A DNA stretch of 64,000 nucleotides from Microbacterium saperdae. GTDB taxonomy: Bacteria; Actinomycetota; Actinomycetes; Actinomycetales; Microbacteriaceae. The DNA lies in the NCBI RefSeq assembly GCF_006716345.1, contig NZ_VFOX01000001.1, positions 1 to 64,000 on the forward strand, in the 5' to 3' direction. Positions 1 to 64,000 of the stretch are shown here, one piece after another (position 1 is the first letter of the stretch; each line of letters begins with the position of its first letter). The position numbers were made by a program, and so were the translations under genes. The notes under the pieces are model-generated. The model ran no database searches, was not told the origin of the DNA, and saw only the letters and a list, made by a program, of their open reading frames with translations.

Positions 1-1109
1 GAAGGTCACGACGGCGGGGAGCCGCTCGCCGGGGTCGTCGATCGCCTGCTGCACCGACGACCCGAACGCGGCGAACAGGGCGAGACCCGCGACCGCGGGG
101 ATCACGGCCTCCGGCGCGAGGAGGACGAGTGCGGCGAACGCGGCCGAGAATCCGCCGAGCACCAGGTACGACGCGCCCGTCGAGACGCCGGCGATCCAGC
201 GCCGCTGCGGATCGGGGTCGGCATCGGGCCCTGCGGCGAGGGCCGCGCTGATCGCCGCGAGGTTGATCGCGTGACCGCCGGGCCGGTGCACCGAGCGCGG
301 TGCCGAGGCCGGTCACCAGCAGTCGCCGTGACGCCAGGGCACCTCGTATCCGAAGCTGCGCATGACCGCGACACCCGGCACGTTCTGCGAGGCCATCGTC
401 ACGATGAACAGCGGCAGAGCCAGGCCGACCAGTGCGCCGACCGTGAAGGTGGGTGCCGTGAGCTCGAACCTGCGGCAGCAGCAGCGCCGGATCGACGGGC
501 GCCCCCGCCTGCACGAGCGAGACGGCGACCGACCACGGCCGCTGTGACGAAGGCCAGCGGGACCGCCCACCGCGGCGCGAATCGGGCGAAGATCAGCCAG
601 GTCACCACGACCGGCACGACGCCCCAGGGGTTCGCCACGATGCCGGTGATCGGCGCGAGGCACAGCGGCAGCAGCACCCCGGCGAGCATCGCCTGGGCGA
701 TCGACGGCGGGATGCGGGCGATCAGCGCGCCCAGCGCCGGCCAGAGCGCGGTCAGCAGGATCAGCGCGGAAGCCACGAGGAAGGCGCCGACCGCGGCAGG
801 CCATCCGCCGTCCACGGTGCCGGTCGCGGCGAGCAGCGCGGCACCGGGGGTGGACCACGCTGCGGTGATCGGCATCCGATACCGCCAGGCGAGCACGATG
901 CACGCGAGACCCATCGTGAGGCTCACGGCGAGGAGTCCGCTCGCGGCCTGCGCGGCCGTGGCTCCCACGGCACTGAGACCCGTGAGCACCACGGCGAAGG
1001 AGCTCGTGAAGCCCACCAGCGCCGTGACGACGCCTGCCAGGACCGGGCGCGACACGCTGTGGGGGCGGGGCGCTCCGTTCGGGTGGGACGGGGGAGCGGT
1101 GCCTGGCAT
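1..1109 (-). pseudogene. BenE-family benzoate/H+ symporter-like transporter, frameshifted, 3' end outside window
   Basis: The translated pieces match a BenE-type membrane permease, a family that imports benzoate-like aromatic acids by proton symport. The first ~190 codons (from 1109 to about 535) are intact and strongly hydrophobic. After that the conserved protein continues only if the frame is changed about four times, near 528-534, 465-470, 314-335 and 280-287. Between the breaks the sequence still reads as good BenE protein (for example VTMASQNVPGVAV, then GGHAINLAAI, then LFAAFGSSVQQAIDDPGERL at the window edge). The start at 1109 is supported by a leaderless -10 six bases upstream. It lies just downstream of a two-component pair that might control it. 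Real decay and sequencing indels at a contig end are both possible. Confidence 0.7.
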
Positions 1110-1115
1110 GCTCCG

Positions 1116-1121
1116 AGGCTA
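1116..1121 (-). promoter_or_regulatory. -10 hexamer TAGCCT, leaderless BenE-like gene
   Basis: TAGCCT lies 6 nt upstream of the ATG at 1109, so transcription should begin at the start codon. No Shine-Dalgarno sequence is present. Confidence 0.55.
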
Positions 1122-1138
1122 GCGCCCGCGCGGCGTCG

Positions 1139-1837
1139 TCACGCGAGACCGAGGCGATGCGCCAGCACGACGGCCTGCACGCGATCGCGCGCACCGAGCT
1201 TCTGCAGGATGCGCGACACGTGCGTCTTCACCGTGGCCTCGCCGATGTACAGCGCTCCGGCGATCTCGGCGTTGCTGCGGGCGTCGGCGAGCAGCGCCAG
1301 CACCTCGGCCTCGCGCTCGGTCAGGGGCTCGGCGAGCACGGTGGCGGGAGCGGTGGCGGGAGCGGGAGCGGCGGGGGCCGCGACGACCGGGCCGGTGGCT
1401 GGGGTCGCGGCGAACCGGGCGAGCACGCGGCGGGTGACCTCGGGCGCCAGCATCCCGTCGCCGGCGGCGAGGGCGCGCACGGCGGCGATCAGATCCTCGG
1501 CGTCGGCGTTCTTGAGCAGGAAGCCGCTGGCGCCGGCCTCGAGCGCTCGGTGCAGATAGTCGTCGCGGTCGAAGGTCGTGACGATCGCGATCGCGGCGGC
1601 CACCGCGGGGTCGGCCACGATGCGCCTGGTCGCCTCGATGCCGTCCATGTCGGGCATCTGCACGTCCATCGTGATGACGTCCGGCTGTAGAGCGGATGCC
1701 TGCGCCACGGCATCCGCGCCGGTCGCCGCTTCACCGACCACCGTGATGTCGGGCTGCGTCTCGAGGATCGTGCGGAACCCGGCGCGGAGCATCGCGTGGT
1801 CGTCGACGAGCAGCACGCGGATGGGAGTGGTGGTCAT
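1139..1837 (-). CDS. NarL/FixJ-family response regulator
   Basis: Cytoplasmic DNA-binding response regulator of 232 aa. The receiver domain (about residues 5-120) has the acidic pair D12/D13, the phosphoacceptor D58 in the MDVQMPDMDG motif and a conserved Lys in FLLKNAD. An Ala/Pro/Thr-rich linker (about 145-170) leads to a C-terminal LuxR-type helix-turn-helix starting LTEREAEVLALL. The length is normal for the family. Its ATG overlaps the stop of the upstream histidine kinase by 4 bp (ATGA), so the two are co-translated and almost certainly partners. The signal and targets are unknown; the BenE-like gene 30 bp downstream is a candidate target but has its own promoter. Confidence 0.92.
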   Translation of the reverse strand: MTTTPIRVLLVDDHAMLRAGFRTILETQPDITVVGEAATGADAVAQASALQPDVITMDVQMPDMDGIEATRRIVADPAVAAAIAIVTTFDRDDYLHRALEAGASGFLLKNADAEDLIAAVRALAAGDGMLAPEVTRRVLARFAATPATGPVVAAPAAPAPATAPATVLAEPLTEREAEVLALLADARSNAEIAGALYIGEATVKTHVSRILQKLGARDRVQAVVLAHRLGLA

Positions 1838-3090
1838 GCGGGATCCTTCACTGCGGCGGTGGGGGAGAGCGGCACGCGTGCCCGCACCCGCAACCCGCCG
1901 TGCGGTCGCGGTGAGACCTCGATCGTGCCGCCCGAGGCGATCGCCCGTTCGCGCATGCCGAGCTGCCCGAGCCCCGGACGGAGTTGACCGACCGTGCGAC
2001 CGGTGTTGACGATCTCGACCTCGACGCCGTCGTCGTCGTACCGCACCCGCACATCAGCGGTCGCTCCGACGCCGGCGTGACGACGCGCGTTCGTGAGCGA
2101 CTCCTGCGCGATGCGGTAGAGGTTCACGGCCACGACCGACGGCACGCGCATCGGCTCGCCGATCACGGTGTACGCGGTGGGCAGTCCCGCATCCGTGGAG
2201 GAGGCGGTGAGATCGGCGATGTCGGCGAGGGTGAGGGTCGATGCCGGTTCTGCCGTGTCGCCCCCGGGCGTGCGCAGCGTCTCCAACAGCTGGCGCAGTT
2301 CGCTGATCGCATCGCGCGCGGAGGACTCGATCCCCGTGAGGATCCGCTTCGACTCGGACGGGTCCCGCTCGATCACCAGCCGCGCCGCTCCGGCCTGCAC
2401 GCCCATGACCGACACGTGGTGGGCGACGACGTCATGCAGCTCCCGGGCGATGCGTACGCGGTCCAGCGCGACCGCCTGCGCGGCGGTCACCTCGCGCTCG
2501 CGCTCCAGCTCGATCGTGCGCTGCTCCAGCACGGTGCGTTCGGCGGCCGATGCCCATGCGCGCTCGCCGAAGTAGTACGCCCCGCCGAAGTAGAGCGCGT
2601 TCAACATGATCTGGATCATCATGAAGGCGATGTAGGGGGAGAACGCCCCGGCGACGACATCCGCCTCATCCGCCTGCTTGATGGCCTCGTAGTACATGGT
2701 GATCAGCAGCCAGGCGAACATGCCGATGATGATCGCGATGCGCACGATCATGGCGCGGCGGCGGTCGTTCATCCAGGCACCCACCGAGTACAGGCCGATG
2801 AACATCGCGATGTTGCCGACGTAGAGCTCCGGCACCTTCACGGTCACCGCGACGAAGTAGGCCGTCGAGGTCACCACGGCGACGATGCCGGGCCAGCGGC
2901 GACGGAATGCGAGGGGAGCGGTCACGACGACGGAGTAGACCAGAGCGGTCCACAACGGCGCCTGCTGATCGCCGTAGATCTGGGCGATCGACGACAGTCC
3001 GGCGCTGATGTCGGCTCCGGCGAACAGCACGGCGGCGAGCAGCAGATCGTTGCGGCGTTCGCGGGCGGTCGGCGTGCGGGTGAACGGCAT
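1834..3090 (-). CDS. DesK/NarX-type sensor histidine kinase (HisKA_3)
   Basis: Membrane sensor kinase of 418 aa with the start placed at ATG 3090. The frame stays open to 3312 but that extension is low-complexity and lies over the divergent promoter. Four or five hydrophobic segments fill residues 15-175, followed by a short coiled linker (183-205). The dimerisation/phosphoacceptor motif ELHDVVAHHVSVMG places the phosphorylated His at H219. The HATPase domain follows, with an N-box in IAQESLTNARRHA and a G-box in GLGQLGMRERA. No extracytoplasmic sensor domain is visible, so the stimulus is probably sensed within the membrane region. Translationally coupled to the downstream response regulator. 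Confidence 0.9.
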   Translation of the reverse strand: MPFTRTPTARERRNDLLLAAVLFAGADISAGLSSIAQIYGDQQAPLWTALVYSVVVTAPLAFRRRWPGIVAVVTSTAYFVAVTVKVPELYVGNIAMFIGLYSVGAWMNDRRRAMIVRIAIIIGMFAWLLITMYYEAIKQADEADVVAGAFSPYIAFMMIQIMLNALYFGGAYYFGERAWASAAERTVLEQRTIELEREREVTAAQAVALDRVRIARELHDVVAHHVSVMGVQAGAARLVIERDPSESKRILTGIESSARDAISELRQLLETLRTPGGDTAEPASTLTLADIADLTASSTDAGLPTAYTVIGEPMRVPSVVAVNLYRIAQESLTNARRHAGVGATADVRVRYDDDGVEVEIVNTGRTVGQLRPGLGQLGMRERAIASGGTIEVSPRPHGGLRVRARVPLSPTAAVKDPA

Positions 3091-3161
3091 CCTCCCACCG
3101 TAGGGCGGAGGGGGATGCCGCGGCATCCGTCCCGTGGGGGAGATTCCCCCGGAACAGACTG

Positions 3162-3190
3162 TTGACGGCGTGCTTGTTTTTTGCAAGTAT
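3162..3190 (+). promoter_or_regulatory. possible promoter for the VOC-HxlR-DHFR operon
   Basis: TTGACG (3162-3167), a 17-bp spacer and AAGTAT (3185-3190) lie upstream of the GTG at 3263. The -35 is good and the -10 weak. Confidence 0.35.
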
Positions 3191-3262
3191 GCAGGCGACG
3201 GGTCTCGTGCCCGATCGACGGATGCCGCATTCCGCGGCCCGCGAAGCGACAAAGGAGTCATC

Positions 3263-3700
3263 GTGACCAAGGTCTTCGTCAACCTGCCCACCACCGATCT
3301 CGAGCGCAGCAAGGCGTTCTACACGGCACTCGGCTGCGAGATCAATCCGCTCTTCACCGACGAGAACGCCGCGTGCGTCGTCTGGGCGGAGGACATCTTC
3401 TTCATGGTGCTCAAGCGCGAGTTCTTCGCCACCTTCACCGACAAGCCGATCGCCGACCCGAACGAGGTCGCCCAGGTGTCCGTCTCCTTCAGCCGCGACT
3501 CCCGCGAAGACGTCGACGACATCCTCGCCAAGGGGCTCGCAGCCGGTGGCACCGAGCCCAAGCCGGCGCAGGACTACGGCTTCATGTACTCGCGCGACCT
3601 GGACGACCCCGACGGCAACTCGCTCGGCTTCCTGTTCATGACCGAGGAGGCTGTCGAGAACGGACCCGAGCACGTCGCGGAGCAGAGCACCGGCTCCTGA
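3263..3700 (+). CDS. VOC-superfamily (glyoxalase/extradiol dioxygenase fold) protein
   Basis: Protein of 145 aa with the paired beta-alpha-beta-beta-beta fold typical of the vicinal oxygen chelate superfamily: VNLPTTDLERSKAFYTALG at the N-terminus and YSRDLDDPDGNSLGFLFM at the C-terminus. GTG at 3263 is chosen because AAAGGAG sits 6-7 nt upstream; the frame is open further upstream but that part shows no conservation-like pattern. Members include glyoxalase-like and bleomycin-resistance-like proteins, and the substrate cannot be told here. The next gene, an HxlR regulator, begins 1 bp after its stop and a dihydrofolate-reductase-like gene follows. This is a familiar actinobacterial arrangement in which the HxlR protein probably controls the set. 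Confidence 0.85.
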   Translation: MTKVFVNLPTTDLERSKAFYTALGCEINPLFTDENAACVVWAEDIFFMVLKREFFATFTDKPIADPNEVAQVSVSFSRDSREDVDDILAKGLAAGGTEPKPAQDYGFMYSRDLDDPDGNSLGFLFMTEEAVENGPEHVAEQSTGS

Positions 3701-3701
3701 C

Positions 3702-4388
3702 ATGGCAGCGCGCAGCTACGGCCAGTACTGCGGTGTGACGACGGCCGTCGAGTTGATCGGAGAGCGGTGGGCGCTGCTCATCGTGCGCGATCTGCTCGTC
3801 GGCCCTCGCCGCTACACCGACCTCCGGCTGGGCCTGCCGCGCATTCCGACCAACATCCTCTCCACCCGGCTCAAGGAGCTGCAGGAGGGCGGGGTCGTGC
3901 GGCGGGTTCCTCTGCACAACTGCGGACTCGTCTACGAGCTCACCCCGTACGGCCGCTCGTTCGAGCCGATCATGCTCGCGATCGGACGCTGGGGATTCCA
4001 GGCGATGGGTGACCCGAGAGAAGGCGACGTCGTCACCCCCGACTCGTTGACGATGGCACTGCGCACCGCCTTCCGGGCGGAGTCGGCGACCGATGCCGAG
4101 TACGAGCTTCATGTGGGCGATGTCGCCCTGCGCGCCTCGGTGCACGGCGGCGCTCTCCGCGTCGCACAGCTCGCGCCGCCCGCCCCGCCCGTGGGCGGTA
4201 CCGCCCCCGCGGGTGATCCGGATGCCGTGATCGTCGCGGGTCCCGGCATCCGACTGCTGATCGGCGGCGAGCTCACTCCCGCCGAGGCGCTCGCACAAGA
4301 CGTCGTCGCGGTGGTCCGCGGCGAGGAGGCGTGGCTGGATTCGTTCGCCACGACCTTCCACATCCCGGCGCTGGTGGCAGCGCGCTGA
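3702..4388 (+). CDS. HxlR-family winged-helix transcriptional regulator with C-terminal SCP2-like region
   Basis: Cytoplasmic DNA-binding protein of 228 aa. Residues 5-105 form a clear HxlR winged helix: YCGVTTAVELIGERWALLIVRDLLVGPRRYTDL, then recognition helix IPTNILSTRLKELQEGG and wing VVRRVPL, ending in YGRSFEPIMLAIGRWG. Cys10 could be a redox sensor as in some HxlR proteins, but this is inference. The remaining ~120 residues resemble the SCP2-type extension seen in some actinobacterial HxlR proteins, a possible ligand pocket. It starts 1 bp after the VOC gene and ends 35 bp before the reductase-like gene, so it likely regulates its own operon. Confidence 0.88.
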   Translation: MAARSYGQYCGVTTAVELIGERWALLIVRDLLVGPRRYTDLRLGLPRIPTNILSTRLKELQEGGVVRRVPLHNCGLVYELTPYGRSFEPIMLAIGRWGFQAMGDPREGDVVTPDSLTMALRTAFRAESATDAEYELHVGDVALRASVHGGALRVAQLAPPAPPVGGTAPAGDPDAVIVAGPGIRLLIGGELTPAEALAQDVVAVVRGEEAWLDSFATTFHIPALVAAR

Positions 4389-4423
4389 ACCGCACGGCAG
4401 CATCCCTTCGCAAGGAGCACGAC

Positions 4424-5071
4424 ATGAGCACTGACGCTTCGACCTCCCCCGCATCCGGCCGCATCCTGATCGACCTGTTCACCTCTCTCGACGGCGTGGC
4501 CCAGGGGCCGGGCGGCACCGATGAGGACACCTCGGGCGGCTTCCGCTTCAGCGGCTGGCAGGCCGGCTATCCGACCGAGGGGGTGGGATCCGAGATCGAC
4601 AAGGGGATGCGACAGCTCGATGCACTGCTGCTCGGCCGCCGCACGTACGACATCTTCGCGGGGTACTGGCCACACCACACCGACGGGCCGGAGGGGGGCA
4701 TCGGACAGCTCTTCAACCGGGTGCCCAAGTACGTGGCATCCCGGGATGCCGACATCGCCCTGGACTGGGAGGGCAGCACGCGCGTCGGCGGCGACCTGGC
4801 CGCGGAGATCGCACAGATGCGGGCGTCGCACCGCGAGGTGCACGTGATCGGCAGCCTCGACTTCGTGCACACGCTGCTCGCGGAGGGGCTGTTCGACGAA
4901 CTCAACCTCTGGGTCTACCCGCTGCTGCTCGGCGCAGGCAAGAAGGTCTTCGACGACAACGCGCTTCCCGCCGTGCTCCGGCTGCTGCATCCCCCGATCA
5001 CCGACGAGGGCGGCGTGACGCTGCTCCGCTACGGTCGCACCGACCGGACGCCGGAGGTCGGGACGTTCTGA
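4424..5071 (+). CDS. dihydrofolate reductase family protein (RibD C-terminal-like)
   Basis: Protein of 215 aa of the DHFR/RibD-reductase superfamily, an NAD(P)H-binding fold. ILIDLFTSLDGVAQGPGG at residues 12-29 and the LLLGRRTYDIFAGYWP motif are diagnostic. The C-terminal half has VHVIGSLDFVHTLLAEGLFDELNLWVYPLLLGAGKKVF, typical of the YyaP/YwjB-like branch rather than true folate-pathway DHFR. ATG at 4424 has AAGGAG 8 nt upstream. It is the last gene of the VOC-HxlR operon and converges on the HAD phosphatase gene, whose stop lies 10 bp away. The substrate is unknown. Confidence 0.87.
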   Translation: MSTDASTSPASGRILIDLFTSLDGVAQGPGGTDEDTSGGFRFSGWQAGYPTEGVGSEIDKGMRQLDALLLGRRTYDIFAGYWPHHTDGPEGGIGQLFNRVPKYVASRDADIALDWEGSTRVGGDLAAEIAQMRASHREVHVIGSLDFVHTLLAEGLFDELNLWVYPLLLGAGKKVFDDNALPAVLRLLHPPITDEGGVTLLRYGRTDRTPEVGTF

Positions 5072-5080
5072 GCGACGCGC

Positions 5081-5890
5081 CTAGCCGAGCAGCCGCTCGA
5101 TGACCTGCGCCACCCCGTCGTCGGCGTTCGACGCGGTCGTCTCGTCTGCCGCGTCCTGCACCACGGGTTCCGCATCGGCCATGGCTACGCCCCGTCCTGC
5201 CCAGCGCAGCATCTCGACGTCGTTGAGGGCATCGCCGAACGCCACGACCTCGGAGCGGTCGATATCGAGGTGCCGGCACAGGCGGGCGAGGCCGGTGGCC
5301 TTGGTGACGCCTTCGGCCATGACCTCGACGAACGGGGCGCCGGAGAGCGTCGCCTCGAAGCCCGTGAGACCGAGATCCTTGAGCGTCTCGAACAGGGCGG
5401 CCGGCGCGAGCTCGGGGTGACGGATCACGAACTTCAGGCTCGGAGCCGCGAGCACCTGCTCGAGCGGCACGCCGCCCATCGTCTCGGGGTCGCGCTTGTG
5501 GTCGGAGAGGTCCGCGATCTCGGCGTAGCCGTGCTGGGCGACGAAGGTCTCGCCGCCCTCGCGCACGCTCGCGAACAGCAGTCCGGGGATGCTGGCGCGC
5601 AGCGCGGCGGCGAGCGTGCGGATCGTCTCGGCAGGGAGCTCCTCGGCGAACAGCATCCGACCTTCGGTGAGGTGGATCGCGTACGCGCCGTTGCTGCACA
5701 GCGCCCATCCGTCGAAGGCGGCATCGGCGGCGATGGTGCGCAGCCCGATCGGCTGTCGCGCCGTGACGGGGACGACGTGGATGCCGCGGCTGCGGGCGGC
5801 GTCGAGCGCGGCGCGGGTGCGCGGCGTGACCGTGGACGACGGGTCGAGGAGAGTGCCGTCGAGATCCGTTGCGATCAGGCGGAGCGTCAC
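5081..5890 (-). CDS. Cof-type HAD-IIB family phosphatase
   Basis: Soluble HAD-superfamily hydrolase of 269 aa. Motif I (ATDLDGTLLDP, residues 7-17) holds the nucleophile Asp; motif II is in VVPVTAR; motif IV is GDALNDVEML near residue 215. A C2-type cap lies between motifs II and III, giving the Cof/YidA subgroup that dephosphorylates sugar phosphates and related metabolites. The exact substrate is unknown. The GTG start at 5890 follows the exonuclease III stop by 24 bp, so the two genes are probably co-transcribed. No clear ribosome-binding site is visible. Confidence 0.88.
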   Translation of the reverse strand: MTLRLIATDLDGTLLDPSSTVTPRTRAALDAARSRGIHVVPVTARQPIGLRTIAADAAFDGWALCSNGAYAIHLTEGRMLFAEELPAETIRTLAAALRASIPGLLFASVREGGETFVAQHGYAEIADLSDHKRDPETMGGVPLEQVLAAPSLKFVIRHPELAPAALFETLKDLGLTGFEATLSGAPFVEVMAEGVTKATGLARLCRHLDIDRSEVVAFGDALNDVEMLRWAGRGVAMADAEPVVQDAADETTASNADDGVAQVIERLLG

Positions 5891-5914
5891 GGGAGCACGG
5901 TCACGAGATCAGGG

Positions 5915-6775
5915 TCACGAGAAGATCATCGGAAGATCGTCGTCGTCCTCCGCGCCGCCGGTCCCCAGACGGCTGCCGTCGAGGTCGACGACCACGGGCA
6001 CGTGATCGCTCGGCTGCTCGCCCTTGCGCTCCTCGCGATGGATGGATGCGCCGGACACGGCGTCGGACAGCGTGCGCGAGCCGAGGACGAAGTCGATGCG
6101 GACCCCCTCGTTGCGGGGGAACTTGAGCCGCTGGTAGTCCCAGTAGGTGAAGCCCTCGGGGATGAGGGGGCGCACGACGTCGGTGACCCCGGCGTCCTGG
6201 AAGGCGAAGAACGCCTGGCGCTCGGCGGGGGAGACGTGGGTCGACACGCCCTCGACGATGTCGGGGTCGCCGTTGTCGGTGTCGAACGGGATGATGTTGA
6301 AGTCGCCGACCAGGGCCAGCGGCAGGTCGGGGTTCGCCGAGAGCTCGGCGGCCGTGGAATTGCGCAGCGCCTCGAGCCAGTGCAGCTTGTAGGCGTAGTG
6401 CGGGTCCTCGAGAGAGCGGCCGTTCGGCACGTACAGGCTCCACACCCGCACGCCCTCGACCATCACGCCGAGCGCACGGGCCTCGAGCGGAGCATCCGGG
6501 CCCTCATGGCCCTTGGCGAAGCCCGGCATCCCGTCGAAAGCCGTGCGCACGTCGGTGATCGGCAGGCGACTCGCGATCGCGACGCCGTTCCACTGGTTCA
6601 ACCCGTGCACCTCGACGTGGTACCCGGCCTCTTCGAACGGGCCGTAGGGGAACTGCTCGGGCTTGCACTTGATCTCCTGCATCGCCAGCACGTCGATGTC
6701 TTCGCGCACGGCGAATTCGACGGTGCGGGTGACACGGGTGCGGATGGAGTTGACGTTCCAGGTGGCCAAGCGCAT
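5915..6775 (-). CDS. xth: exodeoxyribonuclease III / AP endonuclease
   Basis: DNA-repair nuclease of 286 aa of the exonuclease III (endonuclease/exonuclease/phosphatase) family. It cleaves at abasic sites and trims 3' ends in base-excision repair. MRLATWNVNSIRTRV at the N-terminus, the metal-binding Glu in MQEIKCKPEQ, LVGDFNIIPFDTDN and the catalytic-type C-terminal SDHVPVVVDL are all present, and the length is normal. The ATG at 6775 is preceded by TAGGCT and exactly six bases, so the message is probably leaderless. It is divergent from pyrE across a 21-bp tandem repeat and is followed by a HAD phosphatase gene. Confidence 0.93.
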   Translation of the reverse strand: MRLATWNVNSIRTRVTRTVEFAVREDIDVLAMQEIKCKPEQFPYGPFEEAGYHVEVHGLNQWNGVAIASRLPITDVRTAFDGMPGFAKGHEGPDAPLEARALGVMVEGVRVWSLYVPNGRSLEDPHYAYKLHWLEALRNSTAAELSANPDLPLALVGDFNIIPFDTDNGDPDIVEGVSTHVSPAERQAFFAFQDAGVTDVVRPLIPEGFTYWDYQRLKFPRNEGVRIDFVLGSRTLSDAVSGASIHREERKGEQPSDHVPVVVDLDGSRLGTGGAEDDDDLPMIFS

Positions 6776-6781
6776 GCCTCC

Positions 6782-6787
6782 AGCCTA
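6782..6787 (-). promoter_or_regulatory. -10 hexamer TAGGCT, leaderless xth
   Basis: TAGGCT lies 6 nt upstream of the xth ATG and directly abuts the 21-bp tandem repeat. Confidence 0.6.
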
Positions 6788-6868
6788 GTTGCGGCATCGG
6801 ACACCGGAGTTGCGGCATCGGACACCGGAGTTGCGGCATCGGACACCGGAGTTGCGGCATCGGACACG
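6788..6868. repeat. 21-bp direct tandem repeat, about four copies
   Basis: Three full copies of GTTGCGGCATCGGACACCGGA (6788-6850) are followed by a fourth that diverges after 17 bases. The array fills the space between the divergent xth and pyrE genes and touches the xth -10 element. There are no spacers, so it is not a CRISPR. Because 21 is a multiple of 3 it also reads as a seven-residue repeat on the minus strand, but nothing suggests it is translated. Confidence 0.95.
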
Positions 6869-6918
6869 CAGACTTTCTGCAGAACACGCTTCCCGCGGAA
6901 CACAGAGCCTGCGCCTTC

Positions 6919-6924
6919 TACACT
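6919..6924 (+). promoter_or_regulatory. -10 hexamer TACACT, leaderless pyrE
   Basis: TACACT lies 7 nt upstream of the pyrE GTG with no Shine-Dalgarno sequence. No recognisable -35 is seen. Confidence 0.55.
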
Positions 6925-6931
6925 GGACGTC

Positions 6932-7492
6932 GTGACCGCACTCGACGCAGACCGCCAGACACTTCTCGACCTCATCAAGGATGAGGCGGTGTTCCACGGC
7001 GACTTCACCCTTTCCAGTGGCAAGAAGGCGACGTACTACGTCGACATGCGCAAGCTCACGCTCGACCACAGGGCCGCCCCCGCGATCGGCCGCATCATGC
7101 TCGACCTGATCGGCGACCTGGATGTGGTGGCGGTCGGCGGGCTCACGCTCGGAGCCGACCCGATCGCGAACTCGGTGCTGCACGCCTCGGTCGCCACCGA
7201 GCGCCCGCTCGACGCGTTCGTCGTGCGCAAGGAGCCGAAGGACCACGGCCGCGGCCGTCAGATCGAGGGTGCAGACGTCAAGGGCAAGCGGGTCGTGGTG
7301 CTGGAAGACACCTCCACGACCGGACAGTCCGCACTCAAGGCCGTCGAGGCCCTGCGTCGCGAAGGCGCCGAGATCGTCGCCGTCGCCGTGATCGTCGACC
7401 GCAAGACCGGGGCCCAGGCTGCGATCGAAGCCGAGGGTCTCGAATGGCGCGCCGCCTTCGACCTCGACGACCTCGGACTCGACCCGCAGTGA
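6932..7492 (+). CDS. pyrE: orotate phosphoribosyltransferase
   Basis: Enzyme of 186 aa that joins orotate to PRPP to give OMP in de novo pyrimidine synthesis. Recognised by TLSSGKKATYYVDMRKLTL at the N-terminus, the Lys-rich loop VRKEPKDHGRGRQIEG and the PRPP motif VVVLEDTSTTGQSALKAVEALR. GTG at 6932 is chosen because a -10 hexamer sits 7 nt upstream and upstream codons fall in the repeat and promoter zone. The GTGA overlap with the next gene (ROK protein) indicates translational coupling. pyrE stands apart from other pyr genes here. Confidence 0.94.
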   Translation: MTALDADRQTLLDLIKDEAVFHGDFTLSSGKKATYYVDMRKLTLDHRAAPAIGRIMLDLIGDLDVVAVGGLTLGADPIANSVLHASVATERPLDAFVVRKEPKDHGRGRQIEGADVKGKRVVVLEDTSTTGQSALKAVEALRREGAEIVAVAVIVDRKTGAQAAIEAEGLEWRAAFDLDDLGLDPQ

Positions 7493-8391
7493 CGCGCTAC
7501 GCACTCGCCGTCGACGTGGGCGGCACGAAGATGGAGGCCGCCCTCGTGAGTGAGGACGGCGCGCTCGTGGACGGCAGCCGCAGCAGGCAGGCCACCGGGC
7601 GCGAGGCCACGATCGACTCGCTCACCGCGGCGGTGCGCGCGATCGTCGCGCATGCGCTCGCCGCGGCTCCCGTGGGAGCGGACATCGTCGGTGCGGGTGT
7701 CGGCAGTGCCGGCCCGATCGACCGCGCGGCCGGTGCCATCATGCCGGTCAACATGCCCCTCGCTCGTGGCTTCGGCCTCGCGGACGCGGTGCGCACGGCG
7801 GCATCCGACATCCTGGGCCGCGAGGTGCCCACGACTCTCGGCCATGACGGCGGCGCGCTCGCGCTCGCGGAGTCCTGGCTCGGCGCGACGCAGGAGGCGG
7901 GCGCCTCGCTGTCGATCGTGGTGTCGACCGGCGTCGGCGGCGGTTTCGTGGCGAACGGCGCCTACATCCCCGGGGCCACCGGCAACGCCGGACACCTCGG
8001 ACAGGTGCGCCGTGAGGGCGGGCTGACGCTCGAGGAGATCGCCTCGGGTCCGGCCAGCGCCGCCTGGGCCCAGCAGCAGGGCTGGACCGGTGCGACCGGT
8101 GAGGATCTGGCGAAGGATGCCGCGGCCGGTGACGAGATCGCCCGTGCGGCCATCGAACGCTCGGCGAAGGCCGTCGGAGAAGCGCTGGCGGATGCCGCGA
8201 CCCTCGTGGACCTCGACATGGTCGCGATCGGCGGCGGTTTCTCGCGCGTCTCCGCGGACTACATCGACCTGGTGCAGCAGGCGCTCACCGCGAGTGCGGC
8301 CCACGAGTATTCGCGGCGTGCCCGCGTCGTGCGCTCGGGCCTCGGCGACGAAGGGCCGCTGATCGGCGCCGCCGCGCTCGTCATCCGCTGA
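7489..8391 (+). CDS. ROK-family protein (putative sugar kinase)
   Basis: Protein of 300 aa of the ROK family. The ATP-binding phosphate-1 motif is DVGGTKMEAALV (residues 7-18) and phosphate-2 is VVSTGVGGGFVANGAY. The usual ROK zinc motif (CxCGxxGCxE after GNAGHLG) is absent: the sequence runs GNAGHLGQVRREGGLTLEEIASG. There is no N-terminal helix-turn-helix, so a kinase role (glucokinase or N-acetylhexosamine kinase type) is more likely than repression. The GTG start overlaps the pyrE stop (GTGA), and a MurNAc-recycling kinase gene follows 88 bp later, which hints at amino-sugar metabolism. The substrate is unproven. Confidence 0.85.
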   Translation: MTRYALAVDVGGTKMEAALVSEDGALVDGSRSRQATGREATIDSLTAAVRAIVAHALAAAPVGADIVGAGVGSAGPIDRAAGAIMPVNMPLARGFGLADAVRTAASDILGREVPTTLGHDGGALALAESWLGATQEAGASLSIVVSTGVGGGFVANGAYIPGATGNAGHLGQVRREGGLTLEEIASGPASAAWAQQQGWTGATGEDLAKDAAAGDEIARAAIERSAKAVGEALADAATLVDLDMVAIGGGFSRVSADYIDLVQQALTASAAHEYSRRARVVRSGLGDEGPLIGAAALVIR

Positions 8392-8447
8392 GCACGGCGG
8401 TACGAAGAACGACCGTCATTCCGTTCACTCTCCTAACAAATACGCCG

Positions 8448-8453
8448 TAGGCT
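8448..8453 (+). promoter_or_regulatory. -10 hexamer TAGGCT upstream of anmK
   Basis: TAGGCT sits 26 nt before the anmK ATG. Unlike its neighbours this transcript would have a short leader containing GGAAGG as a ribosome-binding site. Confidence 0.45.
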
Positions 8454-8479
8454 CGTGGGAGACGACGGAAGGACTGCGC

Positions 8480-9631
8480 ATGCGCGTACTCGGCCTGCTC
8501 TCGGGCACCTCACACGACGGCATCGACGTCACGGTGGTCGACTTCGACGAGACCGACGGCGCTCTCCGCGGCACCGTGCTGCTCGAGGACAGCATCCCCT
8601 ACGCCCCCGCGCTCCGCGCACGTCTGGTCGCCGCGCTTCCGCCCGCCCCGACGACCCTCGCCGAGGTGTGCGAACTCGACACCCTGATCGGACAGGCGTT
8701 CGCCGAGGTCGCCGCCACCGCCGCCGCGTCCGTCGGGGGAGTGGACGCGGTCTGCACCCACGGCCAGACGGTGTACCACTGGGTCGACGCGGGGCACGCG
8801 CTCGGCACGCTGCAGATCGGGCAGCCGGCGTGGATCGCCGAGCGCGTCGGCGCGCCGGTCGTGTCCGACGTGCGCATCCGCGACATCACCGTCGGCGGCC
8901 ACGGCGCCCCGCTGGTGTCGTTCCTCGACGAGCTGCTGCTGCGGGGACGCTCCGGGACCTCGGCCGCGCTGAACCTGGGCGGCATCGCGAACATCACGGT
9001 CGTCGGCGACGGCATCTCCGCCTACGACATCGGTCCGGCGAATGCCCTGGTCGATGCCGTGGTGGTCGACGAGGAGCTGAACGACCTCGGCTACGACGAG
9101 GATGCCGCGATCGCCCGCACCGGCGCCGTCGACGAGACGTTGCTCGCGACGCTGCTCGCCGACCCCTACTACGCGCTCCCCGCCCCGAAGAGCACCGGCA
9201 AGGAGCATTTCCACCTGGACTACGTGCGCGCGCAGCAGTCCGGACGGGCGATCTCGACGCCCGACCTCGTGCGCACGCTCACCGAGCTCACGGTGCAGAC
9301 CGTCGCGCAGGATGTGCGCGCGGCGGGCATCGGCTACCTCGCGGTATCGGGAGGCGGCTGCCGCAATCCGCTGATCATGGAGGGGCTGCGCGCCGCACTG
9401 CCCGAGGTCGACGTGGTGCTCGCTGATGAGCTCGGCGCCTCGGCGGACAACAAGGAAGCAGTCCTGTTCGCGCTGATCGGCTGGTGCACGATGCACGGCG
9501 TCGCCGCCGTCATCCCCGGAGGAACCGGAGCGCGTGCCCCGCGGATCCTCGGCACGATCACCCCGGGATCTGGACCCCTGCGCCTGCCGGAGCCGGTCGC
9601 CGCCGTCACCAGCCTGACGCTGCAGTCCTGA
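8480..9631 (+). CDS. anmK: anhydro-N-acetylmuramic acid kinase
   Basis: Cytosolic kinase of 383 aa that cleaves and phosphorylates 1,6-anhydro-MurNAc to MurNAc-6-phosphate in cell-wall recycling. The N-terminal nucleotide motif LLSGTSHDGIDVTVVDF matches the family (usual form GTSxDGxD). CTHGQTVYHW, AALNLGGIANITVV, YDIGPANALVDAVV and the C-terminal VSGGGCRNPLIMEGL are all present, and the length is typical. ATG at 8480 has a GGAAGG ribosome-binding site. The preceding ROK protein may act in the same amino-sugar pathway, though no etherase (MurQ) gene is in view. Confidence 0.93.
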   Translation: MRVLGLLSGTSHDGIDVTVVDFDETDGALRGTVLLEDSIPYAPALRARLVAALPPAPTTLAEVCELDTLIGQAFAEVAATAAASVGGVDAVCTHGQTVYHWVDAGHALGTLQIGQPAWIAERVGAPVVSDVRIRDITVGGHGAPLVSFLDELLLRGRSGTSAALNLGGIANITVVGDGISAYDIGPANALVDAVVVDEELNDLGYDEDAAIARTGAVDETLLATLLADPYYALPAPKSTGKEHFHLDYVRAQQSGRAISTPDLVRTLTELTVQTVAQDVRAAGIGYLAVSGGGCRNPLIMEGLRAALPEVDVVLADELGASADNKEAVLFALIGWCTMHGVAAVIPGGTGARAPRILGTITPGSGPLRLPEPVAAVTSLTLQS

Positions 9632-9658
9632 TCGGCCGAATCGGCAACCGGAGCGGTC

Positions 9659-9829
9659 TCAGCGCGGAGGGCGCTGGTCCTCGTCCCAGGGACCTTCCCA
9701 CCAGCCCGCGCGTCCGTCGCCGTCCCCCGAGCCGCGGCGGCGGGAGCGGACGAACTGCACGATGAACACCGTGAGCGAGCTCAGCAGGATCAGGAACACC
9801 ACCAGGAACAGCACGTCGGACTGATTCAT
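9659..9829 (-). CDS. small single-pass membrane protein
   Basis: Hypothetical protein of 56 aa. Residues 5-28 form one strongly hydrophobic segment (DVLFLVVFLILLSSLTVFIV), followed by a basic stop-transfer run (RSRRRG) and a polar tail rich in Gly, Asp and Trp. The predicted topology is N-out, C-in. Its ATG overlaps the stop of the upstream ydeI-like gene by 4 bp (ATGA), which supports the reading. It is the last gene of a three-gene operon (HAD-IIA phosphatase, YdeI, this). No family recognised. Confidence 0.7.
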   Translation of the reverse strand: MNQSDVLFLVVFLILLSSLTVFIVQFVRSRRRGSGDGDGRAGWWEGPWDEDQRPPR

Positions 9830-10392
9830 GGACGCTTCCCCTCTGCGGCATCCGAGACGATCTTGGCGATGCGGGCGCTGCGCGTCTCGGGACGCTTCGC
9901 CATCGCGATGTGGGTGAGGCCGAACTTCTTGACCGACTTCGGGAACGCGTCCCAATGCGCCCGTGCCTCGGGGGCGGCGTCGAGCGCGGCGGCCAACTCG
10001 TCGGGCTCGATCCCCGCCTCAGGTCCGTCGAGCATCTCCCACGCCCCGTTCGCCTTGGCGACGTCGAGCGCGCGGATGCCGGCCGGTGCCAGCAGGCCCG
10101 CTTCTTCGAGGTCGGCGATCCGGGCCTTGTTAGTCGCCGCCCAGCCGCTGGTCGCGCGCCGCGGCGAGAACCACTGCGCGTTCATGCCGTCGAAGGTGCG
10201 CACGGGGCCGTCGATCCACCCGAAGCAGAGCGCCTGTCGCACAGCATCCTCGTAGACGAGCCCGTCGACGGCGCCCCCGCGCACGTGCAGCAGCCAGACG
10301 CCGGCGGCGCGCCCGTGGTGCTCCTCGAGCCAGGCGCGCCACGCCGCGGCATCCGCCGCCGTCAGCCGCTCGCCGTCGTCGAGTGCACCCAT
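9826..10392 (-). CDS. YdeI/OmpD-associated family protein
   Basis: Soluble protein of 188 aa with the hallmarks of the YdeI/OmpD-associated family: AWRAWLEEHHGRAAGVWLLHV, then LVYEDAVRQALCFGWIDGPVR, then the C-terminal helical segment FPKSVKKFGLTHIAMAKRPETRSARIAKIV. Some relatives protect against cationic peptides or bacteriocins, but the biochemical role of the family is poorly known and none is assigned here. It starts 1 bp after the HAD-IIA gene stop and overlaps the small membrane protein gene by 4 bp. Confidence 0.85.
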   Translation of the reverse strand: MGALDDGERLTAADAAAWRAWLEEHHGRAAGVWLLHVRGGAVDGLVYEDAVRQALCFGWIDGPVRTFDGMNAQWFSPRRATSGWAATNKARIADLEEAGLLAPAGIRALDVAKANGAWEMLDGPEAGIEPDELAAALDAAPEARAHWDAFPKSVKKFGLTHIAMAKRPETRSARIAKIVSDAAEGKRP

Positions 10393-10393
10393 G

Positions 10394-11203
10394 TCAGTCC
10401 TCGTCGAGCGTCGGGATCGTGCCGGTGACGGTGGGCAGCAGGTCCGCGACCGAGTCCACGATCTCGTCGGGCCGGAACGGGTACTTCTCGATCTCGGCCT
10501 GGTCGCTGATGCCGGTGAGCACGAGGATCGTGTGCAGGCCGGCCTCGATGCCCGCCACGATGTCGGTGTCCATGCGGTCGCCGATCATGCCGGTCTTCTT
10601 CGAGTGCGCGCCGATCTTGTTGAGCGCTGACCGGAACATCATCGGGTTCGGCTTGCCGACCACGTAGGGCTCCTTGCCCGTGGCCTTGGTGATGAGCGCC
10701 GCGATCGCGCCGGTGGCCGGCATCGGGCCTTCGGCGCTGGGCCCGGTGGCGTCGGGGTTCGTGACGATGAAGCGCGAGCCGGCGTTGATGTGGCGGATGG
10801 CCTTGGTGATCGCCTCGAACGAGTAGTTGCGGGTCTCGCCGACGACCACGAAGTCCGGCTTGGTCTCGGTCATGATGAACCCGGCCTCGTGCAGCGCGGT
10901 GAGGATGCCGGCCTCGCCGATCACGAAGGCGGAGCCGCCGGGCAGCTGCTGCGCGAGGAAGTCGGCGGTGGCGAGAGCGGAGGTCCAGATGCGCTCCTCC
11001 GGAACGACGAGTCCGCTCGAGCGCAGACGGGCCGAGAGGTCGCGCGCGGTGAAGATCGAGTTGTTGGTCAGCACCAGATAGGGGATGTCGTTGCGCTCCC
11101 ACCCGGCGAGCATCTCGGACGCGCCCGGGATGGCGTCGTTCTCATGGACGAGCACGCCGTCCATGTCGGTGAGCCAGCATTCGATGTCGTCGCGGTGTGC
11201 CAT
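10394..11203 (-). CDS. HAD-IIA family (NagD-like) phosphatase
   Basis: HAD phosphatase of 269 aa. Motif I is WLTDMDGVLVHENDAIPGA near the N-terminus; motif II is LVLTNNS; the Lys of motif III sits in GKPNPMMF; motif IV is IGDRMDTDIVAGIEAGLHTILVLTG. The C2 cap places it with NagD and nucleotide or sugar phosphatases; the substrate is unknown. A GTG two codons upstream (11209) is in frame, but ATG 11203 is preferred because the leaderless -10 TAGGCT is exactly 6 nt before it, while the GTG would have no gap. First gene of an operon with YdeI and a small membrane protein. Confidence 0.88.
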   Translation of the reverse strand: MAHRDDIECWLTDMDGVLVHENDAIPGASEMLAGWERNDIPYLVLTNNSIFTARDLSARLRSSGLVVPEERIWTSALATADFLAQQLPGGSAFVIGEAGILTALHEAGFIMTETKPDFVVVGETRNYSFEAITKAIRHINAGSRFIVTNPDATGPSAEGPMPATGAIAALITKATGKEPYVVGKPNPMMFRSALNKIGAHSKKTGMIGDRMDTDIVAGIEAGLHTILVLTGISDQAEIEKYPFRPDEIVDSVADLLPTVTGTIPTLDED

Positions 11204-11209
11204 GTGCAC

Positions 11210-11215
11210 AGCCTA
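11210..11215 (-). promoter_or_regulatory. -10 hexamer TAGGCT, leaderless HAD-IIA gene
   Basis: Six bases separate TAGGCT from the ATG at 11203, which decides the start codon in favour of ATG over the GTG at 11209. Confidence 0.6.
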
Positions 11216-11307
11216 TTGCTCGCGGGTGTCCCGTACCGAGGTGCGGGCTGTGACGGGGGCTGCGGGGGAGCGGGAGTCTCGGCCGATGAGGGTTCGAGCG
11301 GCGGGTC

Positions 11308-11937
11308 TCAGGCCGTGAGCCAGATCACATCGGCCGCATGGGCGATCTCGGCCTCCGCGCCCTCGACCGAGAAGCCGCCCGCGGTCACCGACACCTCGAC
11401 GCCCACCGCGATCCCTGCGGCCTCGACCGCGCGCAGGATCTCGGGGTCGCGGTCGTCGACCCGCAGCACGCGCCCGATGTGCCCCGTCGCCGCATCCGCG
11501 AGCAGCACGAAGGGCTCGCGGTCGACGCGACCGTCGGCATCGGGGATGGCGTCACCGTGCGGATCGAACCGCGGGCGCCCCAGGCGTGCGTCGATGCCTT
11601 CCAGCAGCCGGTCGCTGATGGTGTGCTCCAGCACCTCGGCCTCGTCGTGGACCTCGTGCCAGCCGTAGTCGAACTCACGCACCAGCCAGGTCTCGATGAG
11701 CCGATGGCGCCGCACCATCGCGAGAGCGCGACGCGTTCCGGCATCCGTCAGACGCACGGCGCCGTAGGGCACGTGCGAGACGAGACCGGCGGCGGCGAGC
11801 TTCTTCACCATCTCGGTGACCGAGGAGGGGGCGATGCCGAGCTTCGCGGCGAGCACCGAGGGGGTGATCGGGGCGTCCTGCCATTCGGTGTGCGCGTAGA
11901 CGGTCTTGAGGTAGTCGTCTGCTGCCGGGGATGCCAC
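11308..11937 (-). CDS. DtxR/MntR-family metal-dependent transcriptional regulator
   Basis: Metalloregulator of 209 aa. The N-terminal winged helix (residues 5-65, recognition helix IAPSSVTEMVKKLAAAGLV) is followed by the metal-binding and dimerisation region with LIETWLVREFDYGWHEVHDEAEVLEH (about residues 80-105) and a C-terminal SH3-like FeoA domain. With Mn2+ or Fe2+ such proteins repress uptake genes. The manganese transporter gene mntH is ~360 bp upstream and carries two matching palindromes, so an MntR role is likely. The GTG start is fixed by TAGACT six bases upstream; the message appears leaderless. Confidence 0.9.
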   Translation of the reverse strand: MASPAADDYLKTVYAHTEWQDAPITPSVLAAKLGIAPSSVTEMVKKLAAAGLVSHVPYGAVRLTDAGTRRALAMVRRHRLIETWLVREFDYGWHEVHDEAEVLEHTISDRLLEGIDARLGRPRFDPHGDAIPDADGRVDREPFVLLADAATGHIGRVLRVDDRDPEILRAVEAAGIAVGVEVSVTAGGFSVEGAEAEIAHAADVIWLTA

Positions 11938-11943
11938 GCGACC

Positions 11944-11949
11944 AGTCTA
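11944..11949 (-). promoter_or_regulatory. -10 hexamer TAGACT, leaderless DtxR/MntR-type gene
   Basis: TAGACT is 6 nt upstream of the GTG at 11937. Confidence 0.6.
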
Positions 11950-11974
11950 GGTCAGCGCCCTCGGCGGGCTCGCG

Positions 11975-12277
11975 TCACGGGTTGGCGACGGCGACCAGGA
12001 TGCCGAATGCGGCCTGTCCGGCGAAGAACACCACCAGGAAGCCGAGCAGGGCGGCGAGGAGCGACAGGCGTCCGTCGAAGCCCTCGATGTCGGCGATGCC
12101 GATCTTGCGGGCACGGAACGCGAGCACGAGCGTCGCGATGCCGAGGGCGAGCTGCACCCACGGGCTGGCGAGATCGATGGTCTTCGGGAAGGCGACCAGG
12201 AGGCCGCCGATCACACCGGTCGCGATGCCGATCCAGGTGAGGATGCGGACGGTGCGGCGGGCGTGATCGGCAGACAT
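11975..12277 (-). CDS. small membrane protein, three predicted TM segments
   Basis: Hypothetical protein of 100 aa with hydrophobic segments at about residues 11-30 (TWIGIATGVIGGLLVAF), 38-54 (PWVQLALGIATLVLAF) and 72-97 (LLAALLGFLVVFFAGQAAFG). No known family recognised. It sits between the metal regulator and mntH on the same strand. Its ATG has TAGGCT 7 nt upstream, so it can be made from its own leaderless transcript. A link with manganese handling is suggested only by position. Confidence 0.75.
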   Translation of the reverse strand: MSADHARRTVRILTWIGIATGVIGGLLVAFPKTIDLASPWVQLALGIATLVLAFRARKIGIADIEGFDGRLSLLAALLGFLVVFFAGQAAFGILVAVANP

Positions 12278-12284
12278 GACTCCG

Positions 12285-12290
12285 AGCCTA
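12285..12290 (-). promoter_or_regulatory. -10 hexamer TAGGCT, leaderless small membrane protein gene
   Basis: TAGGCT lies 7 nt upstream of the ATG at 12277, inside the short gap after mntH. Confidence 0.5.
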
Positions 12291-12298
12291 TCCGCGGC

Positions 12299-13606
12299 TC
12301 AGGCGCCCGTGAGCACGAGCCACAGCAGGGCGCCGTTCAGGGCGATCAGCAGCACCGAGGCGACCACGCCGGCGGCGGTCGTCCAGACGCGGTTCGCCCA
12401 CACGCCGAGCGTGCGGCGCTGGGCCGTCAGCGCGACGAGCGGGATCAGCGCGAACGGGATGCCGAACGACAGCACGACCTGGCTGAGCACGAGTGCGAGC
12501 GTCGGGTCGACGCCGATGCCGAGGATCACGAGTGCCGGGATGAGCGTCACCAGGCGCCGGGCCAGCAGTGGCACGCGCACGTGCAGCAGGCCCTGCATGA
12601 TCTCGGCGCCGGCGTACGCGCCGACCGAGGTCGAGGCGAGACCGGAGGCGAGCAGCCCGACCGCGAAGAACGTCGCGACGACGGGGCCGAGGCCGGCGGC
12701 CAGTGCGGCGTGCGCGCCCTCGAGGGAGTCCGTACCTTCGACGCCGGCGAGGTTCGCGGCGGCCAGCAGCAGGATGCCGAGGTTCACCGAACCGGCGATG
12801 ACCATCGCGATCGACACGTCCCAGCGCGTCGCGGTGAGCAGGCGGCGGATGCGCGAGACATCGGTGCGCACGGCCTCGGCCGCGGCGTGCTGAGCGTGAT
12901 CCTGGTCTCGGAGGGATGCCGCTCCGAACCGGTCGCGGCTGAGCGCGGAGTGCGCGTAGATCGCGTGCGGCATGATCGTCGCGCCCAGGATGGATGCGGC
13001 GAGCAGCACGGATCCGGTGCCCTCGAAGCGGGGGACGAGGCCGCCCACCACGCCGGCGGGATCCGGGGGCGCGACGAAGACGCCGGCCACGAAGCCGATC
13101 GTGATGATCGCCATGAGGCCGACGATCACGAACTCGAAGTGCCGCGGTCCCCGTCGGCTCTGCACCGCCAGGAGCACCATCGAGACGGCGCCGGTGATCA
13201 CGCCGCCGAGCAGGAGCGGCACGTTGAACAGCAGGTTCAGCGCGACTGCGCCACCGATCACCTCGGCGAGGTCGGTGGCCATCGCCACCAGTTCGGCCTG
13301 CAGCCAGTACGAGCGTCGCGCCCAGCGGCTGCGGATGCGGGAGCCCAGCACCTCGGGAAGGCTCTGCCCCGTGACCACCCCGAGCTTGGCCGAGAGGTAC
13401 TGGATCAGCCAGGCCATCACGTTGCCCGCGACGACGACCCACACCAGCAGGTAGCCGTACTGCGCACCCGCCGTCATGTTGCTGGCGACGTTGCCCGGGT
13501 CGAGATACGCCACGCCCGCCACGAGTGCGGGGCCGAGCAGCCAGATGCTGCGGGGTGGAGTGGTGCGCGTCACGGGCGCCTCGGCAAGCACGGGATTTTT
13601 AGGCAT
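12299..13606 (-). CDS. mntH: Nramp-family Mn2+/divalent metal transporter MntH
   Basis: Inner-membrane proton-coupled metal importer of about 435 aa. TM1 carries the diagnostic DPGN metal-binding motif (VAYLDPGNVASNMTAGAQYGY) and TM6 has the MPH motif (ATIMPHAIYAHSAL). Around 11 hydrophobic segments are visible. An in-frame GTG at 13636 would add 10 residues, but ATG 13606 is preferred because TACGAT lies exactly 6 nt upstream. Two MntR-like palindromes, one over the start and one over the -35 region, indicate Mn-dependent repression, probably by the DtxR-type protein encoded nearby. Confidence 0.94.
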   Translation of the reverse strand: MPKNPVLAEAPVTRTTPPRSIWLLGPALVAGVAYLDPGNVASNMTAGAQYGYLLVWVVVAGNVMAWLIQYLSAKLGVVTGQSLPEVLGSRIRSRWARRSYWLQAELVAMATDLAEVIGGAVALNLLFNVPLLLGGVITGAVSMVLLAVQSRRGPRHFEFVIVGLMAIITIGFVAGVFVAPPDPAGVVGGLVPRFEGTGSVLLAASILGATIMPHAIYAHSALSRDRFGAASLRDQDHAQHAAAEAVRTDVSRIRRLLTATRWDVSIAMVIAGSVNLGILLLAAANLAGVEGTDSLEGAHAALAAGLGPVVATFFAVGLLASGLASTSVGAYAGAEIMQGLLHVRVPLLARRLVTLIPALVILGIGVDPTLALVLSQVVLSFGIPFALIPLVALTAQRRTLGVWANRVWTTAAGVVASVLLIALNGALLWLVLTGA

Positions 13607-13613
13607 GCCGAAA
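13598..13613. promoter_or_regulatory. MntR/DtxR-type operator 1 over the mntH start
   Basis: TTTAGGCATGCCGAAA is a near-perfect palindrome (7 of 8 positions symmetric). It covers the mntH ATG and predicted transcription start. Binding would block initiation. Confidence 0.65.
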
Positions 13614-13618
13614 TCGTA
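13613..13618 (-). promoter_or_regulatory. -10 hexamer TACGAT, leaderless mntH
   Basis: TACGAT lies 6 nt before ATG 13606. With a 17-bp spacer the -35 is TTTAGG, inside operator 2. Confidence 0.55.
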
Positions 13619-13625
13619 GCGGATT

Positions 13626-13641
13626 TTTCGGTACACCTAAA
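13626..13641. promoter_or_regulatory. MntR/DtxR-type operator 2 over the mntH -35
   Basis: TTTCGGTACACCTAAA has the same half-site pattern TTT(A/C)GG as operator 1, centred 28 bp away. It overlaps the mntH -35 and spacer, and its far end is about 24 bp from the divergent TrmH gene -10. Confidence 0.62.
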
Positions 13642-13664
13642 TATCTTTCGAGGATGTGTCCGGA

Positions 13665-13670
13665 TAGCCT
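13665..13670 (+). promoter_or_regulatory. -10 hexamer TAGCCT, leaderless TrmH/SpoU gene
   Basis: TAGCCT lies 6 nt upstream of the ATG at 13677. Confidence 0.6.
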
Positions 13671-13676
13671 GGCGGG

Positions 13677-14321
13677 ATGGATGAGCAGACGCCCGAGAGC
13701 GGCACGCCCGAGCGCACCACCCATGGCGTCGGGCCCTGGCCGGGTGGCGCGGACGAATGGCCTGAGGGAGAGCAGTACGACCCCGAACTGCTCGAGCTCG
13801 GAGACACGCGCAACGTGATCGACCGCTACCGCTACTGGCGGATGGAGGCCATCGTCGCGGACCTCGACACGCAGCGGCATCCGTTCCACGTCGCGATCGA
13901 GAACTGGCAGCACGACATGAACATCGGCTCGATCGTGCGCAGCGCCAACGCGTTCCTCGCCGACACCGTGCACATCATCGGCCGCCGGCGCTGGAACAAG
14001 CGCGGTGCGATGGTCACCGATCGGTACCAGCACGTCGTGCACCACGAAGACGTCGAGACCTTCGCCGCCTGGGCCGCGGAGGCGGGCATCCCGATCATCG
14101 CGGTGGACAACGTGGAAGGGTCCGTCCCGGTCGACAGGGCCGAGCTCCCCGAGCGCTGCGTGCTGCTGTTCGGTCAGGAGGGCCCGGGTCTGTCGGCGGA
14201 AGCGCTCGCCGCGGCATCCGGCCATGTCGAGATCACCCAGTACGGCTCGACGCGCTCGATCAACGCCAGCGCCGCCGCGGCCGTGATCATGTACGAGTGG
14301 TGCCGACGCTTCGCACGCTGA
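13677..14321 (+). CDS. TrmH/SpoU-family RNA 2'-O-methyltransferase
   Basis: RNA methyltransferase of 214 aa with the SPOUT knot. Motif 1 is NWQHDMNIGSIVRSANAF (residues ~75-95), motif 2 LLFGQEGPGLSAEAL and motif 3 QYGSTRSINASAAAAVIMYEW, which together bind S-adenosylmethionine and form the knotted dimer. It would methylate a ribose 2'-OH in tRNA or rRNA; the target is not clear. The first ~45 residues are an acidic, Pro/Gly-rich extension. Translation starts at ATG 13677 right behind the -10; a second in-frame ATG does not follow until the core domain. Divergent from mntH. Confidence 0.9.
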   Translation: MDEQTPESGTPERTTHGVGPWPGGADEWPEGEQYDPELLELGDTRNVIDRYRYWRMEAIVADLDTQRHPFHVAIENWQHDMNIGSIVRSANAFLADTVHIIGRRRWNKRGAMVTDRYQHVVHHEDVETFAAWAAEAGIPIIAVDNVEGSVPVDRAELPERCVLLFGQEGPGLSAEALAAASGHVEITQYGSTRSINASAAAAVIMYEWCRRFAR

Positions 14322-14389
14322 CCGCGCGCGACCACCCTCGACAGCCCGCGTCTCCGGGCGTACCGTGAGTGCCGAACGAGGAGGTTCTC

Positions 14390-14857
14390 ATGGTCGAGCT
14401 GACACCCATCCGTCCCTATCTCTGGTTCGACGATCGGGCACGGGAGGCGATGGAGTACTACGTCTCGGTGTTCCCGAACTCGTCGATCGGCGACGTCGTC
14501 CTCTATCCGGACGAATCGCTCAGCGAGCATTTCGAGGGGATGACCGGCAAGGTGCTCAACGGGGAGTTCACCCTGAACGGGGTGCCGTTCGGGTGTATCG
14601 ACGGTGGGCCGGCCTTCCGCTTCAACGAGTCGATCTCCTTCGTGATCGCCTGTGAGGACCAGGCCGAGATCGACCACTACTGGGCGGCGCTGTCCGCCGT
14701 GCCGGATGCCGAGGCCTGCGGCTGGTGCAAGGACCGCTTCGGCGTCAGCTGGCAGGTCGTCCCGGCCGGACTCGATCTCCTGCAGCAGAGCTCGGAGCAG
14801 ATCCAGGCGCTGATGCAGATGAAGAAGATCGTGATCGCCGACCTCGAGAACGCCTGA
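14390..14857 (+). CDS. PhnB-like VOC-fold protein
   Basis: Protein of 155 aa of the PhnB/3-demethylubiquinone-methyltransferase-like branch of the VOC fold. IRPYLWFDDRAREAMEYYVSVFPNSS at residues 6-31 is the hallmark, followed by FTLNGVPFGCIDGGPAFRFNESISFVI and the C-terminal CKDRFGVSWQVVPAGL. Despite the domain name these are not methyltransferases; no substrate is assigned. ATG at 14390 has an excellent GAGGAGG ribosome-binding site 5-6 nt upstream. It converges on the MATE exporter gene with 12 bp between the stops. Confidence 0.87.
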   Translation: MVELTPIRPYLWFDDRAREAMEYYVSVFPNSSIGDVVLYPDESLSEHFEGMTGKVLNGEFTLNGVPFGCIDGGPAFRFNESISFVIACEDQAEIDHYWAALSAVPDAEACGWCKDRFGVSWQVVPAGLDLLQQSSEQIQALMQMKKIVIADLENA

Positions 14858-14876
14858 GGCCCGCGAATCTCAGGCG
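14851..14876. terminator. hairpin spanning the convergent PhnB-like and MATE stop codons
   Basis: CGCCTGAG (14851-14858) pairs with CTCAGGCG (14869-14876) around a 10-nt loop, an 8-bp stem holding both stop codons. There is no U-run. Confidence 0.4.
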
Positions 14877-16192
14877 GCGGCCGACAGCCAGCGGCCCGAG
14901 CGCACCCGCCACCCCAGCGTCGCCAGGCGGGCGAGCAGATACACCCCGAAGAAGGCGAGCGAGAGCCAGATGAGTCCGGCGCTGCCATCGACTCCCACGG
15001 CGGCGATGATCCACAGCGCGGGCAGGAACGGCACGAGGTTCAGGCCACCGGCGATCGCGAGGTAGCGGGCGTCGTTCGCTCCCATGAGCACACCGTCGAG
15101 CACGAACACCACGCCGGCGACGGGCTGGGCGACCGCCAGCACGATCAGTGCCGGCTGCACCAGCTCGGCCACTGCGGGATCACCCGTGAAGACGATGCCG
15201 AGCACCCCCGAGAGCGCAGCGATCAGGCCGCCCACGATGACGCCGAACCAGGCGCCCCAGGCCACCGTGCGTCCGAGCACGCGATGCACGCGTTGCTCGT
15301 CACCGGCGCCGAGCTCCTTGCCGATCAGCGCCTGCGCGGCGATCGCGAGCGCATCGAGAGCGAACGCCGCCGCGGAGAAGATCGTGAACACGATCTGCCA
15401 GCCCGCGAGCTCCTGCGTGCCGAGGCCGGTGGCGATCCCGACGGTGGCGAGCAGCGCGACCCGCAGACTCACGGTGCGCAGGAACAGCCACCCTCCGGAG
15501 CGGGCGGTGTTGCGCAGGCCGTCGCGCTGGGCGCGCAGCGAGGCGCTGTGTTTCGTGGCCAGGCGGCGGATGACGAGTGCGTAGGCGGCGACCATGCCCC
15601 ACTGCGCCGTGATGGTGCCTGCGGCGGATCCGGCGATCCCCCAGCCGAAGCCGTAGATGAAGAGCACGTTCAGCAGGGCGTTCGCGCCGAACCCGAGCCC
15701 GGCGATCCACAGCGGGGTCACCGTGTCCTGCATGCCGCGCAGCAGCCCCGTGGCCGCGAACACGATCAGCATCGCGGGCAGGCCCCACATCGAGATCACC
15801 AGGTAGTCGTTCGCCTGGGAGGAGACCGCATCTCCGGCGCCGAAGAGCGAGACGAGCCAGGGGGCGGACACGGCGCCGACCACCGCGAGCACGGCGCCCA
15901 GGCCGAGGGCGAGCCACATGCCGTTGATTCCGACCGAGACCGCGTCCCCCGGCTGCCCGGCGCCGAAGCGACGCGCCACGGCGGGCGTCGTCGAGTAGGC
16001 GAGGAACACCATGAGCCCGACGATGGTCTGCAGGATCGCACCGGCGATGCCGAGGCCGGCCAGCGGAGTGGTGCCGAGGTGTCCGACCAGCGCGGCGTCG
16101 ACGATCAGGAACGCCGGCTCGGCGATCAGCGCGCCCAGCGCGGGGACCGCGAGCCGCAGGATCTCTCGGTTGAGGGAGATGCGCGCGGTCAT
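14870..16192 (-). CDS. MATE-family efflux transporter (DinF-like)
   Basis: Inner-membrane multidrug/toxin exporter of 440 aa with 12 hydrophobic segments in two homologous halves. LAVPALGALIAEPAFLIVDAALVGHLGTTPLAGLG at the N-terminus is typical of the DinF subgroup, which is driven by H+ or Na+ gradients. The substrate is unknown. ATG at 16192 is fixed by TAGGCT six bases upstream, so the message is leaderless. Upstream, toward the divergent DUF1992 gene, lies a hexanucleotide microsatellite. Confidence 0.9.
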   Translation of the reverse strand: MTARISLNREILRLAVPALGALIAEPAFLIVDAALVGHLGTTPLAGLGIAGAILQTIVGLMVFLAYSTTPAVARRFGAGQPGDAVSVGINGMWLALGLGAVLAVVGAVSAPWLVSLFGAGDAVSSQANDYLVISMWGLPAMLIVFAATGLLRGMQDTVTPLWIAGLGFGANALLNVLFIYGFGWGIAGSAAGTITAQWGMVAAYALVIRRLATKHSASLRAQRDGLRNTARSGGWLFLRTVSLRVALLATVGIATGLGTQELAGWQIVFTIFSAAAFALDALAIAAQALIGKELGAGDEQRVHRVLGRTVAWGAWFGVIVGGLIAALSGVLGIVFTGDPAVAELVQPALIVLAVAQPVAGVVFVLDGVLMGANDARYLAIAGGLNLVPFLPALWIIAAVGVDGSAGLIWLSLAFFGVYLLARLATLGWRVRSGRWLSAAA

Positions 16193-16198
16193 CCTCCG

Positions 16199-16204
16199 AG
16201 CCTA
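16199..16204 (-). promoter_or_regulatory. -10 hexamer TAGGCT, leaderless MATE gene
   Basis: TAGGCT lies 6 nt upstream of ATG 16192; the -35 region would lie just before the microsatellite. Confidence 0.6.
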
Positions 16205-16231
16205 TGGGCTGGCGCCGACGTCCCGTTCCCC

Positions 16232-16284
16232 GGTGCTGGTGCTGGTGCTGGTGCTGGTGCTGATGCTGATGCTGATGCTGGTCG
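16232..16284. repeat. hexanucleotide microsatellite (GGTGCT)n/(GATGCT)n
   Basis: About five GGTGCT units run directly into three GATGCT units in the 170-bp gap between the divergent MATE and DUF1992 genes. The tract is flanked by a degenerate direct repeat, GCTGGYGCCGACGT, at 16208-16221 and 16299-16312. Slippage could change the spacing of sites upstream of either gene. Confidence 0.85.
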
Positions 16285-16361
16285 CTGCCGGTGCTCCGGC
16301 TGGTGCCGACGTTTCCCCGCCGTCGTAGGGTGGAGGGAATCGGATGCCACGGAGGTGCATC

Positions 16362-16910
16362 ATGACCGATCCCCGCGAAGCCGCAGCCCGGTACCGCGCG
16401 CAGCAGCACGGTGCCGACGAGGAGGAGGGCGGCACGCCGCCGGGGATCGCCGCGGCCGTCGACAGGGCCGCGTTCATCGAGACCGCGATCCAGGTGGCGA
16501 TCCGCCGTGGAGACTTCGACGATCTGCCCGGCGCGGGCAAGCCGCTCGAAGGACTCGGTACGCACCACGACCCCGACTGGTGGATCCGCCGCAAGATCGA
16601 GACCGAGAACCTCACCGGCCTCGGGCCGCCCGCGATCCTGCTGCGATCCGAGGACAAGGGGCTGGACGCCGAGCTCGACCTGCTCGGCCGTGAGGCCGAC
16701 GTGCGCACGGTGCTGGAGGACTTCAACCGCCGGGTGTACGAGGCCAGACGTCAACTGCAGGGTGGCCCGCCGGTCGTGACCTCGCCGCGCGACATCGACG
16801 CCGAGGTCGCCGCCTGGTCCGCACGGCGCTCGGCCCGTGTCGCCGCCGCATCCGCCGAGGAACCCGCGCCGCCGGCCCGCCGCCGCTTCGGCATCCGTCG
16901 TCGCGACTGA
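16362..16910 (+). CDS. DUF1992 domain-containing protein (DnaJ subfamily C-like)
   Basis: Soluble protein of 182 aa. Residues ~38-110 match DUF1992, the domain of YhdN-like proteins and eukaryotic DNAJC28: IQVAIRRGDFDDLPGAGKPLEGLGTHHDPDWWIRRKIETENLTGLGPPA. No J-domain or other module is present. The function is unknown. The C-terminus is Ala/Arg-rich. ATG at 16362 has GGAGGT 6-7 nt upstream, and TAGGGT at ~16326 could be its -10. Confidence 0.85.
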   Translation: MTDPREAAARYRAQQHGADEEEGGTPPGIAAAVDRAAFIETAIQVAIRRGDFDDLPGAGKPLEGLGTHHDPDWWIRRKIETENLTGLGPPAILLRSEDKGLDAELDLLGREADVRTVLEDFNRRVYEARRQLQGGPPVVTSPRDIDAEVAAWSARRSARVAAASAEEPAPPARRRFGIRRRD

Positions 16911-16969
16911 TCGATTCGTCCCCCCTGACTCCCCGTGCCGTGTTCCGTGCCCCTGGGGGAGGCGGGTCA

Positions 16970-16975
16970 TAGGGT
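16970..16975 (+). promoter_or_regulatory. -10 hexamer TAGGGT, leaderless M13 peptidase gene
   Basis: TAGGGT lies 6 nt before the ATG at 16982. Confidence 0.58.
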
Positions 16976-16981
16976 GGACGC

Positions 16982-18946
16982 ATGACTGACGTTCTCCCCG
17001 CAGGCCTGGCCACCGACGAGTTCAGCTCCGACATCCGTCCGCAGGACGATCTGTACCGCCACGTCAACGGCGCGTGGCTCGCGCGCACCGAGATCCCGGG
17101 CGACAAGGCCCGCTGGGGCTCGTTCCACCTCCTCGCCGAGCAGGCGGAGGCCGACGTCCGCGCCATCATCGAGGAGTCGCAGGATGCCGAGCCCGGCACC
17201 CTCGCCGGCAAGATCGGCGGACTGTTCGCGAGCTTCATGGACACCGAGCGCATCGCCGCGGCCGGTGTGACCCCGCTCGCCGAGACCCTCGCCGAGATCG
17301 AGGCGATCGACGGCATCCCCGCCTTCCTCCGCACCGTGGGCGCCTATGACCGCGACGGTCGCGCGCACCTGATCGGCTTCTACGTCGACGGCGACCCCGG
17401 CGACCCCGAGCGCTACGTGCCCGTGGTCGTGCAGTCCGGCCTGTCGCTTCCCGACGAGAGCTACTTCCGTCTCGACACCTTCGCCGACACGCGCGCCGCC
17501 TACCGCGCCCACCTCGAGCGCCTGCTGACGCTGGGCGGCATCCCGGATGCGGCGGCGACCGCCGACCGGGCGATCGCGCTCGAGACCGAGCTCGCCGGGC
17601 ACCACTGGGACAACGTGCGCAGCCGTGACGCGGTCGCGACCTACAACCTGAAGACCTGGGACGAGGTCCAGGCACTCGCGGGCATCGACCTCGCTCCGTG
17701 GCGTGACGCGGTCGCGCCGTCGAACCCCGATGCCTTCGCAGAGATCGTGGTCTCGCAGCCGAGCTTCCTCGAGGGACTCGGCTCGCTCCTGACCCCCGAG
17801 CGCCTCGACGACTGGAAGGCCTGGCTCCGAGCCCAGGTCGTGCACGCGGCCGCCCCGTACCTGACGGATGACTTCGTGCAGGAGAACTTCTCGTTCTACG
17901 GCACCGAGCTCACCGGCGTCCCCTCGATCCGCGAGCGCTGGAAGCGCGGCGTCTCGGTCACCGAGAGCGCCCTCGGCGAGGCCATCGGCAAGGTCTATGT
18001 CGAGCGGCACTATCCGCCGACGGCGAAGGCCGCGATGGACGAGCTGGTCGCGAACCTGATCGAGGCCTACCGCCAGAGCATCACCGACCTGGAATGGATG
18101 ACCGCGGAGACCCGCGAGCGCGCGCTCGCGAAGCTCGACTCCTTCACGCCCAAGATCGGGCACCCCGAGGTGTGGCGGGACTACTCCAGTCTCGTGATCG
18201 ACCGCGCCGACCTGTTCGGCAACGTGCGTCGCGCCGCGATCTTCGAGCACGACCGCCACGTCGACAAGGTCGGCAAGCCGATCGACCGCACGGAGTGGCA
18301 TATGCCTCCGCAGATGGTGAACGCGTACTACAACCCGTCGATGAACGAGATCGTGTTCCCCGCGGCGATCCTGCAGTACCCGTTCTTCGACGCCGGCCGT
18401 GACGCCGCAGCCAACTACGGCGGCATCGGCGCGGTCATCGGTCACGAGATCGGACACGGCTTCGACGATCAGGGCAGCCGCTACGACGGCGACGGGCGCC
18501 TGCAGGACTGGTGGACGGATGCCGACCGCGCCTCGTTCGAGGAGCGCACCAAGGCGCTCATCGCGCAGTACGACGAGCTGGTGCCGGAGGGGCTCGACCC
18601 GGAGCACCATGTCAACGGCGCACTCACGATCGGCGAGAACATCGGCGATCTGGGCGGTCTGGGTATCGCGCTCAAGGCCTACGAACTGTCGCTGGGCGGG
18701 GCCGAGGCGCCGGTCATCGACGGCTATACCGGCGTGCAGCGGCTGCTGCTCTCCTGGGCGCAGGTCTGGCAGCAGAAGAGTCGTGACGCCGAGACGCTGC
18801 GACTGCTGACCATCGACCCGCACTCGCCGAACGAGTTCCGCTGCAACCAGATCGTGCGCAACATCGACGCCTTCTACGAGGCGTTCGACGTGGCCGAGAA
18901 GGATGCTCTGTGGCTCCCTGCCGCCTCGCGGGTGACCATCTGGTGA
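16982..18946 (+). CDS. M13-family zinc metallopeptidase (neprilysin/PepO-like)
   Basis: Endopeptidase of 654 aa. The catalytic zinc site is complete: H488-E489-IG-H492 in VIGHEIGHGFDDQG and the third ligand E552 in IGENIGDLGGL. The upstream NAYYNP substrate-binding motif and the C-terminal NEFRCN motif also fit. No signal peptide or TM segment is seen, so it is probably cytoplasmic, as for bacterial PepO. ATG 16982 follows TAGGGT by six bases. Oddly, the last 42 bp of the gene, including the stop, are the first part of a 69-bp unit repeated four times, so the terminal codons for LWLPAASRVTIW recur downstream. Confidence 0.94.
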   Translation: MTDVLPAGLATDEFSSDIRPQDDLYRHVNGAWLARTEIPGDKARWGSFHLLAEQAEADVRAIIEESQDAEPGTLAGKIGGLFASFMDTERIAAAGVTPLAETLAEIEAIDGIPAFLRTVGAYDRDGRAHLIGFYVDGDPGDPERYVPVVVQSGLSLPDESYFRLDTFADTRAAYRAHLERLLTLGGIPDAAATADRAIALETELAGHHWDNVRSRDAVATYNLKTWDEVQALAGIDLAPWRDAVAPSNPDAFAEIVVSQPSFLEGLGSLLTPERLDDWKAWLRAQVVHAAAPYLTDDFVQENFSFYGTELTGVPSIRERWKRGVSVTESALGEAIGKVYVERHYPPTAKAAMDELVANLIEAYRQSITDLEWMTAETRERALAKLDSFTPKIGHPEVWRDYSSLVIDRADLFGNVRRAAIFEHDRHVDKVGKPIDRTEWHMPPQMVNAYYNPSMNEIVFPAAILQYPFFDAGRDAAANYGGIGAVIGHEIGHGFDDQGSRYDGDGRLQDWWTDADRASFEERTKALIAQYDELVPEGLDPEHHVNGALTIGENIGDLGGLGIALKAYELSLGGAEAPVIDGYTGVQRLLLSWAQVWQQKSRDAETLRLLTIDPHSPNEFRCNQIVRNIDAFYEAFDVAEKDALWLPAASRVTIW

Positions 18947-19180
18947 TCAGGCCTCGGAGCCTGTGAGGGAGCGGCTCTGTGGCTCCCTGCCGCCTCGCGG
19001 GTGACCATCTGGTGATCAGGCTTCGGAGTCTGTGAGGGAGCGGTTCTGTGGCTCCCTGCTGCGTCGCGGGTGACCATCTGGTGATCAGGCTTCGGAGTCT
19101 GTGAGGGAGCGGTTCTGTGGCTCCCTGCCGCGTCGCGGGTGACCATCTGGTGACCAATGTCCGGAGTCTGTGAGGGAACC
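18905..19180. repeat. 69-bp direct tandem repeat, four copies, starting inside the M13 peptidase gene
   Basis: Units begin at 18905, 18974, 19043 and 19112. Copies 1-3 differ at a few positions and copy 4 diverges toward its end. Each unit carries the last 14 codons of the peptidase gene (to its TGA) plus 27 bp of downstream sequence. At unit junctions AGGGAGC and GCTCCCT pair across a 9-nt loop (18966-18988 for the first), so the array is a series of hairpins that could end transcription. A second stem-loop, CAGGC...GCCTG, follows each stop codon. 69 is a multiple of 3, so the minus strand reads through as a 23-residue repeat, but no gene is called there. This fills the gap of more than 300 bp before 19264. 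Confidence 0.95.
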
Positions 19181-19194
19181 TCATCGACCGGGGT

Positions 19195-19200
19195 TACGAT
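19195..19200 (+). promoter_or_regulatory. possible -10 TACGAT upstream of 19264
   Basis: TACGAT follows the 69-bp array and would give a ~57-nt leader for the gene at 19264, which has AAGGATCC just before its GTG. Confidence 0.35.
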
Positions 19201-19263
19201 ATCGGTGCCGCGGGGGAACGTGCCCCTCGGCGTCCCTTCCACCCCCCTCGGTAAGGATCCTGC

Positions 19264-20199
19264 GTGGGCGCGCCCAAACCCTCGGTCCCTGACCCCGCCA
19301 ACGGGTCTGACGCCGCCCTGCGCCGCTCTCAGCGCACCGGTCGGCGCCTCCCGCGGCGGGCCGCCGTAGGCCGCCGATCGTTCACCTCGACTCTGCGCGC
19401 GCTGGAAGCTCTCGTGGACTCCGGGGCGCAGGTCTCGGTGCACGTCGTGGACCTCGACAGTCACGAGCACGTGCTGTCCGGCGATGATCATGTCACGATG
19501 CCCATCGCCGGGCTCGGTGTGGTCCCGCTGCTGATCGAGGTCGCCGCCGGATTCCAGAGCGGCGAGCTCGACCCCCTCGAGATCGTCGAGCGCACGAACA
19601 TCGATGCGGTGTCGACGTCGGGACTGTGGCGGCATCTGCACGCGCCGGCACTCCCGCTCGAAGACCTGGCGGTGCTGGCGGCGACGGCCGGCGATCCGAT
19701 CGCCGTGAACGCGCTGCTGCAGAAGGTGGGGCACGACCGGGTGCGGGAGCGCATCGAGTCCCTGGGTCTGCGGCGGACGGCGCTGCTCGACCGCTTCCGC
19801 GACCAGCGCGGGCCGGATGACGCGCCGCAGGTCGCCGTCGGGTCCACGCGCGAGCTGGCCGGCCTGTTCTCGGCCCTCGTGAACTCCGCCGTGGTCGATG
19901 CCGCGGTGAGCGCCCAGGTGTCGGAGTGGCTCAGCCTGAACCAGGATCTGAGCCTGGTCGCGGCATCCACGGGGCTCGATCCCTTCGCGCACGACCACGA
20001 CGCGCACGGCCTGCTGTTCGTGAACAAGACCGGACGCGACCGTGGCGTGCGCGCCGAGGCCGGAGTGCTGGCGGGACCCCGCGCGGGCGTCGGCTACTCG
20101 CTCATCGTCTGCTTCGACGACCTGTCGATCACGCACCGGTTGCGCGCGCACGACGCCTTCCGCGTGCTGGGCGTCGAGCTCATGGAGTACACGCACTGA
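19264..20199 (+). CDS. class A beta-lactamase/PBP-fold pseudoenzyme
   Basis: Protein of 311 aa that aligns with bacterial serine hydrolases of the class A beta-lactamase type. The catalytic SxxK that follows the PIA motif is missing: residues 80-88 read PIAGLGVVP, where active relatives read ASVGKV, so Ser becomes Gly83 and Lys becomes Val86. The SDN loop is GDP (143-145). Only the KTG triad remains (255-257, VNKTGRDRG). The first ~40 residues are basic and polar, and no signal peptide is visible, so it is probably cytoplasmic. A binding or structural role is more plausible than hydrolysis. The GTG start rests on AAGGATCC upstream. Confidence 0.7.
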   Translation: MGAPKPSVPDPANGSDAALRRSQRTGRRLPRRAAVGRRSFTSTLRALEALVDSGAQVSVHVVDLDSHEHVLSGDDHVTMPIAGLGVVPLLIEVAAGFQSGELDPLEIVERTNIDAVSTSGLWRHLHAPALPLEDLAVLAATAGDPIAVNALLQKVGHDRVRERIESLGLRRTALLDRFRDQRGPDDAPQVAVGSTRELAGLFSALVNSAVVDAAVSAQVSEWLSLNQDLSLVAASTGLDPFAHDHDAHGLLFVNKTGRDRGVRAEAGVLAGPRAGVGYSLIVCFDDLSITHRLRAHDAFRVLGVELMEYTH

Positions 20200-20226
20200 C
20201 CCTCGACCCTTGTCGGGCCGACGAAC

Positions 20227-20643
20227 TCAGGGGAGCATGCGCCGCAGCAGGTCGGTGAGGGCGCGGCGATCGACGGCGGGCAGCTGCGCGGTGAACGGGA
20301 GTAGCGCCTCGCGGAGCGCGACGCCGAGCGCATCCGCGACGGCACGCCCTTGATCGGTGAGCACCACATCGACAGCACGCGCATCCTGTGCGTTCGCCAC
20401 GCGGGCGAGCAGCTCCTTGCGCTCGGCCCGCGCGACCAGCCCGGTCATCGTGGACTTCTCGAGGCCCAGGTATTCGGCGAGATCGCTCATGCGCAGCCTC
20501 CGATCCCGCAGGATCGCCAGCACGCGCAGCTGCGTGAGGGAGAGGCCGGCGTCGGCGGCGAGTCCGGTCAGCGCTCCCATCGTCGTGAAGGCGGTCTGCC
20601 CGAGGGCATCGATGAGGTCGTCGTCGTGAGTCTCCGGGGGCAT
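20227..20643 (-). CDS. MarR-family transcriptional regulator
   Basis: Winged-helix repressor of 138 aa. The recognition region is LRMSDLAEYLGLEKSTMTGLVARAERKELLARV (about residues 50-82), followed by the wing RAVDVVLTDQGRAVADAL. There are no cysteines, so a ligand rather than thiol oxidation is the probable signal. It is divergent from a quinone-oxidoreductase-like gene, and two palindromic boxes lie between them over both promoters, the usual layout of a MarR repressor controlling itself and a detoxifying enzyme. ATG 20643 is set by TATCCT 7 nt upstream (leaderless). Confidence 0.9.
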   Translation of the reverse strand: MPPETHDDDLIDALGQTAFTTMGALTGLAADAGLSLTQLRVLAILRDRRLRMSDLAEYLGLEKSTMTGLVARAERKELLARVANAQDARAVDVVLTDQGRAVADALGVALREALLPFTAQLPAVDRRALTDLLRRMLP

Positions 20644-20650
20644 GCCACCG

Positions 20651-20656
20651 AGGATA
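20651..20656 (-). promoter_or_regulatory. -10 hexamer TATCCT, leaderless MarR gene
   Basis: TATCCT lies 7 nt upstream of ATG 20643. Its -35 region falls in operator box 1. Confidence 0.6.
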
Positions 20657-20657
20657 C

Positions 20658-20686
20658 TTGACGACGTTCGTATTGCGAACTAGTTT
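20658..20686 (+). promoter_or_regulatory. promoter of the quinone-oxidoreductase-like gene
   Basis: TTGACG (20658-20663), a 17-bp spacer and TAGTTT (20681-20686). Operator box 1 occupies the spacer and box 2 follows the -10. Confidence 0.6.
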
Positions 20687-20701
20687 GGTTCGTAATACGA
20701 A
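20667..20701. promoter_or_regulatory. double MarR operator between marR and the oxidoreductase gene
   Basis: TTCGTATTGCGAA (20667-20679) and TTCGTAATACGAA (20689-20701) are each palindromic and together form an inverted pair, centres 22 bp apart (two helical turns). They overlap the promoter elements of both divergent genes. Confidence 0.75.
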
Positions 20702-20717
20702 TTAAAAGGAGAGTGGC

Positions 20718-21662
20718 ATGTACGCAGCAGTCGTCAACTCGTTCGGCACCGCACCCGTCTGGCAGGCGTTTCCCGAGCCGCAACCACGGAGCGGCGAGGT
20801 CGTCGTCGACGTTCTCGCCGCCGGCCTGCACCCGCGGGTCCGTTCGCAGGCCGACGGCTCGCACTACACGAGCGAGGGCTCGCTGCCTCTCATCCCGGGG
20901 GTGGATGGGGTCGGCCGCTTTCCCGACGGCACGACGCGCTATTTCGCGGTGGCGAGCGACATCCGAGGCTCGATGGCGGAACGTGTGGCCGTCGATCCAC
21001 GTGCCAGTGTCAGGATCCCGGACGGCGCCGACCCAGTGGCTGTCGCCGCTGCGGCGAACCCGGTGATGTCGTCGTGGGTCGCACTGCGCCATCGCATCGC
21101 GTTCCCACGCGATGCACGGGTGCTGATCCTCGGAGCGACGGGGGCGGCGGGAACGGCGGCCGTGCAGGTCGCGAAGCACCTGGGGGCGGCGCGGGTGATC
21201 GCCAGCGGTCGCAACGTCGCACAGCTCAAGCGGGTGACGGCTCTCGGCGCCGACGAGATCGTGCCGCTCGGCGACGAGGATGCGCTCGGGCGTGCCGCCG
21301 GAGATGTCGACGTCGTCCTGGACTACGTCTGGGGAAGCCCCGCCGCCGCCGCCATGCGCGCCATCGTGACGGCCAGGACGACGCCGGGAGCTCGGCTCGA
21401 CTGGATCACCATCGGATCATCCGCCGGTCAGGACGCCGCGATCCCCTCGGCAGCGCTCCGGTCGTCCGGTCTCACGATCGTCGGCAGCGGCCAAGGCTCG
21501 GTCGGCCGTTCGGCGTTCGTCGCCGAGCTTCCCGAGATCGTCAAGGTCATCTCGGATGGCACGATCGTGAGCGCACCGACCGCCGTCCCCGCATCCCAGG
21601 TCGAGGCGGCGTGGACGTCCGCGGGCGGGCCGGGTGCAGGCCGACTCGTGCTCACGTTCTGA
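20718..21662 (+). CDS. quinone oxidoreductase-like (zinc-independent MDR family) protein
   Basis: NAD(P)H-dependent oxidoreductase of 314 aa of the medium-chain dehydrogenase/reductase superfamily. The N-terminal GroES-like half is followed by a Rossmann domain with VLILGATGAAGTAAVQVAKHLGAARVIASGR (about residues 135-165). The zinc-binding cysteines of alcohol dehydrogenases are absent, which fits quinone-reductase types. AAAAGGAGAG provides a strong ribosome-binding site. Control by the divergent MarR protein through two operator boxes suggests induction by an electrophile, quinone or similar toxic compound. Confidence 0.88.
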   Translation: MYAAVVNSFGTAPVWQAFPEPQPRSGEVVVDVLAAGLHPRVRSQADGSHYTSEGSLPLIPGVDGVGRFPDGTTRYFAVASDIRGSMAERVAVDPRASVRIPDGADPVAVAAAANPVMSSWVALRHRIAFPRDARVLILGATGAAGTAAVQVAKHLGAARVIASGRNVAQLKRVTALGADEIVPLGDEDALGRAAGDVDVVLDYVWGSPAAAAMRAIVTARTTPGARLDWITIGSSAGQDAAIPSAALRSSGLTIVGSGQGSVGRSAFVAELPEIVKVISDGTIVSAPTAVPASQVEAAWTSAGGPGAGRLVLTF

Positions 21663-21667
21663 CTGGG

Positions 21668-21673
21668 TAGGCT
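21668..21673 (+). promoter_or_regulatory. -10 hexamer TAGGCT, leaderless 21680 gene
   Basis: TAGGCT lies 6 nt upstream of ATG 21680 and immediately after the preceding stop codon. Confidence 0.58.
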
Positions 21674-21679
21674 CATCGG

Positions 21680-22081
21680 ATGACCCGCCCCGACTGGACC
21701 CCGCACCGCCGTGACGACGGCGAGCTGCTCGGCTGGATCCGCCCGGAGGGGGAGCACTGGGCGGCCGTCGACGTGCTGGGGCGACCGGCATCCGCCGCCA
21801 CCGAGTGGCTCGACGCGGAGGCGGCGCTGGAGGCGCACGGCATCGCCTGGCTCGCGGACCCGTGGATGCTGGAGGGCGAAGCCGAGCGTCCGCTGCGCGT
21901 GCGCATCCTCGAGGTGACCCCCGACGAGGAGGGCGTGCCGGGGCGCATCGTCGTGAAGATCGACGACTTCGGCGACATGAACCGGCCGGCGACCGCACAG
22001 TTCGTGGTGGAGTGGCCGATCCCGGCGCGACTGCGACCGCCCCGCGCGGGCGACCCGGATCCGCGGACGATCTCGCGCTGA
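21680..22081 (+). CDS. conserved-looking hypothetical protein
   Basis: Acidic soluble protein of 133 aa with many Trp, Pro and Glu residues and no TM segment or signal peptide. The run HRRDDGELLGWIRPEGEHWAAVDVLGRP at residues 9-36, followed by a helical stretch TEWLDAEAALEAHGIAWLADPWML and a beta-rich C-terminal half, suggests a compact folded domain. I do not recognise the family. Codon usage is normal for the window and the leaderless promoter supports it as a real gene. It converges on the DHA2 exporter gene. Confidence 0.7.
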   Translation: MTRPDWTPHRRDDGELLGWIRPEGEHWAAVDVLGRPASAATEWLDAEAALEAHGIAWLADPWMLEGEAERPLRVRILEVTPDEEGVPGRIVVKIDDFGDMNRPATAQFVVEWPIPARLRPPRAGDPDPRTISR

Positions 22082-22099
22082 GGGGTCAGTCCGCTCCGC

Positions 22100-23542
22100 T
22101 CATCCCGGCAGTGACGGGTGCACTTCGCTCGCGCGCTGCTTCGGGATGAACAGCGACAGCACGACGGCGATGATGCCGGCGGCGATCGCGAGCCAGAAGC
22201 ACACCTCGAACGCGGCCCGTGTGGGTACCGAGACGCCGTCGACGTCGATGCTCATGGCCGCGAGCACCCCACCCATCACGGCGGAGGCGCTCGAGGTGCC
22301 GACAGAGCGGAACAGCGCGTTCAGGCCGTTGGACGCACCCGTCTCGTTCGCGGGCACCGAGCGCATGATGATCATCGGCATCGCGGCGAACGTGAAGCCG
22401 ATGCCGACGCCGATGAGCAGGTTGGCGACGAGGATGTGCCAGACCTCGCTCGACCACAGCAGCACGAAGACATAGGCGAGCACGATGGCGGTGGCGCCGA
22501 CCGTGAACAGGGGGCGAGGGCCCACGGTGCGCTCGAGCCAGCCCGACAGTGGGGAGATGACCATCATCACGAGTCCGGCGGGCATGATGATCAGCGATGC
22601 GGCGACCATGTCGAGTCCGAAGCCCGAGCCCGAGGAGACCGGCATCTCGAGGAGCTGCGGGAAGGTCACGTTCGACGCGAACAGCGCGAAGCCCATGCCG
22701 ATCGCGGCGATGTTCGTGAAGAGCACGGCGGGCCGTGCGGCGACGCGCAGGTCGAGCAGCGGGTCCTCGGTGCGCAGCTGGTACCAGCCCCACACCAGCA
22801 GGACCACGACTCCGCCGATGATGCAGGTGAGAGTCAGCGGCGCCGTCCAGCCCCACTCGGCGCCGCGCGAGACGAACAGCAGGATGCCGGTCAGGCCGAT
22901 CGCGAGGCCGATGGCCCCGAGCACATCGAGGCGTCCGGGGAAGCGCAGCACGTCTTCGGGGATGACGGCCAGCACGAGCGCGAGACCGATCACGCCGAGC
23001 CCGGCGGCCAGCCAGAACAGCCAGTGCCAGTCGGCGTTCTGCGCGAGCAGGGCGGCCACCGGCATCCCGATCGCACCGCCCACTCCCATCGTGGCGCTCA
23101 TCAGCGCGACCGCGGTGCCGAGGCGTTCGGTGGGCAGCACATCGCGCATGATCGCGATGCCGAGGGGGACGACACCGGTCACGGCGCCCTGCAGTGCCCG
23201 ACCGATGATGACCCCGACGATCGAGCCGGAGAGCGCCGCGATCAGCGATCCGATGATGAGCAGGACCAGCAGCACGATCACGACCCGGCGCTTGCCGTAC
23301 ATGTCGCCCAGACGGCCGGAGATCGGTGTCGCCACCGCCGCGACCAGCAGCGTGATGGTCACGACCCACGTGGTGTCTTCGCGTGAGGCGTTCAGCAGCT
23401 GCGGCAGCTCGGCCTGCAGCGGCACGACCAGGGTGAACATGAACGAGGAGCAGAGCCCCGCGAACGCGAGCACCGCGACGATCGCCCACTTGGGAGGGGT
23501 GCGAGAGAGTCGTTTCCTGGCTTTGTCATCGTTCGCACCCAC
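22100..23542 (-). CDS. MFS transporter, DHA2 (drug:H+ antiporter) family
   Basis: Inner-membrane exporter of 480 aa with about 14 hydrophobic segments. The motif A loop after TM2 is GRLGDMYGKRRV, the central motif in TM5 is VGGAIGMPVAALLA and motif D-like sequence occurs in TM1, placing it in the 14-TM DHA2 group that exports drugs or metabolites. The substrate is unknown. GTG 23542 is the start because TAGCCT sits exactly six bases upstream. No adjacent TetR-type regulator is present. Confidence 0.9.
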   Translation of the reverse strand: MGANDDKARKRLSRTPPKWAIVAVLAFAGLCSSFMFTLVVPLQAELPQLLNASREDTTWVVTITLLVAAVATPISGRLGDMYGKRRVVIVLLVLLIIGSLIAALSGSIVGVIIGRALQGAVTGVVPLGIAIMRDVLPTERLGTAVALMSATMGVGGAIGMPVAALLAQNADWHWLFWLAAGLGVIGLALVLAVIPEDVLRFPGRLDVLGAIGLAIGLTGILLFVSRGAEWGWTAPLTLTCIIGGVVVLLVWGWYQLRTEDPLLDLRVAARPAVLFTNIAAIGMGFALFASNVTFPQLLEMPVSSGSGFGLDMVAASLIIMPAGLVMMVISPLSGWLERTVGPRPLFTVGATAIVLAYVFVLLWSSEVWHILVANLLIGVGIGFTFAAMPMIIMRSVPANETGASNGLNALFRSVGTSSASAVMGGVLAAMSIDVDGVSVPTRAAFEVCFWLAIAAGIIAVVLSLFIPKQRASEVHPSLPG

Positions 23543-23548
23543 CGACCC

Positions 23549-23554
23549 AGGCTA
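23549..23554 (-). promoter_or_regulatory. -10 hexamer TAGCCT, leaderless DHA2 exporter gene
   Basis: TAGCCT lies 6 nt upstream of the GTG at 23542. Confidence 0.6.
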
Positions 23555-23620
23555 TCGGCGTCCGCAGACACCGGGGCCGACCGCCCGCGTCGAGCCGGAA
23601 GGTCGTGATTGCATGGAGAG

Positions 23621-24259
23621 ATGAGCGCTGATCTCGAGCAGCATCCCGCCGACACCCCTTTCCATCGTCGTCTGGTCTACGGCACGCGTCCGGACGGCGC
23701 GTGGATGACCCACGGGCCCGCCGGGGCTTACGAGTCGGTCGTGATGCGTCCGCTCGAACCCATGCTGGTGCCGGAGAAGCCGCGCAGGGGCGAACTCGAT
23801 CCGGAGAACTGCGGCGCCTGCGCCGTGGACGAGCACACCATCTGGCACGACGATCTCTGGCAGGTGCAGGCCGGGTGGGAACCGGGAGGCCTGCCGTTCA
23901 TCGGCGCCATCTCGCCGCGTGAGCACTGGCTCCTGGAGGATGCCCCCGTCGAGGTGCTCGCCGCGCTCGGTCCGCTCATGCAGCGGATCTCCGAGGCGGT
24001 CAAGCGGATCCCGGGCGTCGCGCGCTGCCACTTCAGCCGCTTCAACGACGGCTCGGCGCACCTCCACCTCTGGGCGTTCGCGCGCCCGGCCGGGATGATG
24101 CAGGGGCGCGGGGCTGTGCTCTCCTACTGGGACGGCATGCTCCCCGAGATGACGGTCTCGATGATGACCGAGTTCCTCGATATCGTCGCCGAGGCGCTCG
24201 CCGAAGGAGGCGGAACCGCGTACCCGATTCTGCGATCCCGCGAAGGAGGGGCAAACTAG
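23621..24259 (+). CDS. HIT-superfamily-like protein
   Basis: Soluble protein of 212 aa. A zinc-type ENCGACAV pair of cysteines (about residues 64-71) is followed by HTIWHDDLWQVQAGWEPGG and PFIGAISPREHWLLED, the layout of the N-terminal part of HIT hydrolases. The nucleotide-hydrolysing motif appears as SAHLHLWAFARP: two His are present, but the third of the usual HxHxH is Trp, as in some divergent HIT/GalT relatives. It is likely a nucleotidyl hydrolase or transferase of unknown substrate. The start is assigned by comparison of two close ATGs. A GNAT-like gene follows after 4 bp. Confidence 0.72.
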   Translation: MSADLEQHPADTPFHRRLVYGTRPDGAWMTHGPAGAYESVVMRPLEPMLVPEKPRRGELDPENCGACAVDEHTIWHDDLWQVQAGWEPGGLPFIGAISPREHWLLEDAPVEVLAALGPLMQRISEAVKRIPGVARCHFSRFNDGSAHLHLWAFARPAGMMQGRGAVLSYWDGMLPEMTVSMMTEFLDIVAEALAEGGGTAYPILRSREGGAN

Positions 24260-24263
24260 GCGC

Positions 24264-24953
24264 GTGCGAACCATCCGTGATCTCGACACCGTTGAACTCA
24301 TCCTCGATGCCCAGGGCATCCTCGATTCCATCCGAGGCCCCGAGCGCGTCATCGATGCCGGCACCCTGCGCGCGCTGCAGCAATCCGGCAACTACGTCGT
24401 CGGTCTCTTCGACGGCGAAGGCGACGAGGAGCGCATGGTCGGCGCCTCGATCGCGTTCTTCGGCGCGCCGGGCCAGCGGGCGATGCACTCGCACATCACC
24501 GCGCTGATCCCCGAGTACCGCGGGCGCGGCTGGGGGCGCGAGCTCAAGGAGCACCAGCGCCAGTGGGCCTTCTCCCGCGACGTCGGTCGCATCACCTGGA
24601 CGTTCGACCCGCTCGTGGCCCGCAACGCCCACTTCTTCCTCACCGTGCTCGGTGCGCGCGTGACGGGGTACGCGGTGAACGTGTACGGCATCTTCGGTGG
24701 CGGTGATGCCGGAGATGAGAGCGACCGCCTCGACGTCGAGTGGGCCCTCGCCGACATCGCCAAGCCTCCGGCGGCCGACCTCGTGGTCGAGACCCTCGAG
24801 ATCCCGTCCGACATCGAGTCGCTGCGGGAATCCGATGCGGCCGCCGCCCACGAATGGCGCACGCGTCTGCGCGCCGAGATGGAGGAGCGTCTCGCACGCG
24901 GCCTCCGCATCGCGGGCTTCGACGTGGAGCGCGGCTACCTCTTCACCGCCTGA
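24264..24953 (+). CDS. GNAT-family N-acetyltransferase-like protein
   Basis: Protein of 229 aa. The acetyl-CoA-binding motif A is clear: ALIPEYRGRGWGRELKEHQRQWA (about residues 75-97), preceded by the beta-strand MVGASIAFFGAP and followed by ITWTFDPLVARNAHFFLTVLGARVTGYAVNVYG, a form seen in predicted GNAT acyltransferases. The acceptor is unknown. It starts with GTG four bases after the HIT-like gene, suggesting an operon. Its 3' end overlaps the convergent VOC gene by 19 bp. Confidence 0.82.
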   Translation: MRTIRDLDTVELILDAQGILDSIRGPERVIDAGTLRALQQSGNYVVGLFDGEGDEERMVGASIAFFGAPGQRAMHSHITALIPEYRGRGWGRELKEHQRQWAFSRDVGRITWTFDPLVARNAHFFLTVLGARVTGYAVNVYGIFGGGDAGDESDRLDVEWALADIAKPPAADLVVETLEIPSDIESLRESDAAAAHEWRTRLRAEMEERLARGLRIAGFDVERGYLFTA

Positions 24954-25360
24954 GACGGCAGCACGAAGTCCCCGGTCTCGCCGGGGTTGACGGCGATCTC
25001 CCACCGGAACCCGTCCGGGTCTGTGAAGTACCCCGAGTACCCGCCCCACACGCGTTGCCGGCCGGGGCTCACGGTCGCGCCGAGCAGCGCGGCCTCGGCG
25101 AGCACATCGTCGACCTCGGCCGGAGTCGCGGGGTTGTGGGAGAGCGTGAGGGGGGCGATGCCGGATGCCGGGGCTTCGCCGATCTCGGCTGTGAACCCCT
25201 CGATCGACCACAGCGAGAGGATGATTCGGTCGGCCACGGGGAACATCAGCACGTCATCGCCGGCGAAGATCGGCTCCCAACCGAGTCCGTCGACGTAGAA
25301 CGCCCTGCTGCGGGCGAGGTCGGACACGGCGAGGGTGATGAAGCTGATGCGCTGTTCCAT
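24935..25360 (-). CDS. VOC-superfamily (glyoxalase-like) protein
   Basis: Protein of 141 aa with FITLAVSDLARSRAFYVDGLGW at the N-terminus and YSGYFTDPDGFRWEIAVNP at the C-terminus, the standard VOC beta-alpha-beta-beta-beta pair. The possible metal ligands are His- and Glu-poor, so the catalytic type is uncertain. ATG 25360 is chosen over a start 10 codons upstream because the VOC fold begins at once. CAGAGT-like sequence rather than a consensus -10 lies upstream. The last 19 bp overlap the convergent GNAT-like gene. Confidence 0.8.
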   Translation of the reverse strand: MEQRISFITLAVSDLARSRAFYVDGLGWEPIFAGDDVLMFPVADRIILSLWSIEGFTAEIGEAPASGIAPLTLSHNPATPAEVDDVLAEAALLGATVSPGRQRVWGGYSGYFTDPDGFRWEIAVNPGETGDFVLPSQAVKR

Positions 25361-25412
25361 GCCGACGAGTCTCGCACCGCCATCCGACATCCGACAGGGT
25401 GTTCGCGCCGGG

Positions 25413-26882
25413 TCAGCGCACGCCCTTCATGAGCCGCAGCACCGGCTTGACGGAGAGCAGCAGCCCGATGCCGACGAGGATGGCGATCGCGCCCAGAGTC
25501 GAGAAGTACGGCACCTCGTTCTTCGGGTCGTAGAACTGCACCAGCCAGCCCGAGATCGCCGTGCCGAGCGCGATCGACAGGAAGAACAGCGCCACCATCT
25601 GCGTGCGGAACGCGTCCGGGGCGAGCTTGGTCGCGACCGAGAGGCCGACCGGCGAGAGCAGCAGCTCGGCGACCGTGAAGACGAACAGGATGCCGACGAT
25701 CGCGAGCAGCGGTGTCGAGTTCGCCCCGCCGTTCGCGAACGGGAGGAAGAGCAGGAACGCGAAGCCCATCACGATCGCGCTGATGCCGAACTTCGTGGGT
25801 GTCGACGGCTGACGGCTGCCCAACCGGGTCCAGATCGCCGCGAAGACGCCCGAGAGGATGATGATGAAGACCGGGTTGATCGACTGCACCGTGGAGACCG
25901 GGATCTCGATGCCGAACAGCATCCGGTCCAACCGCTTGTCCGAGTAGACCGTGAGCACCGTGAACTGCTGCTGGTAGAGCGACCAGAACGCGACGCTGGT
26001 CACGAACAGCGGCAGGAATCCCCACACGCGTGAACGTTCGGTGCTGTCGATCCGCCGGCTGCTGAGGATCACCGCGAAGTACGCGATGCTGGCGATCACG
26101 GTCAGGCCGATCACGATGACGGCCAGGTTGTCGTCGCGGATGACGCCGGTGAGCACGAGCACGGCCACGAGCACGATCGCCGCGATCGCGATGCCGATCA
26201 CCAGGGGGTACCGCGCGGACGGGAGCGGGTTGGGCACGGCCCGCGCCGACTCCGGCAGCGCCTTGCGTCCGAACGAGTACTGCACGAGGCCCAGCGTCAT
26301 GCCGATCGCGGCGAGGCCGAAGCCGTAGTGGAAGCCCAGCGTGGACTGCAGGATGCCGGTGAGGATCGGCCCGAGGAAGGCTCCGAGGTTGATGCCGAGG
26401 TAGAACAGCGAGAACCCGGCATCGCGGCGGGGGTCGTCCGGTGCGTACAGCGTGCCGACCACGGAGGTCGCATTGGCCTTGAGCCCGCCCGAGCCGAGCG
26501 CGACGAGCACGAGCCCCACGCCGACCCCCAGGAGTCCGGGCAGGAGGGCGAGGGCGATGTGTCCGGCGACGATCACCATCGCGCTCACGAACAGCACGCG
26601 CTCCGAACCGAAGAGCCGATCCGCGAGCCAGGCCCCGAGGATCGTGGAGAGGTACACGGAGCCGCCGTACGCGCCGACGATGCCGCCCGCGACCGCCTCG
26701 GGGATGCCCAGTCCGCCCTGCGTCGTGGAGTAGTACAGGTAGATGAGCAGGATGCCCTGCATGCCGTAGAAGCTGAATCGCTCCCACATCTCCACGCCGA
26801 AGATGTGCACCAGCGACCAGGGCTGACCGAAGAAGCGGGTGTCCTCGTTGCGGGCCGGACGGGTGGGCTGCGCTGCGCTCAT
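25413..26882 (-). CDS. POT/PTR-family proton-dependent oligopeptide transporter
   Basis: Inner-membrane peptide importer of 489 aa (DtpT type). The TM1 signature VEMWERFSFYGMQGILLIYLYY includes the ExxERFxYY-like motif that couples protons to di- and tripeptide uptake. The second PTR signature appears as FSLFYLGINLGAFLGPILTG. About 14 hydrophobic segments are visible. ATG 26882 lies six bases after TACCTT, so the message is leaderless. It is divergent from glyS. Confidence 0.93.
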   Translation of the reverse strand: MSAAQPTRPARNEDTRFFGQPWSLVHIFGVEMWERFSFYGMQGILLIYLYYSTTQGGLGIPEAVAGGIVGAYGGSVYLSTILGAWLADRLFGSERVLFVSAMVIVAGHIALALLPGLLGVGVGLVLVALGSGGLKANATSVVGTLYAPDDPRRDAGFSLFYLGINLGAFLGPILTGILQSTLGFHYGFGLAAIGMTLGLVQYSFGRKALPESARAVPNPLPSARYPLVIGIAIAAIVLVAVLVLTGVIRDDNLAVIVIGLTVIASIAYFAVILSSRRIDSTERSRVWGFLPLFVTSVAFWSLYQQQFTVLTVYSDKRLDRMLFGIEIPVSTVQSINPVFIIILSGVFAAIWTRLGSRQPSTPTKFGISAIVMGFAFLLFLPFANGGANSTPLLAIVGILFVFTVAELLLSPVGLSVATKLAPDAFRTQMVALFFLSIALGTAISGWLVQFYDPKNEVPYFSTLGAIAILVGIGLLLSVKPVLRLMKGVR

Positions 26883-26888
26883 GCCTCG

Positions 26889-26894
26889 AAGGTA
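26889..26894 (-). promoter_or_regulatory. -10 hexamer TACCTT, leaderless POT transporter gene
   Basis: TACCTT lies 6 nt upstream of ATG 26882. Confidence 0.55.
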
Positions 26895-27019
26895 CTCTCC
26901 GACGGGCGCGGAGACCCGGTTTGAGAGGCTCGGACGGGGGAGTTGCCCGCAGATAGACTGGTGGGTGCCGCGGCATCCGCGTGCCGCACCCCCTCCCGCA
27001 TCCGACCATTGGAGCCACC

Positions 27020-28405
27020 ATGGCCGAACAGTCCCGCCTCGACAAGGTCATCGCCCTCGCCCGCCACCGCGGGTTCGTGTTCCAAGCGGGTGAGATCTAC
27101 GGCGGTTCTCGGTCGGCCTGGGACTACGGCCCCCTCGGTACGGAGCTCAAGGAGAACATCCGCCGGCAGTGGTGGCAGACGTTCGTGCGCGGCCGTGGCG
27201 ACATGGTCGGCCTGGACTCCAGCATCATCCTGCCCAAGCGCGTGTGGGAGGCCTCCGGCCACGTCGCGACCTTCACCGACCCGCTGGTCGAGTGCCTGCA
27301 GTGCCACAAGCGCTTCCGTGCCGACAACCTGATCGAGGACTTCGAGGCGCGCAAGGGCCGCACGGCCGAGAACGGCCTCGCCGACATCCCCTGCCCGAAC
27401 TGCGGCACCAAGGGGCAGTACACCGAGCCCAAGGCGTTCTCCGGTCTGGTGAAGACCTACCTCGGCGTCGTGGACGACGAGTCGGGCCTGTACTTCCTGC
27501 GCCCCGAGACCGCGCAGGGCATCTTCGTGAACTTCTCGAACGTGCTCACCGCCAGCCGCAAGAAGCCGCCGTTCGGCATCGGCCAGGTCGGCAAGGCGTT
27601 CCGCAACGAGATCACGCCCGGAAACTTCATCTTCCGCACCCGCGAGTTCGAGCAGATGGAGATCGAGTTCTTCACGCCTCCCGCCGACGCGCAGGAGTGG
27701 TTCGAGCACTGGGTCGAGGCCTGCTGGAACTGGTTCATCGACCTGGGCATCGACCCGGAGAACATGCGCCAGTTCGACGTGCCCGAAGACGACCGTGCGC
27801 ACTACTCGGCCGGGACGATCGACGTCGAGTACAAGTTCGGCTTCGCCGGCAAGGAGTGGGGCGAGCTCATGGGCGTCGCCAACCGCACCGACTACGACCT
27901 CTCCAGCCACAGCGAAGCTTCCGGCCAGAGCCTGACCTACTTCGACCAGGCCACGGGCGAGCGCTACACGCCGTACGTGATCGAGCCGTCGTTCGGCCTG
28001 ACGCGTGCCATGATGGCGTTCCTCGTCGACGCCTACGTCGAGGAGCAGGTGCCCAACGCCAAGGGCGGCACCGACGTGCGCACCGTGCTCAAGCTCGACC
28101 CGCGCCTCGCGCCGGTGAAGGCCGCCGTGCTGCCGCTGTCGCGCAACGAGAAGCTGTCGCCGCTCGCCCGCGAGGTCGCCGACACCCTCCGCGCCTCCTG
28201 GGCCGTCGACTTCGACGACGCGGGCGCGATCGGCCGCCGCTACCGTCGCCAGGACGAGATCGGCACGCCGTTCTGCGTCACGGTCGACTTCGACTCGCTC
28301 GAAGACCGTGCCGTCACGGTGCGCGACCGCGACACCATGGCGCAGGAGCGCGTCTCGATCGACGAGCTGCACGCCTACCTCGCGGAGCGCCTGCGCGGCG
28401 CCTGA
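27020..28405 (+). CDS. glyS: glycine--tRNA ligase (alpha2 type)
   Basis: Class II aminoacyl-tRNA synthetase of 461 aa that charges tRNA-Gly. [32 protein letters not shown] at the N-terminus is diagnostic for the eukaryote-like alpha2 form. Motif 2 ([28 protein letters not shown]) and motif 3 ([14 protein letters not shown]) are present, with two CxxC pairs (CLQC, CPNC) for zinc in the insertion. The C-terminal anticodon domain is intact. TAGACT near 26955 is a likely -10, giving a ~60-nt leader with GGAG before the ATG. A strong terminator follows. Confidence 0.96.
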
Positions 28406-28419
28406 TCGCGCAGCATCCG

Positions 28420-28455
28420 GACCCCGTCGACCGTCCACCGGTCGGCGGGGTCTTT
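28420..28455 (+). terminator. intrinsic terminator after glyS
   Basis: GACCCCGTCGACC pairs with GGTCGGCGGGGTC (one internal mismatch) around a short loop, followed by TTTC. It overlaps only the extreme start of the gap before the convergent WYL gene. Confidence 0.75.
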
Positions 28456-29414
28456 CATCTGCTCCCGGCGACGGCGCGCGCATAGCGTTCGGAGAGCAAT
28501 TGCAGGCGCGGGAGCAGCTCAGGCGGGCTCTCGACCGTGAAGTCCATCATCAGCATCCCGATGTAGGCCGCGACCGTGTCGAGGCTGTCGGCTCCGGTGA
28601 CGAGGATGCAGTGATGCTCGTCCACCGGCTCGACGACGCCCACAGCGGCATGGATCCGGTCGAGCACGGCAGCCGCCGGGGCATCGATGCGCAGCCGGGC
28701 GTGCACGATCCACCCGCTCACCGCGATGGTCCGCATCGCGAAAGCCGTGTAGTCGCCGCCCGGCAGGGGTTGCGGCTCGAAGCGGCGATGCGTCGGCATC
28801 CGCAGCTCCATCCAGTCGACGCGGTACGTCGTCCACTCGCCGCTCTCGGGAGCGCGCGCGACGAGGTACCAGCGCCGATGCCAGGTGAGCAGCCGGTAGG
28901 GCTCGACCAGCACCGGCGCGCCCTCGTAGTCGAAGCGCAGCCACTCCTCATTGCGGATCGCGCTCGCGATGGCCTGGAGCGACGACGCATCGACCTCGGG
29001 ATCGGGGGCGTCGGTGTCGTTGTTCTCCGGGGCGCGGTCGACGCTCGAGCGGAGTGCGTCGACCGTGGGGCGCAGATGCGACGGCAGCACCTGTTCCAGC
29101 TTGGCGAGCGCGCGGGCGCCGGCCTCCTCGACGCCGGCGATCCCCGCTGCGGCCCGCAGGCCCACGGTGACGGCCACGGCTTCCTCGTCGTCGAGCAGCA
29201 GGGGAGGGAGCTTTCCGCCGGCGCCGAGACGATAGCCGCCGACCGAGCCCCTGGCGGCGTCGACCGGGTAGCCGAGATCGCGCAAGCGATCGATGTCGTG
29301 ACGGATGGTGCGCGACGAGACCTCCAGACGCTCGGCGAGTTCGCGTCCTGATCGCTCGCGCCCGGTCTGCAGCAGGGCGAGGAGGGCGAGGAGTCGCGCT
29401 GTCGGATCGGCCAT
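28455..29414 (-). CDS. WYL-domain transcriptional regulator (YafY/DeoR-like)
   Basis: Regulator of 319 aa. The N-terminal HTH_11 winged helix is RLLALLALLQTGRERSGRELAERLEVSSRTIRHDIDRLRDLGYPV (residues 6-50). The WYL domain (about 135-215) carries LRFDYEGAPVLVEPYRLLTWHRRWYLVARAPE, and a WCX-type C-terminal extension follows. WYL proteins bind nucleic acid or small ligands to control transcription. ATG 29414 has GAGGAG upstream; an in-frame ATG at 29435 lacks one. It is divergent from an epoxide hydrolase gene, with an inverted repeat between them, so it probably regulates that gene. Confidence 0.9.
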   Translation of the reverse strand: MADPTARLLALLALLQTGRERSGRELAERLEVSSRTIRHDIDRLRDLGYPVDAARGSVGGYRLGAGGKLPPLLLDDEEAVAVTVGLRAAAGIAGVEEAGARALAKLEQVLPSHLRPTVDALRSSVDRAPENNDTDAPDPEVDASSLQAIASAIRNEEWLRFDYEGAPVLVEPYRLLTWHRRWYLVARAPESGEWTTYRVDWMELRMPTHRRFEPQPLPGGDYTAFAMRTIAVSGWIVHARLRIDAPAAAVLDRIHAAVGVVEPVDEHHCILVTGADSLDTVAAYIGMLMMDFTVESPPELLPRLQLLSERYARAVAGSR

Positions 29415-29441
29415 CGGAGCTCCTCGAGAAGTCATCGATCT

Positions 29442-29464
29442 ATTAGGAACATATTCAACCTAAT
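29442..29464. promoter_or_regulatory. inverted repeat ATTAGG-N11-CCTAAT, candidate WYL-regulator operator
   Basis: ATTAGG (29442-29447) and CCTAAT (29459-29464) flank 11 bp in the 69-bp gap between the divergent genes. The site sits over the -35 region of the epoxide hydrolase promoter. Confidence 0.5.
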
Positions 29465-29471
29465 GCCCTTC

Positions 29472-29477
29472 TACCTT
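29472..29477 (+). promoter_or_regulatory. -10 hexamer TACCTT, leaderless epoxide hydrolase gene
   Basis: TACCTT and six bases (CGAGAT) precede ATG 29484, which decides that start over the ATG at 29463. Confidence 0.55.
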
Positions 29478-29483
29478 CGAGAT

Positions 29484-30641
29484 ATGGACAACACGACGCT
29501 CACGTTCCGCCCCTTCACCGTCTCGGTCTCCGCCGCCGAGGTCGCCGATCTCCAGGATCGCCTCGCCCGCACCCGCCTTCCGCAGCCGTCGCCGACGGAC
29601 GACTGGGATGCCGGCACCCCCAACTCCTACCTGCGCGAGGCGCTCGCCGCCTGGACAGCGTTCGACTGGTCCGCCGCCGAACGCCGCATCAACGCCGTGC
29701 CGCACTTCACGACCGAGATCGACGGACAGACCATCCACTTCATCCACGTGCGCTCCGGACACGAGGGGGCGACGCCGCTGCTGCTCGCCCACACCTATCC
29801 GGGATCCTCGGTCGACTACCTCGATCTGATCGACCGTCTCGTCGACCCGGTGGCGCATGGCGGACGTGCGGAGGACGCCTTCGACGTCGTGATCCCGGAT
29901 GCGCCGGGCTACGGCTTCTCGCAGCCTCTGTCCGCCGCGGGCTGGACGACCGCGAAGGTCGCAGCCGCCTACGACCGGCTGATGCGCGGACTCGGCTACG
30001 ACAGCTACGGCATCCACGGTTCGGACAACGGCGCCATGGTGGCCCGTGAGCTGGGGCTGCTGAATCCGACGGGCTTCCTCGGGCTGCACGTGCTGCAGCT
30101 GTTCTCGTTCCCCTCGGGCGACCCCGCGGAGTTCGAGAAGCTCGAGCCCGCGGACTATGCCGGCCTCGAGCACATGCAGTGGTTCCAGTCGGTCGGCGGG
30201 TACAACGCGATGAACTCCTCGCGGCCGCAGACGGTGTCCGTCGGGATCAGTGACTCCCCGGTCGGACTGCTCGCGTACAGCGAGCTGTTCAACTCGTTCG
30301 GCAACGGCACGTCCCTGGTGCCGCTCGAGAAGATCCTGCTCGAGGTCAGCGTGAACTGGTTCGCGAACGCGGCATCCGGCATGAGCCGCAGCTATCTGGA
30401 GAACGCCAGGGCGGACGCCGCTGCGGAGGGCGCTGAGGACGCCGGTTCACGTATCAACGCCGCCCGCACCGGGGTCGCGGTCTTCGCCGACGACTTCCAG
30501 ACGATCCGGGTCTTCGCCGAGCGCGACAACTCGAACATCGTGCACTGGAGCCGGTTCGACGAGGGCGGACACTTCGCCGCACTGGAGCGTCCGGATGTGC
30601 TGGCTGCCGACATCCGGTCCTTCTTCGCCGCCATCCCCTGA
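29484..30641 (+). CDS. epoxide hydrolase family alpha/beta hydrolase
   Basis: Enzyme of 385 aa. An EHN N-terminal domain (FTVSVSAAEVADLQDRLARTRLP) is followed by the alpha/beta-hydrolase core. The oxyanion motif is LLAHTYPGSSVDYL and the nucleophile elbow is HGSDNGAMVAREL with D181 as the attacking residue; the C-terminal HFAALERPDVLAADI supplies the catalytic His. These features match microsomal-type epoxide hydrolases that open epoxides to diols. The divergent WYL regulator and the inverted repeat suggest substrate-responsive control. An upstream ATG at 29463 lies inside that repeat and is rejected. Confidence 0.88.
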   Translation: MDNTTLTFRPFTVSVSAAEVADLQDRLARTRLPQPSPTDDWDAGTPNSYLREALAAWTAFDWSAAERRINAVPHFTTEIDGQTIHFIHVRSGHEGATPLLLAHTYPGSSVDYLDLIDRLVDPVAHGGRAEDAFDVVIPDAPGYGFSQPLSAAGWTTAKVAAAYDRLMRGLGYDSYGIHGSDNGAMVARELGLLNPTGFLGLHVLQLFSFPSGDPAEFEKLEPADYAGLEHMQWFQSVGGYNAMNSSRPQTVSVGISDSPVGLLAYSELFNSFGNGTSLVPLEKILLEVSVNWFANAASGMSRSYLENARADAAAEGAEDAGSRINAARTGVAVFADDFQTIRVFAERDNSNIVHWSRFDEGGHFAALERPDVLAADIRSFFAAIP

Positions 30642-30659
30642 GCCCCGAACTCACTTTGC

Positions 30660-30694
30660 AGGCCCACCTGTGCGACCGCCGCACGGGTGGGCCT
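30660..30694 (+). terminator. long hairpin after the epoxide hydrolase gene
   Basis: AGGCCCACC-T-GTGCG pairs with CGCAC-G-GGTGGGCCT around a 5-nt loop, about 14 bp of stem. No U-tract follows, so it may be a GC-rich actinobacterial terminator for the two convergent genes. Confidence 0.65.
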
Positions 30695-30734
30695 CGCATG
30701 TGGGCATGCAGATCCGCGCCTGCCCGGCGGTCGC

Positions 30735-31163
30735 TCAGTCGACGATCGTGAGGGTGACGTCGTGGGAGCCACCCTCCCGCATCCATTCATAGGAGCGCTG
30801 CAGGATTCCTCGGAGCACGTCGAGATCGACTTTCGACAGGTCCTTGATGTAAAGGCAGGAGACGCTCGTGGTGTGCGGGCCGAGCTGCGCGAGGGCGTCG
30901 CGATGGGTGTCGAAGCCTTCGAAGACGTAGACCGTGAGCGACGCCTTGCGTGGAGCGAATCCGAGGATGCCGCTGAGACCCTCGGTGCCGGTGGGATAGC
31001 GGTAGTGGCAGGTGCCGAACCCGACGATTCCGCTGGACCACATCTCCGGCTCACGGCCGGTGATCTCGCGCATGATGTCGAGAACGACGAGCGCGTCGTC
31101 GCGCCGCCGCGAGGGCGTCACGGCAGCGAGATACTCCTGGACGTCCTGACCCGTCTTCTCCAT
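30735..31163 (-). CDS. DUF1801 domain-containing protein
   Basis: Soluble protein of 142 aa. DUF1801 sequence covers most of it: RRRDDALVVLDIMREITGREPEMWSSGIVGFGTCHYRYPTGTEG, then ASLTVYVFEGFD and SCLYIKDLSKVDLDVLRGILQRSYEWM. The fold is related to YdhG-type proteins; the function is unknown. It follows the HhH-GPD gene by 2 bp on the same strand and is probably co-translated with it, though no role in repair can be inferred. Confidence 0.88.
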   Translation of the reverse strand: MEKTGQDVQEYLAAVTPSRRRDDALVVLDIMREITGREPEMWSSGIVGFGTCHYRYPTGTEGLSGILGFAPRKASLTVYVFEGFDTHRDALAQLGPHTTSVSCLYIKDLSKVDLDVLRGILQRSYEWMREGGSHDVTLTIVD

Positions 31164-31165
31164 GC

Positions 31166-31735
31166 TCAGCCCTTCTTGGCCGCGGCCTTCATCGCCTTCT
31201 TGTGCTCGCGCACCTGCGTCAGCGACTCGGGGGAGACGATGTCGGCGACGCTGCGGAACGAGCCCTCCTCGCCGTAGGCGCCGGCGGCCTCGCGCCAGCC
31301 CTCGCCGGTGAAGCCGTACTGCTTGCCCAGGAGGGCGAGGAAGATCTTCGCCTTCTGCTCGCCGAAGCCGGGCAGCGCCTTCAGGCGCTTCAGGACCTCG
31401 GGCCCCGACGGATCGCCCGCGGTCCAGAGCGCGGCGGCATCCCCGTCCCAGTCATCGACGAGGGTCTGGCACAGCGTCTGCACCCGGGTGGCCATCGATC
31501 CGGGGAACCGATGTACGGCAGGAGTCTGCTTGAAGGCCTCGAGGAACTCGTCCGGGGCCATGCCGGCGATCGCGGCGGCATCCGTCGCGCCGGTGCGCTG
31601 TTGGATCTTCAGAGGTCCGGCGAAGGCGGTCTCCATGGGGACCTGCTGATCCAGCAGCATCCCGACCAGCAATGCGAGCGGGTTGTCGGTGAGCAGGGCG
31701 TCCGCGGCGGTGTCTCCGGTGATGTGAAGGGCCAT
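31166..31735 (-). CDS. HhH-GPD-type base-excision DNA repair protein
   Basis: Protein of 189 aa of the small HhH-GPD glycosylase-like group. MLLDQQVPMETAFAGPLKI is the start of the helical core, and RLKALPGFGEQKAKIFLALLGKQYG contains the helix-hairpin-helix (LPGFGEQKA). The lysine in the hairpin and downstream acidic residues are compatible with glycosylase/lyase activity, but substrate and activity are unverified. The C-terminus is Lys/Ala-rich (EHKKAMKAAAKKG), possibly for DNA contact. A near-consensus -10 (CACACT) lies six bases before the ATG. Confidence 0.87.
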   Translation of the reverse strand: MALHITGDTAADALLTDNPLALLVGMLLDQQVPMETAFAGPLKIQQRTGATDAAAIAGMAPDEFLEAFKQTPAVHRFPGSMATRVQTLCQTLVDDWDGDAAALWTAGDPSGPEVLKRLKALPGFGEQKAKIFLALLGKQYGFTGEGWREAAGAYGEEGSFRSVADIVSPESLTQVREHKKAMKAAAKKG

Positions 31736-31772
31736 GCCTCCAGTGTGCCACCCGGCGTGCGCGCGTGCGGGG

Positions 31773-33077
31773 TCAGGCCGAGGCGGATGCTCCGTCGTCG
31801 GCGATGATCTCGGCCTCCGGCACGATGCCGTAGAGGGCGCCGAGTGCGGCGGTGAACTCGTCGGCGCGACCGGCCGCGGCGAGCTCATGTGCACGGGTCG
31901 TCGGCGTGTGCAGCAGCACGGCCGAGAGGTGGCGCAGCGCCTGCTCGACGCGGCCGTCCTCGTCGCCGCGTGTGCGGGCACGGTCGATCTCGGACTCGAG
32001 CAGCGAGAAGATGTGCGACCGCAGTGCGACGACCGCCGGCGTGACGCTCTGGCGCTCACCCACCACGTGGAAGGTGTCTGCGGCCTCGCGCACCACGCTG
32101 CGGGCCGCGTCGGTCGCCTGCAGCTCTTCGAGCGGGGCGTGCAGTCGGATGGTCTCGAGGTCGAGCAGGGCGACGCCCTCGAGCGTGGCGACGGCGGGGT
32201 CGACGTTGCGGGGCATGCCGAGGTCGACGACGAGCTGGTTGTGCGCGGCGACCGGGCATCCGATCGCCGCAGGACCCGTCGGGGCCTGGAGCTGCTCCGG
32301 TCCGAGGACCGGCTCTGTCGCTGTGGTGCACGTGATGAGCAGGCTCGACCGCGCCGCCGTGCGGGCGTAGTCGTCTGCCGAGACGGCGCGGATGCCGTGC
32401 TTCGCGGCGAAGGCCTCGGCGCGTCCGGAGGGCGAGTACACCGAGATGTTCACGGCGCCGCGCTCGCGGAGCGTTGCAAGGGTCACGGCCGCGTAGGCGC
32501 CGGTGCCCACCAGCAGCACCCGCTCGGCGGACCAGTCGGCGATGCGGCTGTCGGCGAGTTCGAGCGCGAGGCGCACGAGCGAGCGGCCGGCGCGGCCGAG
32601 AGCGGTGACGTTCTTGACCTTGCGCTGCGCCTGGCTCGCGCGCTGGAACAGACGCTCCAGCTCGGGGGAGGTGGTGCCCTCCTTGCGGGCCGACTTCAGC
32701 GCTCGACGCACCTGGCCGGCGATCTCGCCCTCGCCGGAGACGACGGACTCGAGCCCGGAGGCGACGGAGAAGAGGTGCTCCGCCACGCGGCGGCCGGAGT
32801 GCACGGCGTAGGCGCCGTCGAGCTCGGTGGCCGGGACGCCGGTGACGGCTTCGACCGCTTCCAGCACGGCTTCGACACCGATCGCGCCGGCGGCAGTGAC
32901 CGGTTCGTCCATTTCCACGTACGCCTCGAACCGATTGCACGTCGCGAGGACGACCGCACCCTGCACGCACGGAGTCATCTCCACGAGAGTGGGGGCGACG
33001 CCGTCGGGGGTGCGGCTCAGGCGTTCGAGCAGATCGAATGTGGCGGTCTTGTGACTCGCCGTGACACACAGCAGCAC
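31773..33077 (-). CDS. hemA: glutamyl-tRNA reductase
   Basis: NADPH-dependent enzyme of 434 aa that reduces Glu-tRNA to glutamate-1-semialdehyde, the first step of C5 haem synthesis. The catalytic Cys lies in [14 protein letters not shown] (about C50), with the expected CVTASHKTA at the N-terminus. The NADPH domain contains [16 protein letters not shown] and the dimerisation helix is at the C-terminus. GTG 33077 is fixed by TAGGAT six bases upstream. The gene is divergent from hemE and the rest of the haem cluster. Confidence 0.95.
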
Positions 33078-33083
33078 CCGACA

Positions 33084-33089
33084 ATCCTA
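33084..33089 (-). promoter_or_regulatory. -10 hexamer TAGGAT, leaderless hemA
   Basis: TAGGAT lies 6 nt upstream of the GTG at 33077. Confidence 0.6.
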
Positions 33090-33148
33090 CCCGAGCCTCC
33101 GCGGGGCATCTCCGCACACTCATAGAACACGGGTGGGAGGATGGAGGC

Positions 33149-34174
33149 ATGGCCCTCTCCGATGCTCCACTTCTGCGCGCCCTCGCCGGTGACCGCCCGG
33201 CCCAGACCCCGGTCTGGTTCATGCGTCAGGCAGGTCGATCCCTGCCGGAGTACCGCGAGCTGCGCGTCGGAACGCGGATGCTGGACGCCTGCCTGACCCC
33301 GGAGCTCGCGGCCGAGATCACCCTGCAGCCCGTGCGTCGACACGGCGTGGATGCCGCGGTGTTCTTCAGCGACATCGTGATCCCGCTGCGTCTCGCGGGC
33401 GTCGAGGTCGAAATCGAGCCCGGTCGTGGTCCCGTGTTCGCGAACCCGGTGCGCAGCGCCGCCGACGTCGACCGCATCACCGCGATCGACCCGGCATCCC
33501 TGGACTCGACCGCGATCGCCGAGGCGGTGCGTCTGGTGACGGCAGAGCTCGGCGACATCCCTCTCATCGGATTCGCCGGAGCACCGTTCACGCTCGCGGC
33601 CTACCTCGTCGAGGGCGGCCCCTCCAAGGAGCACCTCCGTGCGCGGGCCATGATGCACGCCGACCCCGATTCCTGGAACCGTCTGGCCGGGTGGCTCGCG
33701 CAGATCTCCCGCGCCTTCCTGGCCGCGCAGCGCGACGCCGGGGCATCCGCCGTGCAGCTCTTCGACTCGTGGGCCGGTTCCCTCAACCCGGCCGACTACC
33801 GCGCGTTCGTGGCGCCGCACTCGCGCGCCGCGCTCGAGGGCATCGACATCCCGAAGATCCACTTCGGCGTGGGCACAGGACCGTTCCTCGCCGACATGCG
33901 CCTCGACGGTGCGGTCGACGCGGTCGGCGTCGATTGGCGCCAGCCGCTCGACGAGGCCGCCGCGCTGCTCGGCCCCGACACCACGGTGCAGGGCAACATC
34001 GATCCGGCGCTGCTGTCGGCGCCGTGGCCGGTGCTCGAGGCGCATGTGCGCGACGTGCTGGCCCGCGGCCGTGCGGCCAGGGCCCACATCCTCAACCTCG
34101 GCCACGGCGTCCCGCCGGAGACCGACCCCGACCAGCTGACCCGCATCGTCGAGCTGGTGCACGCGCATGGCTGA
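33149..34174 (+). CDS. hemE: uroporphyrinogen decarboxylase
   Basis: Enzyme of 341 aa that removes four acetate carboxyls from uroporphyrinogen III to give coproporphyrinogen III. Signature 1 [19 protein letters not shown] and signature 2 [17 protein letters not shown] are exact. The catalytic Asp is in [21 protein letters not shown] ribosome-binding site precedes the ATG. It heads the plus-strand haem operon and overlaps the next gene by 8 bp. Confidence 0.96.
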
Positions 34175-35681
34175 GGCACCCGCGCCTGCGGTGCTCGCGG
34201 CACGCGCCGCCGAGACGCGGGTCGTGGTGATCGGCGGAGGCATCGGCGGCCTGCTCGCCGCCCGTGAATGCGCCAAGGTCGGCATGCGCGTGACGCTGCT
34301 GGAGGCCACGGATGCCGTGGGTGGAGCGATCCGCCGCACCGAGCTCGACGGCGTCGCGCTGGATGCGGGAGCGGAGAGCTTCGCGACCCGTGGCGGCCAC
34401 GTGCGGACGCTGCTGGCGGAGCTCGGCCTCACGGACCGCATCGTCGCACCCGCGGCGGGCCGCGCCTGGCTGGCCGGGATCCCCGGTGTCGGTGCCGCAC
34501 CGCTGCCGGTCGGCGGACTGCTCGGCATCCCCGCGAATCCGTTCCAGGACGACGTGCGCCGCATCATCGGCTGGTCCGGCGCGTGGCGGGCGTATGTGGA
34601 CCGCGTGCGACCGCCGCTGACGATCGGCCATCAGCTGAGCCTCGGACGCCTGGTGGCATCGCGCATGGGAGTGAAGGTGCGCGACCGCCTCGTCGCCCCG
34701 GTGACGACAGGGGTCTACTCGGCATCGCCGGACGACGTCGACGTCGATGTCGCGGCCCCGGGGCTCAACGCCGCTCTCACCCGCGTTGGTTCCCTCTCCG
34801 GCGCCGTGCAGGCGCTCCGTGACACGGCCGCGACGGGTGCGGCGAAGGCCCCGGGTGCTGCCGTGGAGGGCCTCGTCGGCGGGATGACGGTGCTTGTCGA
34901 TGCGCTCGTCGCCGACCTCGCGCGCCTCGAGGTCGATGTGCGCACCGCGACTCCCGTGGAGCTCCTTTCGCGAGACGGATCCGGGTGGCGCGTGGTCGCG
35001 GCTCAGGTGGCGGACGCCGGGGAGGACGCCGCGGCGGACTCGGACGACGACTCCGCCGCACCGGTCGAGAACGAGTTCGCCGCCGACGCCGTGATCGTGG
35101 CGACAGAGGAGTACGCGGCGCGTGCGCTGCTGGCCGAGGCCGTCCCCGCTCTCCGCACCGCGGACGCGGCCGAGGCGCCGCAGATCGAGCTCGTGACCCT
35201 GCTGCTCGACGCGCCCGCGCTGGATGCGGCGCCGCGCGGCACCGGAGTGCTCACGGTGCCGGGCAGCCACACCGCGAAGGCACTCACGCACTCGACCGCC
35301 AAGTGGGACTGGGTGCGTCAGGCCGCCGGAGGCCGCCACGTCGTCCGCGTGTCCTTCGGCGCACAGGGAGAGCCCGCCGCGACCGCCGAGCTCGATGACG
35401 ATGCCGCCGCAGCCCTGGCGCTGAGCGAGGCATCGGCGCTGCTGGGCGTGCCTCTGCCGGCGGCGTCTCTGGTCGCCGCCGAGCGCTCGCGGTACATCCA
35501 GTCGCAGCCCGCGTCGATCATCGGCTCGGGGGAGCGGCGTTCGGCAGCGCGCGCCGCTGTGCAGGAGACGCCGGGGCTGGCCGTCGTCGGCGCCTGGTTG
35601 GCGGGCACGGGGCTCGCGCAGGTCGTGCCGGATGCGGTGGCCGAAGCGGATCGACTTCGCCGCGCCCTGCTGTGGGATTGA
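34167..35681 (+). CDS. hemY: HemY-type porphyrinogen oxidase (coproporphyrinogen III oxidase, CgoX)
   Basis: FAD-dependent oxidase of 504 aa. The dinucleotide-binding N-terminus is [39 protein letters not shown], followed by the GG motif region [13 protein letters not shown]. The C-terminal FAD contact is [25 protein letters not shown]. In Gram-positives with HemQ, such HemY proteins oxidise coproporphyrinogen III to coproporphyrin III; that assignment is an inference from hemQ nearby. A ~20-residue acidic insert (about 286-306, [18 protein letters not shown]) is a likely flexible loop. It overlaps hemE by 8 bp. Confidence 0.93.
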
Positions 35682-35725
35682 CGTGAGCCTGGATCGGCCC
35701 TGCCTGTCAACCCCCTGACGTTTAG

Positions 35726-35754
35726 ATGCCGAAATCGGCATACGGGGTTACGCT
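35726..35754 (+). promoter_or_regulatory. promoter with palindrome before the three envelope genes
   Basis: A perfect 7-bp inverted repeat, ATGCCGA-AA-TCGGCAT (35726-35741), sits just upstream of TACGCT (35749-35754), a plausible -10. The palindrome covers the -35 and spacer, so it could be an operator that gives 35816-36930 its own control within the haem operon. Confidence 0.45.
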
Positions 35755-35815
35755 GGGAACCTGGCCGACGGGGATCGAAGCCTGCGGCTCGACCGGAACA
35801 ACGTGAGGAGACCCC

Positions 35816-36262
35816 ATGAAGGGGAAGATCGGACTCGTCGTCGGACTCGGCGTGGGGTACGTCCTCGGCACACGTGCCGGACGCGAGCGTTACGAGCAGA
35901 TCAAGACGCAGTGGCTCAAGGTGTGGGAGCTCGATCCCGTGCAGGAGCGCGTGGAGCAGGCGAAGAGCTTCCTCGGCGACAAGGCTGCTGCCGTGCCCGG
36001 CGTGATCTGGAACGGCGCGGTGAAGATCGTGAAGTCCGTCCAGGGCAACGGCACCCCGGGGCAGAAGCTCGACTCCGCGATCGCGAAGAGCAAGGATGCC
36101 GCTGCCGAGGTGGCGGATGCGGCCGAAGACGCCGTCGACGCCGCCAAGGACGCGGCGAAGTCGGCCGCCAAGAAGCCGGCAGCGAAGAAGCCGGCCACCA
36201 AGACCGCAGCGTCGAAGACCACGGCGACCAAGAGCGCGACCACCAAGAAGGCCGGCGCCTGA
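35816..36262 (+). CDS. YtxH-like protein with histone H1-like Lys/Ala tail
   Basis: Protein of 148 aa. The N-terminus MKGKIGLVVGLGVGYVLGTRAGRERYEQI is a glycine-rich hydrophobic segment typical of actinobacterial YtxH-like envelope proteins. The middle is amphipathic helix, and residues ~104-148 are almost only Ala, Lys and Thr with KKPAAKKPATKT-type repeats, resembling histone H1 tails. It is probably membrane-associated with a basic cytoplasmic tail that could bind nucleic acid or acidic lipids. GAGGAG precedes the ATG. First of three overlapping or adjacent envelope-type genes inside the haem operon. Confidence 0.78.
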   Translation: MKGKIGLVVGLGVGYVLGTRAGRERYEQIKTQWLKVWELDPVQERVEQAKSFLGDKAAAVPGVIWNGAVKIVKSVQGNGTPGQKLDSAIAKSKDAAAEVADAAEDAVDAAKDAAKSAAKKPAAKKPATKTAASKTTATKSATTKKAGA

Positions 36263-36263
36263 G

Positions 36264-36671
36264 ATGCCTCGCGGATACCGGGATCGAGCCGACGACGGTC
36301 TGCTGACCCTCATCGGCGACCTGCCCGACCTCGTCACGAACCTCGTCAAGGCCGAGATCAACGCGGCGAAGGCATGGATCTCGCGGACGGCCAAGGACGC
36401 CGGTATCGGTTCGGTCTGGTTCCTGGTCGCCCTGTTCTTCCTGTTCTGGGCGGTGCCGGTCGTGCTCGTGTTCGCGATCGCCGGGCTGTCGTCCTGGTGG
36501 CCGGTCTGGCTGTCGGCGATCGCCGTGTTCGGCATCCTCATCCTCGCCGTGCTGTTCTTCGCACTGCTCGGCATCCTGAAGTTCCGCAAGGTCCTCGCCC
36601 GGCAGAACCCCGCTCAGGCGGTGGCCGAGGACATCCGACTCGTGAAGGACGCCGGCGATGACCGTATCTGA
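36264..36671 (+). CDS. phage holin-superfamily-like membrane protein
   Basis: Protein of 135 aa with two long hydrophobic helices (about residues 48-70, SVWFLVALFFLFWAVPVVLVFAI, and 78-103, WPVWLSAIAVFGILILAVLFF) behind an amphipathic N-terminus (LVTNLVKAEINAAKAWISRTAKDAG). This is the layout of the putative actinobacterial holin superfamily (phage_holin_3_6), which occurs in chromosomes without phage. It starts 2 bp after the YtxH-like gene stop and overlaps the next gene by 14 bp. Function unknown; probably an envelope-stress or membrane-organisation factor. Confidence 0.8.
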   Translation: MPRGYRDRADDGLLTLIGDLPDLVTNLVKAEINAAKAWISRTAKDAGIGSVWFLVALFFLFWAVPVVLVFAIAGLSSWWPVWLSAIAVFGILILAVLFFALLGILKFRKVLARQNPAQAVAEDIRLVKDAGDDRI

Positions 36672-36930
36672 CAACCTCCCCCGCACGGTCGTCCCCGCGG
36701 GGATCGTCGACCCCGTCGCCTCGGCACGTGCCGAGCTGAAGGCCGCTCTCGCCGCGATCGAGGTCAAGGGCAACATCCCGCGTCGCGTCGAGAAGGCGTC
36801 GGCACGGGCAGCGGCCAAGGCGCGCACCTTCGCCGACCGCAACCCGATCGGCGCCGCCGCGGCTGCCGTCGGAATCGCCGCCGTGGTCGGCGGCGCGGTC
36901 TGGGTGATCGCCCGCGCCCTCTCACGCTGA
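36658..36930 (+). CDS. DUF3618-like small membrane protein
   Basis: Protein of 90 aa. The N-terminal half is helical and charged (ARAELKAALAAIEVKGNIPRRVEKASARAAAKARTFADRN), matching the DUF3618 pattern, and a single TM helix ends the protein (GAAAAAVGIAAVVGGAVWVIARAL). Its start lies 14 bp inside the holin-like gene in another frame, so translation is coupled. YtxH-like, holin-like and DUF3618-like genes occur together in many actinobacteria; a shared membrane complex is plausible but unproven. Confidence 0.75.
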   Translation: MTVSDNLPRTVVPAGIVDPVASARAELKAALAAIEVKGNIPRRVEKASARAAAKARTFADRNPIGAAAAAVGIAAVVGGAVWVIARALSR

Positions 36931-36973
36931 CTCCGCGTTCGCGGGCGCTCGACAAAGAGGGCAGACTGGGGTC

Positions 36974-37651
36974 ATGTCCGAAGTGCGCGAAGAGAACCCG
37001 TCCGGCTTCACCCTCTGGGCGGTCTGGCGACGCAATCCCGATGTGGCCGTCACGGAGTCCGACTCGACGGAGCTGGAGACGATCGTCTCCTACGTCGAGG
37101 ACTCGGGCGTGACCGTGCGCGGCTTCTACGACGTCTCCGGCCTCAAGGCCGATGCGGACCTCATGGTCTGGCTGCACGGCGAGACGGCCGAGGAGCTCCA
37201 GCGCGCGCTGCGTCGACTGCGCCGCACCGAGCTGCTCCGCTCGCTGCTGCCGGTGTGGAACGTCATGGGCGTGCACCGCGACGCCGAGTTCAACCGCGCC
37301 CACGTGCCCGGGTTCCTGCGCGGCGTCGAGCCCAAGGACTGGCTCTGCCTGTACCCGTTCGTGCGCACGCCGGAGTGGTACCTCGCCCCCGAGGACGAGC
37401 GTCGCAAGATGCTCGCGGATCACGGACGCAAGGGCGCCGCATTCACGGGCGTCATCGCCAACACCGTCGCGGCCTTCGCGCTCGGCGACTACGAGTGGAT
37501 CCTGCCCCTCGAGGCGGATGACGTGACCGAGCTCGTCGACCTCATGCGCGACCTGCGGTACACCGATGCGCGTCTGTACGTGAAGGAGGAGCTGCCCTTC
37601 TACACCGGGCGCAGGCTCCGGTTCGACGAGATCGCGGACGTGCTGCAGTAG
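36974..37651 (+). CDS. hemQ: coproheme decarboxylase (HemQ/ChdC)
   Basis: Chlorite-dismutase-family enzyme of 225 aa that decarboxylates coproheme to haem b, the last step of the coproporphyrin-dependent pathway. The haem axial ligand is H150 in MLADHGRKGAAFTG, and the catalytic Tyr is in the LYPFVRTPEWYL segment (Y127 or Y136). The Arg of true chlorite dismutases is not evident, which supports ChdC. A near-consensus -10 (CAGACT) lies 6 nt before the ATG. hemC follows after 8 bp. Confidence 0.93.
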   Translation: MSEVREENPSGFTLWAVWRRNPDVAVTESDSTELETIVSYVEDSGVTVRGFYDVSGLKADADLMVWLHGETAEELQRALRRLRRTELLRSLLPVWNVMGVHRDAEFNRAHVPGFLRGVEPKDWLCLYPFVRTPEWYLAPEDERRKMLADHGRKGAAFTGVIANTVAAFALGDYEWILPLEADDVTELVDLMRDLRYTDARLYVKEELPFYTGRRLRFDEIADVLQ

Positions 37652-37659
37652 GCCGCGCG

Positions 37660-38658
37660 ATGACCACTCCGATCCGTTTGGGTACCCGGCGCAGCGCACT
37701 CGCGCAGGCGCAGTCCGGTCATGTCGCGACGGCGCTCGAGAAGGTGACCGGGCGTCCGGTGCAGCTCGTGCCGATCACCTCAGAGGGAGACACGAATCGG
37801 GCGTCGCTGTCCGAGATCGGCGGCCAGGGCATCTTCGCCACGCGGCTGCGCGAGGCGTTGTTCTCCGGCGAGTGCGACTTCCTCGTCCACTCGCTCAAGG
37901 ATCTGCCGACCGCGATCCCCGCGGGTCTCGTGATCGCGGCCACGCCGGAGCGCGAAGATGCGCGAGATGTCGTGCTCACGCGTGACGGCATCCCGCTGCA
38001 TGCGCTCCGCTCGGGCAGCACCGTGGGAACCGGCGCACCGCGTCGGATCGCCCAGGTGCGCCGACGCGCACCGCACGCGGAGGTCGTCGACATCCGCGGC
38101 AACGTCGACTCGCGTCTGGCGCGCGTCGCTTCCGGCGAGCTGGATGCCGTCATCCTCGCCGCCGCCGGCCTGTCGCGGCTCGAGGCGGACTCACCCCTGC
38201 GACGCGAGGAGCTCGGGCTCGCCGAGTGGCCGACCGCCCCCGGTCAGGGTTCGCTGGCCGTGGAGACGACAGCGGATGCGCCCGCCGAACTGCTCGCCGC
38301 CCTCGCCGCGCTCGACCACGGCCCGACTCGTCTGGCGATCACGGTCGAGCGCGCGATCCTGGAGGGCCTGGACGCCGGATGCCAGGCGCCGATGGCCGCG
38401 CATGCGGTGGTCGAAGGCTCATCGGTGCGGGTCAGAACAGTGGTCTACTCGGCCGAAGGAGACCGTCGGATCGGCCTCGACGTCACGGAAGACCTGAACG
38501 GGGAGTATATTCGTCGGAACGGCAGTGGCAATGGAGCGGATGCTGCCGATGGTGCAGGCCCGATGCACGCAGCGCGCGAGCTCGGGTTGACTGTTGCCCG
38601 TCGGTTGCTCGATCAAGGGGCGGCCGACCTCGTCTCCCGAGAGCATCTTTCCTCATGA
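37660..38658 (+). CDS. hemC: hydroxymethylbilane synthase (porphobilinogen deaminase)
   Basis: Enzyme of 332 aa that polymerises four porphobilinogens into hydroxymethylbilane. IRLGTRRSALAQAQSGHVA is the N-terminal signature, the catalytic Asp lies in HSLKDLP, and Cys241 in LDAGCQAPMAAHA carries the dipyrromethane cofactor. A Gly/Ala/Asn-rich insertion (about 284-303) is atypical and probably a surface loop. ATGA overlap with hemD. Confidence 0.95.
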   Translation: MTTPIRLGTRRSALAQAQSGHVATALEKVTGRPVQLVPITSEGDTNRASLSEIGGQGIFATRLREALFSGECDFLVHSLKDLPTAIPAGLVIAATPEREDARDVVLTRDGIPLHALRSGSTVGTGAPRRIAQVRRRAPHAEVVDIRGNVDSRLARVASGELDAVILAAAGLSRLEADSPLRREELGLAEWPTAPGQGSLAVETTADAPAELLAALAALDHGPTRLAITVERAILEGLDAGCQAPMAAHAVVEGSSVRVRTVVYSAEGDRRIGLDVTEDLNGEYIRRNGSGNGADAADGAGPMHAARELGLTVARRLLDQGAADLVSREHLSS

Positions 38659-39449
38659 CATCCGATATGAAGCAGGACCGACCACTGGACGGCTGGCGCA
38701 TCCTCGTGCCCCGCGGAGGGCCGTGGGGCGACGGCGTCGCCGCCAGCCTGCGCGCACAGGGAGCGATCCCCGTCGTCGCGCCGTTGATCAATTTCGCACC
38801 CACGACCGACCAGGCGGCGCTCGACGTCGCCCTGGAGCAGTTGGCGGCCGGCGAGTTCGACTGGCTCACCGTCACGAGCGCGACGACCGTCGACGTGCTG
38901 TTCGCCCACCGCGCGGCCGTGCCACCCTCGACGCGCATCGCCGCAGTCGGAGAGACGACCGCAGCTGCCCTTCAGGCCGTGGGCTATGAAGTCGCCCTGG
39001 TGCCGGAGCAGGACAACTCCGCCGAAGGGATGGCCGAGCAGCTCATCGCGCTCGAGACCGACCCCCGGCGCATCCTCGCGCTGCGCAGCGAGATCGCGAA
39101 GCCCGTGCTGAGCCGTCTGCTGTCGGAGGCCGGGCACGATGTGCACAGCGTCGTGGCCTACCGTACGGTCGGCGTCCCCGTCACGGACCGCATCAAGCGG
39201 GATGTCGAGAACGGCCGCATCAACGCGATCCTCATCACGAGCGGGTCGGTCGCGGAGCAGGTGCGCGAACAGTTCCCGGAGATCCCCGACGAGACACTGC
39301 TGGCCGCGATCGGACCGCGCACGGCTCGCGATGCGCAGAAGGCCGGGCTTCCGGTCTCGGTCGTCGCCGACCGACAGACGGTCGACGCGCTGATCGATGC
39401 CGTCTCGCACTTCACGCTTCCGCACGCGGCGGACGAGTTCGCGCCGTGA
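38655..39449 (+). CDS. hemD: uroporphyrinogen-III synthase
   Basis: Enzyme of 264 aa that cyclises hydroxymethylbilane with inversion of ring D. This family is poorly conserved, but [70 protein letters not shown] and [18 protein letters not shown] match its two Rossmann-like halves. Position between hemC and hemB confirms it. ATG 38655 overlaps the hemC stop (ATGA); GTGA overlap with hemB at the other end. Confidence 0.92.
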
Positions 39450-40423
39450 GCTTCCCCGACGTCCGGTTGAGGCGCCTGCGCCAGTCGCCGGCAGTACGCG
39501 ATCTCGTGCGCGAGACCTCTCTCCAGCCGCGGCAGCTCGTGCTGCCGATGTTCGTTCGCGAAGGTCTCAGCGAGCCGGTCGCGATCGGTTCCATGCCCGG
39601 CGTCGCCCAGCACTCGCTGGACTCGCTGCGCGCGGCGGCCGTCGAAGCCGCTGAGGCGGGTGTCGGCGGTGTGATGCTGTTCGGCGTTCCTGCCGTGCGC
39701 GACGCCCGTGGCTCGGGAGCGGACGACCCGCACGGGATCCTGAACGTGGCGACCGAGGTGCTGGCTGCCGAGGTCGGCGATGCGCTCGTCGTGCAGACCG
39801 ACCTGTGCCTGGATGAGTTCACCGATCACGGCCACTGCGGCGTGCTCGCGGCCGACGGGTCGGTGGACAACGACGCGACGCTCGAACGGTACACGTCGAT
39901 GGCGCTCGCGCAGGCGCGCGCCGGGTCCCAGCTGCTCGGGCTGTCGGGGATGATGGACGGCCAGGTCGCCGTCATCCGCGCCGCACTCGACGCCGAGGGA
40001 TTCACGCAGACGCTGATCCTGGCGTACGCCGCGAAGTACGCCAGCGCCTTCTACGGTCCGTTCCGCGAGGCCGTCGATTCGCAGCTGACCGGTGACCGCC
40101 GCACGTATCAGCTCGGTCCCGGCAACCGTCGGGAGGGCGTCCGCGAGGCCGTCGTCGACGAGGCCGAAGGCGCCGACATCGTGATGGTGAAGCCTGCCAT
40201 GGCCTTCCTCGACGTGCTGCGCGAGGTGCGCGACACCGTCAGTATTCCGGTCTGGGCATACCAGGTGTCCGGTGAGTACGCCATGATCGAGGCCGCCGCG
40301 GCGAACGGGTGGATCGATCGCCGCGCGGCCATCCTGGAGTCGCTGCTGTCGATCCGCCGCGCCGGCGCCGACGCGGTGCTGACCTACTGGGCGACCGAGG
40401 CCGCGCGCTGGCTGCGCGCCTGA
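39446..40423 (+). CDS. hemB: delta-aminolevulinic acid dehydratase (porphobilinogen synthase)
   Basis: Enzyme of 325 aa that condenses two ALA molecules to porphobilinogen. The Schiff-base lysines are in [15 protein letters not shown] and [11 protein letters not shown]. The metal-site motif reads [17 protein letters not shown], with C121, D123 and C131, a Cys-Asp-Cys arrangement rather than the three-Cys zinc site or the all-Asp magnesium site. GTG start overlaps the hemD stop. hemL follows 33 bp later. Confidence 0.95.
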
Positions 40424-40456
40424 GCCGTACCGTCTTCTCTTCTTCGGAGCATCATC

Positions 40457-41779
40457 ATGACCGACCGCAATGACGACCTGTTCTCTGCCGCTCGCGCGGT
40501 GATCCCCGGCGGGGTGAACTCCCCGGTGCGCGCCTACGGCTCCGTCGGCGGCACGCCCCGCTTCCTCGCATCCGCGAAGGGCGCGACCGTCACGGACGCC
40601 GCGGGCAACGAGTACATCGACCTCGTCGCCTCGTGGGGTCCCGCGCTCCTCGGTCACGCGCACCCCGAGGTCGTCGCCGCTGTGCAGGAGGCGGCGACGC
40701 GCGGTCTCTCGTTCGGTGCGCCGACCGAGGGTGAGGTCGAGCTCGCCGCCGTGATCGCGGAGCGCGTGCGCTTCGGCGAGACACGTCCGATCGAGCGCGT
40801 GCGTCTGGTGTCGACCGGTACCGAGGCGACCATGACCGCGATCCGTCTGGCCCGCGGTGCCACCGGCCGCGATCTGCTGGTGAAGTTCGCCGGGCACTAT
40901 CACGGACACTCCGACGGACTGCTCGCGGAGGCCGGTTCCGGTGTCGCGACGCTGGCGCTCCCCGGGTCGGCCGGGGTGCCGGCGCCGATCGCCGCGCAGA
41001 CCCTCGTGATCGGCTACAACGACCCGGATGCTCTTGCGGCGGTCTTCGCCGAGCACGGCCCGCGCATCGCCGCGGTCATCGTGGAGGCGTCGGCTGCGAA
41101 CATGGGCGTGGTCGCTCCGCTGCCGGGCTTCAACCGGCTGATCGCCGACACCGCCCACGCCCACGGCGCCCTGATGATCCTCGATGAGGTGCTCACCGGC
41201 TTCCGGGTGCACTCCGCCGGATTCTGGGGTCTGCAGGCCGCCGCGGGGGAGGAGTACCTCCCGGACATCGTCACGTTCGGCAAGGTCGTCGGTGGAGGGA
41301 TGCCGCTCGCCGCACTCGGAGGCCGCGCCGAGGTCATGGACCTCCTCGCCCCCCTCGGGCCGGTGTACCAGGCGGGAACGCTCTCGGGGAATCCGCTCTC
41401 GGTCGCGGCAGGTCTGGCGACACTGCGTCTGGCGACCCCCGATGTCTACGCGACCGTGGATGCCGCTGCGGACCGGGTCTCCACCGCGCTCGCAGCCGCG
41501 CTCACGGGTGCCGGGGTGACGCACGCTGTCGCGAAGGCCGGCAACCTGTTCAACGCGTCGTTCCGGGCCTCCGCTCCGCGCGACTACGCCGAGGCGCAGG
41601 CGCAGGAGTCATTCCGCTACGCCCCGTTCTTCCACTCGCTGCGCGAACAGGGGATCGCTCTCCCGCCCAGCGTCTTCGAGGCCTGGTTCCTCACCGCTGC
41701 TCACGGGGAGGACGAGCTCCAGCGCATCGAGGCTGCGCTCCCCGTCGCGGCGGAGGCAGCGGCGGCCGCCCAGGCCTGA
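40457..41779 (+). CDS. hemL: glutamate-1-semialdehyde 2,1-aminomutase
   Basis: PLP enzyme of 440 aa that converts glutamate-1-semialdehyde to 5-aminolevulinate, the step after Hem[25 protein letters not shown] is the N-terminal signature; the PLP lysine is K276 in [11 protein letters not shown], with D243-E244 in [10 protein letters not shown]. The C-terminal Ala-rich tail is slightly extended. Last gene of the haem operon, converging on the DUF222 gene. Confidence 0.96.
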
Positions 41780-41797
41780 GCGCGAGGACCTGCTCAG
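41776..41797. terminator. small hairpin across the convergent hemL and DUF222 gene ends
   Basis: CTGAGC and GCTCAG pair around a 10-nt loop, again using the hemL TGA stop. A 6-bp stem with no U-run, so only weak support. Confidence 0.3.
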
Positions 41798-43209
41798 ACG
41801 AACATCACCCGACGCGGTGGTGGATCGCTGTAGTGCCGCCCGAGCGGACTGACCCAGTCGAGGCTTCGGTCGGGGAGCTGTCGAGCGGTCCATCGATGGT
41901 GTTCATCGACGTCCGGATGCTTGAGCACGTGGTGACCCGCGCAGAAGTGGCTGAGGTTGGACAGGCTCGTCCGCCCGCCCCGGGCATGGTCGTGGTTGTG
42001 ATCGATCTGGCAGCGGCGCACCGGCATGCGGCAGCCGGGGAAGCGGCAGTGCTGATCGCGCGCCCGCAGGAACCGACGCATCCCCTCTGTCGGACTGTAC
42101 GTGTCGGTCTCGACCACCATCCCCGCCGGATCGAGGAACAGCCGGGACCATCCGCCGTTGCGCCCGGCGAGATCGCGGGCGATGTCGGGATCGATCGGTC
42201 CGAAACCGTCGAGTTCTGCCGGGCGGTCATCGGCCCCGAGGAGCGTCGTGGCAGCGACCGTCACCTGGATGTGCGCCCGCACCTGATCGATGCCCGCACC
42301 CGCCGCCTCGCTGGGGTCGGCCGCCAGCAGCAGGTCGGTGAGGAGATCTGTGCGCACCTGGTCCATGGTGCGCGTATCGGCAGGGACGATGATCGGGCTC
42401 GGCTCGGGTAGAGGATCTGTCGTGAAGGTGTCTCGTTCGCCGAAGATGGCCCACTCGTCGAGGCCGGGTGCGCTCCAGTCGAGGTCTTCGGGGAAGATCG
42501 GATTCTCACCGGAGTCGAGCCCGTCGGGGGAGAGCACCGGTTCGACGTCGTCGCGAGCCGCGATCACCTGACGCGCGAGCTGCGTGAGACGGTCCATGAT
42601 CGCGGCGGCCAGGTGTTCGGGAAGCACGATGGAGATCAGCGCGAGCCCGTCGTCGACGGAGCGCATCGTGACATTGCGCTCCGAGGAGGCGCGTCGATGG
42701 CGGTCGACCAGCGTCTCGCCGGCCAGCGCTGCGGCGATCTGGCGCACCAGAGCACGGGTGCGGGCCGGGGTCTCGTTCTCGGCGACGACCACTGCGGCGG
42801 CGTCGTACAGGTCCAGCGCCCCGGCATCCGCTCTCCCTTCACGGACCGCCTCTCGCACGATCGTGCCGGCGCGGACGATCTCGCGTACATGGGCGCCCGT
42901 GATCGCGCCCCGACGGAACGACTCGCGGGCGGCAGGGTGATCGGAGTCGAGGAAGGCCGCGTCGGAGAACGCGTACTCGACGCTTCCCTGCGAGACGCGG
43001 GCGGCCGCCGAGTACTCGGCGATCATCGACCGGTGGATCGTGTCGCGATGGTACGGACTCTCCCGTGTGTCGGCGTCGCGCAGGAGCAGCCGATCGACGA
43101 GCAGTTCGGCGGATTCCGCCTCGAGTCTGGCGATCTGTCGCCGCTTCTCCACCCACGCGTCGAGCAGCGTCGCACGCTGTTCGATGTGGTCGGAGGGGGT
43201 CTGTGGCAT
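41794..43209 (-). CDS. DUF222 / HNH endonuclease domain protein (13E12 type)
   Basis: Protein of 471 aa. Residues ~40-300 match the actinobacterial DUF222 helical domain (EYSAAARVSQGSVEYAF, AITGAHVREIVRAG, MDRLTQLARQVIAARDD). The C-terminus carries an HNH nuclease motif: HCRFPGCRMPVRRCQIDHNHDHARGGRTSLSNLSHFCAGHHVLKHP. Such proteins are multicopy in Microbacteriaceae; a role in homing, defence or DNA repair is debated. ATG 43209 has TAGGCT six bases upstream. No flanking repeats or mobile element are seen. Confidence 0.88.
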   Translation of the reverse strand: MPQTPSDHIEQRATLLDAWVEKRRQIARLEAESAELLVDRLLLRDADTRESPYHRDTIHRSMIAEYSAAARVSQGSVEYAFSDAAFLDSDHPAARESFRRGAITGAHVREIVRAGTIVREAVREGRADAGALDLYDAAAVVVAENETPARTRALVRQIAAALAGETLVDRHRRASSERNVTMRSVDDGLALISIVLPEHLAAAIMDRLTQLARQVIAARDDVEPVLSPDGLDSGENPIFPEDLDWSAPGLDEWAIFGERDTFTTDPLPEPSPIIVPADTRTMDQVRTDLLTDLLLAADPSEAAGAGIDQVRAHIQVTVAATTLLGADDRPAELDGFGPIDPDIARDLAGRNGGWSRLFLDPAGMVVETDTYSPTEGMRRFLRARDQHCRFPGCRMPVRRCQIDHNHDHARGGRTSLSNLSHFCAGHHVLKHPDVDEHHRWTARQLPDRSLDWVSPLGRHYSDPPPRRVMFV

Positions 43210-43215
43210 GCTGCT

Positions 43216-43221
43216 AGCCTA
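43216..43221 (-). promoter_or_regulatory. -10 hexamer TAGGCT, leaderless DUF222/HNH gene
   Basis: TAGGCT lies 6 nt upstream of ATG 43209. Confidence 0.6.
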
Positions 43222-43367
43222 GAACATATGTACGACACTCGGGGGAAGTCATCCACAGCTGAGATGCTCAGGAGCGCTGCTCCGATGGTGGGTTTCGACA
43301 ATGGATCGTTGCGTTCCTGTGAGCAACTTCCAGACAACTGGCAGGACCGCGCTGGCAGACTGGACTC

Positions 43368-43817
43368 ATGGTGACGTTGCTGTTGGATCAGACGCAACTG
43401 GAGGTCGTGCTCTCGCCGATCGAGCGTGCCGCGACCTTCCACCGCGAGAATCTCCGGATCGTGCGCGAGACCATCACCAAGGTGCAGTTGATCGACGACG
43501 CGTGGACCTGGTTGCGGGGCGTACCGAATCCCGGCACGCACATCCCCGGTGTCCTCGCGGCCGGCAGCTGGAAGGCTGCGGGCAGCCTCGACTTCGTGCT
43601 GATCCGTCGCCGTCGTCCGTCAGTCGTGATCGACCTCGACGGAGACGCGCAGTACCGGCGCCTGATCCTCACGACCCGGCACGGGCTCGCGCTCACACAG
43701 GCGCTGCGTCTCGAGGTGTCCAGCGAAGCAGCCGATGTCGAGGAGATCGTGGCGACGGCGCCGACTCCTGTGACGAAGGGCAGCCGTCGTCCGGTGATCC
43801 GCCCCCGGCCCGCCTGA
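43368..43817 (+). CDS. hypothetical small soluble protein, possibly PH-like
   Basis: Protein of 149 aa without TM segments. Alternating strands (VTLLLDQTQLEVVLSPIERAATF, GSLDFVLIRRRRPSVVIDL, YRRLILTTRHGLALTQAL) around an LRGVPNPGTHIPGVLAAGSW core suggest a beta-sandwich or bacterial PH-like fold, as in predicted membrane-associated PH proteins. No function is assigned. A near-consensus -10 (CAGACT) lies six bases before the ATG. The gene ends 11 bp before a perfect 20-bp inverted repeat. Confidence 0.7.
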   Translation: MVTLLLDQTQLEVVLSPIERAATFHRENLRIVRETITKVQLIDDAWTWLRGVPNPGTHIPGVLAAGSWKAAGSLDFVLIRRRRPSVVIDLDGDAQYRRLILTTRHGLALTQALRLEVSSEAADVEEIVATAPTPVTKGSRRPVIRPRPA

Positions 43818-43828
43818 CAGACCAGATG

Positions 43829-43880
43829 ACATGTGAGAAGCCCTCCGCAACCGAAAGGTCGCGGAGGGCTTCTCACATGT
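43829..43880. terminator. perfect 20-bp inverted repeat, bidirectional terminator
   Basis: Arms at 43829-43848 (starting ACATGTGAGAAG) and 43861-43880 are exact reverse complements around a 12-nt loop. It lies between convergent genes and can form the same hairpin on either strand. There is no U-run. Confidence 0.75.
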
Positions 43881-43896
43881 CGGAGCGGTATGTCCG

Positions 43897-46032
43897 TCAG
43901 TCCTGACGGTGCTCGCCCTCGTGGTGGTGGTCGCCCTCGTGGTGGTGGTCACCGTCGTGGTGGTGCTGGTCACCATCGTGGTGGTGCTCGCCCTCGTGGT
44001 GGTGGTCGCCATCGTGGTGGTGGTGCTCGCCCTCGACGTGCTCATCGGATGCCGGGGCATCGTCCGCATCGTGATCGACGGGGGTCGCGGCGGGCACGGT
44101 GTCGATGACACCCGTGGATGCGACACTCCACGATGTCGATTCCCCGGATCCCGAAGAATCTTCGGACGTCTCTGCGCCGAGCGGGTAGTCCTTGGGCTCG
44201 TCCTCGTAGTAGGCGCGAGCCGCGGCAGCGAGCATCGAGCTCACCGCAGCGGAGCGGGGGTCGTCCTCGGACTGCTCGCCATCGGACTGCTCGCCCTCGG
44301 ACTGGTCGCTCGCGCCCTCGAGGCCGTCGAAGATCTCGATTCCCGCGGAGTCCTCTTCTGCGGACTCGTCGTCGGAGGCGGCGGGCGCCTCGACGGGTTC
44401 GGTCTCGGCGTCGTCCACCTCGGTGACCTCAGGGTCCTGACCCTCCGGCGCCGCGAGATCGGTCGCCTCCGGGGCGTCCTCGTCAGACTCGCGCGCCTCG
44501 TCGTCCTCGCTGTCGGCGAAGATCTGGCTGACGTCGTGCACAGGCTCGTCATCCGCGTCCGACGGCGTCGACGCGGCGGCGACGGGAGCCGCGGTGCCGA
44601 ACAGGATCTCGTCGAAAGAGGGAGTGGACGTCTCGGACGGCACCTCGGATGCCTCGGATGCCTCGGATGTCTCAGACGCCTCGGTGAGAGCCTCATCCGC
44701 GGCGACGGCCTCATCGACGGCGATCTGCGCGATCGCGTCCTCTTCGTCGGTGTCGGCCGTGAGCTCGGTGTCGGCTGCGAGTTCGGGGTCCGCGTGGTGC
44801 ACATTCTCCGATGCGCGGATGCTCTCCGCGACCTCCGCCACGGCGGCGGCGATGGCATCCTCGTCGGAGAACGCCTTCTCCTCGGGCGCAGGGTCGGCGC
44901 CGGCGGCGATCGCCGCGGCGGCAGTCGGATCCGAGGGAGCCGTCTCCGACACCGCAGCCGAGACGGCCGTGACCTCGGCGATCTCGGCGATCAGCGTGTC
45001 GTCCCCGGCGTCCTCGGCGTTCGGGGAGCCTTCCTCCGCCGGGGCCTCCTCGGCAGGGGAGTCGGCGTCTGCGGCGGGGACCGCGAAAGTCGGTGCGAGT
45101 GCGAGCTGCGACGCGGCGGCCGAAGCGCGCGGCTCCAGCTTGCCGCCGCGGACCAGCTCGATGAACACGTCCTCCAGCGTCGGACCACGCTGCACGAGCG
45201 TGCTCAACGCGATGCCGGCCTGAGCTGCGACGGCGCCGACCGTTCCTGCGTCTCCGCCGCGCACGGTGAGGCCGGAGCGCAGCACCTCCACGTCGAAGCC
45301 GGCGGTCGAGAGTGCGGCCGTGAGCGCGGCACGGTCCACGGCATCCACGACGACCGAGCCGGCCGTCGGGTCGGCGAGCTTCTCGATGCCGCTGGAGAGC
45401 ACCAGCTGGCCCTTCGAGAGCACCAGCACGTTGTCGGCCACCTGCTCGACCTCGCTGAGCACATGCGAGGAGACGAGGACGGTGCGTCCCTCATCCGCCA
45501 GGCGGCGCATCAGCAGACGCATCCAGCGGATCCCCTCGGGATCGAGACCGTTCGCCGGCTCGTCGAAGACGAGAGCGCCGGGGTCGCCGAGCAGCGCGTG
45601 CGCGACGCTCAGCCGCTGACGCATGCCGAGCGAGAACCCGCCGATGCGGGAATCGCCTTCACCGTCGAGTCCGACCAGTGCGAGCACCTCGTCGACGCGG
45701 GAGAGCGGGATGCCGTTCGCCTTCGCCGCGATCGTCAGCTGCCGACTGGCCGTGCGGCGGGGACGGTAGACCGTCTCCTCGAGCACGGAGCCGATGGTGC
45801 GCAGCGGCTGGCGGAGCTCTGCGTACGTCGTCCCGCCGATCGTGGCGGTACCGGACGTGGCACGCACCTGACCGAGCAGGATGCGCAGCGTCGTGGTCTT
45901 GCCGGCCCCGTTGGGGCCGAGGAAAGCAGTGACTGCACCGGGCTCGACACGGGCAGAGAGGTCCGAGACGGCGGTCACCTCATTGAAGCGCTTCGTCACA
46001 TGTGTGAACTCGAGCACCTGTCCGTCGGGCAT
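43897..46032 (-). CDS. ABC transporter ATP-binding protein with long acidic, His-rich C-terminal tail
   Basis: Protein of 711 aa, more than twice the usual size. Residues 1-300 form a DrrA/CcmA-like ATPase: Walker A GPNGAGKT (39-46), a signature close to FSLGMRQRL, Walker B ALVFDEPANGLD and a C-terminal dimer-type extension. Residues ~310-655 are disordered-looking and acidic, rich in Glu, Asp, Ala and Ser. The last ~58 residues contain 22 His in HHHDGD/HHHEGE-like units. No permease gene is next to it. It resembles regulators of multidrug or antibiotic export; the tail suggests metal (Zn, Ni) sensing or storage. AAGGAG precedes the ATG at 46032. Confidence 0.88.
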   Translation of the reverse strand: MPDGQVLEFTHVTKRFNEVTAVSDLSARVEPGAVTAFLGPNGAGKTTTLRILLGQVRATSGTATIGGTTYAELRQPLRTIGSVLEETVYRPRRTASRQLTIAAKANGIPLSRVDEVLALVGLDGEGDSRIGGFSLGMRQRLSVAHALLGDPGALVFDEPANGLDPEGIRWMRLLMRRLADEGRTVLVSSHVLSEVEQVADNVLVLSKGQLVLSSGIEKLADPTAGSVVVDAVDRAALTAALSTAGFDVEVLRSGLTVRGGDAGTVGAVAAQAGIALSTLVQRGPTLEDVFIELVRGGKLEPRASAAASQLALAPTFAVPAADADSPAEEAPAEEGSPNAEDAGDDTLIAEIAEVTAVSAAVSETAPSDPTAAAAIAAGADPAPEEKAFSDEDAIAAAVAEVAESIRASENVHHADPELAADTELTADTDEEDAIAQIAVDEAVAADEALTEASETSEASEASEVPSETSTPSFDEILFGTAAPVAAASTPSDADDEPVHDVSQIFADSEDDEARESDEDAPEATDLAAPEGQDPEVTEVDDAETEPVEAPAASDDESAEEDSAGIEIFDGLEGASDQSEGEQSDGEQSEDDPRSAAVSSMLAAAARAYYEDEPKDYPLGAETSEDSSGSGESTSWSVASTGVIDTVPAATPVDHDADDAPASDEHVEGEHHHHDGDHHHEGEHHHDGDQHHHDGDHHHEGDHHHEGEHRQD
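43909..44040. repeat. short tandem repeats encoding the His-rich tail
   Basis: Imperfect 18-bp units of GTGGTGGTGGTC(A/G)CC type (on the plus strand) repeat several times and encode the HHHDGD/HHHEGE peptide repeat on the minus strand. The units are imperfect, so the tract is not a simple recent slippage product. Confidence 0.7.
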
Positions 46033-46129
46033 CCGCGACCTCTCCTTGCATTGGGCACTTCCCTCTATCCTGCCGGAAAAGCGCTCGGATCGCGTATTTC
46101 ATGCGGAATCCCGCGTCGTGGGATCGGAG

Positions 46130-46135
46130 TAGCCT
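46130..46135 (+). promoter_or_regulatory. -10 hexamer TAGCCT, leaderless HIBCH-like gene
   Basis: TAGCCT lies 7 nt upstream of the GTG at 46143. Confidence 0.58.
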
Positions 46136-46142
46136 GGCTCCC

Positions 46143-47204
46143 GTGACCGAATCCACGCCTGCTCCCCGCGTCCTCATCCGCACGGAAGGAGCCCTCGGCC
46201 GGCTCACGCTCAATCGTCCCGAGGCGATCAACGCGCTCGACCTCGGCATGATCGAGATCCTCACCCAGACGCTCCACGCCTGGCGTGAGAACACCGACGT
46301 GCAGATCGTCCTGATCGACGGAGAGGGCGAGCGCGGCATGTGCGCGGGCGGAGATGTGCGAGCCCTGCACGCCCAGATCGTGGGCGGACGCGCGGAGGAG
46401 ACGGCGGAGTTCTTCCGCGCCGAGTACGCGCTGAACGCGCTGATCGCCGAGTACCCCAAGCCGGTCGTCGCCCTCGCCGACGGCATCACGATGGGCGGCG
46501 GCATCGGCCTCGCCGGCCACGCCGCGATCCGTATCGTCACGGAGCGCTCGAAGCTGGCGATGCCCGAGACCCGCATCGGATTCACTCCGGACGTCGGCGG
46601 CACCTGGCTCCTCGGCCGGGCACCCGGACGATTCGGCGAATACTTCGGGCTCACCGGCCAGACGATGAACGGCGCGGATGCCGTCTACCTCGGCTTCGCG
46701 GACCACTTCGTGCCGTCCGATCGGCTCGACGCGCTGCGCGAGGCGCTCGCCTTCCGCGCCGACCCCACCGGGCCCAGCGAGATCGTGCTGCTCTTCGACG
46801 AGACCCCGGAGCCGACGACTCTGCCCTCCCTCCGCCCCGCGATCGACGAGGCCTTCTCGGCGCCGACCGTCGCGGAGATCGTCGGACGGCTCCAGGCGCA
46901 GGGCAGTACGGATGCCGCCGCCATCGCCGACCTGCTCGAGGGGCTCGCGCCGACCGGTCTCGTCGTGACGCTCGATGCGGTGCGCGAGGCACGCGAGGCA
47001 TCGGGACTCCGCGCCGCGCTGGAGGGCGAGTACCGCCGGGTGCTCTGGTTCGTGAACGAGCACCCCGACCTCGTCGAAGGAATCCGCGCACAGCTGGTGG
47101 ACAAGGATCGCAACCCCCGGTGGCAGCCCGCCACGCTCGCCGAGCTGGCACCGGATGCCGGCGCGGAGGCGCGGGCGTACGTGCCTCGGCATCCGCTCTT
47201 CTGA
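46143..47204 (+). CDS. enoyl-CoA hydratase/isomerase family protein, likely 3-hydroxyisobutyryl-CoA hydrolase
   Basis: Crotonase-superfamily enzyme of 353 aa. LNRPEAINALDLGMIEIL is the N-terminal signature, MCAGGDVRALHAQI the first oxyanion motif, ITMGGGIGLAGHAAIRI the second, and PETRIGFTPDVGGTWLLGRAPG carries the HIBCH-type Glu/Asp. The length and the C-terminal region fit 3-hydroxyisobutyryl-CoA hydrolase (valine degradation) better than ordinary enoyl-CoA hydratases, which are shorter. The GTG at 46143 is set by TAGCCT upstream. No other valine-pathway gene is adjacent. Confidence 0.85.
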   Translation: MTESTPAPRVLIRTEGALGRLTLNRPEAINALDLGMIEILTQTLHAWRENTDVQIVLIDGEGERGMCAGGDVRALHAQIVGGRAEETAEFFRAEYALNALIAEYPKPVVALADGITMGGGIGLAGHAAIRIVTERSKLAMPETRIGFTPDVGGTWLLGRAPGRFGEYFGLTGQTMNGADAVYLGFADHFVPSDRLDALREALAFRADPTGPSEIVLLFDETPEPTTLPSLRPAIDEAFSAPTVAEIVGRLQAQGSTDAAAIADLLEGLAPTGLVVTLDAVREAREASGLRAALEGEYRRVLWFVNEHPDLVEGIRAQLVDKDRNPRWQPATLAELAPDAGAEARAYVPRHPLF

Positions 47205-47316
47205 GCGCTCGCCGCCTCTCCTTCCCCACTCTTCTCCTTCGCCCGTGCCTCGACTTGGCACGAGGTGTCGACTTGTTCGGCCCGGTGCAGAAATCGCTGG
47301 CCGGACCACGGAAAGG

Positions 47317-47348
47317 TTCGCTGTCAGCGAAGGTCCCCCGATAGGGGG
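47317..47348. promoter_or_regulatory. two inverted repeats upstream of the ABC exporter genes
   Basis: TTCGCTG-T-CAGCGAA (47317-47331) is a perfect palindrome, and CCCCC-GATA-GGGGG (47335-47348) follows at once. They lie in the ~250-bp leader/promoter gap before 47453; the first is operator-like, the second may be a leader hairpin. Confidence 0.4.
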
Positions 47349-47452
47349 ATACGAATGTCGGCGCTTCGTGGCACTCTTTCTTGTGGCCGATTGTCGGTCG
47401 GCATCCGTCAGCCGAGAAATCCGCCGATTCATCCTTCCTAGAAAGTCCGCCT

Positions 47453-49180
47453 GTGCTGGGAAAAATCCTCCTCCGTTATCTGTCTCGATACCGATGGCTG
47501 CTGCTCGCCGTGCTGGTCTTCCAGCTCGCGAGTGTCGCAGCGACCCTCTACCTTCCGCGCCTCAACGCCGACATCATCGACAAGGGCGTCGCCCTCGGTG
47601 ACACCGGTTACATCTGGAGCACCGGTCTGTTCATGCTGGCCGTGTCGCTGGGGCAGATCATCGCTTCCGTCACCGCGACCTACTTCGCGGCGCGCGCCGC
47701 GATGGGCGCCGGCCGCGACATCCGTGCCGACGTCTTCGGCAAGGTCAGCGGTTTCTCCGAGCGCGAGGTGTCGCAGTTCGGCGCCGGCTCGCTCATCACC
47801 CGCAACACGAACGACGTGCAGCAGGTGCAGATGCTCGCCATGATGGGCGCGACCATGCTCGTCACGGCGCCTCTGCTCGCGATCGGCGGCATCGTCTTCG
47901 CCATCCAGACCAACGTGGGCCTGAGCTGGCTCATCGCCGTCTCTGTGCCGCTGCTGCTCATCCTCGCGGCTCTGGTGATCGGGCGCATGGTGCCCCTGTT
48001 CCGCACCTACCAGGGCAAGCTCGACAACGTGAACCGCATCATGCGCGAGCAGCTCACGGGTGTCCGCGTGGTGCGTGCGTTCGTGCGCGAGCGCATCGAG
48101 GAAGAGCGCTTCCGCGGCGCGAACACCGACATCATGGACGTCGGACGCAAGGTCGGGTCGCTCTTCGTGTTGCTCTTCCCGCTGTTCATGCTCATCCTCA
48201 ACGTCACCGTCGTCTCGGTCATCTGGTTCGGCGGCATCGAGGTGAACAACGGCACCGTCCAGGTGGGCACGCTGTTCGCCTTCATGCAGTACATCGGCCA
48301 GATCATGGGCGGCGTCATCATGGCGAGCTTCATGGCGATGATGATCCCGCGCGCCGCGGTCTCGGCCGAGCGCATCGGCGAGGTCCTCGACTCCGAGTCC
48401 ACCCTGGTCCGCCCGGAGAACGGCGTCACCGAGTTCCCGATCCCCGGATCCGTGGCGCTCGACGGCGTCGAGTTCACCTACCCCGGCGCCGACTCCCCGG
48501 TGCTCACCGGAATCAGCTTCGCCGCGCAGCCCGGTGAGACGGTCGCGATCGTCGGATCGACCGGCTCGGGCAAGACCACCCTCGTGTCGCTCATCCCGCG
48601 TCTGTTCGACGTCTCGGGCGGAGCAGTGCACGTCGGCGGCACCGATGTGCGCGAGGCGGACGTCGAGGCGCTGTGGGACAGCATCGGCCTGGTGCCGCAG
48701 CGCCCCTTCCTGTTCACCGGCACCGTGGCGTCCAACCTGCGTTACGGACGTGAAGAGGCGACGGACGAAGAGCTCTGGCAGGCGCTCGAGATCGCACAGG
48801 GCCGCGACTTCGTCGAAGAGATGCCTGACGGGCTCGAATCGCGCATCGCGCAGGGCGGCACGAACGTCTCCGGCGGTCAGCGCCAGCGTCTCGCGATCGC
48901 CCGTGCGATCGTGCATCGTCCGCAGATCCTCGTGTTCGACGACTCGTTCTCGGCGCTCGACCTCACCACGGATGCCCGGCTCCGCCAGGCGCTGTGGCGG
49001 GAGCTCCCGCACGTGACGAAGATCGTGGTCGCGCAGCGCATCTCCACCATCACCGACGCGGACCGCATCGTCGTGCTCGACGGCGGGACCATGGTCGGCG
49101 TCGGCACACATGAGGAGCTGCTCGCGACGAGCGACACCTACCGCGAGATCGTCGAGTCGCAGCTGGGGGTGGACGCATGA
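47453..49180 (+). CDS. ABC exporter half-transporter (NBD1, degenerate Walker B)
   Basis: Protein of 575 aa: six TM segments (residues ~1-300) fused to an NBD. Walker A is GSTGSGKTT, the signature VSGGQRQRL is canonical, but Walker B reads ILVFDDSFSALD, with Asp in place of the catalytic Glu. This is the usual pattern for one half of a heterodimeric exporter such as TM287/TM288 or Mycobacterium Rv1272c/Rv1273c. GTG 47453 is chosen where the first TM helix begins; upstream in-frame sequence is atypical. The partner gene overlaps by 4 bp (ATGA). Confidence 0.9.
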   Translation: MLGKILLRYLSRYRWLLLAVLVFQLASVAATLYLPRLNADIIDKGVALGDTGYIWSTGLFMLAVSLGQIIASVTATYFAARAAMGAGRDIRADVFGKVSGFSEREVSQFGAGSLITRNTNDVQQVQMLAMMGATMLVTAPLLAIGGIVFAIQTNVGLSWLIAVSVPLLLILAALVIGRMVPLFRTYQGKLDNVNRIMREQLTGVRVVRAFVRERIEEERFRGANTDIMDVGRKVGSLFVLLFPLFMLILNVTVVSVIWFGGIEVNNGTVQVGTLFAFMQYIGQIMGGVIMASFMAMMIPRAAVSAERIGEVLDSESTLVRPENGVTEFPIPGSVALDGVEFTYPGADSPVLTGISFAAQPGETVAIVGSTGSGKTTLVSLIPRLFDVSGGAVHVGGTDVREADVEALWDSIGLVPQRPFLFTGTVASNLRYGREEATDEELWQALEIAQGRDFVEEMPDGLESRIAQGGTNVSGGQRQRLAIARAIVHRPQILVFDDSFSALDLTTDARLRQALWRELPHVTKIVVAQRISTITDADRIVVLDGGTMVGVGTHEELLATSDTYREIVESQLGVDA

Positions 49181-51435
49181 GCGAGCAGAGCAACCCTTCG
49201 ACAGGCTCTGGGGCCGGTACCCGGAAGCAGCGCGGCCGCAGTAAGGCGGCAACGATCGAACCCGAACTGACCGCCGAGGAGAAGTACGAGGCCGAGCTCG
49301 CGGAGCAGGCGCGTCAGAACTCCGGCGACTGGGACAGTGTGGCGCCGGGCAAGGCCGACAACTTCGGTCCGAGCTTCGCCCGGATGATCGGTCTGCTCAA
49401 GCCGTCGGCACTCTGGTTCGTCTTCGTGTCGATCCTGGGCGCCATCGGCGTCGTGCTGACCGTCGCGGCGCCCAAGGTGCTCGCCGAGGCGACCAACCTC
49501 GTCTACAAGGGGTTCATCTCCATCCAGCTCGGGCAGCCCAGCGACGGCTTCCCCGGCTTCCCGGCCGGCACCTCGCAGGATGTCGTCGTCGAGGCCCTGC
49601 GTGCCGGTGGCCAGAACGACTTCGCCAATCAGGTCGGGGCGCTGGGCGACTTCACGGTCGGCCAGGGAATCGACTTCGAGGCCCTGCGGATGGTCATCGC
49701 CGCCGTCCTCAGCATCTACGTGGCTGCCGCGTTCCTCACCTGGATCCAGGGCTACGTGATCAACGTGATCATGGTCCGCACCATGTGGCGGCTGCGTGAA
49801 TCGGTCGAGGCGAAGATCAACCGTCTGCCGCTGGCGTACTTCGACAAGGTGCAGCGCGGTGAGCTGATCTCGCGCGTCACCAATGACATCGACAACATCA
49901 CGCAGACGATGCAGCAGTCGCTCTCCGGTGCGCTCACCTCGGTGCTCACCGTGATCGGCGTGCTCGTGATGATGTTCTCGATCTCGTGGCAGCTCGCGCT
50001 GGTCGCCCTGATCACGCTGCCGCTCATGGGCGTGATCTTCGGCATCATCGGGCCGCGGTCGCAGAAGGCCTTCGGCAGTCAGTGGCGCAAGGTCGGTCGA
50101 CTGAACGCCCGTGTCGAGGAGGCGTTCTCCGGCCACGCGCTGGTGAAGGTCTTCGGTCGCGAGAAGGATGCGCTGGAGAAGTTCCAGGACGAGAACGAAG
50201 AGCTGTTCCAGGCGAGCTTCAAGGCCCAGTTCCTGTCCGGCATCATCATGCCGGCCATGATGTTCGTCGGAAACCTCAGCTACGTGGGCATCGCGGTGCT
50301 CGGTGGTCTGATGGTCGCGAACGGGCAGCTCCGCCTCGGCGACGTGCAGGCGTTCATCCAGTACTCGCAGCAGTTCACGCAGCCGCTGTCCGAGCTGGGT
50401 GGCATGGCTGCCGTGGTCCAGTCCGGAACGGCATCGGCCGAGCGGGTCTTCGAGCTGCTCGATGCCGATGAGCAGGAGGCCGACGACGTCGACGCCCCCG
50501 AGCTCGTGGAGGGCAAGGGCGTGATCGAGTTCCAGAACGTCGCGTTCTCGTACACGCCGGAGCGTCCGCTCATCCGGGATCTGTCGTTCCGCGTGGAGCC
50601 CGGTCAGACCGTCGCGATCGTGGGACCGACCGGTGCGGGCAAGACCACCCTGGTGAACCTGATCATGCGCTTCTACGAGCTCAGCGGCGGGCGGATCATG
50701 CTCGACGGGCAGGACATCGCCGAGGTGACCCGCGACGAGCTGCGGTCGCGCACGGGCATGGTGCTCCAGGACCCGTGGCTGTTCGCCGGCAGCATCCGCG
50801 AGAACATCCGCTACGGCCGCTCGACCGCGACCGATGAGGAAGTCCAGGAAGCCGCCGCGGCGACCTACGTCGACCGCTTCGTGCACGCTCTCCCTGAGGG
50901 GTACGACACCGTGCTCGACGAGGATGCCGCGAACGTGTCGGCCGGTGAGCGCCAGCTGATCACGATCGCACGGGCGTTCGTCGCGAAGCCGTCGATCCTC
51001 ATCCTCGACGAGGCCACGTCGGCCGTCGACACCCGCACGGAGCTGCTGCTGCAGAAGGCGATGGCTGCTCTCCGCGAGGGGCGCACCTCGTTCGTGATCG
51101 CACACCGTCTGTCGACCATCCGCGATGCCGACCTCATCCTGGTGATGGAGCACGGTGACATCGTAGAGAAGGGCACGCACGACGAGCTCATCGCGGCGCA
51201 GGGTGCCTATTGGCGCCTGTACCAGTCGCAGTTCGAGCAGGCCGCGACCGACATCGACGCGGAAGACGCCCTCACCGGCTCGACCCCCGTCGTCGTCAGC
51301 GGTGAGGCGGAGGATGAAGCCGCTGCGGCGGTCATCGGCGCCTCCGTGGGCTCACAGCTGCCGGCAGCCGAGGTGGTGGCGGCCGAGGCCGTGGTCGAGA
51401 AGCCGTCGGCGGAAGGTCCCGACCGCACTGCCTGA
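49177..51435 (+). CDS. ABC exporter half-transporter (NBD2, catalytic site)
   Basis: Protein of 752 aa, partner of the previous gene. A polar N-terminus of ~70 residues precedes six TM segments (with a ~35-residue periplasmic insert after TM1, LGQPSDGFPGFPAGTSQDVV), then an NBD with Walker A GPTGAGKTT and Walker B ILILDEATSAVD with the catalytic Glu. The signature is changed to VSAGERQLI. Together the pair forms one canonical and one degenerate ATP site. A ~95-residue Ala/Glu-rich tail follows. A CTTCGACAGGCTC repeat element lies in codons 6-12. Likely lipid or drug export; substrate unknown. Confidence 0.92.
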   Translation: MSEQSNPSTGSGAGTRKQRGRSKAATIEPELTAEEKYEAELAEQARQNSGDWDSVAPGKADNFGPSFARMIGLLKPSALWFVFVSILGAIGVVLTVAAPKVLAEATNLVYKGFISIQLGQPSDGFPGFPAGTSQDVVVEALRAGGQNDFANQVGALGDFTVGQGIDFEALRMVIAAVLSIYVAAAFLTWIQGYVINVIMVRTMWRLRESVEAKINRLPLAYFDKVQRGELISRVTNDIDNITQTMQQSLSGALTSVLTVIGVLVMMFSISWQLALVALITLPLMGVIFGIIGPRSQKAFGSQWRKVGRLNARVEEAFSGHALVKVFGREKDALEKFQDENEELFQASFKAQFLSGIIMPAMMFVGNLSYVGIAVLGGLMVANGQLRLGDVQAFIQYSQQFTQPLSELGGMAAVVQSGTASAERVFELLDADEQEADDVDAPELVEGKGVIEFQNVAFSYTPERPLIRDLSFRVEPGQTVAIVGPTGAGKTTLVNLIMRFYELSGGRIMLDGQDIAEVTRDELRSRTGMVLQDPWLFAGSIRENIRYGRSTATDEEVQEAAAATYVDRFVHALPEGYDTVLDEDAANVSAGERQLITIARAFVAKPSILILDEATSAVDTRTELLLQKAMAALREGRTSFVIAHRLSTIRDADLILVMEHGDIVEKGTHDELIAAQGAYWRLYQSQFEQAATDIDAEDALTGSTPVVVSGEAEDEAAAAVIGASVGSQLPAAEVVAAEAVVEKPSAEGPDRTA
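49194..49212. repeat. CTTCGACAGGCTC-type dispersed repeat in coding sequence
   Basis: CCCTTCGACAGGCTCTGGG lies in the 5' part of the second exporter gene. It closely resembles the TCGACTCCGCTCAGGAC element three times repeated at 51525-51580 and is of a type I recall as dispersed in many genomes. Confidence 0.55.
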
Positions 51436-51475
51436 TCGCAGCGCCTGAGCGCGTGTGTGAACGCACGCCAGACGC

Positions 51476-51512
51476 AGAGGCCCCACCCCGGATCTTCCGA
51501 GGTGGGGCCTCT
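51476..51512. terminator. strong hairpin between the ABC exporter and S11 peptidase genes
   Basis: AGAGGCCCCACC and GGTGGGGCCTCT are perfect 12-bp arms around a 13-nt loop. It separates convergent genes and probably ends both transcripts. Confidence 0.75.
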
Positions 51513-51524
51513 CGCTGTCTGCCT

Positions 51525-51580
51525 GTCCTGAGCGGAGTCAGCTGGTCCTGAGCGGAGTCGAGCTAGTCCTGAGCGGAGTC
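51525..51580. repeat. GTCCTGAGCGGAGTC direct repeat x3 overlapping the S11 peptidase 3' end
   Basis: Copies at 51525-51539, 51545-51559 and 51566-51580 (20-21 bp period). On the minus strand the unit encodes LDSAQD followed by the TAG stop of the carboxypeptidase, so the terminal residues of that gene are repeat-derived. Confidence 0.85.
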
Positions 51581-53167
51581 GAGGCCGAGCAGGTCGAGCG
51601 GGTGGGTCAGGCGCCACCAGGGACTCGGGCCCTCGATGTCATCGGCGAGCACCAGCGGCGTCGTGGTGGTGTTGAGCGGTCCGGCCGTGGTGAGGGTTCC
51701 GATCCGCTCTCCGGCATCCGTCTCCGAGCTCAGCGTGAAGGCGGGGGTGGCCTGCGCCACAGCGCCGTTCCAGAGGATGACGTCGGCGTCGGCATCGGCG
51801 ATCACGTCGATCTTCTCGCCCCATACCGTGCGGACCTCCCCGACGACCGTGCCCTCCGGGACCGCGGGCTCCTGTGCCTGCAGTGCGGCCTCAGCCTCGG
51901 CGAACAGAGCCCGTGTCGCGGCGAGACGCTGCTCGTTGTCGTCCTGGTTGAGCACGGCGGCGAAGAGATGCACCGTCGTGTCGCCGACAGTGACGTCCTT
52001 GGCGGTGAGCAGATTCCAGCCGACCAGAGTTCCGGTCTTGATCCCGACCACGCCCGGGTCGGCGAGCATCCCATTCGTGTTCTCGACGGTGCCCGCGCCC
52101 GGGAGGTCCACCGACTTGGTGCCGACGATCTGCGCGAAGACCGGATTCTTCATCGCGTACTCGCCCAGGGCGACGAGAGACGCCGGCGTGGAGACGTTGC
52201 GCTCGTCGAACCCTGACGGCGTGACGACGGTGATGCCGGACAGTCCGCGGTCGCGCAACCAGATCGCTGCCGCTTCGGCGAACTCCCGGTCGGACCCCCA
52301 GATCTCGGAGGCGAGACGGTCGATGTAGTTGTTCGCCGATCCCAGCAGCGTCCCCTGGAGGAGCTGGTACTCGGTCAGCACTCCGCCGACCGGCACGTCG
52401 AGCGCTGACTGGTCGGACCGCCGGTACGACCAGTAGTCGAGGCTGTCGCGGTACGTGAAGGAGAACTCCGGGCCCTGCTCGCCGAGAGCGAGCGGCATGC
52501 GGTCGAGCACCATCAGAGTGCTCACCACCTTCGTGATGCTGGCGATGCTCACGGCGTCCGGGATCGAAGTGGACGTCGTCATGCCCTCGATGCCGACGGC
52601 TGCGCTGCCCTGTGCCGGCCAGGTCGCCACAGCGGCCGGGGCGGGCACGGTGGCGAACTCCACGGATTCCACGGTGGGGGCGACCTCGTGCAGTGGCCAC
52701 AGCAGCGTGCCTCCGACGTAGGTCGCGACGAGACCCGCCAGGACACCGAGTGGTACCAGCAGGCCGGGGCGCGCGATCGCCGGACGGAGCTTCGCGCCGC
52801 GCATCAGCGCCACCCCCGGGTCGGCGTCCGAGGCCTGGTCGAAGGAGGGAGCCGGAGAGTTGCCTGCGATGGTCTCGGCTTCGACCCAGGTCAGAGCAGT
52901 GGCGGGAGCCGCCTCGTCGGCCCATTGTGCCGTACCGGGCGTGAGAGCGTCGGTGGCGTCGGACTCGACGTCGATGAGGTCGGGCTCGGCCTCGGCGGGG
53001 GAGTCTTCCTCGAGCGGCTCCGGAGCGACCACCGTCTCGTACTCGTCGGGACCGTCGCTCGACTCCGGCTCGCCGGGATCGGGCGTGACCGTCGGCGCAG
53101 CGTCGCCGATGACGGCGTCGCCGGGGGCAGCTGCGGCGGTGGCCTCGGCAGGGTCAGAAGCGGTCAC
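51563..53167 (-). CDS. D-alanyl-D-alanine carboxypeptidase, S11 (PBP5/6-like)
   Basis: Serine peptidase of 534 aa that trims D-Ala from peptidoglycan stem peptides. A disordered acidic N-terminus (1-130) precedes one TM segment (~135-158), so the catalytic part is extracytoplasmic. Active-site motifs are S210-ITK213, S276-AN278 and K376-TG. The GTG start at 53167 lies six bases after TAACTT. The long cytoplasmic acidic region, rich in Asp, Glu and Pro, is unusual for S11 enzymes and may bind other division or wall proteins. The C-terminal LDSAQD is part of a short tandem repeat. Confidence 0.9.
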   Translation of the reverse strand: MTASDPAEATAAAAPGDAVIGDAAPTVTPDPGEPESSDGPDEYETVVAPEPLEEDSPAEAEPDLIDVESDATDALTPGTAQWADEAAPATALTWVEAETIAGNSPAPSFDQASDADPGVALMRGAKLRPAIARPGLLVPLGVLAGLVATYVGGTLLWPLHEVAPTVESVEFATVPAPAAVATWPAQGSAAVGIEGMTTSTSIPDAVSIASITKVVSTLMVLDRMPLALGEQGPEFSFTYRDSLDYWSYRRSDQSALDVPVGGVLTEYQLLQGTLLGSANNYIDRLASEIWGSDREFAEAAAIWLRDRGLSGITVVTPSGFDERNVSTPASLVALGEYAMKNPVFAQIVGTKSVDLPGAGTVENTNGMLADPGVVGIKTGTLVGWNLLTAKDVTVGDTTVHLFAAVLNQDDNEQRLAATRALFAEAEAALQAQEPAVPEGTVVGEVRTVWGEKIDVIADADADVILWNGAVAQATPAFTLSSETDAGERIGTLTTAGPLNTTTTPLVLADDIEGPSPWWRLTHPLDLLGLDSAQD

Positions 53168-53173
53168 TTGCCT

Positions 53174-53179
53174 AAGTTA
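53174..53179 (-). promoter_or_regulatory. -10 hexamer TAACTT, leaderless S11 peptidase gene
   Basis: TAACTT lies 6 nt upstream of the GTG at 53167. Confidence 0.55.
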
Positions 53180-53240
53180 CCGAATTCATCGACCGATTCG
53201 CGTTCACGCAACCGGGAGACATGGTGGCGCCGCGACTGGG

Positions 53241-53246
53241 TAAGAT
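53241..53246 (+). promoter_or_regulatory. -10 hexamer TAAGAT of the thiamine transporter operon
   Basis: TAAGAT would start transcription at about 53253, immediately before the TPP riboswitch. Confidence 0.5.
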
Positions 53247-53256
53247 CGGGAACACA

Positions 53257-53345
53257 ACCACGGGAGTCCGGCGAGCCGGGCTGAGAGGGAGCGAATCGCG
53301 CTTCGACCGTCGAACCTGATCTGGGTCATGCCAGCGCAGGGAGGA
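53257..53345 (+). ncRNA. TPP (THI-box) riboswitch
   Basis: Conserved blocks of the thiamine pyrophosphate riboswitch are in order: ACGGGAGTCCG stem, CTGAGAGGG (53281-53289), then ACCTGATCTGGGTCATGCCA and GCGCAGGGAGG just before the ATG at 53352. The terminal GGGAGG also includes the ribosome-binding site, so TPP binding probably blocks translation of the ykoE-like gene. Confidence 0.93.
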
Positions 53346-53351
53346 GTTCAG

Positions 53352-54008
53352 ATGAGTACGTCCACGTCCGCATCCGCGCAGCAGGCGTCCGCCGCTTCGA
53401 AGGATCTTCATCGCGCCCCGGTCTGGCGCTGGCGCGTCGTCGACATCGTCGTCGCCGCGGTTCTCGGCGTCGCGATCGGCCTCGTGTTCTGGGGCTGGAA
53501 CACGATCGGTTACGCCTGGTTCGGGGCGGCCGACGCCTTGACCCCCGGCCTCGGCGGGATCGCCGTCGGCATCTGGCTTCTCGGCGGTGTCGTGGGTGGT
53601 CTCGTGATCCGCAAGCCCGGCGCCGCCCTGGTCGTCGAGCTCGTCGCCGCGATCGTGTCGATGCTGATCGGCAACGTCTGGGGGATCTCCACCATCCTCT
53701 CCGGGTTGGTGCAGGGGCTGGGTGCGGAGATCATCTTCGCCCTGTTCTTCTACCGTCGGTTCGGGATCGCCGTGGCCGCTCTCGCCGGTGTCGGTGCTGC
53801 CGTCGCGGCGTGGGTGTTCGAGCTGTTCTACGGCAGCTCGCCGAACATCCTGAAGTCGATCGAGTTCAACACGATCTACCTGGTGAGCGTCGTCGTGTCG
53901 GGAGCGATCCTGGCCGGTGTCGTCGGCTGGCTGCTCGTGCGCGCCCTCGCGGTCACCGGCGCCCTCAGCCGCTTCGCCGCCGGGCGAGAGCACGTGCGCG
54001 AGGTCTGA
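53352..54008 (+). CDS. ykoE: YkoE-type ECF substrate-binding component (thiamine precursor, HMP)
   Basis: Membrane protein of 218 aa with five or six hydrophobic segments, opening with RVVDIVVAAVLGVAIGLVFWGWNTIGYAW. The family is the S component of an ECF transporter for hydroxymethylpyrimidine/thiamine, as in Bacillus YkoE. A TPP riboswitch stands directly in front with GGGAGG at the ribosome-binding site. The ATPase and transmembrane component genes follow with 2-bp and overlapping junctions, giving the YkoE-D-C order. Confidence 0.9.
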   Translation: MSTSTSASAQQASAASKDLHRAPVWRWRVVDIVVAAVLGVAIGLVFWGWNTIGYAWFGAADALTPGLGGIAVGIWLLGGVVGGLVIRKPGAALVVELVAAIVSMLIGNVWGISTILSGLVQGLGAEIIFALFFYRRFGIAVAALAGVGAAVAAWVFELFYGSSPNILKSIEFNTIYLVSVVVSGAILAGVVGWLLVRALAVTGALSRFAAGREHVREV

Positions 54009-54010
54009 GC

Positions 54011-55462
54011 GTGACCTTCGCCGCCCCGGCCCGCGTGCAGGCTGCGGGCTGGGGCTGGCGGTACGCCGGGCGGAAGCGGCCGGCGGTCGCCGATGTGACC
54101 TTCACGATCGAGCCCGGCGAGCGGGTGCTGCTGCTCGGTGCCTCCGGTGCGGGCAAGTCGACGCTGCTCGCCGGGCTCGCAGGTGTGCTCGGCGATGATG
54201 ACGAAGGCGAGCGCACGGGCTCGCTCCGCGTCGATGGTGCCGCCCCCGAGTCCCGACGCGGTCAGGTCGGCCTGGTGCTGCAGGACCCGGATGCCGGGAT
54301 CGTGCTCTCGAAGGTCGGAGACGACGTGGCGTTCGGATGCGAGAACCTCGGTGTTCCGGCATCCGACATCCCGGGCCGAGTGGCGGAGGCGCTGGAGGCC
54401 GTCGGGCTCGACGTGCCGTTGCAGCGACCCACCAAGGCGCTCTCGGGCGGCCAGAAGCAGAGACTCGTGCTCGCCGGCGTCCTGGCGATGCGACCGGGAC
54501 TCCTGCTGCTCGACGAACCGACCGCGAACCTCGATCCGGAGGGCGTGCGCGAGGTGCGGGCGAGCGTGGAGCGCGCCGTCACCGCGAGCGGCGCGACGCT
54601 GATCGTGGTGGAGCACCGCACTCCCATCTGGGTCGACCTGATGACGCGGGTCATCGTGCTCGCCGCCGACGGTGGGCTGCTCGCGGATGGCGCTCCCGAG
54701 CGGGTGTTCGCCGAGCATGGCGCCGCGCTCGCGGACGCCGGGGTCTGGGTACCCGACCGCGGCATCGATCTGCCCGTGCTCGAGGCGGTGGCGGCATCCG
54801 ATGCCCTTACAGCGTCCGGCCTCGCGGTCGCGCGCGAGCCACGCGTGGTGGTGCAGTCGGGGCTCGATCTGCGCGTGCCGCGGGCCAACGCGACGGTCAT
54901 CACGGGCCCCAACGGTGCGGGAAAGTCCACGCTGGCCCTGACGCTCGCCGGGCTCATCCCCGAGCAGGCGGGGGAGGTGCGTGCCGCCCCCGAACTCGCG
55001 GGACGTCGCGGAGTGCGTCCGATCCGCTGGACGTCGCGCGAACTGCTCACCCGTATCGGCATGGTGTTCCAGGAACCGGAGCATCAGTTCCTGGCGCAGA
55101 CGCTGCGGGACGAACTCGCGGTCGGTCCGCGCGCCCTCGGCTGGGATCAGGCGCGCACCGACACCGTCGTCGACGAGCTGCTGGAACGATTGGGGCTCGC
55201 TCCCCTCGCCCTCGCCAACCCGTTCACGCTCTCGGGCGGTCAGAAGCGGCGCTTGTCCGTGGCGACGGTGCTCGCGGGGGCGCCGGAGGTGATCGTGCTC
55301 GACGAGCCGACCTTCGGGCAGGACCGGCGCGGATGGATCTCGCTCGTCGCCCTCCTGCAGGAGGAGATCGCCCGCGGTCGATCGATCGTCGCGGTCACGC
55401 ACGACGACGCGGTGATCCGGCATCTGGGCGGACACCGCATCGAGCTGGCGGCGGCCTCATGA
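54011..55462 (+). CDS. ykoD: ECF transporter ATPase with two ABC domains (YkoD-like)
   Basis: Protein of 483 aa with two fused ATPase domains. Domain 1 has Walker A GASGAGKST, signature LSGGQKQRL and Walker B LLLLDEPTANLD; domain 2 has GPNGAGKST, LSGGQKRRL and VIVLDEPTFGQD. This is the energising EcfA-type pair of a YkoEDC transporter. GTG 54011 begins two bases after the ykoE-like stop, and the ATGA overlap with the next gene shows coupling. Confidence 0.92.
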   Translation: MTFAAPARVQAAGWGWRYAGRKRPAVADVTFTIEPGERVLLLGASGAGKSTLLAGLAGVLGDDDEGERTGSLRVDGAAPESRRGQVGLVLQDPDAGIVLSKVGDDVAFGCENLGVPASDIPGRVAEALEAVGLDVPLQRPTKALSGGQKQRLVLAGVLAMRPGLLLLDEPTANLDPEGVREVRASVERAVTASGATLIVVEHRTPIWVDLMTRVIVLAADGGLLADGAPERVFAEHGAALADAGVWVPDRGIDLPVLEAVAASDALTASGLAVAREPRVVVQSGLDLRVPRANATVITGPNGAGKSTLALTLAGLIPEQAGEVRAAPELAGRRGVRPIRWTSRELLTRIGMVFQEPEHQFLAQTLRDELAVGPRALGWDQARTDTVVDELLERLGLAPLALANPFTLSGGQKRRLSVATVLAGAPEVIVLDEPTFGQDRRGWISLVALLQEEIARGRSIVAVTHDDAVIRHLGGHRIELAAAS

Positions 55463-56238
55463 CCACGACCGAGACGGCGCGCACGGTGTGGCTCGACGGC
55501 GTCAATCCCGTGACGAAGCTGCTGCTCGCGGTGCTGCTGTCGGTGCCGCTGTTCGCGTCGATCGACGTCACGAGCGCCCTGGCCGCGATCGGGCTGCAGC
55601 TGCTGTGCCTCCCGCTGACCGGGCTGCGCCTGCGCACGGTGCTGAAACGGCTGCTGCCGATCGTGATCTTCGCGCCGATCGCCGGCGTGAGCATGCTGCT
55701 GTACGCCGAGCCCGCCGGCCACATCTACTTCACGTTCGGTTTCGCGACGATCAGCGACGACTCGATCACGCTGGCGATCGCGGTCAGCCTGCGCGTGATC
55801 GCGCTCGGTCTGCCCACGATCCTCCTGTTCGGCGGGACCGATCCCACGCAGCTCGCCGATGCTCTCGCCCAGGTCGCGAAGCTGCCGAGCCGCTTCGTGC
55901 TCGGCATCCTGGCGGGCACCCGGATGCTGGGACTGTTCCTCGACGACTGGCGCACCATGAGCCTGGCTCGCCGCGCCCGCGGCGTGGGCGATCGCGGCGT
56001 GCTGCGCCGGTTCTTCTCGATGGCGTTCGTGCTGCTCGTGTTCGCGGTGCGCCGCGGCTCCAAGCTGGCGCTGGCGATGGAGGCGCGCGGCTTCGGCTCC
56101 GGCATCCCGCGCACCTGGTCGCGACCCTCGCGACTGCATCCCCGCGACGCGGTCGCCCTGCTCGGGGGCATCGCGATCATGGCGCTCGCTCTCACGGCTG
56201 CGGTCGTGGCCGGCACCTTCCGCTTCGTCTGGAGTTAG
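55459..56238 (+). CDS. ykoC: ECF transporter transmembrane component EcfT (YkoC-like)
   Basis: Membrane protein of 259 aa. The hydrophobic N-terminal half is followed by the coupling-helix motifs near ARGVGDRGVLRRFF and ARGFGSGIPRTW, the two Ala-Arg-Gly (ARG) motifs that contact the ATPase. This completes the thiamine-precursor ECF transporter under TPP riboswitch control. It ends just before the convergent CHY zinc-finger gene with no strong terminator. Confidence 0.9.
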   Translation: MTTTETARTVWLDGVNPVTKLLLAVLLSVPLFASIDVTSALAAIGLQLLCLPLTGLRLRTVLKRLLPIVIFAPIAGVSMLLYAEPAGHIYFTFGFATISDDSITLAIAVSLRVIALGLPTILLFGGTDPTQLADALAQVAKLPSRFVLGILAGTRMLGLFLDDWRTMSLARRARGVGDRGVLRRFFSMAFVLLVFAVRRGSKLALAMEARGFGSGIPRTWSRPSRLHPRDAVALLGGIAIMALALTAAVVAGTFRFVWS

Positions 56239-56242
56239 TTGG

Positions 56243-56581
56243 CTAGCCCGGGCCGAGCTGGAAGTAGTGCTCGCGGTGCAGTTCGCATCCTTCGTTGAAG
56301 AGTGCCGCACATTGAGGGCATGCCGTGGCGGCGAAGTACTCGGTGATCGTGAGCTCGTGCCCGCAGGCCCCGCAGAGGATCGCCTCCCTGTCGTGCTGAT
56401 CCGTCGCCCACTGCTGCGCAGGATGTCCCGCCGTCTCCTCGTGGCAGAGGTGGCACGGATAGTACTCGCCGCAGCAGGCGAAGCGGATCGCGACGATGTC
56501 GGTCGCGCCCTGGTAGTGCACGCAACTGGTCATGTCGTCGACGACGGGGCCGAGCACCCGCGGCCGTTCGGGAGACGTCAC
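56243..56581 (-). CDS. CHY zinc-finger protein
   Basis: Protein of 112 aa. CVHYQGATDIVAIRFACCGEYYPCHLCHEE carries the Cys-His-Tyr core, and CGACGHELTITEYFAATACPQCAALFNEGCELH supplies further CxxC zinc pairs, as in CHY-type zinc fingers that bind three Zn2+. The GTG at 56581 starts two bases after the stop of the phosphotransferase-like gene; the frame is open further upstream but the sequence there is a shadow of that gene. Function unknown. Confidence 0.82.
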   Translation of the reverse strand: MTSPERPRVLGPVVDDMTSCVHYQGATDIVAIRFACCGEYYPCHLCHEETAGHPAQQWATDQHDREAILCGACGHELTITEYFAATACPQCAALFNEGCELHREHYFQLGPG

Positions 56582-56583
56582 AG

Positions 56584-57309
56584 TCAGCTCTCGTTCCAGA
56601 GGCGGCGGTAGTAGGCGAGCCGTTCGCGGTCGGGTTCGATGCCGTACGCCTCGATCAGCGTGTCCTCCCAGCCCGGTCCGAAGTTCCAGGCAGTGCTCAT
56701 CGAGGCGACCGCGATGTCGGCCCAGCGGTCCGCGGTGCCGAGGGCGGCGAGATCGACGAACCCGACAGGGCGACCGGCGTCGTCGAGCAGCGTGTTCGGC
56801 ATGCAGGCGTCGCCGTGGCAGACGACCAGTCGATCGATCGACGGAGCGTCCCGCAGCTCCGCGGGCACGTCGACGTCGCGCGCTGCCGCGTTGGCCAGCC
56901 GCTCCGCGACGCTCCACTCCCATGGGCAGTCGTCGACCGGGAGCGCATCGTGCAGGGTGCGCAGTCCTTCGCCGACGGCACGGACCGAGAGCTCGGGTTC
57001 CTCGACCCAGCGCGGATCGACCGCGCTGCGCGCATCGAGCGCGACGGTCACGAGCCACTCGTGGGTGTCGTCCTGCCCCTGCGCGAGCACCTCGGGTGCC
57101 GTGATCCAGTGGCGCGCCCAGCGCATCCGTTCGGCCTCGTCGCGCAGGGAGGCTTCGAGGTCCCGCGGGCCCCACTTGATGTAGCGTCCGTCGTCGGTGC
57201 GGAACGTGAGTCCGCCGATGCCGTTCAGCCAGACCGGTGTCAGGGCGGCGCCGATGGCGAGCTCGCGCACGCGATCCGGCACGGCGATGTCGTCGGAGGG
57301 GATGCTCAT
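56584..57309 (-). CDS. aminoglycoside phosphotransferase (APH(3')-like) family protein
   Basis: Kinase-fold protein of 241 aa. The catalytic loop is LVVCHGDACMPNTLLDD and the DFG-like metal motif is VGFVDLAALGTADRWADI, as in APH(3')-type phosphotransferases. It is shorter at the N-terminus than resistance enzymes, so it may phosphorylate another small molecule; resistance is not proven. ATG 57309 is preferred because a near-consensus CAGGAT lies six bases upstream; the longer frame to 57429 adds a basic, low-complexity tail. Confidence 0.82.
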   Translation of the reverse strand: MSIPSDDIAVPDRVRELAIGAALTPVWLNGIGGLTFRTDDGRYIKWGPRDLEASLRDEAERMRWARHWITAPEVLAQGQDDTHEWLVTVALDARSAVDPRWVEEPELSVRAVGEGLRTLHDALPVDDCPWEWSVAERLANAAARDVDVPAELRDAPSIDRLVVCHGDACMPNTLLDDAGRPVGFVDLAALGTADRWADIAVASMSTAWNFGPGWEDTLIEAYGIEPDRERLAYYRRLWNES

Positions 57310-57418
57310 CAGGCCATCCTGCCGCACGTCGCACACGTCCCTCCCGCGTTCTCGACGAGGCGGTGTCGTAGGCTCGTCTGCAACGCAGTGCCGACGTGAA
57401 TCGAGACCAAGACTCACG

Positions 57419-57424
57419 TATGCT
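57419..57424 (+). promoter_or_regulatory. -10 hexamer TATGCT of the SDR operon
   Basis: TATGCT would start transcription at about 57431, inside the palindrome at 57427-57446. Confidence 0.45.
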
Positions 57425-57426
57425 GA

Positions 57427-57446
57427 CACTGCGTTTCATCGCAGTG
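57427..57446. promoter_or_regulatory. palindrome CACTGCG-N6-CGCAGTG, candidate repressor operator
   Basis: A perfect 7-bp inverted repeat covers the predicted transcription start of the two SDR genes. A third half-site, CGCAGTG, lies at 57384-57390. The layout suits a TetR-type repressor, but none is encoded here. Confidence 0.5.
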
Positions 57447-57477
57447 AGTCGCACGACGACGTTCAAGGGAGAACACG

Positions 57478-58236
57478 ATGCAGATCAGCGGTCAGGGCGC
57501 GCTCATCACCGGAGGAGCTTCGGGGCTCGGGCTCGCCACCGCCCGACGGATCGTCGCGGCCGGAGGCCATGTCACGATCATCGACCTTCCCTCCTCGCAG
57601 GGCGCCGCGATCGCCGACGAGCTCGGGGGAGTGTTCGTGCCCGCCGACGTCACCAGCGTCGACGAGGTGCAGTCCGCCGTCGCCACCGCGCAGGCCGCCG
57701 CACCGCTGCGCATCGTCGTGAACTGCGCCGGCATCGCCCCGCCGGCGAAGGTGCTCGATCGCGAGGGCAACCCCGCGGTGCTCGCCGACTTCGAGCGCGT
57801 CGTGCGCATCAACCTGGTCGGCACGTTCAACGTGCTCTCGCAGGCATCCGCCGTGATCGCGAAGAACGAGCTGATCGACGGTGACCGCGGCGTGATCGTG
57901 AACACCGCCAGCGTCGCGGCCTTCGACGGCCAGATCGGTCAGCCGGCGTACGCGGCCTCCAAGGGCGGCGTCCACGCGATGACCATCCCCGTCGCGCGCG
58001 AGCTCGCCCGCTACGGCATCCGCGTCTGCACGATCGCCCCCGGCATCATGGAGACCCCGATGCTGATGGGCCTGCCGCAGGCGGCGCAGGATTCGCTCGG
58101 CCAGCAGGTGCCGCACCCCTCGCGGCTCGGGCGCCCCGACGAATATGCCGCGCTGGTGCAGCACATCGTCGAGAACGGCTACCTCAACGGAGAGACGATC
58201 CGTCTCGACGGTGCCATCCGCATGGCGCCGAAGTAA
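57478..58236 (+). CDS. short-chain dehydrogenase (HSD10-like 3-hydroxyacyl-CoA dehydrogenase)
   Basis: NAD-dependent SDR of 252 aa. The cofactor motif is LITGGASGLGLATARRIVAAGG and the catalytic YxxxK is in YAASKGGVHAMTI; NCAGIA and NTASVAAFDGQ complete the family set. The closest match is type 2/HSD17B10-like enzymes, which oxidise 3-hydroxy-2-methylacyl-CoA or fatty-acid intermediates. GGGAGAA precedes the ATG. Followed by a second SDR gene 30 bp later, so they form an operon. Confidence 0.88.
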   Translation: MQISGQGALITGGASGLGLATARRIVAAGGHVTIIDLPSSQGAAIADELGGVFVPADVTSVDEVQSAVATAQAAAPLRIVVNCAGIAPPAKVLDREGNPAVLADFERVVRINLVGTFNVLSQASAVIAKNELIDGDRGVIVNTASVAAFDGQIGQPAYAASKGGVHAMTIPVARELARYGIRVCTIAPGIMETPMLMGLPQAAQDSLGQQVPHPSRLGRPDEYAALVQHIVENGYLNGETIRLDGAIRMAPK

Positions 58237-58266
58237 ACCGGCATCCACCCGCACGCAAGGAGAACC

Positions 58267-59097
58267 ATGACTCTGGCAGGCAAGACCATCCTGATGTCGG
58301 GCGGAAGCCGCGGCATCGGTCTCGCGATCGCGCTGCGCGCCGCGGCCGACGGCGCCAACATCGCGATGCTCGCGAAGACCGACACCCCGCATCCGAAGCT
58401 CGAGGGCACGATCCATACCGCGGCGGAGCAGATCCGTGCCGCGGGAGGACAGGCGCTGCCGATCGTGGGCGATGTGCGCGATGGCGACGACATCACCGAA
58501 GCGGTCCTGAAGACACAGGGTGAGTTCGGCGGCATCGACATCGTCATCAACAACGCCAGCGTGATCGACCTGTCCCGCTCGCTCGACCTCGGAGCGAAGA
58601 AGTACGACCTGATGCAGGACGTCAACGTACGCGGCACGTTCATGCTGTCGCGGGCTGCCGTGCCGATCCTCAAGGATGCCGAGAACCCGCACATCCTGTC
58701 GCTCTCGCCGCCGCTCAACCCCAGTCCGAAATGGCTCGGTGCGCACACCGGCTACACGCTCGCGAAGTTCGGCATGACGCTGGCCACGCTCGGCCTCGCG
58801 GCGGAGTTCGCGCGCGACGGCATCGCGGCGAACACGCTGTGGCCGCGCACGACGATCGCGACCGCGGCGGTGCAGAACCTGCTCGGCGGGGACAAGGTCA
58901 TGGCGGCGAGCCGCACACCCGACATCTACGCGGATGCCGCCTACGCGGTGCTGCTCAAGCCGGCTCGCGAGTACACCGGGCAGACGCTGATCGTGGAAGA
59001 CGTGCTCGAGGCCGACGGGGTCACCGACTTCTCGGGCTACGCCGCGATCCCCGGCACCCCGGACAGCGCGCTGTTCCCCGACATCTTCCTGGACTGA
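58267..59097 (+). CDS. SDR oxidoreductase, HSDL2-like
   Basis: Protein of 276 aa of the hydroxysteroid-dehydrogenase-like-2 branch of SDRs. ILMSGGSRGIGLAIALRAAADGANIAMLAK is the cofactor motif and INNASVIDLSRSLDLGAKKYDLM, LSLSPPLNPSPKWLGAHTGYTLAKFGMT the HSDL2 type sequence, with YTLAK as the YxxxK. The isolated domain lacks the SCP2 part of animal HSDL2. AAGGAGAA precedes the ATG. It may act with the HSD10-like enzyme in a fatty-acid or side-chain oxidation step. Confidence 0.88.
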   Translation: MTLAGKTILMSGGSRGIGLAIALRAAADGANIAMLAKTDTPHPKLEGTIHTAAEQIRAAGGQALPIVGDVRDGDDITEAVLKTQGEFGGIDIVINNASVIDLSRSLDLGAKKYDLMQDVNVRGTFMLSRAAVPILKDAENPHILSLSPPLNPSPKWLGAHTGYTLAKFGMTLATLGLAAEFARDGIAANTLWPRTTIATAAVQNLLGGDKVMAASRTPDIYADAAYAVLLKPAREYTGQTLIVEDVLEADGVTDFSGYAAIPGTPDSALFPDIFLD

Positions 59098-59129
59098 GCG
59101 CGCGCACCCCGTCGATGAGGGGCGAGTGC

Positions 59130-59879
59130 TCAGAACAGCAGGTAGAGCGCGCCCATGATGGTCAGCGCGATCACGATGCGGTCGAACAGGCGCTGGTCCA
59201 TGCGGCGTGCCAGGCGGATGCCGGCGAGCGCGCCGACCACGACGAGCGGAGCGAGCACCGCGTCCATCAGCAGGACGTGCCCTTCGAAGAGCCCGAGGCC
59301 GGCGAGGAACGGCACCTTGATCAGGTTGATGATCGCGAAGAACCAGGCAGAGGTTCCCAGGAACACCTGCACCGGGGTGCGGGTCGCGAGGAAGTACATC
59401 GACATGACAGGGCCTCCGGCGTTCGCGACCATGGTCGTGAAGCCGCCGAGGGTGCCGTAGACGCCGGAGAGCACGAGGCCTCCCGGTGTGGGAAGTGCGG
59501 CCTCCGTACGGTTCTGCCGCCACCGCCGCCACAGCGTGACCGCGATCATCAGCAGCAGGATCACGCCGATCGCGCGACGGACGATGCCGTCGCCCGCCAG
59601 CGCGAGGAAAGCGAAGCCCGCGAGCAGGCCGGCGATCACGGCCGGGGCGAGTCGCAGCAGCGTCGGCCAGTGCGCATGGCGTCGGTAGGTGATGAGAGCG
59701 AACACGTCGCCGACGATCAGGAGCAGCAGCATCGCGGCCGTGGAGGTGCGCGCGGGCAGCACGGTCGCGAACAGCGCGATCGCGAGGATGCTGCCGCCGG
59801 GCAGTGCGGTCTTGGAGATGCCGATCGTCACCGCGGCGAGAGCGAGCGCCGCCCAGGCCCAGGGGTCGAGCGCGATCAC
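59130..59879 (-). CDS. TauE/SafE family sulfite/anion exporter-like protein
   Basis: Membrane protein of 249 aa with 7-8 hydrophobic segments and the TauE/SafE repeat (WALAALAAVTIGISKTALPGGSILAI near the N-terminus, FTTMVANAGGPVMSMYFLA centrally). Family members move sulfite, sulfoacetate or other organic anions; the substrate is unknown. GTG 59879 overlaps the ankyrin-lipoprotein stop by 4 bp, so the two are translated together. Confidence 0.88.
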   Translation of the reverse strand: MIALDPWAWAALALAAVTIGISKTALPGGSILAIALFATVLPARTSTAAMLLLLIVGDVFALITYRRHAHWPTLLRLAPAVIAGLLAGFAFLALAGDGIVRRAIGVILLLMIAVTLWRRWRQNRTEAALPTPGGLVLSGVYGTLGGFTTMVANAGGPVMSMYFLATRTPVQVFLGTSAWFFAIINLIKVPFLAGLGLFEGHVLLMDAVLAPLVVVGALAGIRLARRMDQRLFDRIVIALTIMGALYLLF

Positions 59880-60580
59880 CTGTCGAGCTCGAGGACGATG
59901 TCGTCGTACCCGCGGGCCGCGGCGAGTTCCCGGGGGAGCACCCCGTCTCCGTCGCGGATGGTGATGTCGGCGCCCCCGTCGATGAGGGCGCGCACGATCT
60001 CGGCGTAGACCGGAGAGCCGTCGCCCAGCACGATCGCCTCATGCAGCGCCGTCCAGCGCAGGTTGTTGATGTGGTTCGGGTCGACACCGGCATCGAGCAG
60101 GATCTGGACGGTCGAGAGCAGCCCGCGCTCGGATGCCGGGATCAGCGCGGTGCCGCCGAAGCGGTTGGTGCTCGTGAGGTCTGCGCCGGCGTCGAGCGTG
60201 AGGCGCAGGATCTCGTCGTGACCGCGGGCGCCGGCGTAGAGGTAGGCGGAGTCCTGGATGTCGTCCTTCGCATTCACGTCGGCTCCGGCCTCGATCAGGG
60301 CCCGCGCCGCCTCGACATGGTCGGCCTTGGTCGCGATGACGAGCGCCGTCATCCCGCCCGCTCCGCGTGATTCGATGTCCGCGCCGTCGCGGAGGGCCGC
60401 GCCCACGGCGGCGGCGTCACCGGCGGCGGCCGCATCGAGAAGCTGGCGGCTGGGTGTCGACACGGTGGTCTCCTCGGGCGATGACGGGGGCGGTTCGGCG
60501 GGGGCGGCGCAGGCGGACATCGCGAGAAGCACCGCCGCCGCGAGGGCGAGCGTAGCCGGTATCCGTCTCCATGTCACCAC
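59876..60580 (-). CDS. ankyrin-repeat lipoprotein
   Basis: Protein of 234 aa. A signal peptide with lipobox ends at C24 (LLAMSAC), so it is a lipid-anchored exported protein. About five ankyrin repeats follow (AAAAGDAAAVGAALRDGADIES, GMTALVIATKADHVEAARALIEAGADVN and so on), a protein-binding module. The TauE-like exporter gene overlaps it. A TGGTATACCA palindrome covers the promoter just upstream. The GTG at 60580 is used; the next codon is also GTG. Confidence 0.87.
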   Translation of the reverse strand: MVTWRRIPATLALAAAVLLAMSACAAPAEPPPSSPEETTVSTPSRQLLDAAAAGDAAAVGAALRDGADIESRGAGGMTALVIATKADHVEAARALIEAGADVNAKDDIQDSAYLYAGARGHDEILRLTLDAGADLTSTNRFGGTALIPASERGLLSTVQILLDAGVDPNHINNLRWTALHEAIVLGDGSPVYAEIVRALIDGGADITIRDGDGVLPRELAAARGYDDIVLELDR

Positions 60581-60582
60581 TC

Positions 60583-60592
60583 TGGTATACCA
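60583..60592. promoter_or_regulatory. palindrome TGGTATACCA upstream of the ankyrin-lipoprotein gene
   Basis: A perfect 10-bp palindrome of the GntR type starts 2 bp before the GTG. Together with a TATACC -10 it would cover the promoter of the lipoprotein-TauE pair. Confidence 0.5.
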
Positions 60593-60648
60593 AATGAAGC
60601 TGGAGTGTGGATGGGTTGCGCACCCGCCCCGCCCCCCGCCGGTGCGGG

Positions 60649-61287
60649 TCAGGCGCGCGTGGTGGCGAGGGCGGCGGCGAAGCGAGCCGCGCGCTGCTCG
60701 ATGTCGGCCCAGTCGGAGGCCTTGATCGAGGCGCCGTTCGCCAGGTCTCCGCCCGCGCCCACGGCGACGGCACCGGCCGCGAACCAGGCGGCGAGATTGT
60801 CGGGGCTCACGCCGCCGGTCGGCATGAGGGGTGCATCGGGGAACGGCCCGCGCAGCGCGCCGAGGTAGGAGGGGCCGCCGAGGGAGGCGGGGAAGATCTT
60901 CACGACGTCGACGCCGAGTTCGAGTGCGCCCATGACCTCGGTCGGGGTCATGGCTCCGGTCATCACGATGCGACCGGTGTCGATCATGGAACGCGTCAGC
61001 GCGGGAAGGGTGCCGGGGCTCACCAGGAACTCGGCTCCGGCGTCGGCGGCGAGGGCGGCCTGCTCCGGCGTGGTCACGGTGCCGGCGCCGATGTATGCCG
61101 CGTCGCCGTGTCGCGCGATGAGCTCACGGATCACGGCCGGGGCGTCGGGGGTCGAGAAGGTGACCTCGATGCCGGTGACCCCGCCGCGGATGATCGCCTC
61201 TGATGCCTCGAGCGCGAGCTCGGCGGAGGGGGCGCGGAGCACCGCGAGGATGCCGGTGGTGCGGGCGCGGTCGAGACGATCAGACAT
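60649..61287 (-). CDS. eda: KDPG/KHG aldolase (2-dehydro-3-deoxy-phosphogluconate aldolase)
   Basis: Class I aldolase of 212 aa. The Schiff-base lysine is K130 in GVDVVKIFPASLGG and the catalytic Glu is E41 in GIEVTFSTPDA; TGGVSPDNL completes the TIM-barrel phosphate site. It cleaves 2-keto-3-deoxy-6-phosphogluconate (Entner-Doudoroff) or 4-hydroxy-2-oxoglutarate-type substrates. The ATG has a GGAGCTCC-type leader. It is divergent from an NCS1 permease, with a large palindrome between them, so a sugar-acid or hydroxy-acid catabolic role is likely. Confidence 0.9.
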   Translation of the reverse strand: MSDRLDRARTTGILAVLRAPSAELALEASEAIIRGGVTGIEVTFSTPDAPAVIRELIARHGDAAYIGAGTVTTPEQAALAADAGAEFLVSPGTLPALTRSMIDTGRIVMTGAMTPTEVMGALELGVDVVKIFPASLGGPSYLGALRGPFPDAPLMPTGGVSPDNLAAWFAAGAVAVGAGGDLANGASIKASDWADIEQRAARFAAALATTRA

Positions 61288-61320
61288 GGAGCTCCTCAGG
61301 GTCGGATGGTTCCCATTCTC

Positions 61321-61356
61321 CCCTGCACCAGGTTGTAATTACAAGTTGGTGCAGGG
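61321..61356. promoter_or_regulatory. composite palindrome with TTGTAATTACAA, candidate GntR operator
   Basis: CCCTGCACCA (61321-61330) and TGGTGCAGGG (61347-61356) are perfect outer arms around the perfect inner palindrome TTGTAATTACAA (61333-61344), which fits the TNGT...ACNA pattern of GntR/FadR-type operators. It lies between the divergent aldolase and permease genes. No regulator gene is adjacent within the window. Confidence 0.6.
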
Positions 61357-61500
61357 AGTCATCAGGGGAGCGCCCAGAGCGGAGCGTGCAGAGTGCACCG
61401 TTTCACGCATCGGAAACGACACTTCGCACGTAGTGCTCCGTTCACGTGCTGTCTATGGTCGCAGAAAGCAGGCTTCGCAACTCTCTCCCGAGGAGGCACC

Positions 61501-62841
61501 ATGGCTACTTCTTCCGTCGACGACTACTCGCTCTCCCGCGTCCCGGCATCCGCACGCGTCTCGTGGTTCGCGATCGCGACCCAGCGTCTCGGTCAGCTCT
61601 CGGCGCTCAGCTCCTTCGTCGTCGCCGCGACGCTCGGCTTCTCGATGCCGTTCTGGGACGCGATGCTCGCGATCACGATCGGCGCGGTGATCCTCGAGGT
61701 GGTGTGCATCTTCACCGGCGTGATCGGGCAGCGCGAGGGGCTGAACACCTCGCTCCTGTCCCGATGGACCGGCTTCGGGCACGCAGGCTCCGCGCTGATC
61801 GGTCTGGCCATCGGCGTCAGCCTGATCGGCTGGTTCGGCATCCAGTCCGCGGTGTCGGCATCCGGTCTGCACGCGATCATGCCGTGGCTGCCGGAGTGGA
61901 CGTGGGGGCTGCTCTTCGGCTTCCTCATCACGGCGATCGTGAGCCTCGGGTTCCACGGCATGCAGTGGGTGGCGAACATCGCCGTGCCGCTCTTCCTGAT
62001 CCTGGTCGGCTGGGCGGTCATCACCGAGCTGCAGCGGCACGACATCGGCGAACTGGTGACGCAGCCGGCACCCGGTCCGCCTCTGTCCCTGCTCGCCGGG
62101 GCGTCGATCATCGCAGGCAGCTTCATCGTCGGCGCTCTCATCTCGCCGGACATGACCCGCTACAACCGGTCGACCGCCGACGTCGTCAAGCAGACCGTCG
62201 TGAGCATCACGGTCGGCGAATACCTGGTCGGACTCTCCGGAGTGCTGCTCGCCCATGCCGTGAAGACGGCCGACGTGTCGGCGATCCTGCTCTCGTCCGT
62301 CGGCTGGGTCGGGGTGCTGGTCATCGTCCTGGGCACCTTCAAGATCAACGACTGGAACCTGTACAGCTCCGGTCTCGGCGTCGTGAACTTCATCGACACG
62401 GTGTTCGGACGCCGTGTGAACCGCGCGGTCGTGACGATCGCGATCGGCCTCGTCGGATCGGTGCTCGCTGCATTCGGCATCCTGGGCTACTTCACCGACT
62501 TCCTCATCGTGCTCGGGGTCGCGTTCCCCCCGATCGTCGGCATCATGATCGCCGAGTACTTCGTGGTGAAGAACTGGCGTCGCGATCTCGACGAATCCAG
62601 GGAAGCCGGTGTCCTGCCGGCGCGTGCTCCGCGGTGGGTCCCGGTGTCGATCGGCATCTGGATCGTCTCGGCCCTCGTCGGCTACTTCGTCACCTGGGGT
62701 CTGGGATCGCTCAACGCCGTCATCACCGCGTTCGTGCTCTATGTCGTGCTCGGCAAGCTCGGCTGGATCCGCGGATACGGCTCGGCGGCCACAGAGCAGG
62801 CGATCACGGCTCCCCGCTCGGCGGACCGTGCGCTCTCCTGA
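61501..62841 (+). CDS. NCS1-family nucleobase/cytosine permease (CodB-like)
   Basis: Inner-membrane importer of 446 aa of the NCS1 family, with about 12 hydrophobic segments. RVSWFAIATQRLGQLSALSSFVVAATLGFSMP and ALISPDMTRYNRSTADVVKQT are family hallmarks; relatives carry cytosine, hydantoins, allantoin or related rings. The following hydantoinase-type gene favours a hydantoin or cyclic-imide substrate. GAGGAGG precedes the ATG 61501. The divergent eda and the palindrome suggest shared regulation. Confidence 0.9.
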   Translation: MATSSVDDYSLSRVPASARVSWFAIATQRLGQLSALSSFVVAATLGFSMPFWDAMLAITIGAVILEVVCIFTGVIGQREGLNTSLLSRWTGFGHAGSALIGLAIGVSLIGWFGIQSAVSASGLHAIMPWLPEWTWGLLFGFLITAIVSLGFHGMQWVANIAVPLFLILVGWAVITELQRHDIGELVTQPAPGPPLSLLAGASIIAGSFIVGALISPDMTRYNRSTADVVKQTVVSITVGEYLVGLSGVLLAHAVKTADVSAILLSSVGWVGVLVIVLGTFKINDWNLYSSGLGVVNFIDTVFGRRVNRAVVTIAIGLVGSVLAAFGILGYFTDFLIVLGVAFPPIVGIMIAEYFVVKNWRRDLDESREAGVLPARAPRWVPVSIGIWIVSALVGYFVTWGLGSLNAVITAFVLYVVLGKLGWIRGYGSAATEQAITAPRSADRALS

Positions 62842-62863
62842 TCCCGATCGGACCGCCGGGATC
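62840..62863 (+). promoter_or_regulatory. hairpin between the permease and hydantoinase genes
   Basis: GATCCCG and CGGGATC pair around a 10-nt loop directly after the permease stop. A partial terminator or mRNA-processing hairpin is possible. Confidence 0.3.
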
Positions 62864-62905
62864 GCCCGGCACACCCTCCCTGTCCTCCCAAAGTAAGGAA
62901 TCACG

Positions 62906-64000
62906 ATGAGAATCGGCATCGACGTCGGCGGCACCAACACGGACGCGGTCCTCATGGATGGCGACCGGGTGGTCGTCGGCATCAAGGAAGCGACGAGCAA
63001 GGATGTGACGGGCGGCATCGTCACGGCCATCGAAGGCCTCGATCGCCTGGCCCCCTTCGCTCGCGGTGACATCGAGGGGGTGATGATCGGGACGACTCAT
63101 TTCATCAACGCCCTCATCGAGGCCAAGGGCCTCACGCCGACCGCCGCCGTTCGTCTCGCGCTGCCGGCCACCGCCTCGCTGCCGCCGTTCGTCGACTGGC
63201 CACAGCCTCTGATCACGGCGGTCTCGGGGACCGGCTACCTCGCGCACGGCGGGCATGAATTCGACGGACGCGTGATCGCGCCGCTCGATGAGGACGAGCT
63301 CAAGCGGCATGCGGCTGACATCCGTGCGCGCGGACTCCGGTCGGTCGCCATCAGCTCGGTCTTCGCCCCGGTCAATCCGGAGTTCGAGCTGCGTGCAGCG
63401 GAGATCCTCACGGCGGAGCTGGGACCCGATGTCGCGATATCCCTCTCGCATGAGATCGGACGGGTCGGGCTTCTCGAGCGCGAGAACGCGACCATCATCA
63501 ATGCCGCGCTGAGAGAGCTCGCGGCGCACATCGTCGCCGGCCTGGAGAGGGCGGTGCGATCGCTCGGAATCGCCGCCCCGCTCTACCTGAGCCAGAACGA
63601 CGGCACGCTCATGAGCGTCGACTTCGCTCGCAACTACCCCGTGGCCACATTCGCCTCGGGGCCGACCAACTCGATGCGCGGCGCCGCTCTGCTCTCGGGC
63701 CTCGAGACCTGTGCGGTCGTCGACATCGGGGGGACCACCAGCGACGTCGGCGTGCTGACAGCGGGCTTCCCGCGCGAGGCGACAGCGGAGATCTCGGTCG
63801 CCGGTGTGCGCACGAACTTCCGCATGCCGGACGTGTACTCGATCGGTATCGGCGGTGGTTCGCTCGTCCGCGACAACGGCCTGAGCATCGGCCCCGACTC
63901 GGTCGGCTATGAGCTCACCCGGCGCGCGCTGGTCTTCGGCGGCGACACCCTGACGACGACCGACATCGCGGTGGCCGCCGGATACTCGGACATCGGTGAT
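62906..64000 (+). CDS. hydantoinase/oxoprolinase family protein (HyuA-like), truncated by window end
   Basis: The first 365 codons of an ATP-dependent hydantoinase/oxoprolinase. MRIGIDVGGTNTDAVLMDG is the N-terminal ATP-binding motif, GVMIGTTHFINALIE the second domain motif, and CAVVDIGGTTSDVGVL with YSIGIGGGSLV the third. Such enzymes hydrolyse hydantoins or 5-oxoproline using ATP. GTAAGGAATC precedes the ATG. The companion genes (DUF917 or HyuB type) should lie beyond the window. It forms an operon with the NCS1 permease. Confidence 0.9.
   Translation, partial: MRIGIDVGGTNTDAVLMDGDRVVVGIKEATSKDVTGGIVTAIEGLDRLAPFARGDIEGVMIGTTHFINALIEAKGLTPTAAVRLALPATASLPPFVDWPQPLITAVSGTGYLAHGGHEFDGRVIAPLDEDELKRHAADIRARGLRSVAISSVFAPVNPEFELRAAEILTAELGPDVAISLSHEIGRVGLLERENATIINAALRELAAHIVAGLERAVRSLGIAAPLYLSQNDGTLMSVDFARNYPVATFASGPTNSMRGAALLSGLETCAVVDIGGTTSDVGVLTAGFPREATAEISVAGVRTNFRMPDVYSIGIGGGSLVRDNGLSIGPDSVGYELTRRALVFGGDTLTTTDIAVAAGYSDIGD

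Follow-up and report, generated by a model that had tools for sequence, protein, structure and literature searches.

Do the genes of Microbacterium that carry a TANNNT hexamer immediately upstream of the start codon begin transcription at that codon, and is this arrangement a stable property of the individual genes? In the 64,000-nt stretch of the Microbacterium saperdae genome analyzed here (contig NZ_VFOX01000001.1, positions 1 to 64,000, forward strand; hereafter, the window), an initial annotation listed 19 genes in which such a hexamer ends 6-7 nt before the start codon. All 19 sites (19/19) are found where they had been placed, in front of ATG or GTG, with a spacing of 6 nt in 15 cases and 7 nt in 4 (Table 1), and one more TANNNT gene, 3090, joins the list. 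The BenE-like gene 1109 is less secure than the others, and no ortholog of the MarR gene 20643 or the S11 peptidase gene 53167 was found in the stretches of relatives examined. The analysis described below suggests that roughly a quarter of the genes look as if they are transcribed from the start codon itself, and that the hexamers very probably are sigma-A -10 elements that set off transcription at this codon, so that the mRNAs would be leaderless.

A hexamer at a fixed distance from start codons

Gene starts were obtained with a simple in-house coding-score caller combined with tblastn extrapolation; genes near the ends of stretches were dropped. With every in-frame candidate start included and spacings from 0 to 30 nt considered, the 62 called genes of the window show 16 hexamers at 6 nt and 3 at 7 nt versus 0-3 at any other spacing, in accord with the initial view that the spacing is beyond chance; the caller lost pyrE, and therefore the 19 genes in this count are 18 of those initially named plus 3090. 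Within 864 kb of the same genome, containing 694 genes, TANNNT is found at 6 nt in 98 cases and at 7 nt in 31 (129 altogether), against about 11 expected (Poisson tail about 1e-87); other spacings yield a mean of 5.6, and the two flanking ones, 5 and 8 nt, give 5 and 6, respectively. Judged by this excess, about 17% of the 694 genes possess the module. The window is richer in modules than the rest of the sample (19/62 versus 110/632, p = 0.016) and thus overstates the genome-wide rate. The control word TNNNAT, counted in 380 genes, occurs 12 times at 6 nt, 9 times at 7 nt and 1-11 times at other spacings. As a coarse control over the whole genome, the pattern TAGSCTN{6,7}ATG has 119 matches, versus 53 for the reversed pattern.

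Given that the starts were originally chosen by a reader aware of the motif, the pattern could in principle reflect chance combined with freedom in the choice of start codons. The excess persists when no start is chosen and each candidate is counted at each spacing; the starts picked by the caller alone give 92/694 genes with the module versus about 3 expected; and the module is conserved in relatives (see below). Chance is contradicted by both the spacing counts and the conservation, and we consider it virtually impossible.

The hexamer was initially described as usually TAGGCT or TAGCCT, which barely holds in the window (6 and 4, respectively, that is, 10/19) and does not carry over to the larger sample, where TAG (TAGGCT, TAGCCT) is the commonest beginning and GGC/GCC the commonest middle triplet, at 42/129 modules. 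The prevalence of TAG might indicate that an upstream frame overlapping the hexamer terminates at its TAG or TAA, with translational coupling between the two genes. We rejected this extremely improbable explanation: hexamers starting with TAC and TAT occupy the same spacing, the gene preceding the module lies on the opposite strand in 58/129 cases, and divergent genes contradict coupling. Among genes with a co-directional upstream gene at most 20 nt away, only 8/204 have a module, compared with 117/467 in all other arrangements; 23 edge genes were left out of this count.

Table 1. Predicted -10 hexamers in the window. T1, TANNNT; V1, CANNNT/GANNNT with G-14. Conservation refers to per-gene sets of loci ("loci") and to 13 congeners ("relatives"); each 30-locus genus set includes the locus of the query genome itself.
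Class	Hexamer	Coordinates	Strand	Spacing (nt)	Start	Gene	Upstream bases	Conservation
T1	TAGCCT	1116..1121	-	6	ATG	1109 (BenE-like)		weak: relatives 1/7 aligned
T1	TACGGT	3097..3102	-	6	ATG	3090 (histidine kinase)		relatives 11/12
T1	TAGGCT	6782..6787	-	6	ATG	6775 (xth, Exo_endo_phos)		loci 30/30; relatives 13/13
T1	TACACT	6919..6924	+	7	GTG	6932 (pyrE-like phosphoribosyltransferase)		loci 21/21; relatives 12/12
T1	TAGGCT	11210..11215	-	6	ATG	11203 (HAD hydrolase)		loci 19/19; relatives 13/13
T1	TAGACT	11944..11949	-	6	GTG	11937 (DtxR family)		loci 26/30; relatives 11/13
T1	TAGGCT	12285..12290	-	7	ATG	12277 (no Pfam match)		loci 11/11, 9/9 (two sets); relatives 10/10
T1	TACGAT	13613..13618	-	6	ATG	13606 (mntH, Nramp)		loci 27/29; relatives 10/11
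T1	TAGCCT	13665..13670	+	6	ATG	13677 (SpoU/TrmH methylase)		loci 24/25; relatives 12/13
T1	TAGGCT	16199..16204	-	6	ATG	16192 (MATE)		loci 19/19; relatives 13/13
T1	TAGGGT	16970..16975	+	6	ATG	16982 (M13 peptidase)		loci 30/30; relatives 13/13
T1	TATCCT	20651..20656	-	7	ATG	20643 (MarR)		window sequence
T1	TAGGCT	21668..21673	+	6	ATG	21680 (no Pfam match)		relatives 8/10
T1	TAGCCT	23549..23554	-	6	GTG	23542 (MFS transporter; DHA2 in the initial annotation)		relatives 11/11
T1	TACCTT	26889..26894	-	6	ATG	26882 (POT)		relatives 10/12
T1	TACCTT	29472..29477	+	6	ATG	29484 (epoxide hydrolase)		relatives 5/5
T1	TAGGAT	33084..33089	-	6	GTG	33077 (hemA)		named loci 79/79; relatives 11/11
T1	TAGGCT	43216..43221	-	6	ATG	43209 (DUF222)		loci 6/7; relatives 5/6
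T1	TAGCCT	46130..46135	+	7	GTG	46143 (enoyl-CoA hydratase family, HIBCH-like)		loci 29/30; relatives 13/13
T1	TAACTT	53174..53179	-	6	GTG	53167 (S11 peptidase)		window sequence
V1	CAAACT	24252..24257	+	6	GTG	24264 (no Pfam match)	GGG	ANNNT 6/7 nt 12/12 relatives (TANNNT in 2)
V1	CACACT	31742..31747	-	6	ATG	31735 (HhH-GPD)	TGG	relatives 13/13
V1	GAGGAT	33137..33142	+	6	ATG	33149 (hemE, URO-D)	TGG	relatives 11/11
V1	CAGACT	36962..36967	+	6	ATG	36974 (chlorite dismutase family, HemQ-like)	GGG	ANNNT 6/7 nt 10/11 relatives
V1	CAGACT	43356..43361	+	6	ATG	43368 (no Pfam match)	TGG	relatives 13/13; CANNNT at 6 or 7 nt in 30/30 loci
V1	CAGGAT	57316..57321	-	6	ATG	57309 (APH phosphotransferase fold)	CGG	ANNNT 6/7 nt 7/9 relatives

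Conservation of the module across the genus

In the 13 congeners, the module is kept at 171/186 orthologous starts of the 19 genes and is present at 4/362 starts of 40 other genes. The footprint counts include only tblastn matches that begin at most 25 residues from the N-terminus, with near-identical loci kept. For hemA, from which one locus at a contig edge (L062) was left out, both the module and the GTG start are found in every named locus, and the codons that follow are conserved as well. In the DtxR family gene, 4/30 orthologs lack the module at 6/7 nt. The shorter word ANNNT at 6/7 nt is nearly all-or-none for a given gene: it is kept in at least 75% of the relatives for 24/54 testable genes, whereas among the remaining 30/54 it is found once in 7/11 relatives and otherwise in 0-3 species. 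ANNNT is a weak word: when nine control spacing pairs are scored, 6/54 genes likewise reach the 75% level in relatives for one pair or more.

One alternative to leaderless transcription is that the hexamers are indeed -10 elements, with the true translation starts located downstream and short ordinary leaders in between. The starts used here are predicted, and the coding-score caller favored a different one in several genes. Nevertheless, mismatch frequencies in codons 2-4 already display the full asymmetry between codon positions (0.14/0.08/0.29), in contrast to a flat 0.57-0.59 upstream; this comparison was confined to pairs with module and start in common, so that a slightly longer leader is compatible with it, and T-12, A-11 and T-7 are fixed in it by construction. 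Furthermore, in relatives with a shifted start codon, the hexamer is found ahead of the moved codon, and the invariant hemA GTG also speaks against a downstream start. We regard such a start as improbable. Several starts that the coding-score caller had placed elsewhere (1109, 13606, 23542, 11203) are settled by the module, as the initial annotation anticipated.

Predicted leaderless transcription

In the standard numbering of -10 elements, the observed spacing puts +1 on the start codon. Position, gene-by-gene conservation and periodicity from codon 2 thus make transcription at or next to the codon, the original proposal, the best reading of these genes: a -10 element of the housekeeping sigma-A would be positioned to make the first nucleotide of the start codon the transcription start, and ribosomes would initiate on the resulting leaderless mRNAs without a Shine-Dalgarno sequence. 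We infer recognition by sigma-A from A-11, T-7 and the bases after the hexamer only. Sites with the 7-nt spacing rarely have a purine at -1 (3/31, versus 36/98 of the 6-nt sites; p = 0.0035), and the pyrimidine in the other 28/31 is what one would expect of an RNA polymerase that passes over this base and initiates at the start-codon purine. In 68 modules, no -35 motif was seen, with no position upstream of the hexamer exceeding 0.4 bits. Shine-Dalgarno sequences were detected in 5/68 module genes versus 174/312 others, a depletion that is partly mechanical because the hexamer itself takes up much of the space in which such sequences were sought, and accordingly we infer rather than observe that none is used, as had been stated initially. 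The start codons at the 129 modules are 85 ATG, 44 GTG and 0 TTG; the absence of TTG is not significant (16/565 in other genes, p = 0.09).

A second class of hexamers accompanied by G-14

Four sites with CANNNT instead of TANNNT (31735, 36974, 43368, 57309) had been reported at the same spacing; all four exist, each at 6 nt. The spacing is indeed shared, but these sites are not a one-letter change of the TANNNT module: they represent a class that goes with G-14, here denoted V1, to which 24264 and 33149 also belong. The latter gene had served as a negative control and was dropped from that role. Degradation of TANNNT to CANNNT was rejected as an explanation, given that TANNNT was found in 0/30 and 0/68 orthologs and CANNNT/GANNNT is conserved. 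Gene 47453 was not counted in this class; it has ANNNT at 6/7 nt in 7/11 relatives, but its upstream sequence is AAGG-like.

The T1 form consists of T-12 A-11 NNN T-7 with nothing fixed upstream. The V1 form is mostly [C/G]-12 A-11 NNN T-7, and here T-12 would be replaced by a G-14 that is almost invariant (frequently T-15 G-14), together with GG following the hexamer. Among aligned relatives over seven V1 genes selected solely for their ANNNT conservation, the class, which lacks T-12, has G-14 in 99% and T-15 in 61%. In the window, GGG or CGG takes the place of TGN at 36974, 24264 and 57309, and a full TGN requirement was therefore dropped. The strict V1 core is matched 20 times with G-14 and 0 times without it in the sample (about 1.2 and 1.3 expected, respectively). 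At 7 nt from ATG, this core is commoner inside genes than at starts (with G-14, 9 inside genes and 3 at starts; without G-14, 11 inside genes, 1 at a start and 2 elsewhere), and hence genome-wide pattern counts include many coding matches. Within a single genome, TG does not significantly exclude T-12 (TG is present at 2/129 T1 modules; about 3.5% expected).

The V1 genes could depend on another sigma factor instead of on a variant of the housekeeping promoter. The V1 form is kept across relatives, with the T-12 form absent in 6/7 genes (the exception is 24264, with TANNNT in 2/12 relatives), and the middle of the hexamer, mostly G-[A/G]-[A/C], differs from that of T1. Conversely, the two classes have in common A-11 and T-7, their spacing and the G-rich stretch that follows the hexamer; combined forms with T-12, G-14 and the V1 core exist (7 occurrences versus about 0.2 expected); and the V1 shape is that of the extended -10 already described for the housekeeping sigma (PMC5511352). 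A separate sigma factor thus appears unlikely, and a housekeeping promoter variant is the reading we adopt. With both arms counted, 26/64 window genes are included (20 TANNNT and 6 of the G-14 form). Tentatively, and with slightly less than even confidence, we propose that a rule of T-12 or G-14, in addition to A-11 and T-7, operates in the order, that the arm used by a gene is largely fixed in the genus, that a pyrimidine at -1 accompanies the 7-nt spacing, and that about 40% leaderless genes are possible per region.

Comparison with known leaderless systems and implications

Mycobacterium belongs to a different order from Microbacterium. Zhu et al., in 2017, reportedly described a G-14/G-13 minimal promoter. 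Leaderless mRNAs are well known in Actinobacteria (PMC3160421, PMC3898074). Zheng et al. (2011) interpreted a TANNNT located some 12 bp ahead of the start codon as the -10 box of leaderless genes and reported such TA-led genes at more than 20% in Actinobacteria and 18.9% in S. coelicolor (PMC3160421). The T1 genes are alike in the TANNNT excess about 12 nt upstream and the ATG/GTG starts, at about 17% here. In high-GC genomes, that study found little information in the middle three bases, whereas here GGC/GCC stands out as noted above; a gene-by-gene footprint across a genus is not described in its accessible text, and Microbacterium is absent from its main text (PMC3160421). In Mycobacterium tuberculosis, Cortes et al. 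(2013) mapped 5' ends and reported 26% of the genes with a primary TSS as leaderless (PMC3898074). A TANNNT -10 without a -35 motif is common to both cases; the mycobacterial evidence is experimental and from another genus, and ours is a sequence prediction. In Corynebacterium glutamicum, 33% are reported as leaderless, with TAnnnT and starts that are about 79% AUG and about 21% GUG (PMC3890552), compared with the predicted 85 ATG and 44 GTG of 129 here.

The V1 class resembles the known mycobacterial extended -10 promoters, showing the same features: G-14, often T-15 G-14, that would compensate for a poor -10. According to PMC5511352 and PMC8022548, 15% of the -10 hits in Mtb contain TGNNANNNT; in M. 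marinum, 88% have YANNNT together with G-14 or G-13, and 39.8% of the primary TSSs in normoxia are leaderless. These extended -10 counts pool leaderless and leadered promoters, and an alternative between T-12 and G-14 that is fixed for each gene is not stated in the available text of these reports (PMC5511352, PMC8022548).

The leaderless habit is thus already known in relatives and is ordinary in kind; what the present analysis usefully adds is the predicted T-12-or-G-14 rule and the gene-by-gene fixation across the genus. In a genus for which no TSS mapping was found among the literature matches listed, by genus and by family, start codons and promoters may be fixed together from sequence, and the module with its footprint can decide starts that a coding score misplaces. 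A scan for TANNNT alone overlooks the G-14 class. The either/or rule is a testable statement on how the housekeeping polymerase would read promoters without a visible -35, and the genes predicted to be leaderless genus-wide (hemA, xth, pyrE, M13 and others) provide a test bed for why genes stay leaderless. By the aligned-locus test, the predicted leaderless state of hemA is not order-wide: 49/59 genomes gave matches, 30 loci were kept and 26 aligned, and the module is present in 7, all from the family of Microbacterium itself and one other family (f14).

Spacing of the TANNNT hexamer

The window (GC 69.6%) covers the initial 64 kb of the first of two contigs in the 4.32-Mb genome of Microbacterium saperdae. 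The encoded HemA protein shares 90-91% identity with its counterparts in several genomes of the genus, M. oxydans and M. maritypicum among them, which marks the organism as a Microbacterium. Genes were called with a codon model, which removes the freedom of start choice exercised in the initial annotation, and every in-frame ATG, GTG or TTG near each start was scored for TANNNT ending d bases upstream (d = 0 to 30). The genome sample comprised the window and forty 20-kb stretches (694 genes, 864 kb). The 19 TANNNT sites originally named are all present, on both strands, 15 of them 6 nt and four 7 nt before ATG or GTG. Among the 62 genes called in the window, TANNNT occurs 16 times at d = 6, three times at d = 7 and 0-3 times at other spacings. 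When all candidate starts in the sample are considered, there are 98 occurrences at d = 6 and 31 at d = 7, against a mean of 5.6 at other spacings; the adjoining spacings have only 5 (d = 5) and 6 (d = 8). For the caller-chosen starts alone, the counts are 68 and 24 vs a mean of 1.6. The excess is thus sharp and corresponds to ~17% of genes above chance. The window is richer in these modules than the rest of the sample (19/62 vs 110/632, p = 0.016).

Conservation in relatives

Of 80 named hemA loci, one was left out (contig edge); in all 79 others, TANNNT precedes GTG, at 6 nt in 71 and at 7 nt in 8, even though upstream of the hexamer the loci have diverged. Genus-wide loci around six window genes (30 each, own genome counted; orthologs aligned from near the N-terminus) gave the ortholog counts in the table. 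When 64 window genes were compared with syntenic stretches of 13 congeners, TANNNT was present at 171 of 186 congener starts for the 19 named genes (shifted-spacing control, 3.8) and at 4 of 362 for 40 other window genes (control, 2.0). The histidine kinase gene 3090, missed originally, has the module in 11 of 12 congeners. In relatives with the start codon a few codons away, the hexamer precedes the moved codon. MarR and S11 have no ortholog within the syntenic stretches of the 13 congeners, and the BenE module is present in only one of seven relatives; with half a profile and an unconserved module, the BenE-like frame may represent a copy that is broken or has diverged.

Modules and neighboring features
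Feature	Window position	Strand	Observation
pyrE			kept in 21/21 orthologs
xth			kept in 30/30 orthologs
HAD			kept in 19/19 orthologs
DtxR			kept in 26/30 orthologs
12277			kept in 11/11 orthologs
mntH			kept in 27/29 orthologs
TrmH			kept in 24/25 orthologs
MATE			kept in 19/19 orthologs
M13			kept in 30/30 orthologs
HIBCH			kept in 29/30 orthologs
DUF222			kept in 6/7 orthologs
BenE-like frame	399-1109	-	~first half of Pfam profile (8-177 of 378)
mntH boxes	13598-13613, 13626-13641		16-bp palindromes, TTTAGGNNNNCCGAAA type
Inverted repeat	20667-20701		14 nt, 93% complementary, 7 nt apart
34191 counterpart	34167-34191	+	flavin amine-oxidase family, adjoins hemE
TPP riboswitch	53250-53361	+	56.7 bits

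Predicted initiation of transcription and translation

In standard -10 numbering, +1 falls on the codon's first base when the hexamer spans -12 to -7 and d = 6. At d = 7, 28 of 31 sites have a pyrimidine immediately ahead of the codon, compared with 62/98 at d = 6 (p = 0.0035) and 340/565 other genes (p = 0.0005), as expected if the polymerase skips to the codon; at d = 7, it would pass over the pyrimidine and start on the A or G. In 110 window gene-ortholog pairs, each sharing module and start, mismatch in codons 2-4 is 0.14, 0.08 and 0.29 by position, so that periodicity begins at codon 2; upstream of the start, mismatch is 0.57-0.59 with no codon periodicity. Module genes start with ATG (85) or GTG (44) and none with TTG, itself uncommon in the other genes (16/565, p = 0.09). 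Modules precede 117 of 467 genes with an upstream neighbor on the other strand or >20 nt away and 8 of 204 with a closer co-directional one. Shine-Dalgarno-like tetramers are found in 5/68 module genes vs 174/312 others, a gap that is partly mechanical because the hexamer occupies the tested stretch. Upstream of the hexamer, no position exceeds 0.4 bits, and hence no -35 element is visible. Spacing, conservation and codon periodicity support the interpretation of the modules as leaderless starts.

A second form of the module

The four CANNNT sites originally grouped with the module (31735, 36974, 43368 and 57309) all lie at 6 nt as claimed, but represent another form: TANNNT is found at 0 of 46 of their starts in the 13 congeners, and the relatives carry TGG-CAGACT at 43368, TGN-[C/G/A]ANNNT at 31735, GGG- or AGG-CAGACT at 36974, and mostly CAGGAT with G-14 at 57309. 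In 24 of 54 testable genes, no fewer than 75% of relatives retain ANNNT 6 or 7 nt before the start. This word is weak: for 6/54, one or more of nine control spacing pairs reach 75% as well. The 24 comprise 17 TANNNT genes (16 named and 3090) and seven lacking T-12 (24264, 31735, 33149, 34191, 36974, 43368, 57309). In these seven, under per-gene weighting, G-14 reaches 99% and T-15 61%; at -12, C (63%) is commoner than G (30%) and A (8%), and the two bases after the hexamer are mostly G (89% and 93%). TANNNT genes have G-14 at 37%, with no comparable signal. Loci without TG have GAGAAT or GACAAT in 8/8 cases at 33149 (hemE); at 31735, 8 of 13 listed loci have GAGAAT.

Among the 565 sample genes without TANNNT,.G.[CG]A...T occurs 43 times at d = 6 and 33 times at d = 7 (other spacings: mean 13.1, maximum 26), and the core [CG]A.[AG][AC]TGG has 20 matches with G-14 and none without. 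The ATG form of this core was counted in 58 genomes against a reversed control. In counts that take in coding matches, the excess over the control is larger for the G-14 form than for the non-G form in 35/35 genomes of the genus (6.7-fold vs 2.2) and 23/23 from other families of the order (5.1 vs 2.1). In our own sample, 12 of 17 6-nt G-14 cores lie at gene starts and none inside genes, 9 of 12 7-nt G-14 cores lie inside genes, and of 16 non-G cores, 12 lie inside genes and one at a gene start. T-12, G-14 and the core co-occur 7 times vs ~0.2 expected; the rule would therefore be T-12 or G-14, neither shutting out the other. In the window, 26 of 64 genes have a module (20 TANNNT, 6 of the second form), a count that takes in BenE, MarR and S11, all without comparative support. 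The genome-wide share is lower (~17% TANNNT by excess plus ~50/694 of the G-14 form); judging by these counts, modules of both classes would precede about a quarter of genes.

Gene 34191 has the second form in 10 of 13 relatives. Its window counterpart starts at 34167, overlapping the hemE end (34174), and another compared genome (G014) looks alike. The mode of initiation thus appears to have switched naturally between relatives and the window strain. In a genome of another family (G018), the matches listed include at least seven identical copies of GGGAGAATGGATGAATG and at least four of TTGAAAATGGAGGGGATG, both resembling the second form and probably a repeated element.

Relation to known leaderless systems

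Leaderless initiation is already known, and the Microbacterium case is of the same kind. TANNNT ~12 bp upstream of starts marks leaderless genes, >20% in Actinobacteria (Zheng et al., PMC3160421); mapping in M. tuberculosis put the leaderless share at 26%, with a TANNNT hexamer but no -35 motif (Cortes et al., PMC3898074). For C. glutamicum, the share is given as 33% (PMC3890552). For mycobacteria, forms like our second one are covered by reports of ANNNT with 24% leaderless (PMC6448022), of YANNNT with G-14 or G-13 and TGN (PMC8022548), and of TGNNANNNT in 15% of M. tuberculosis -10 hits (PMC5511352). A limited search of this cited literature found neither per-gene fixation across a genus nor T-12-or-G-14 complementarity within leaderless starts, and we claim no priority for either. 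The interest is modest and rests on the conserved footprint and the second class.

Neighboring elements

The two mntH boxes flank the -10 hexamer, and one covers the start codon of this predicted leaderless gene; they may form an operator for the DtxR-family regulator encoded nearby. One or more boxes of this type lie near an end of the match in 28 of 30 mntH loci (own included), and two boxes 27-28 bp apart in 20; elsewhere in these loci there are three. The inverted repeat just upstream of the MarR promoter is likely a MarR-type operator. The TPP riboswitch belongs to a leadered neighbor divergent from the S11 gene. Finally, as judged from two identical module sites and an identical xth copy, the start of the second contig appears to repeat that of the first (window 1-about 8800) in reverse complement; the two are probably overlapping contig ends.
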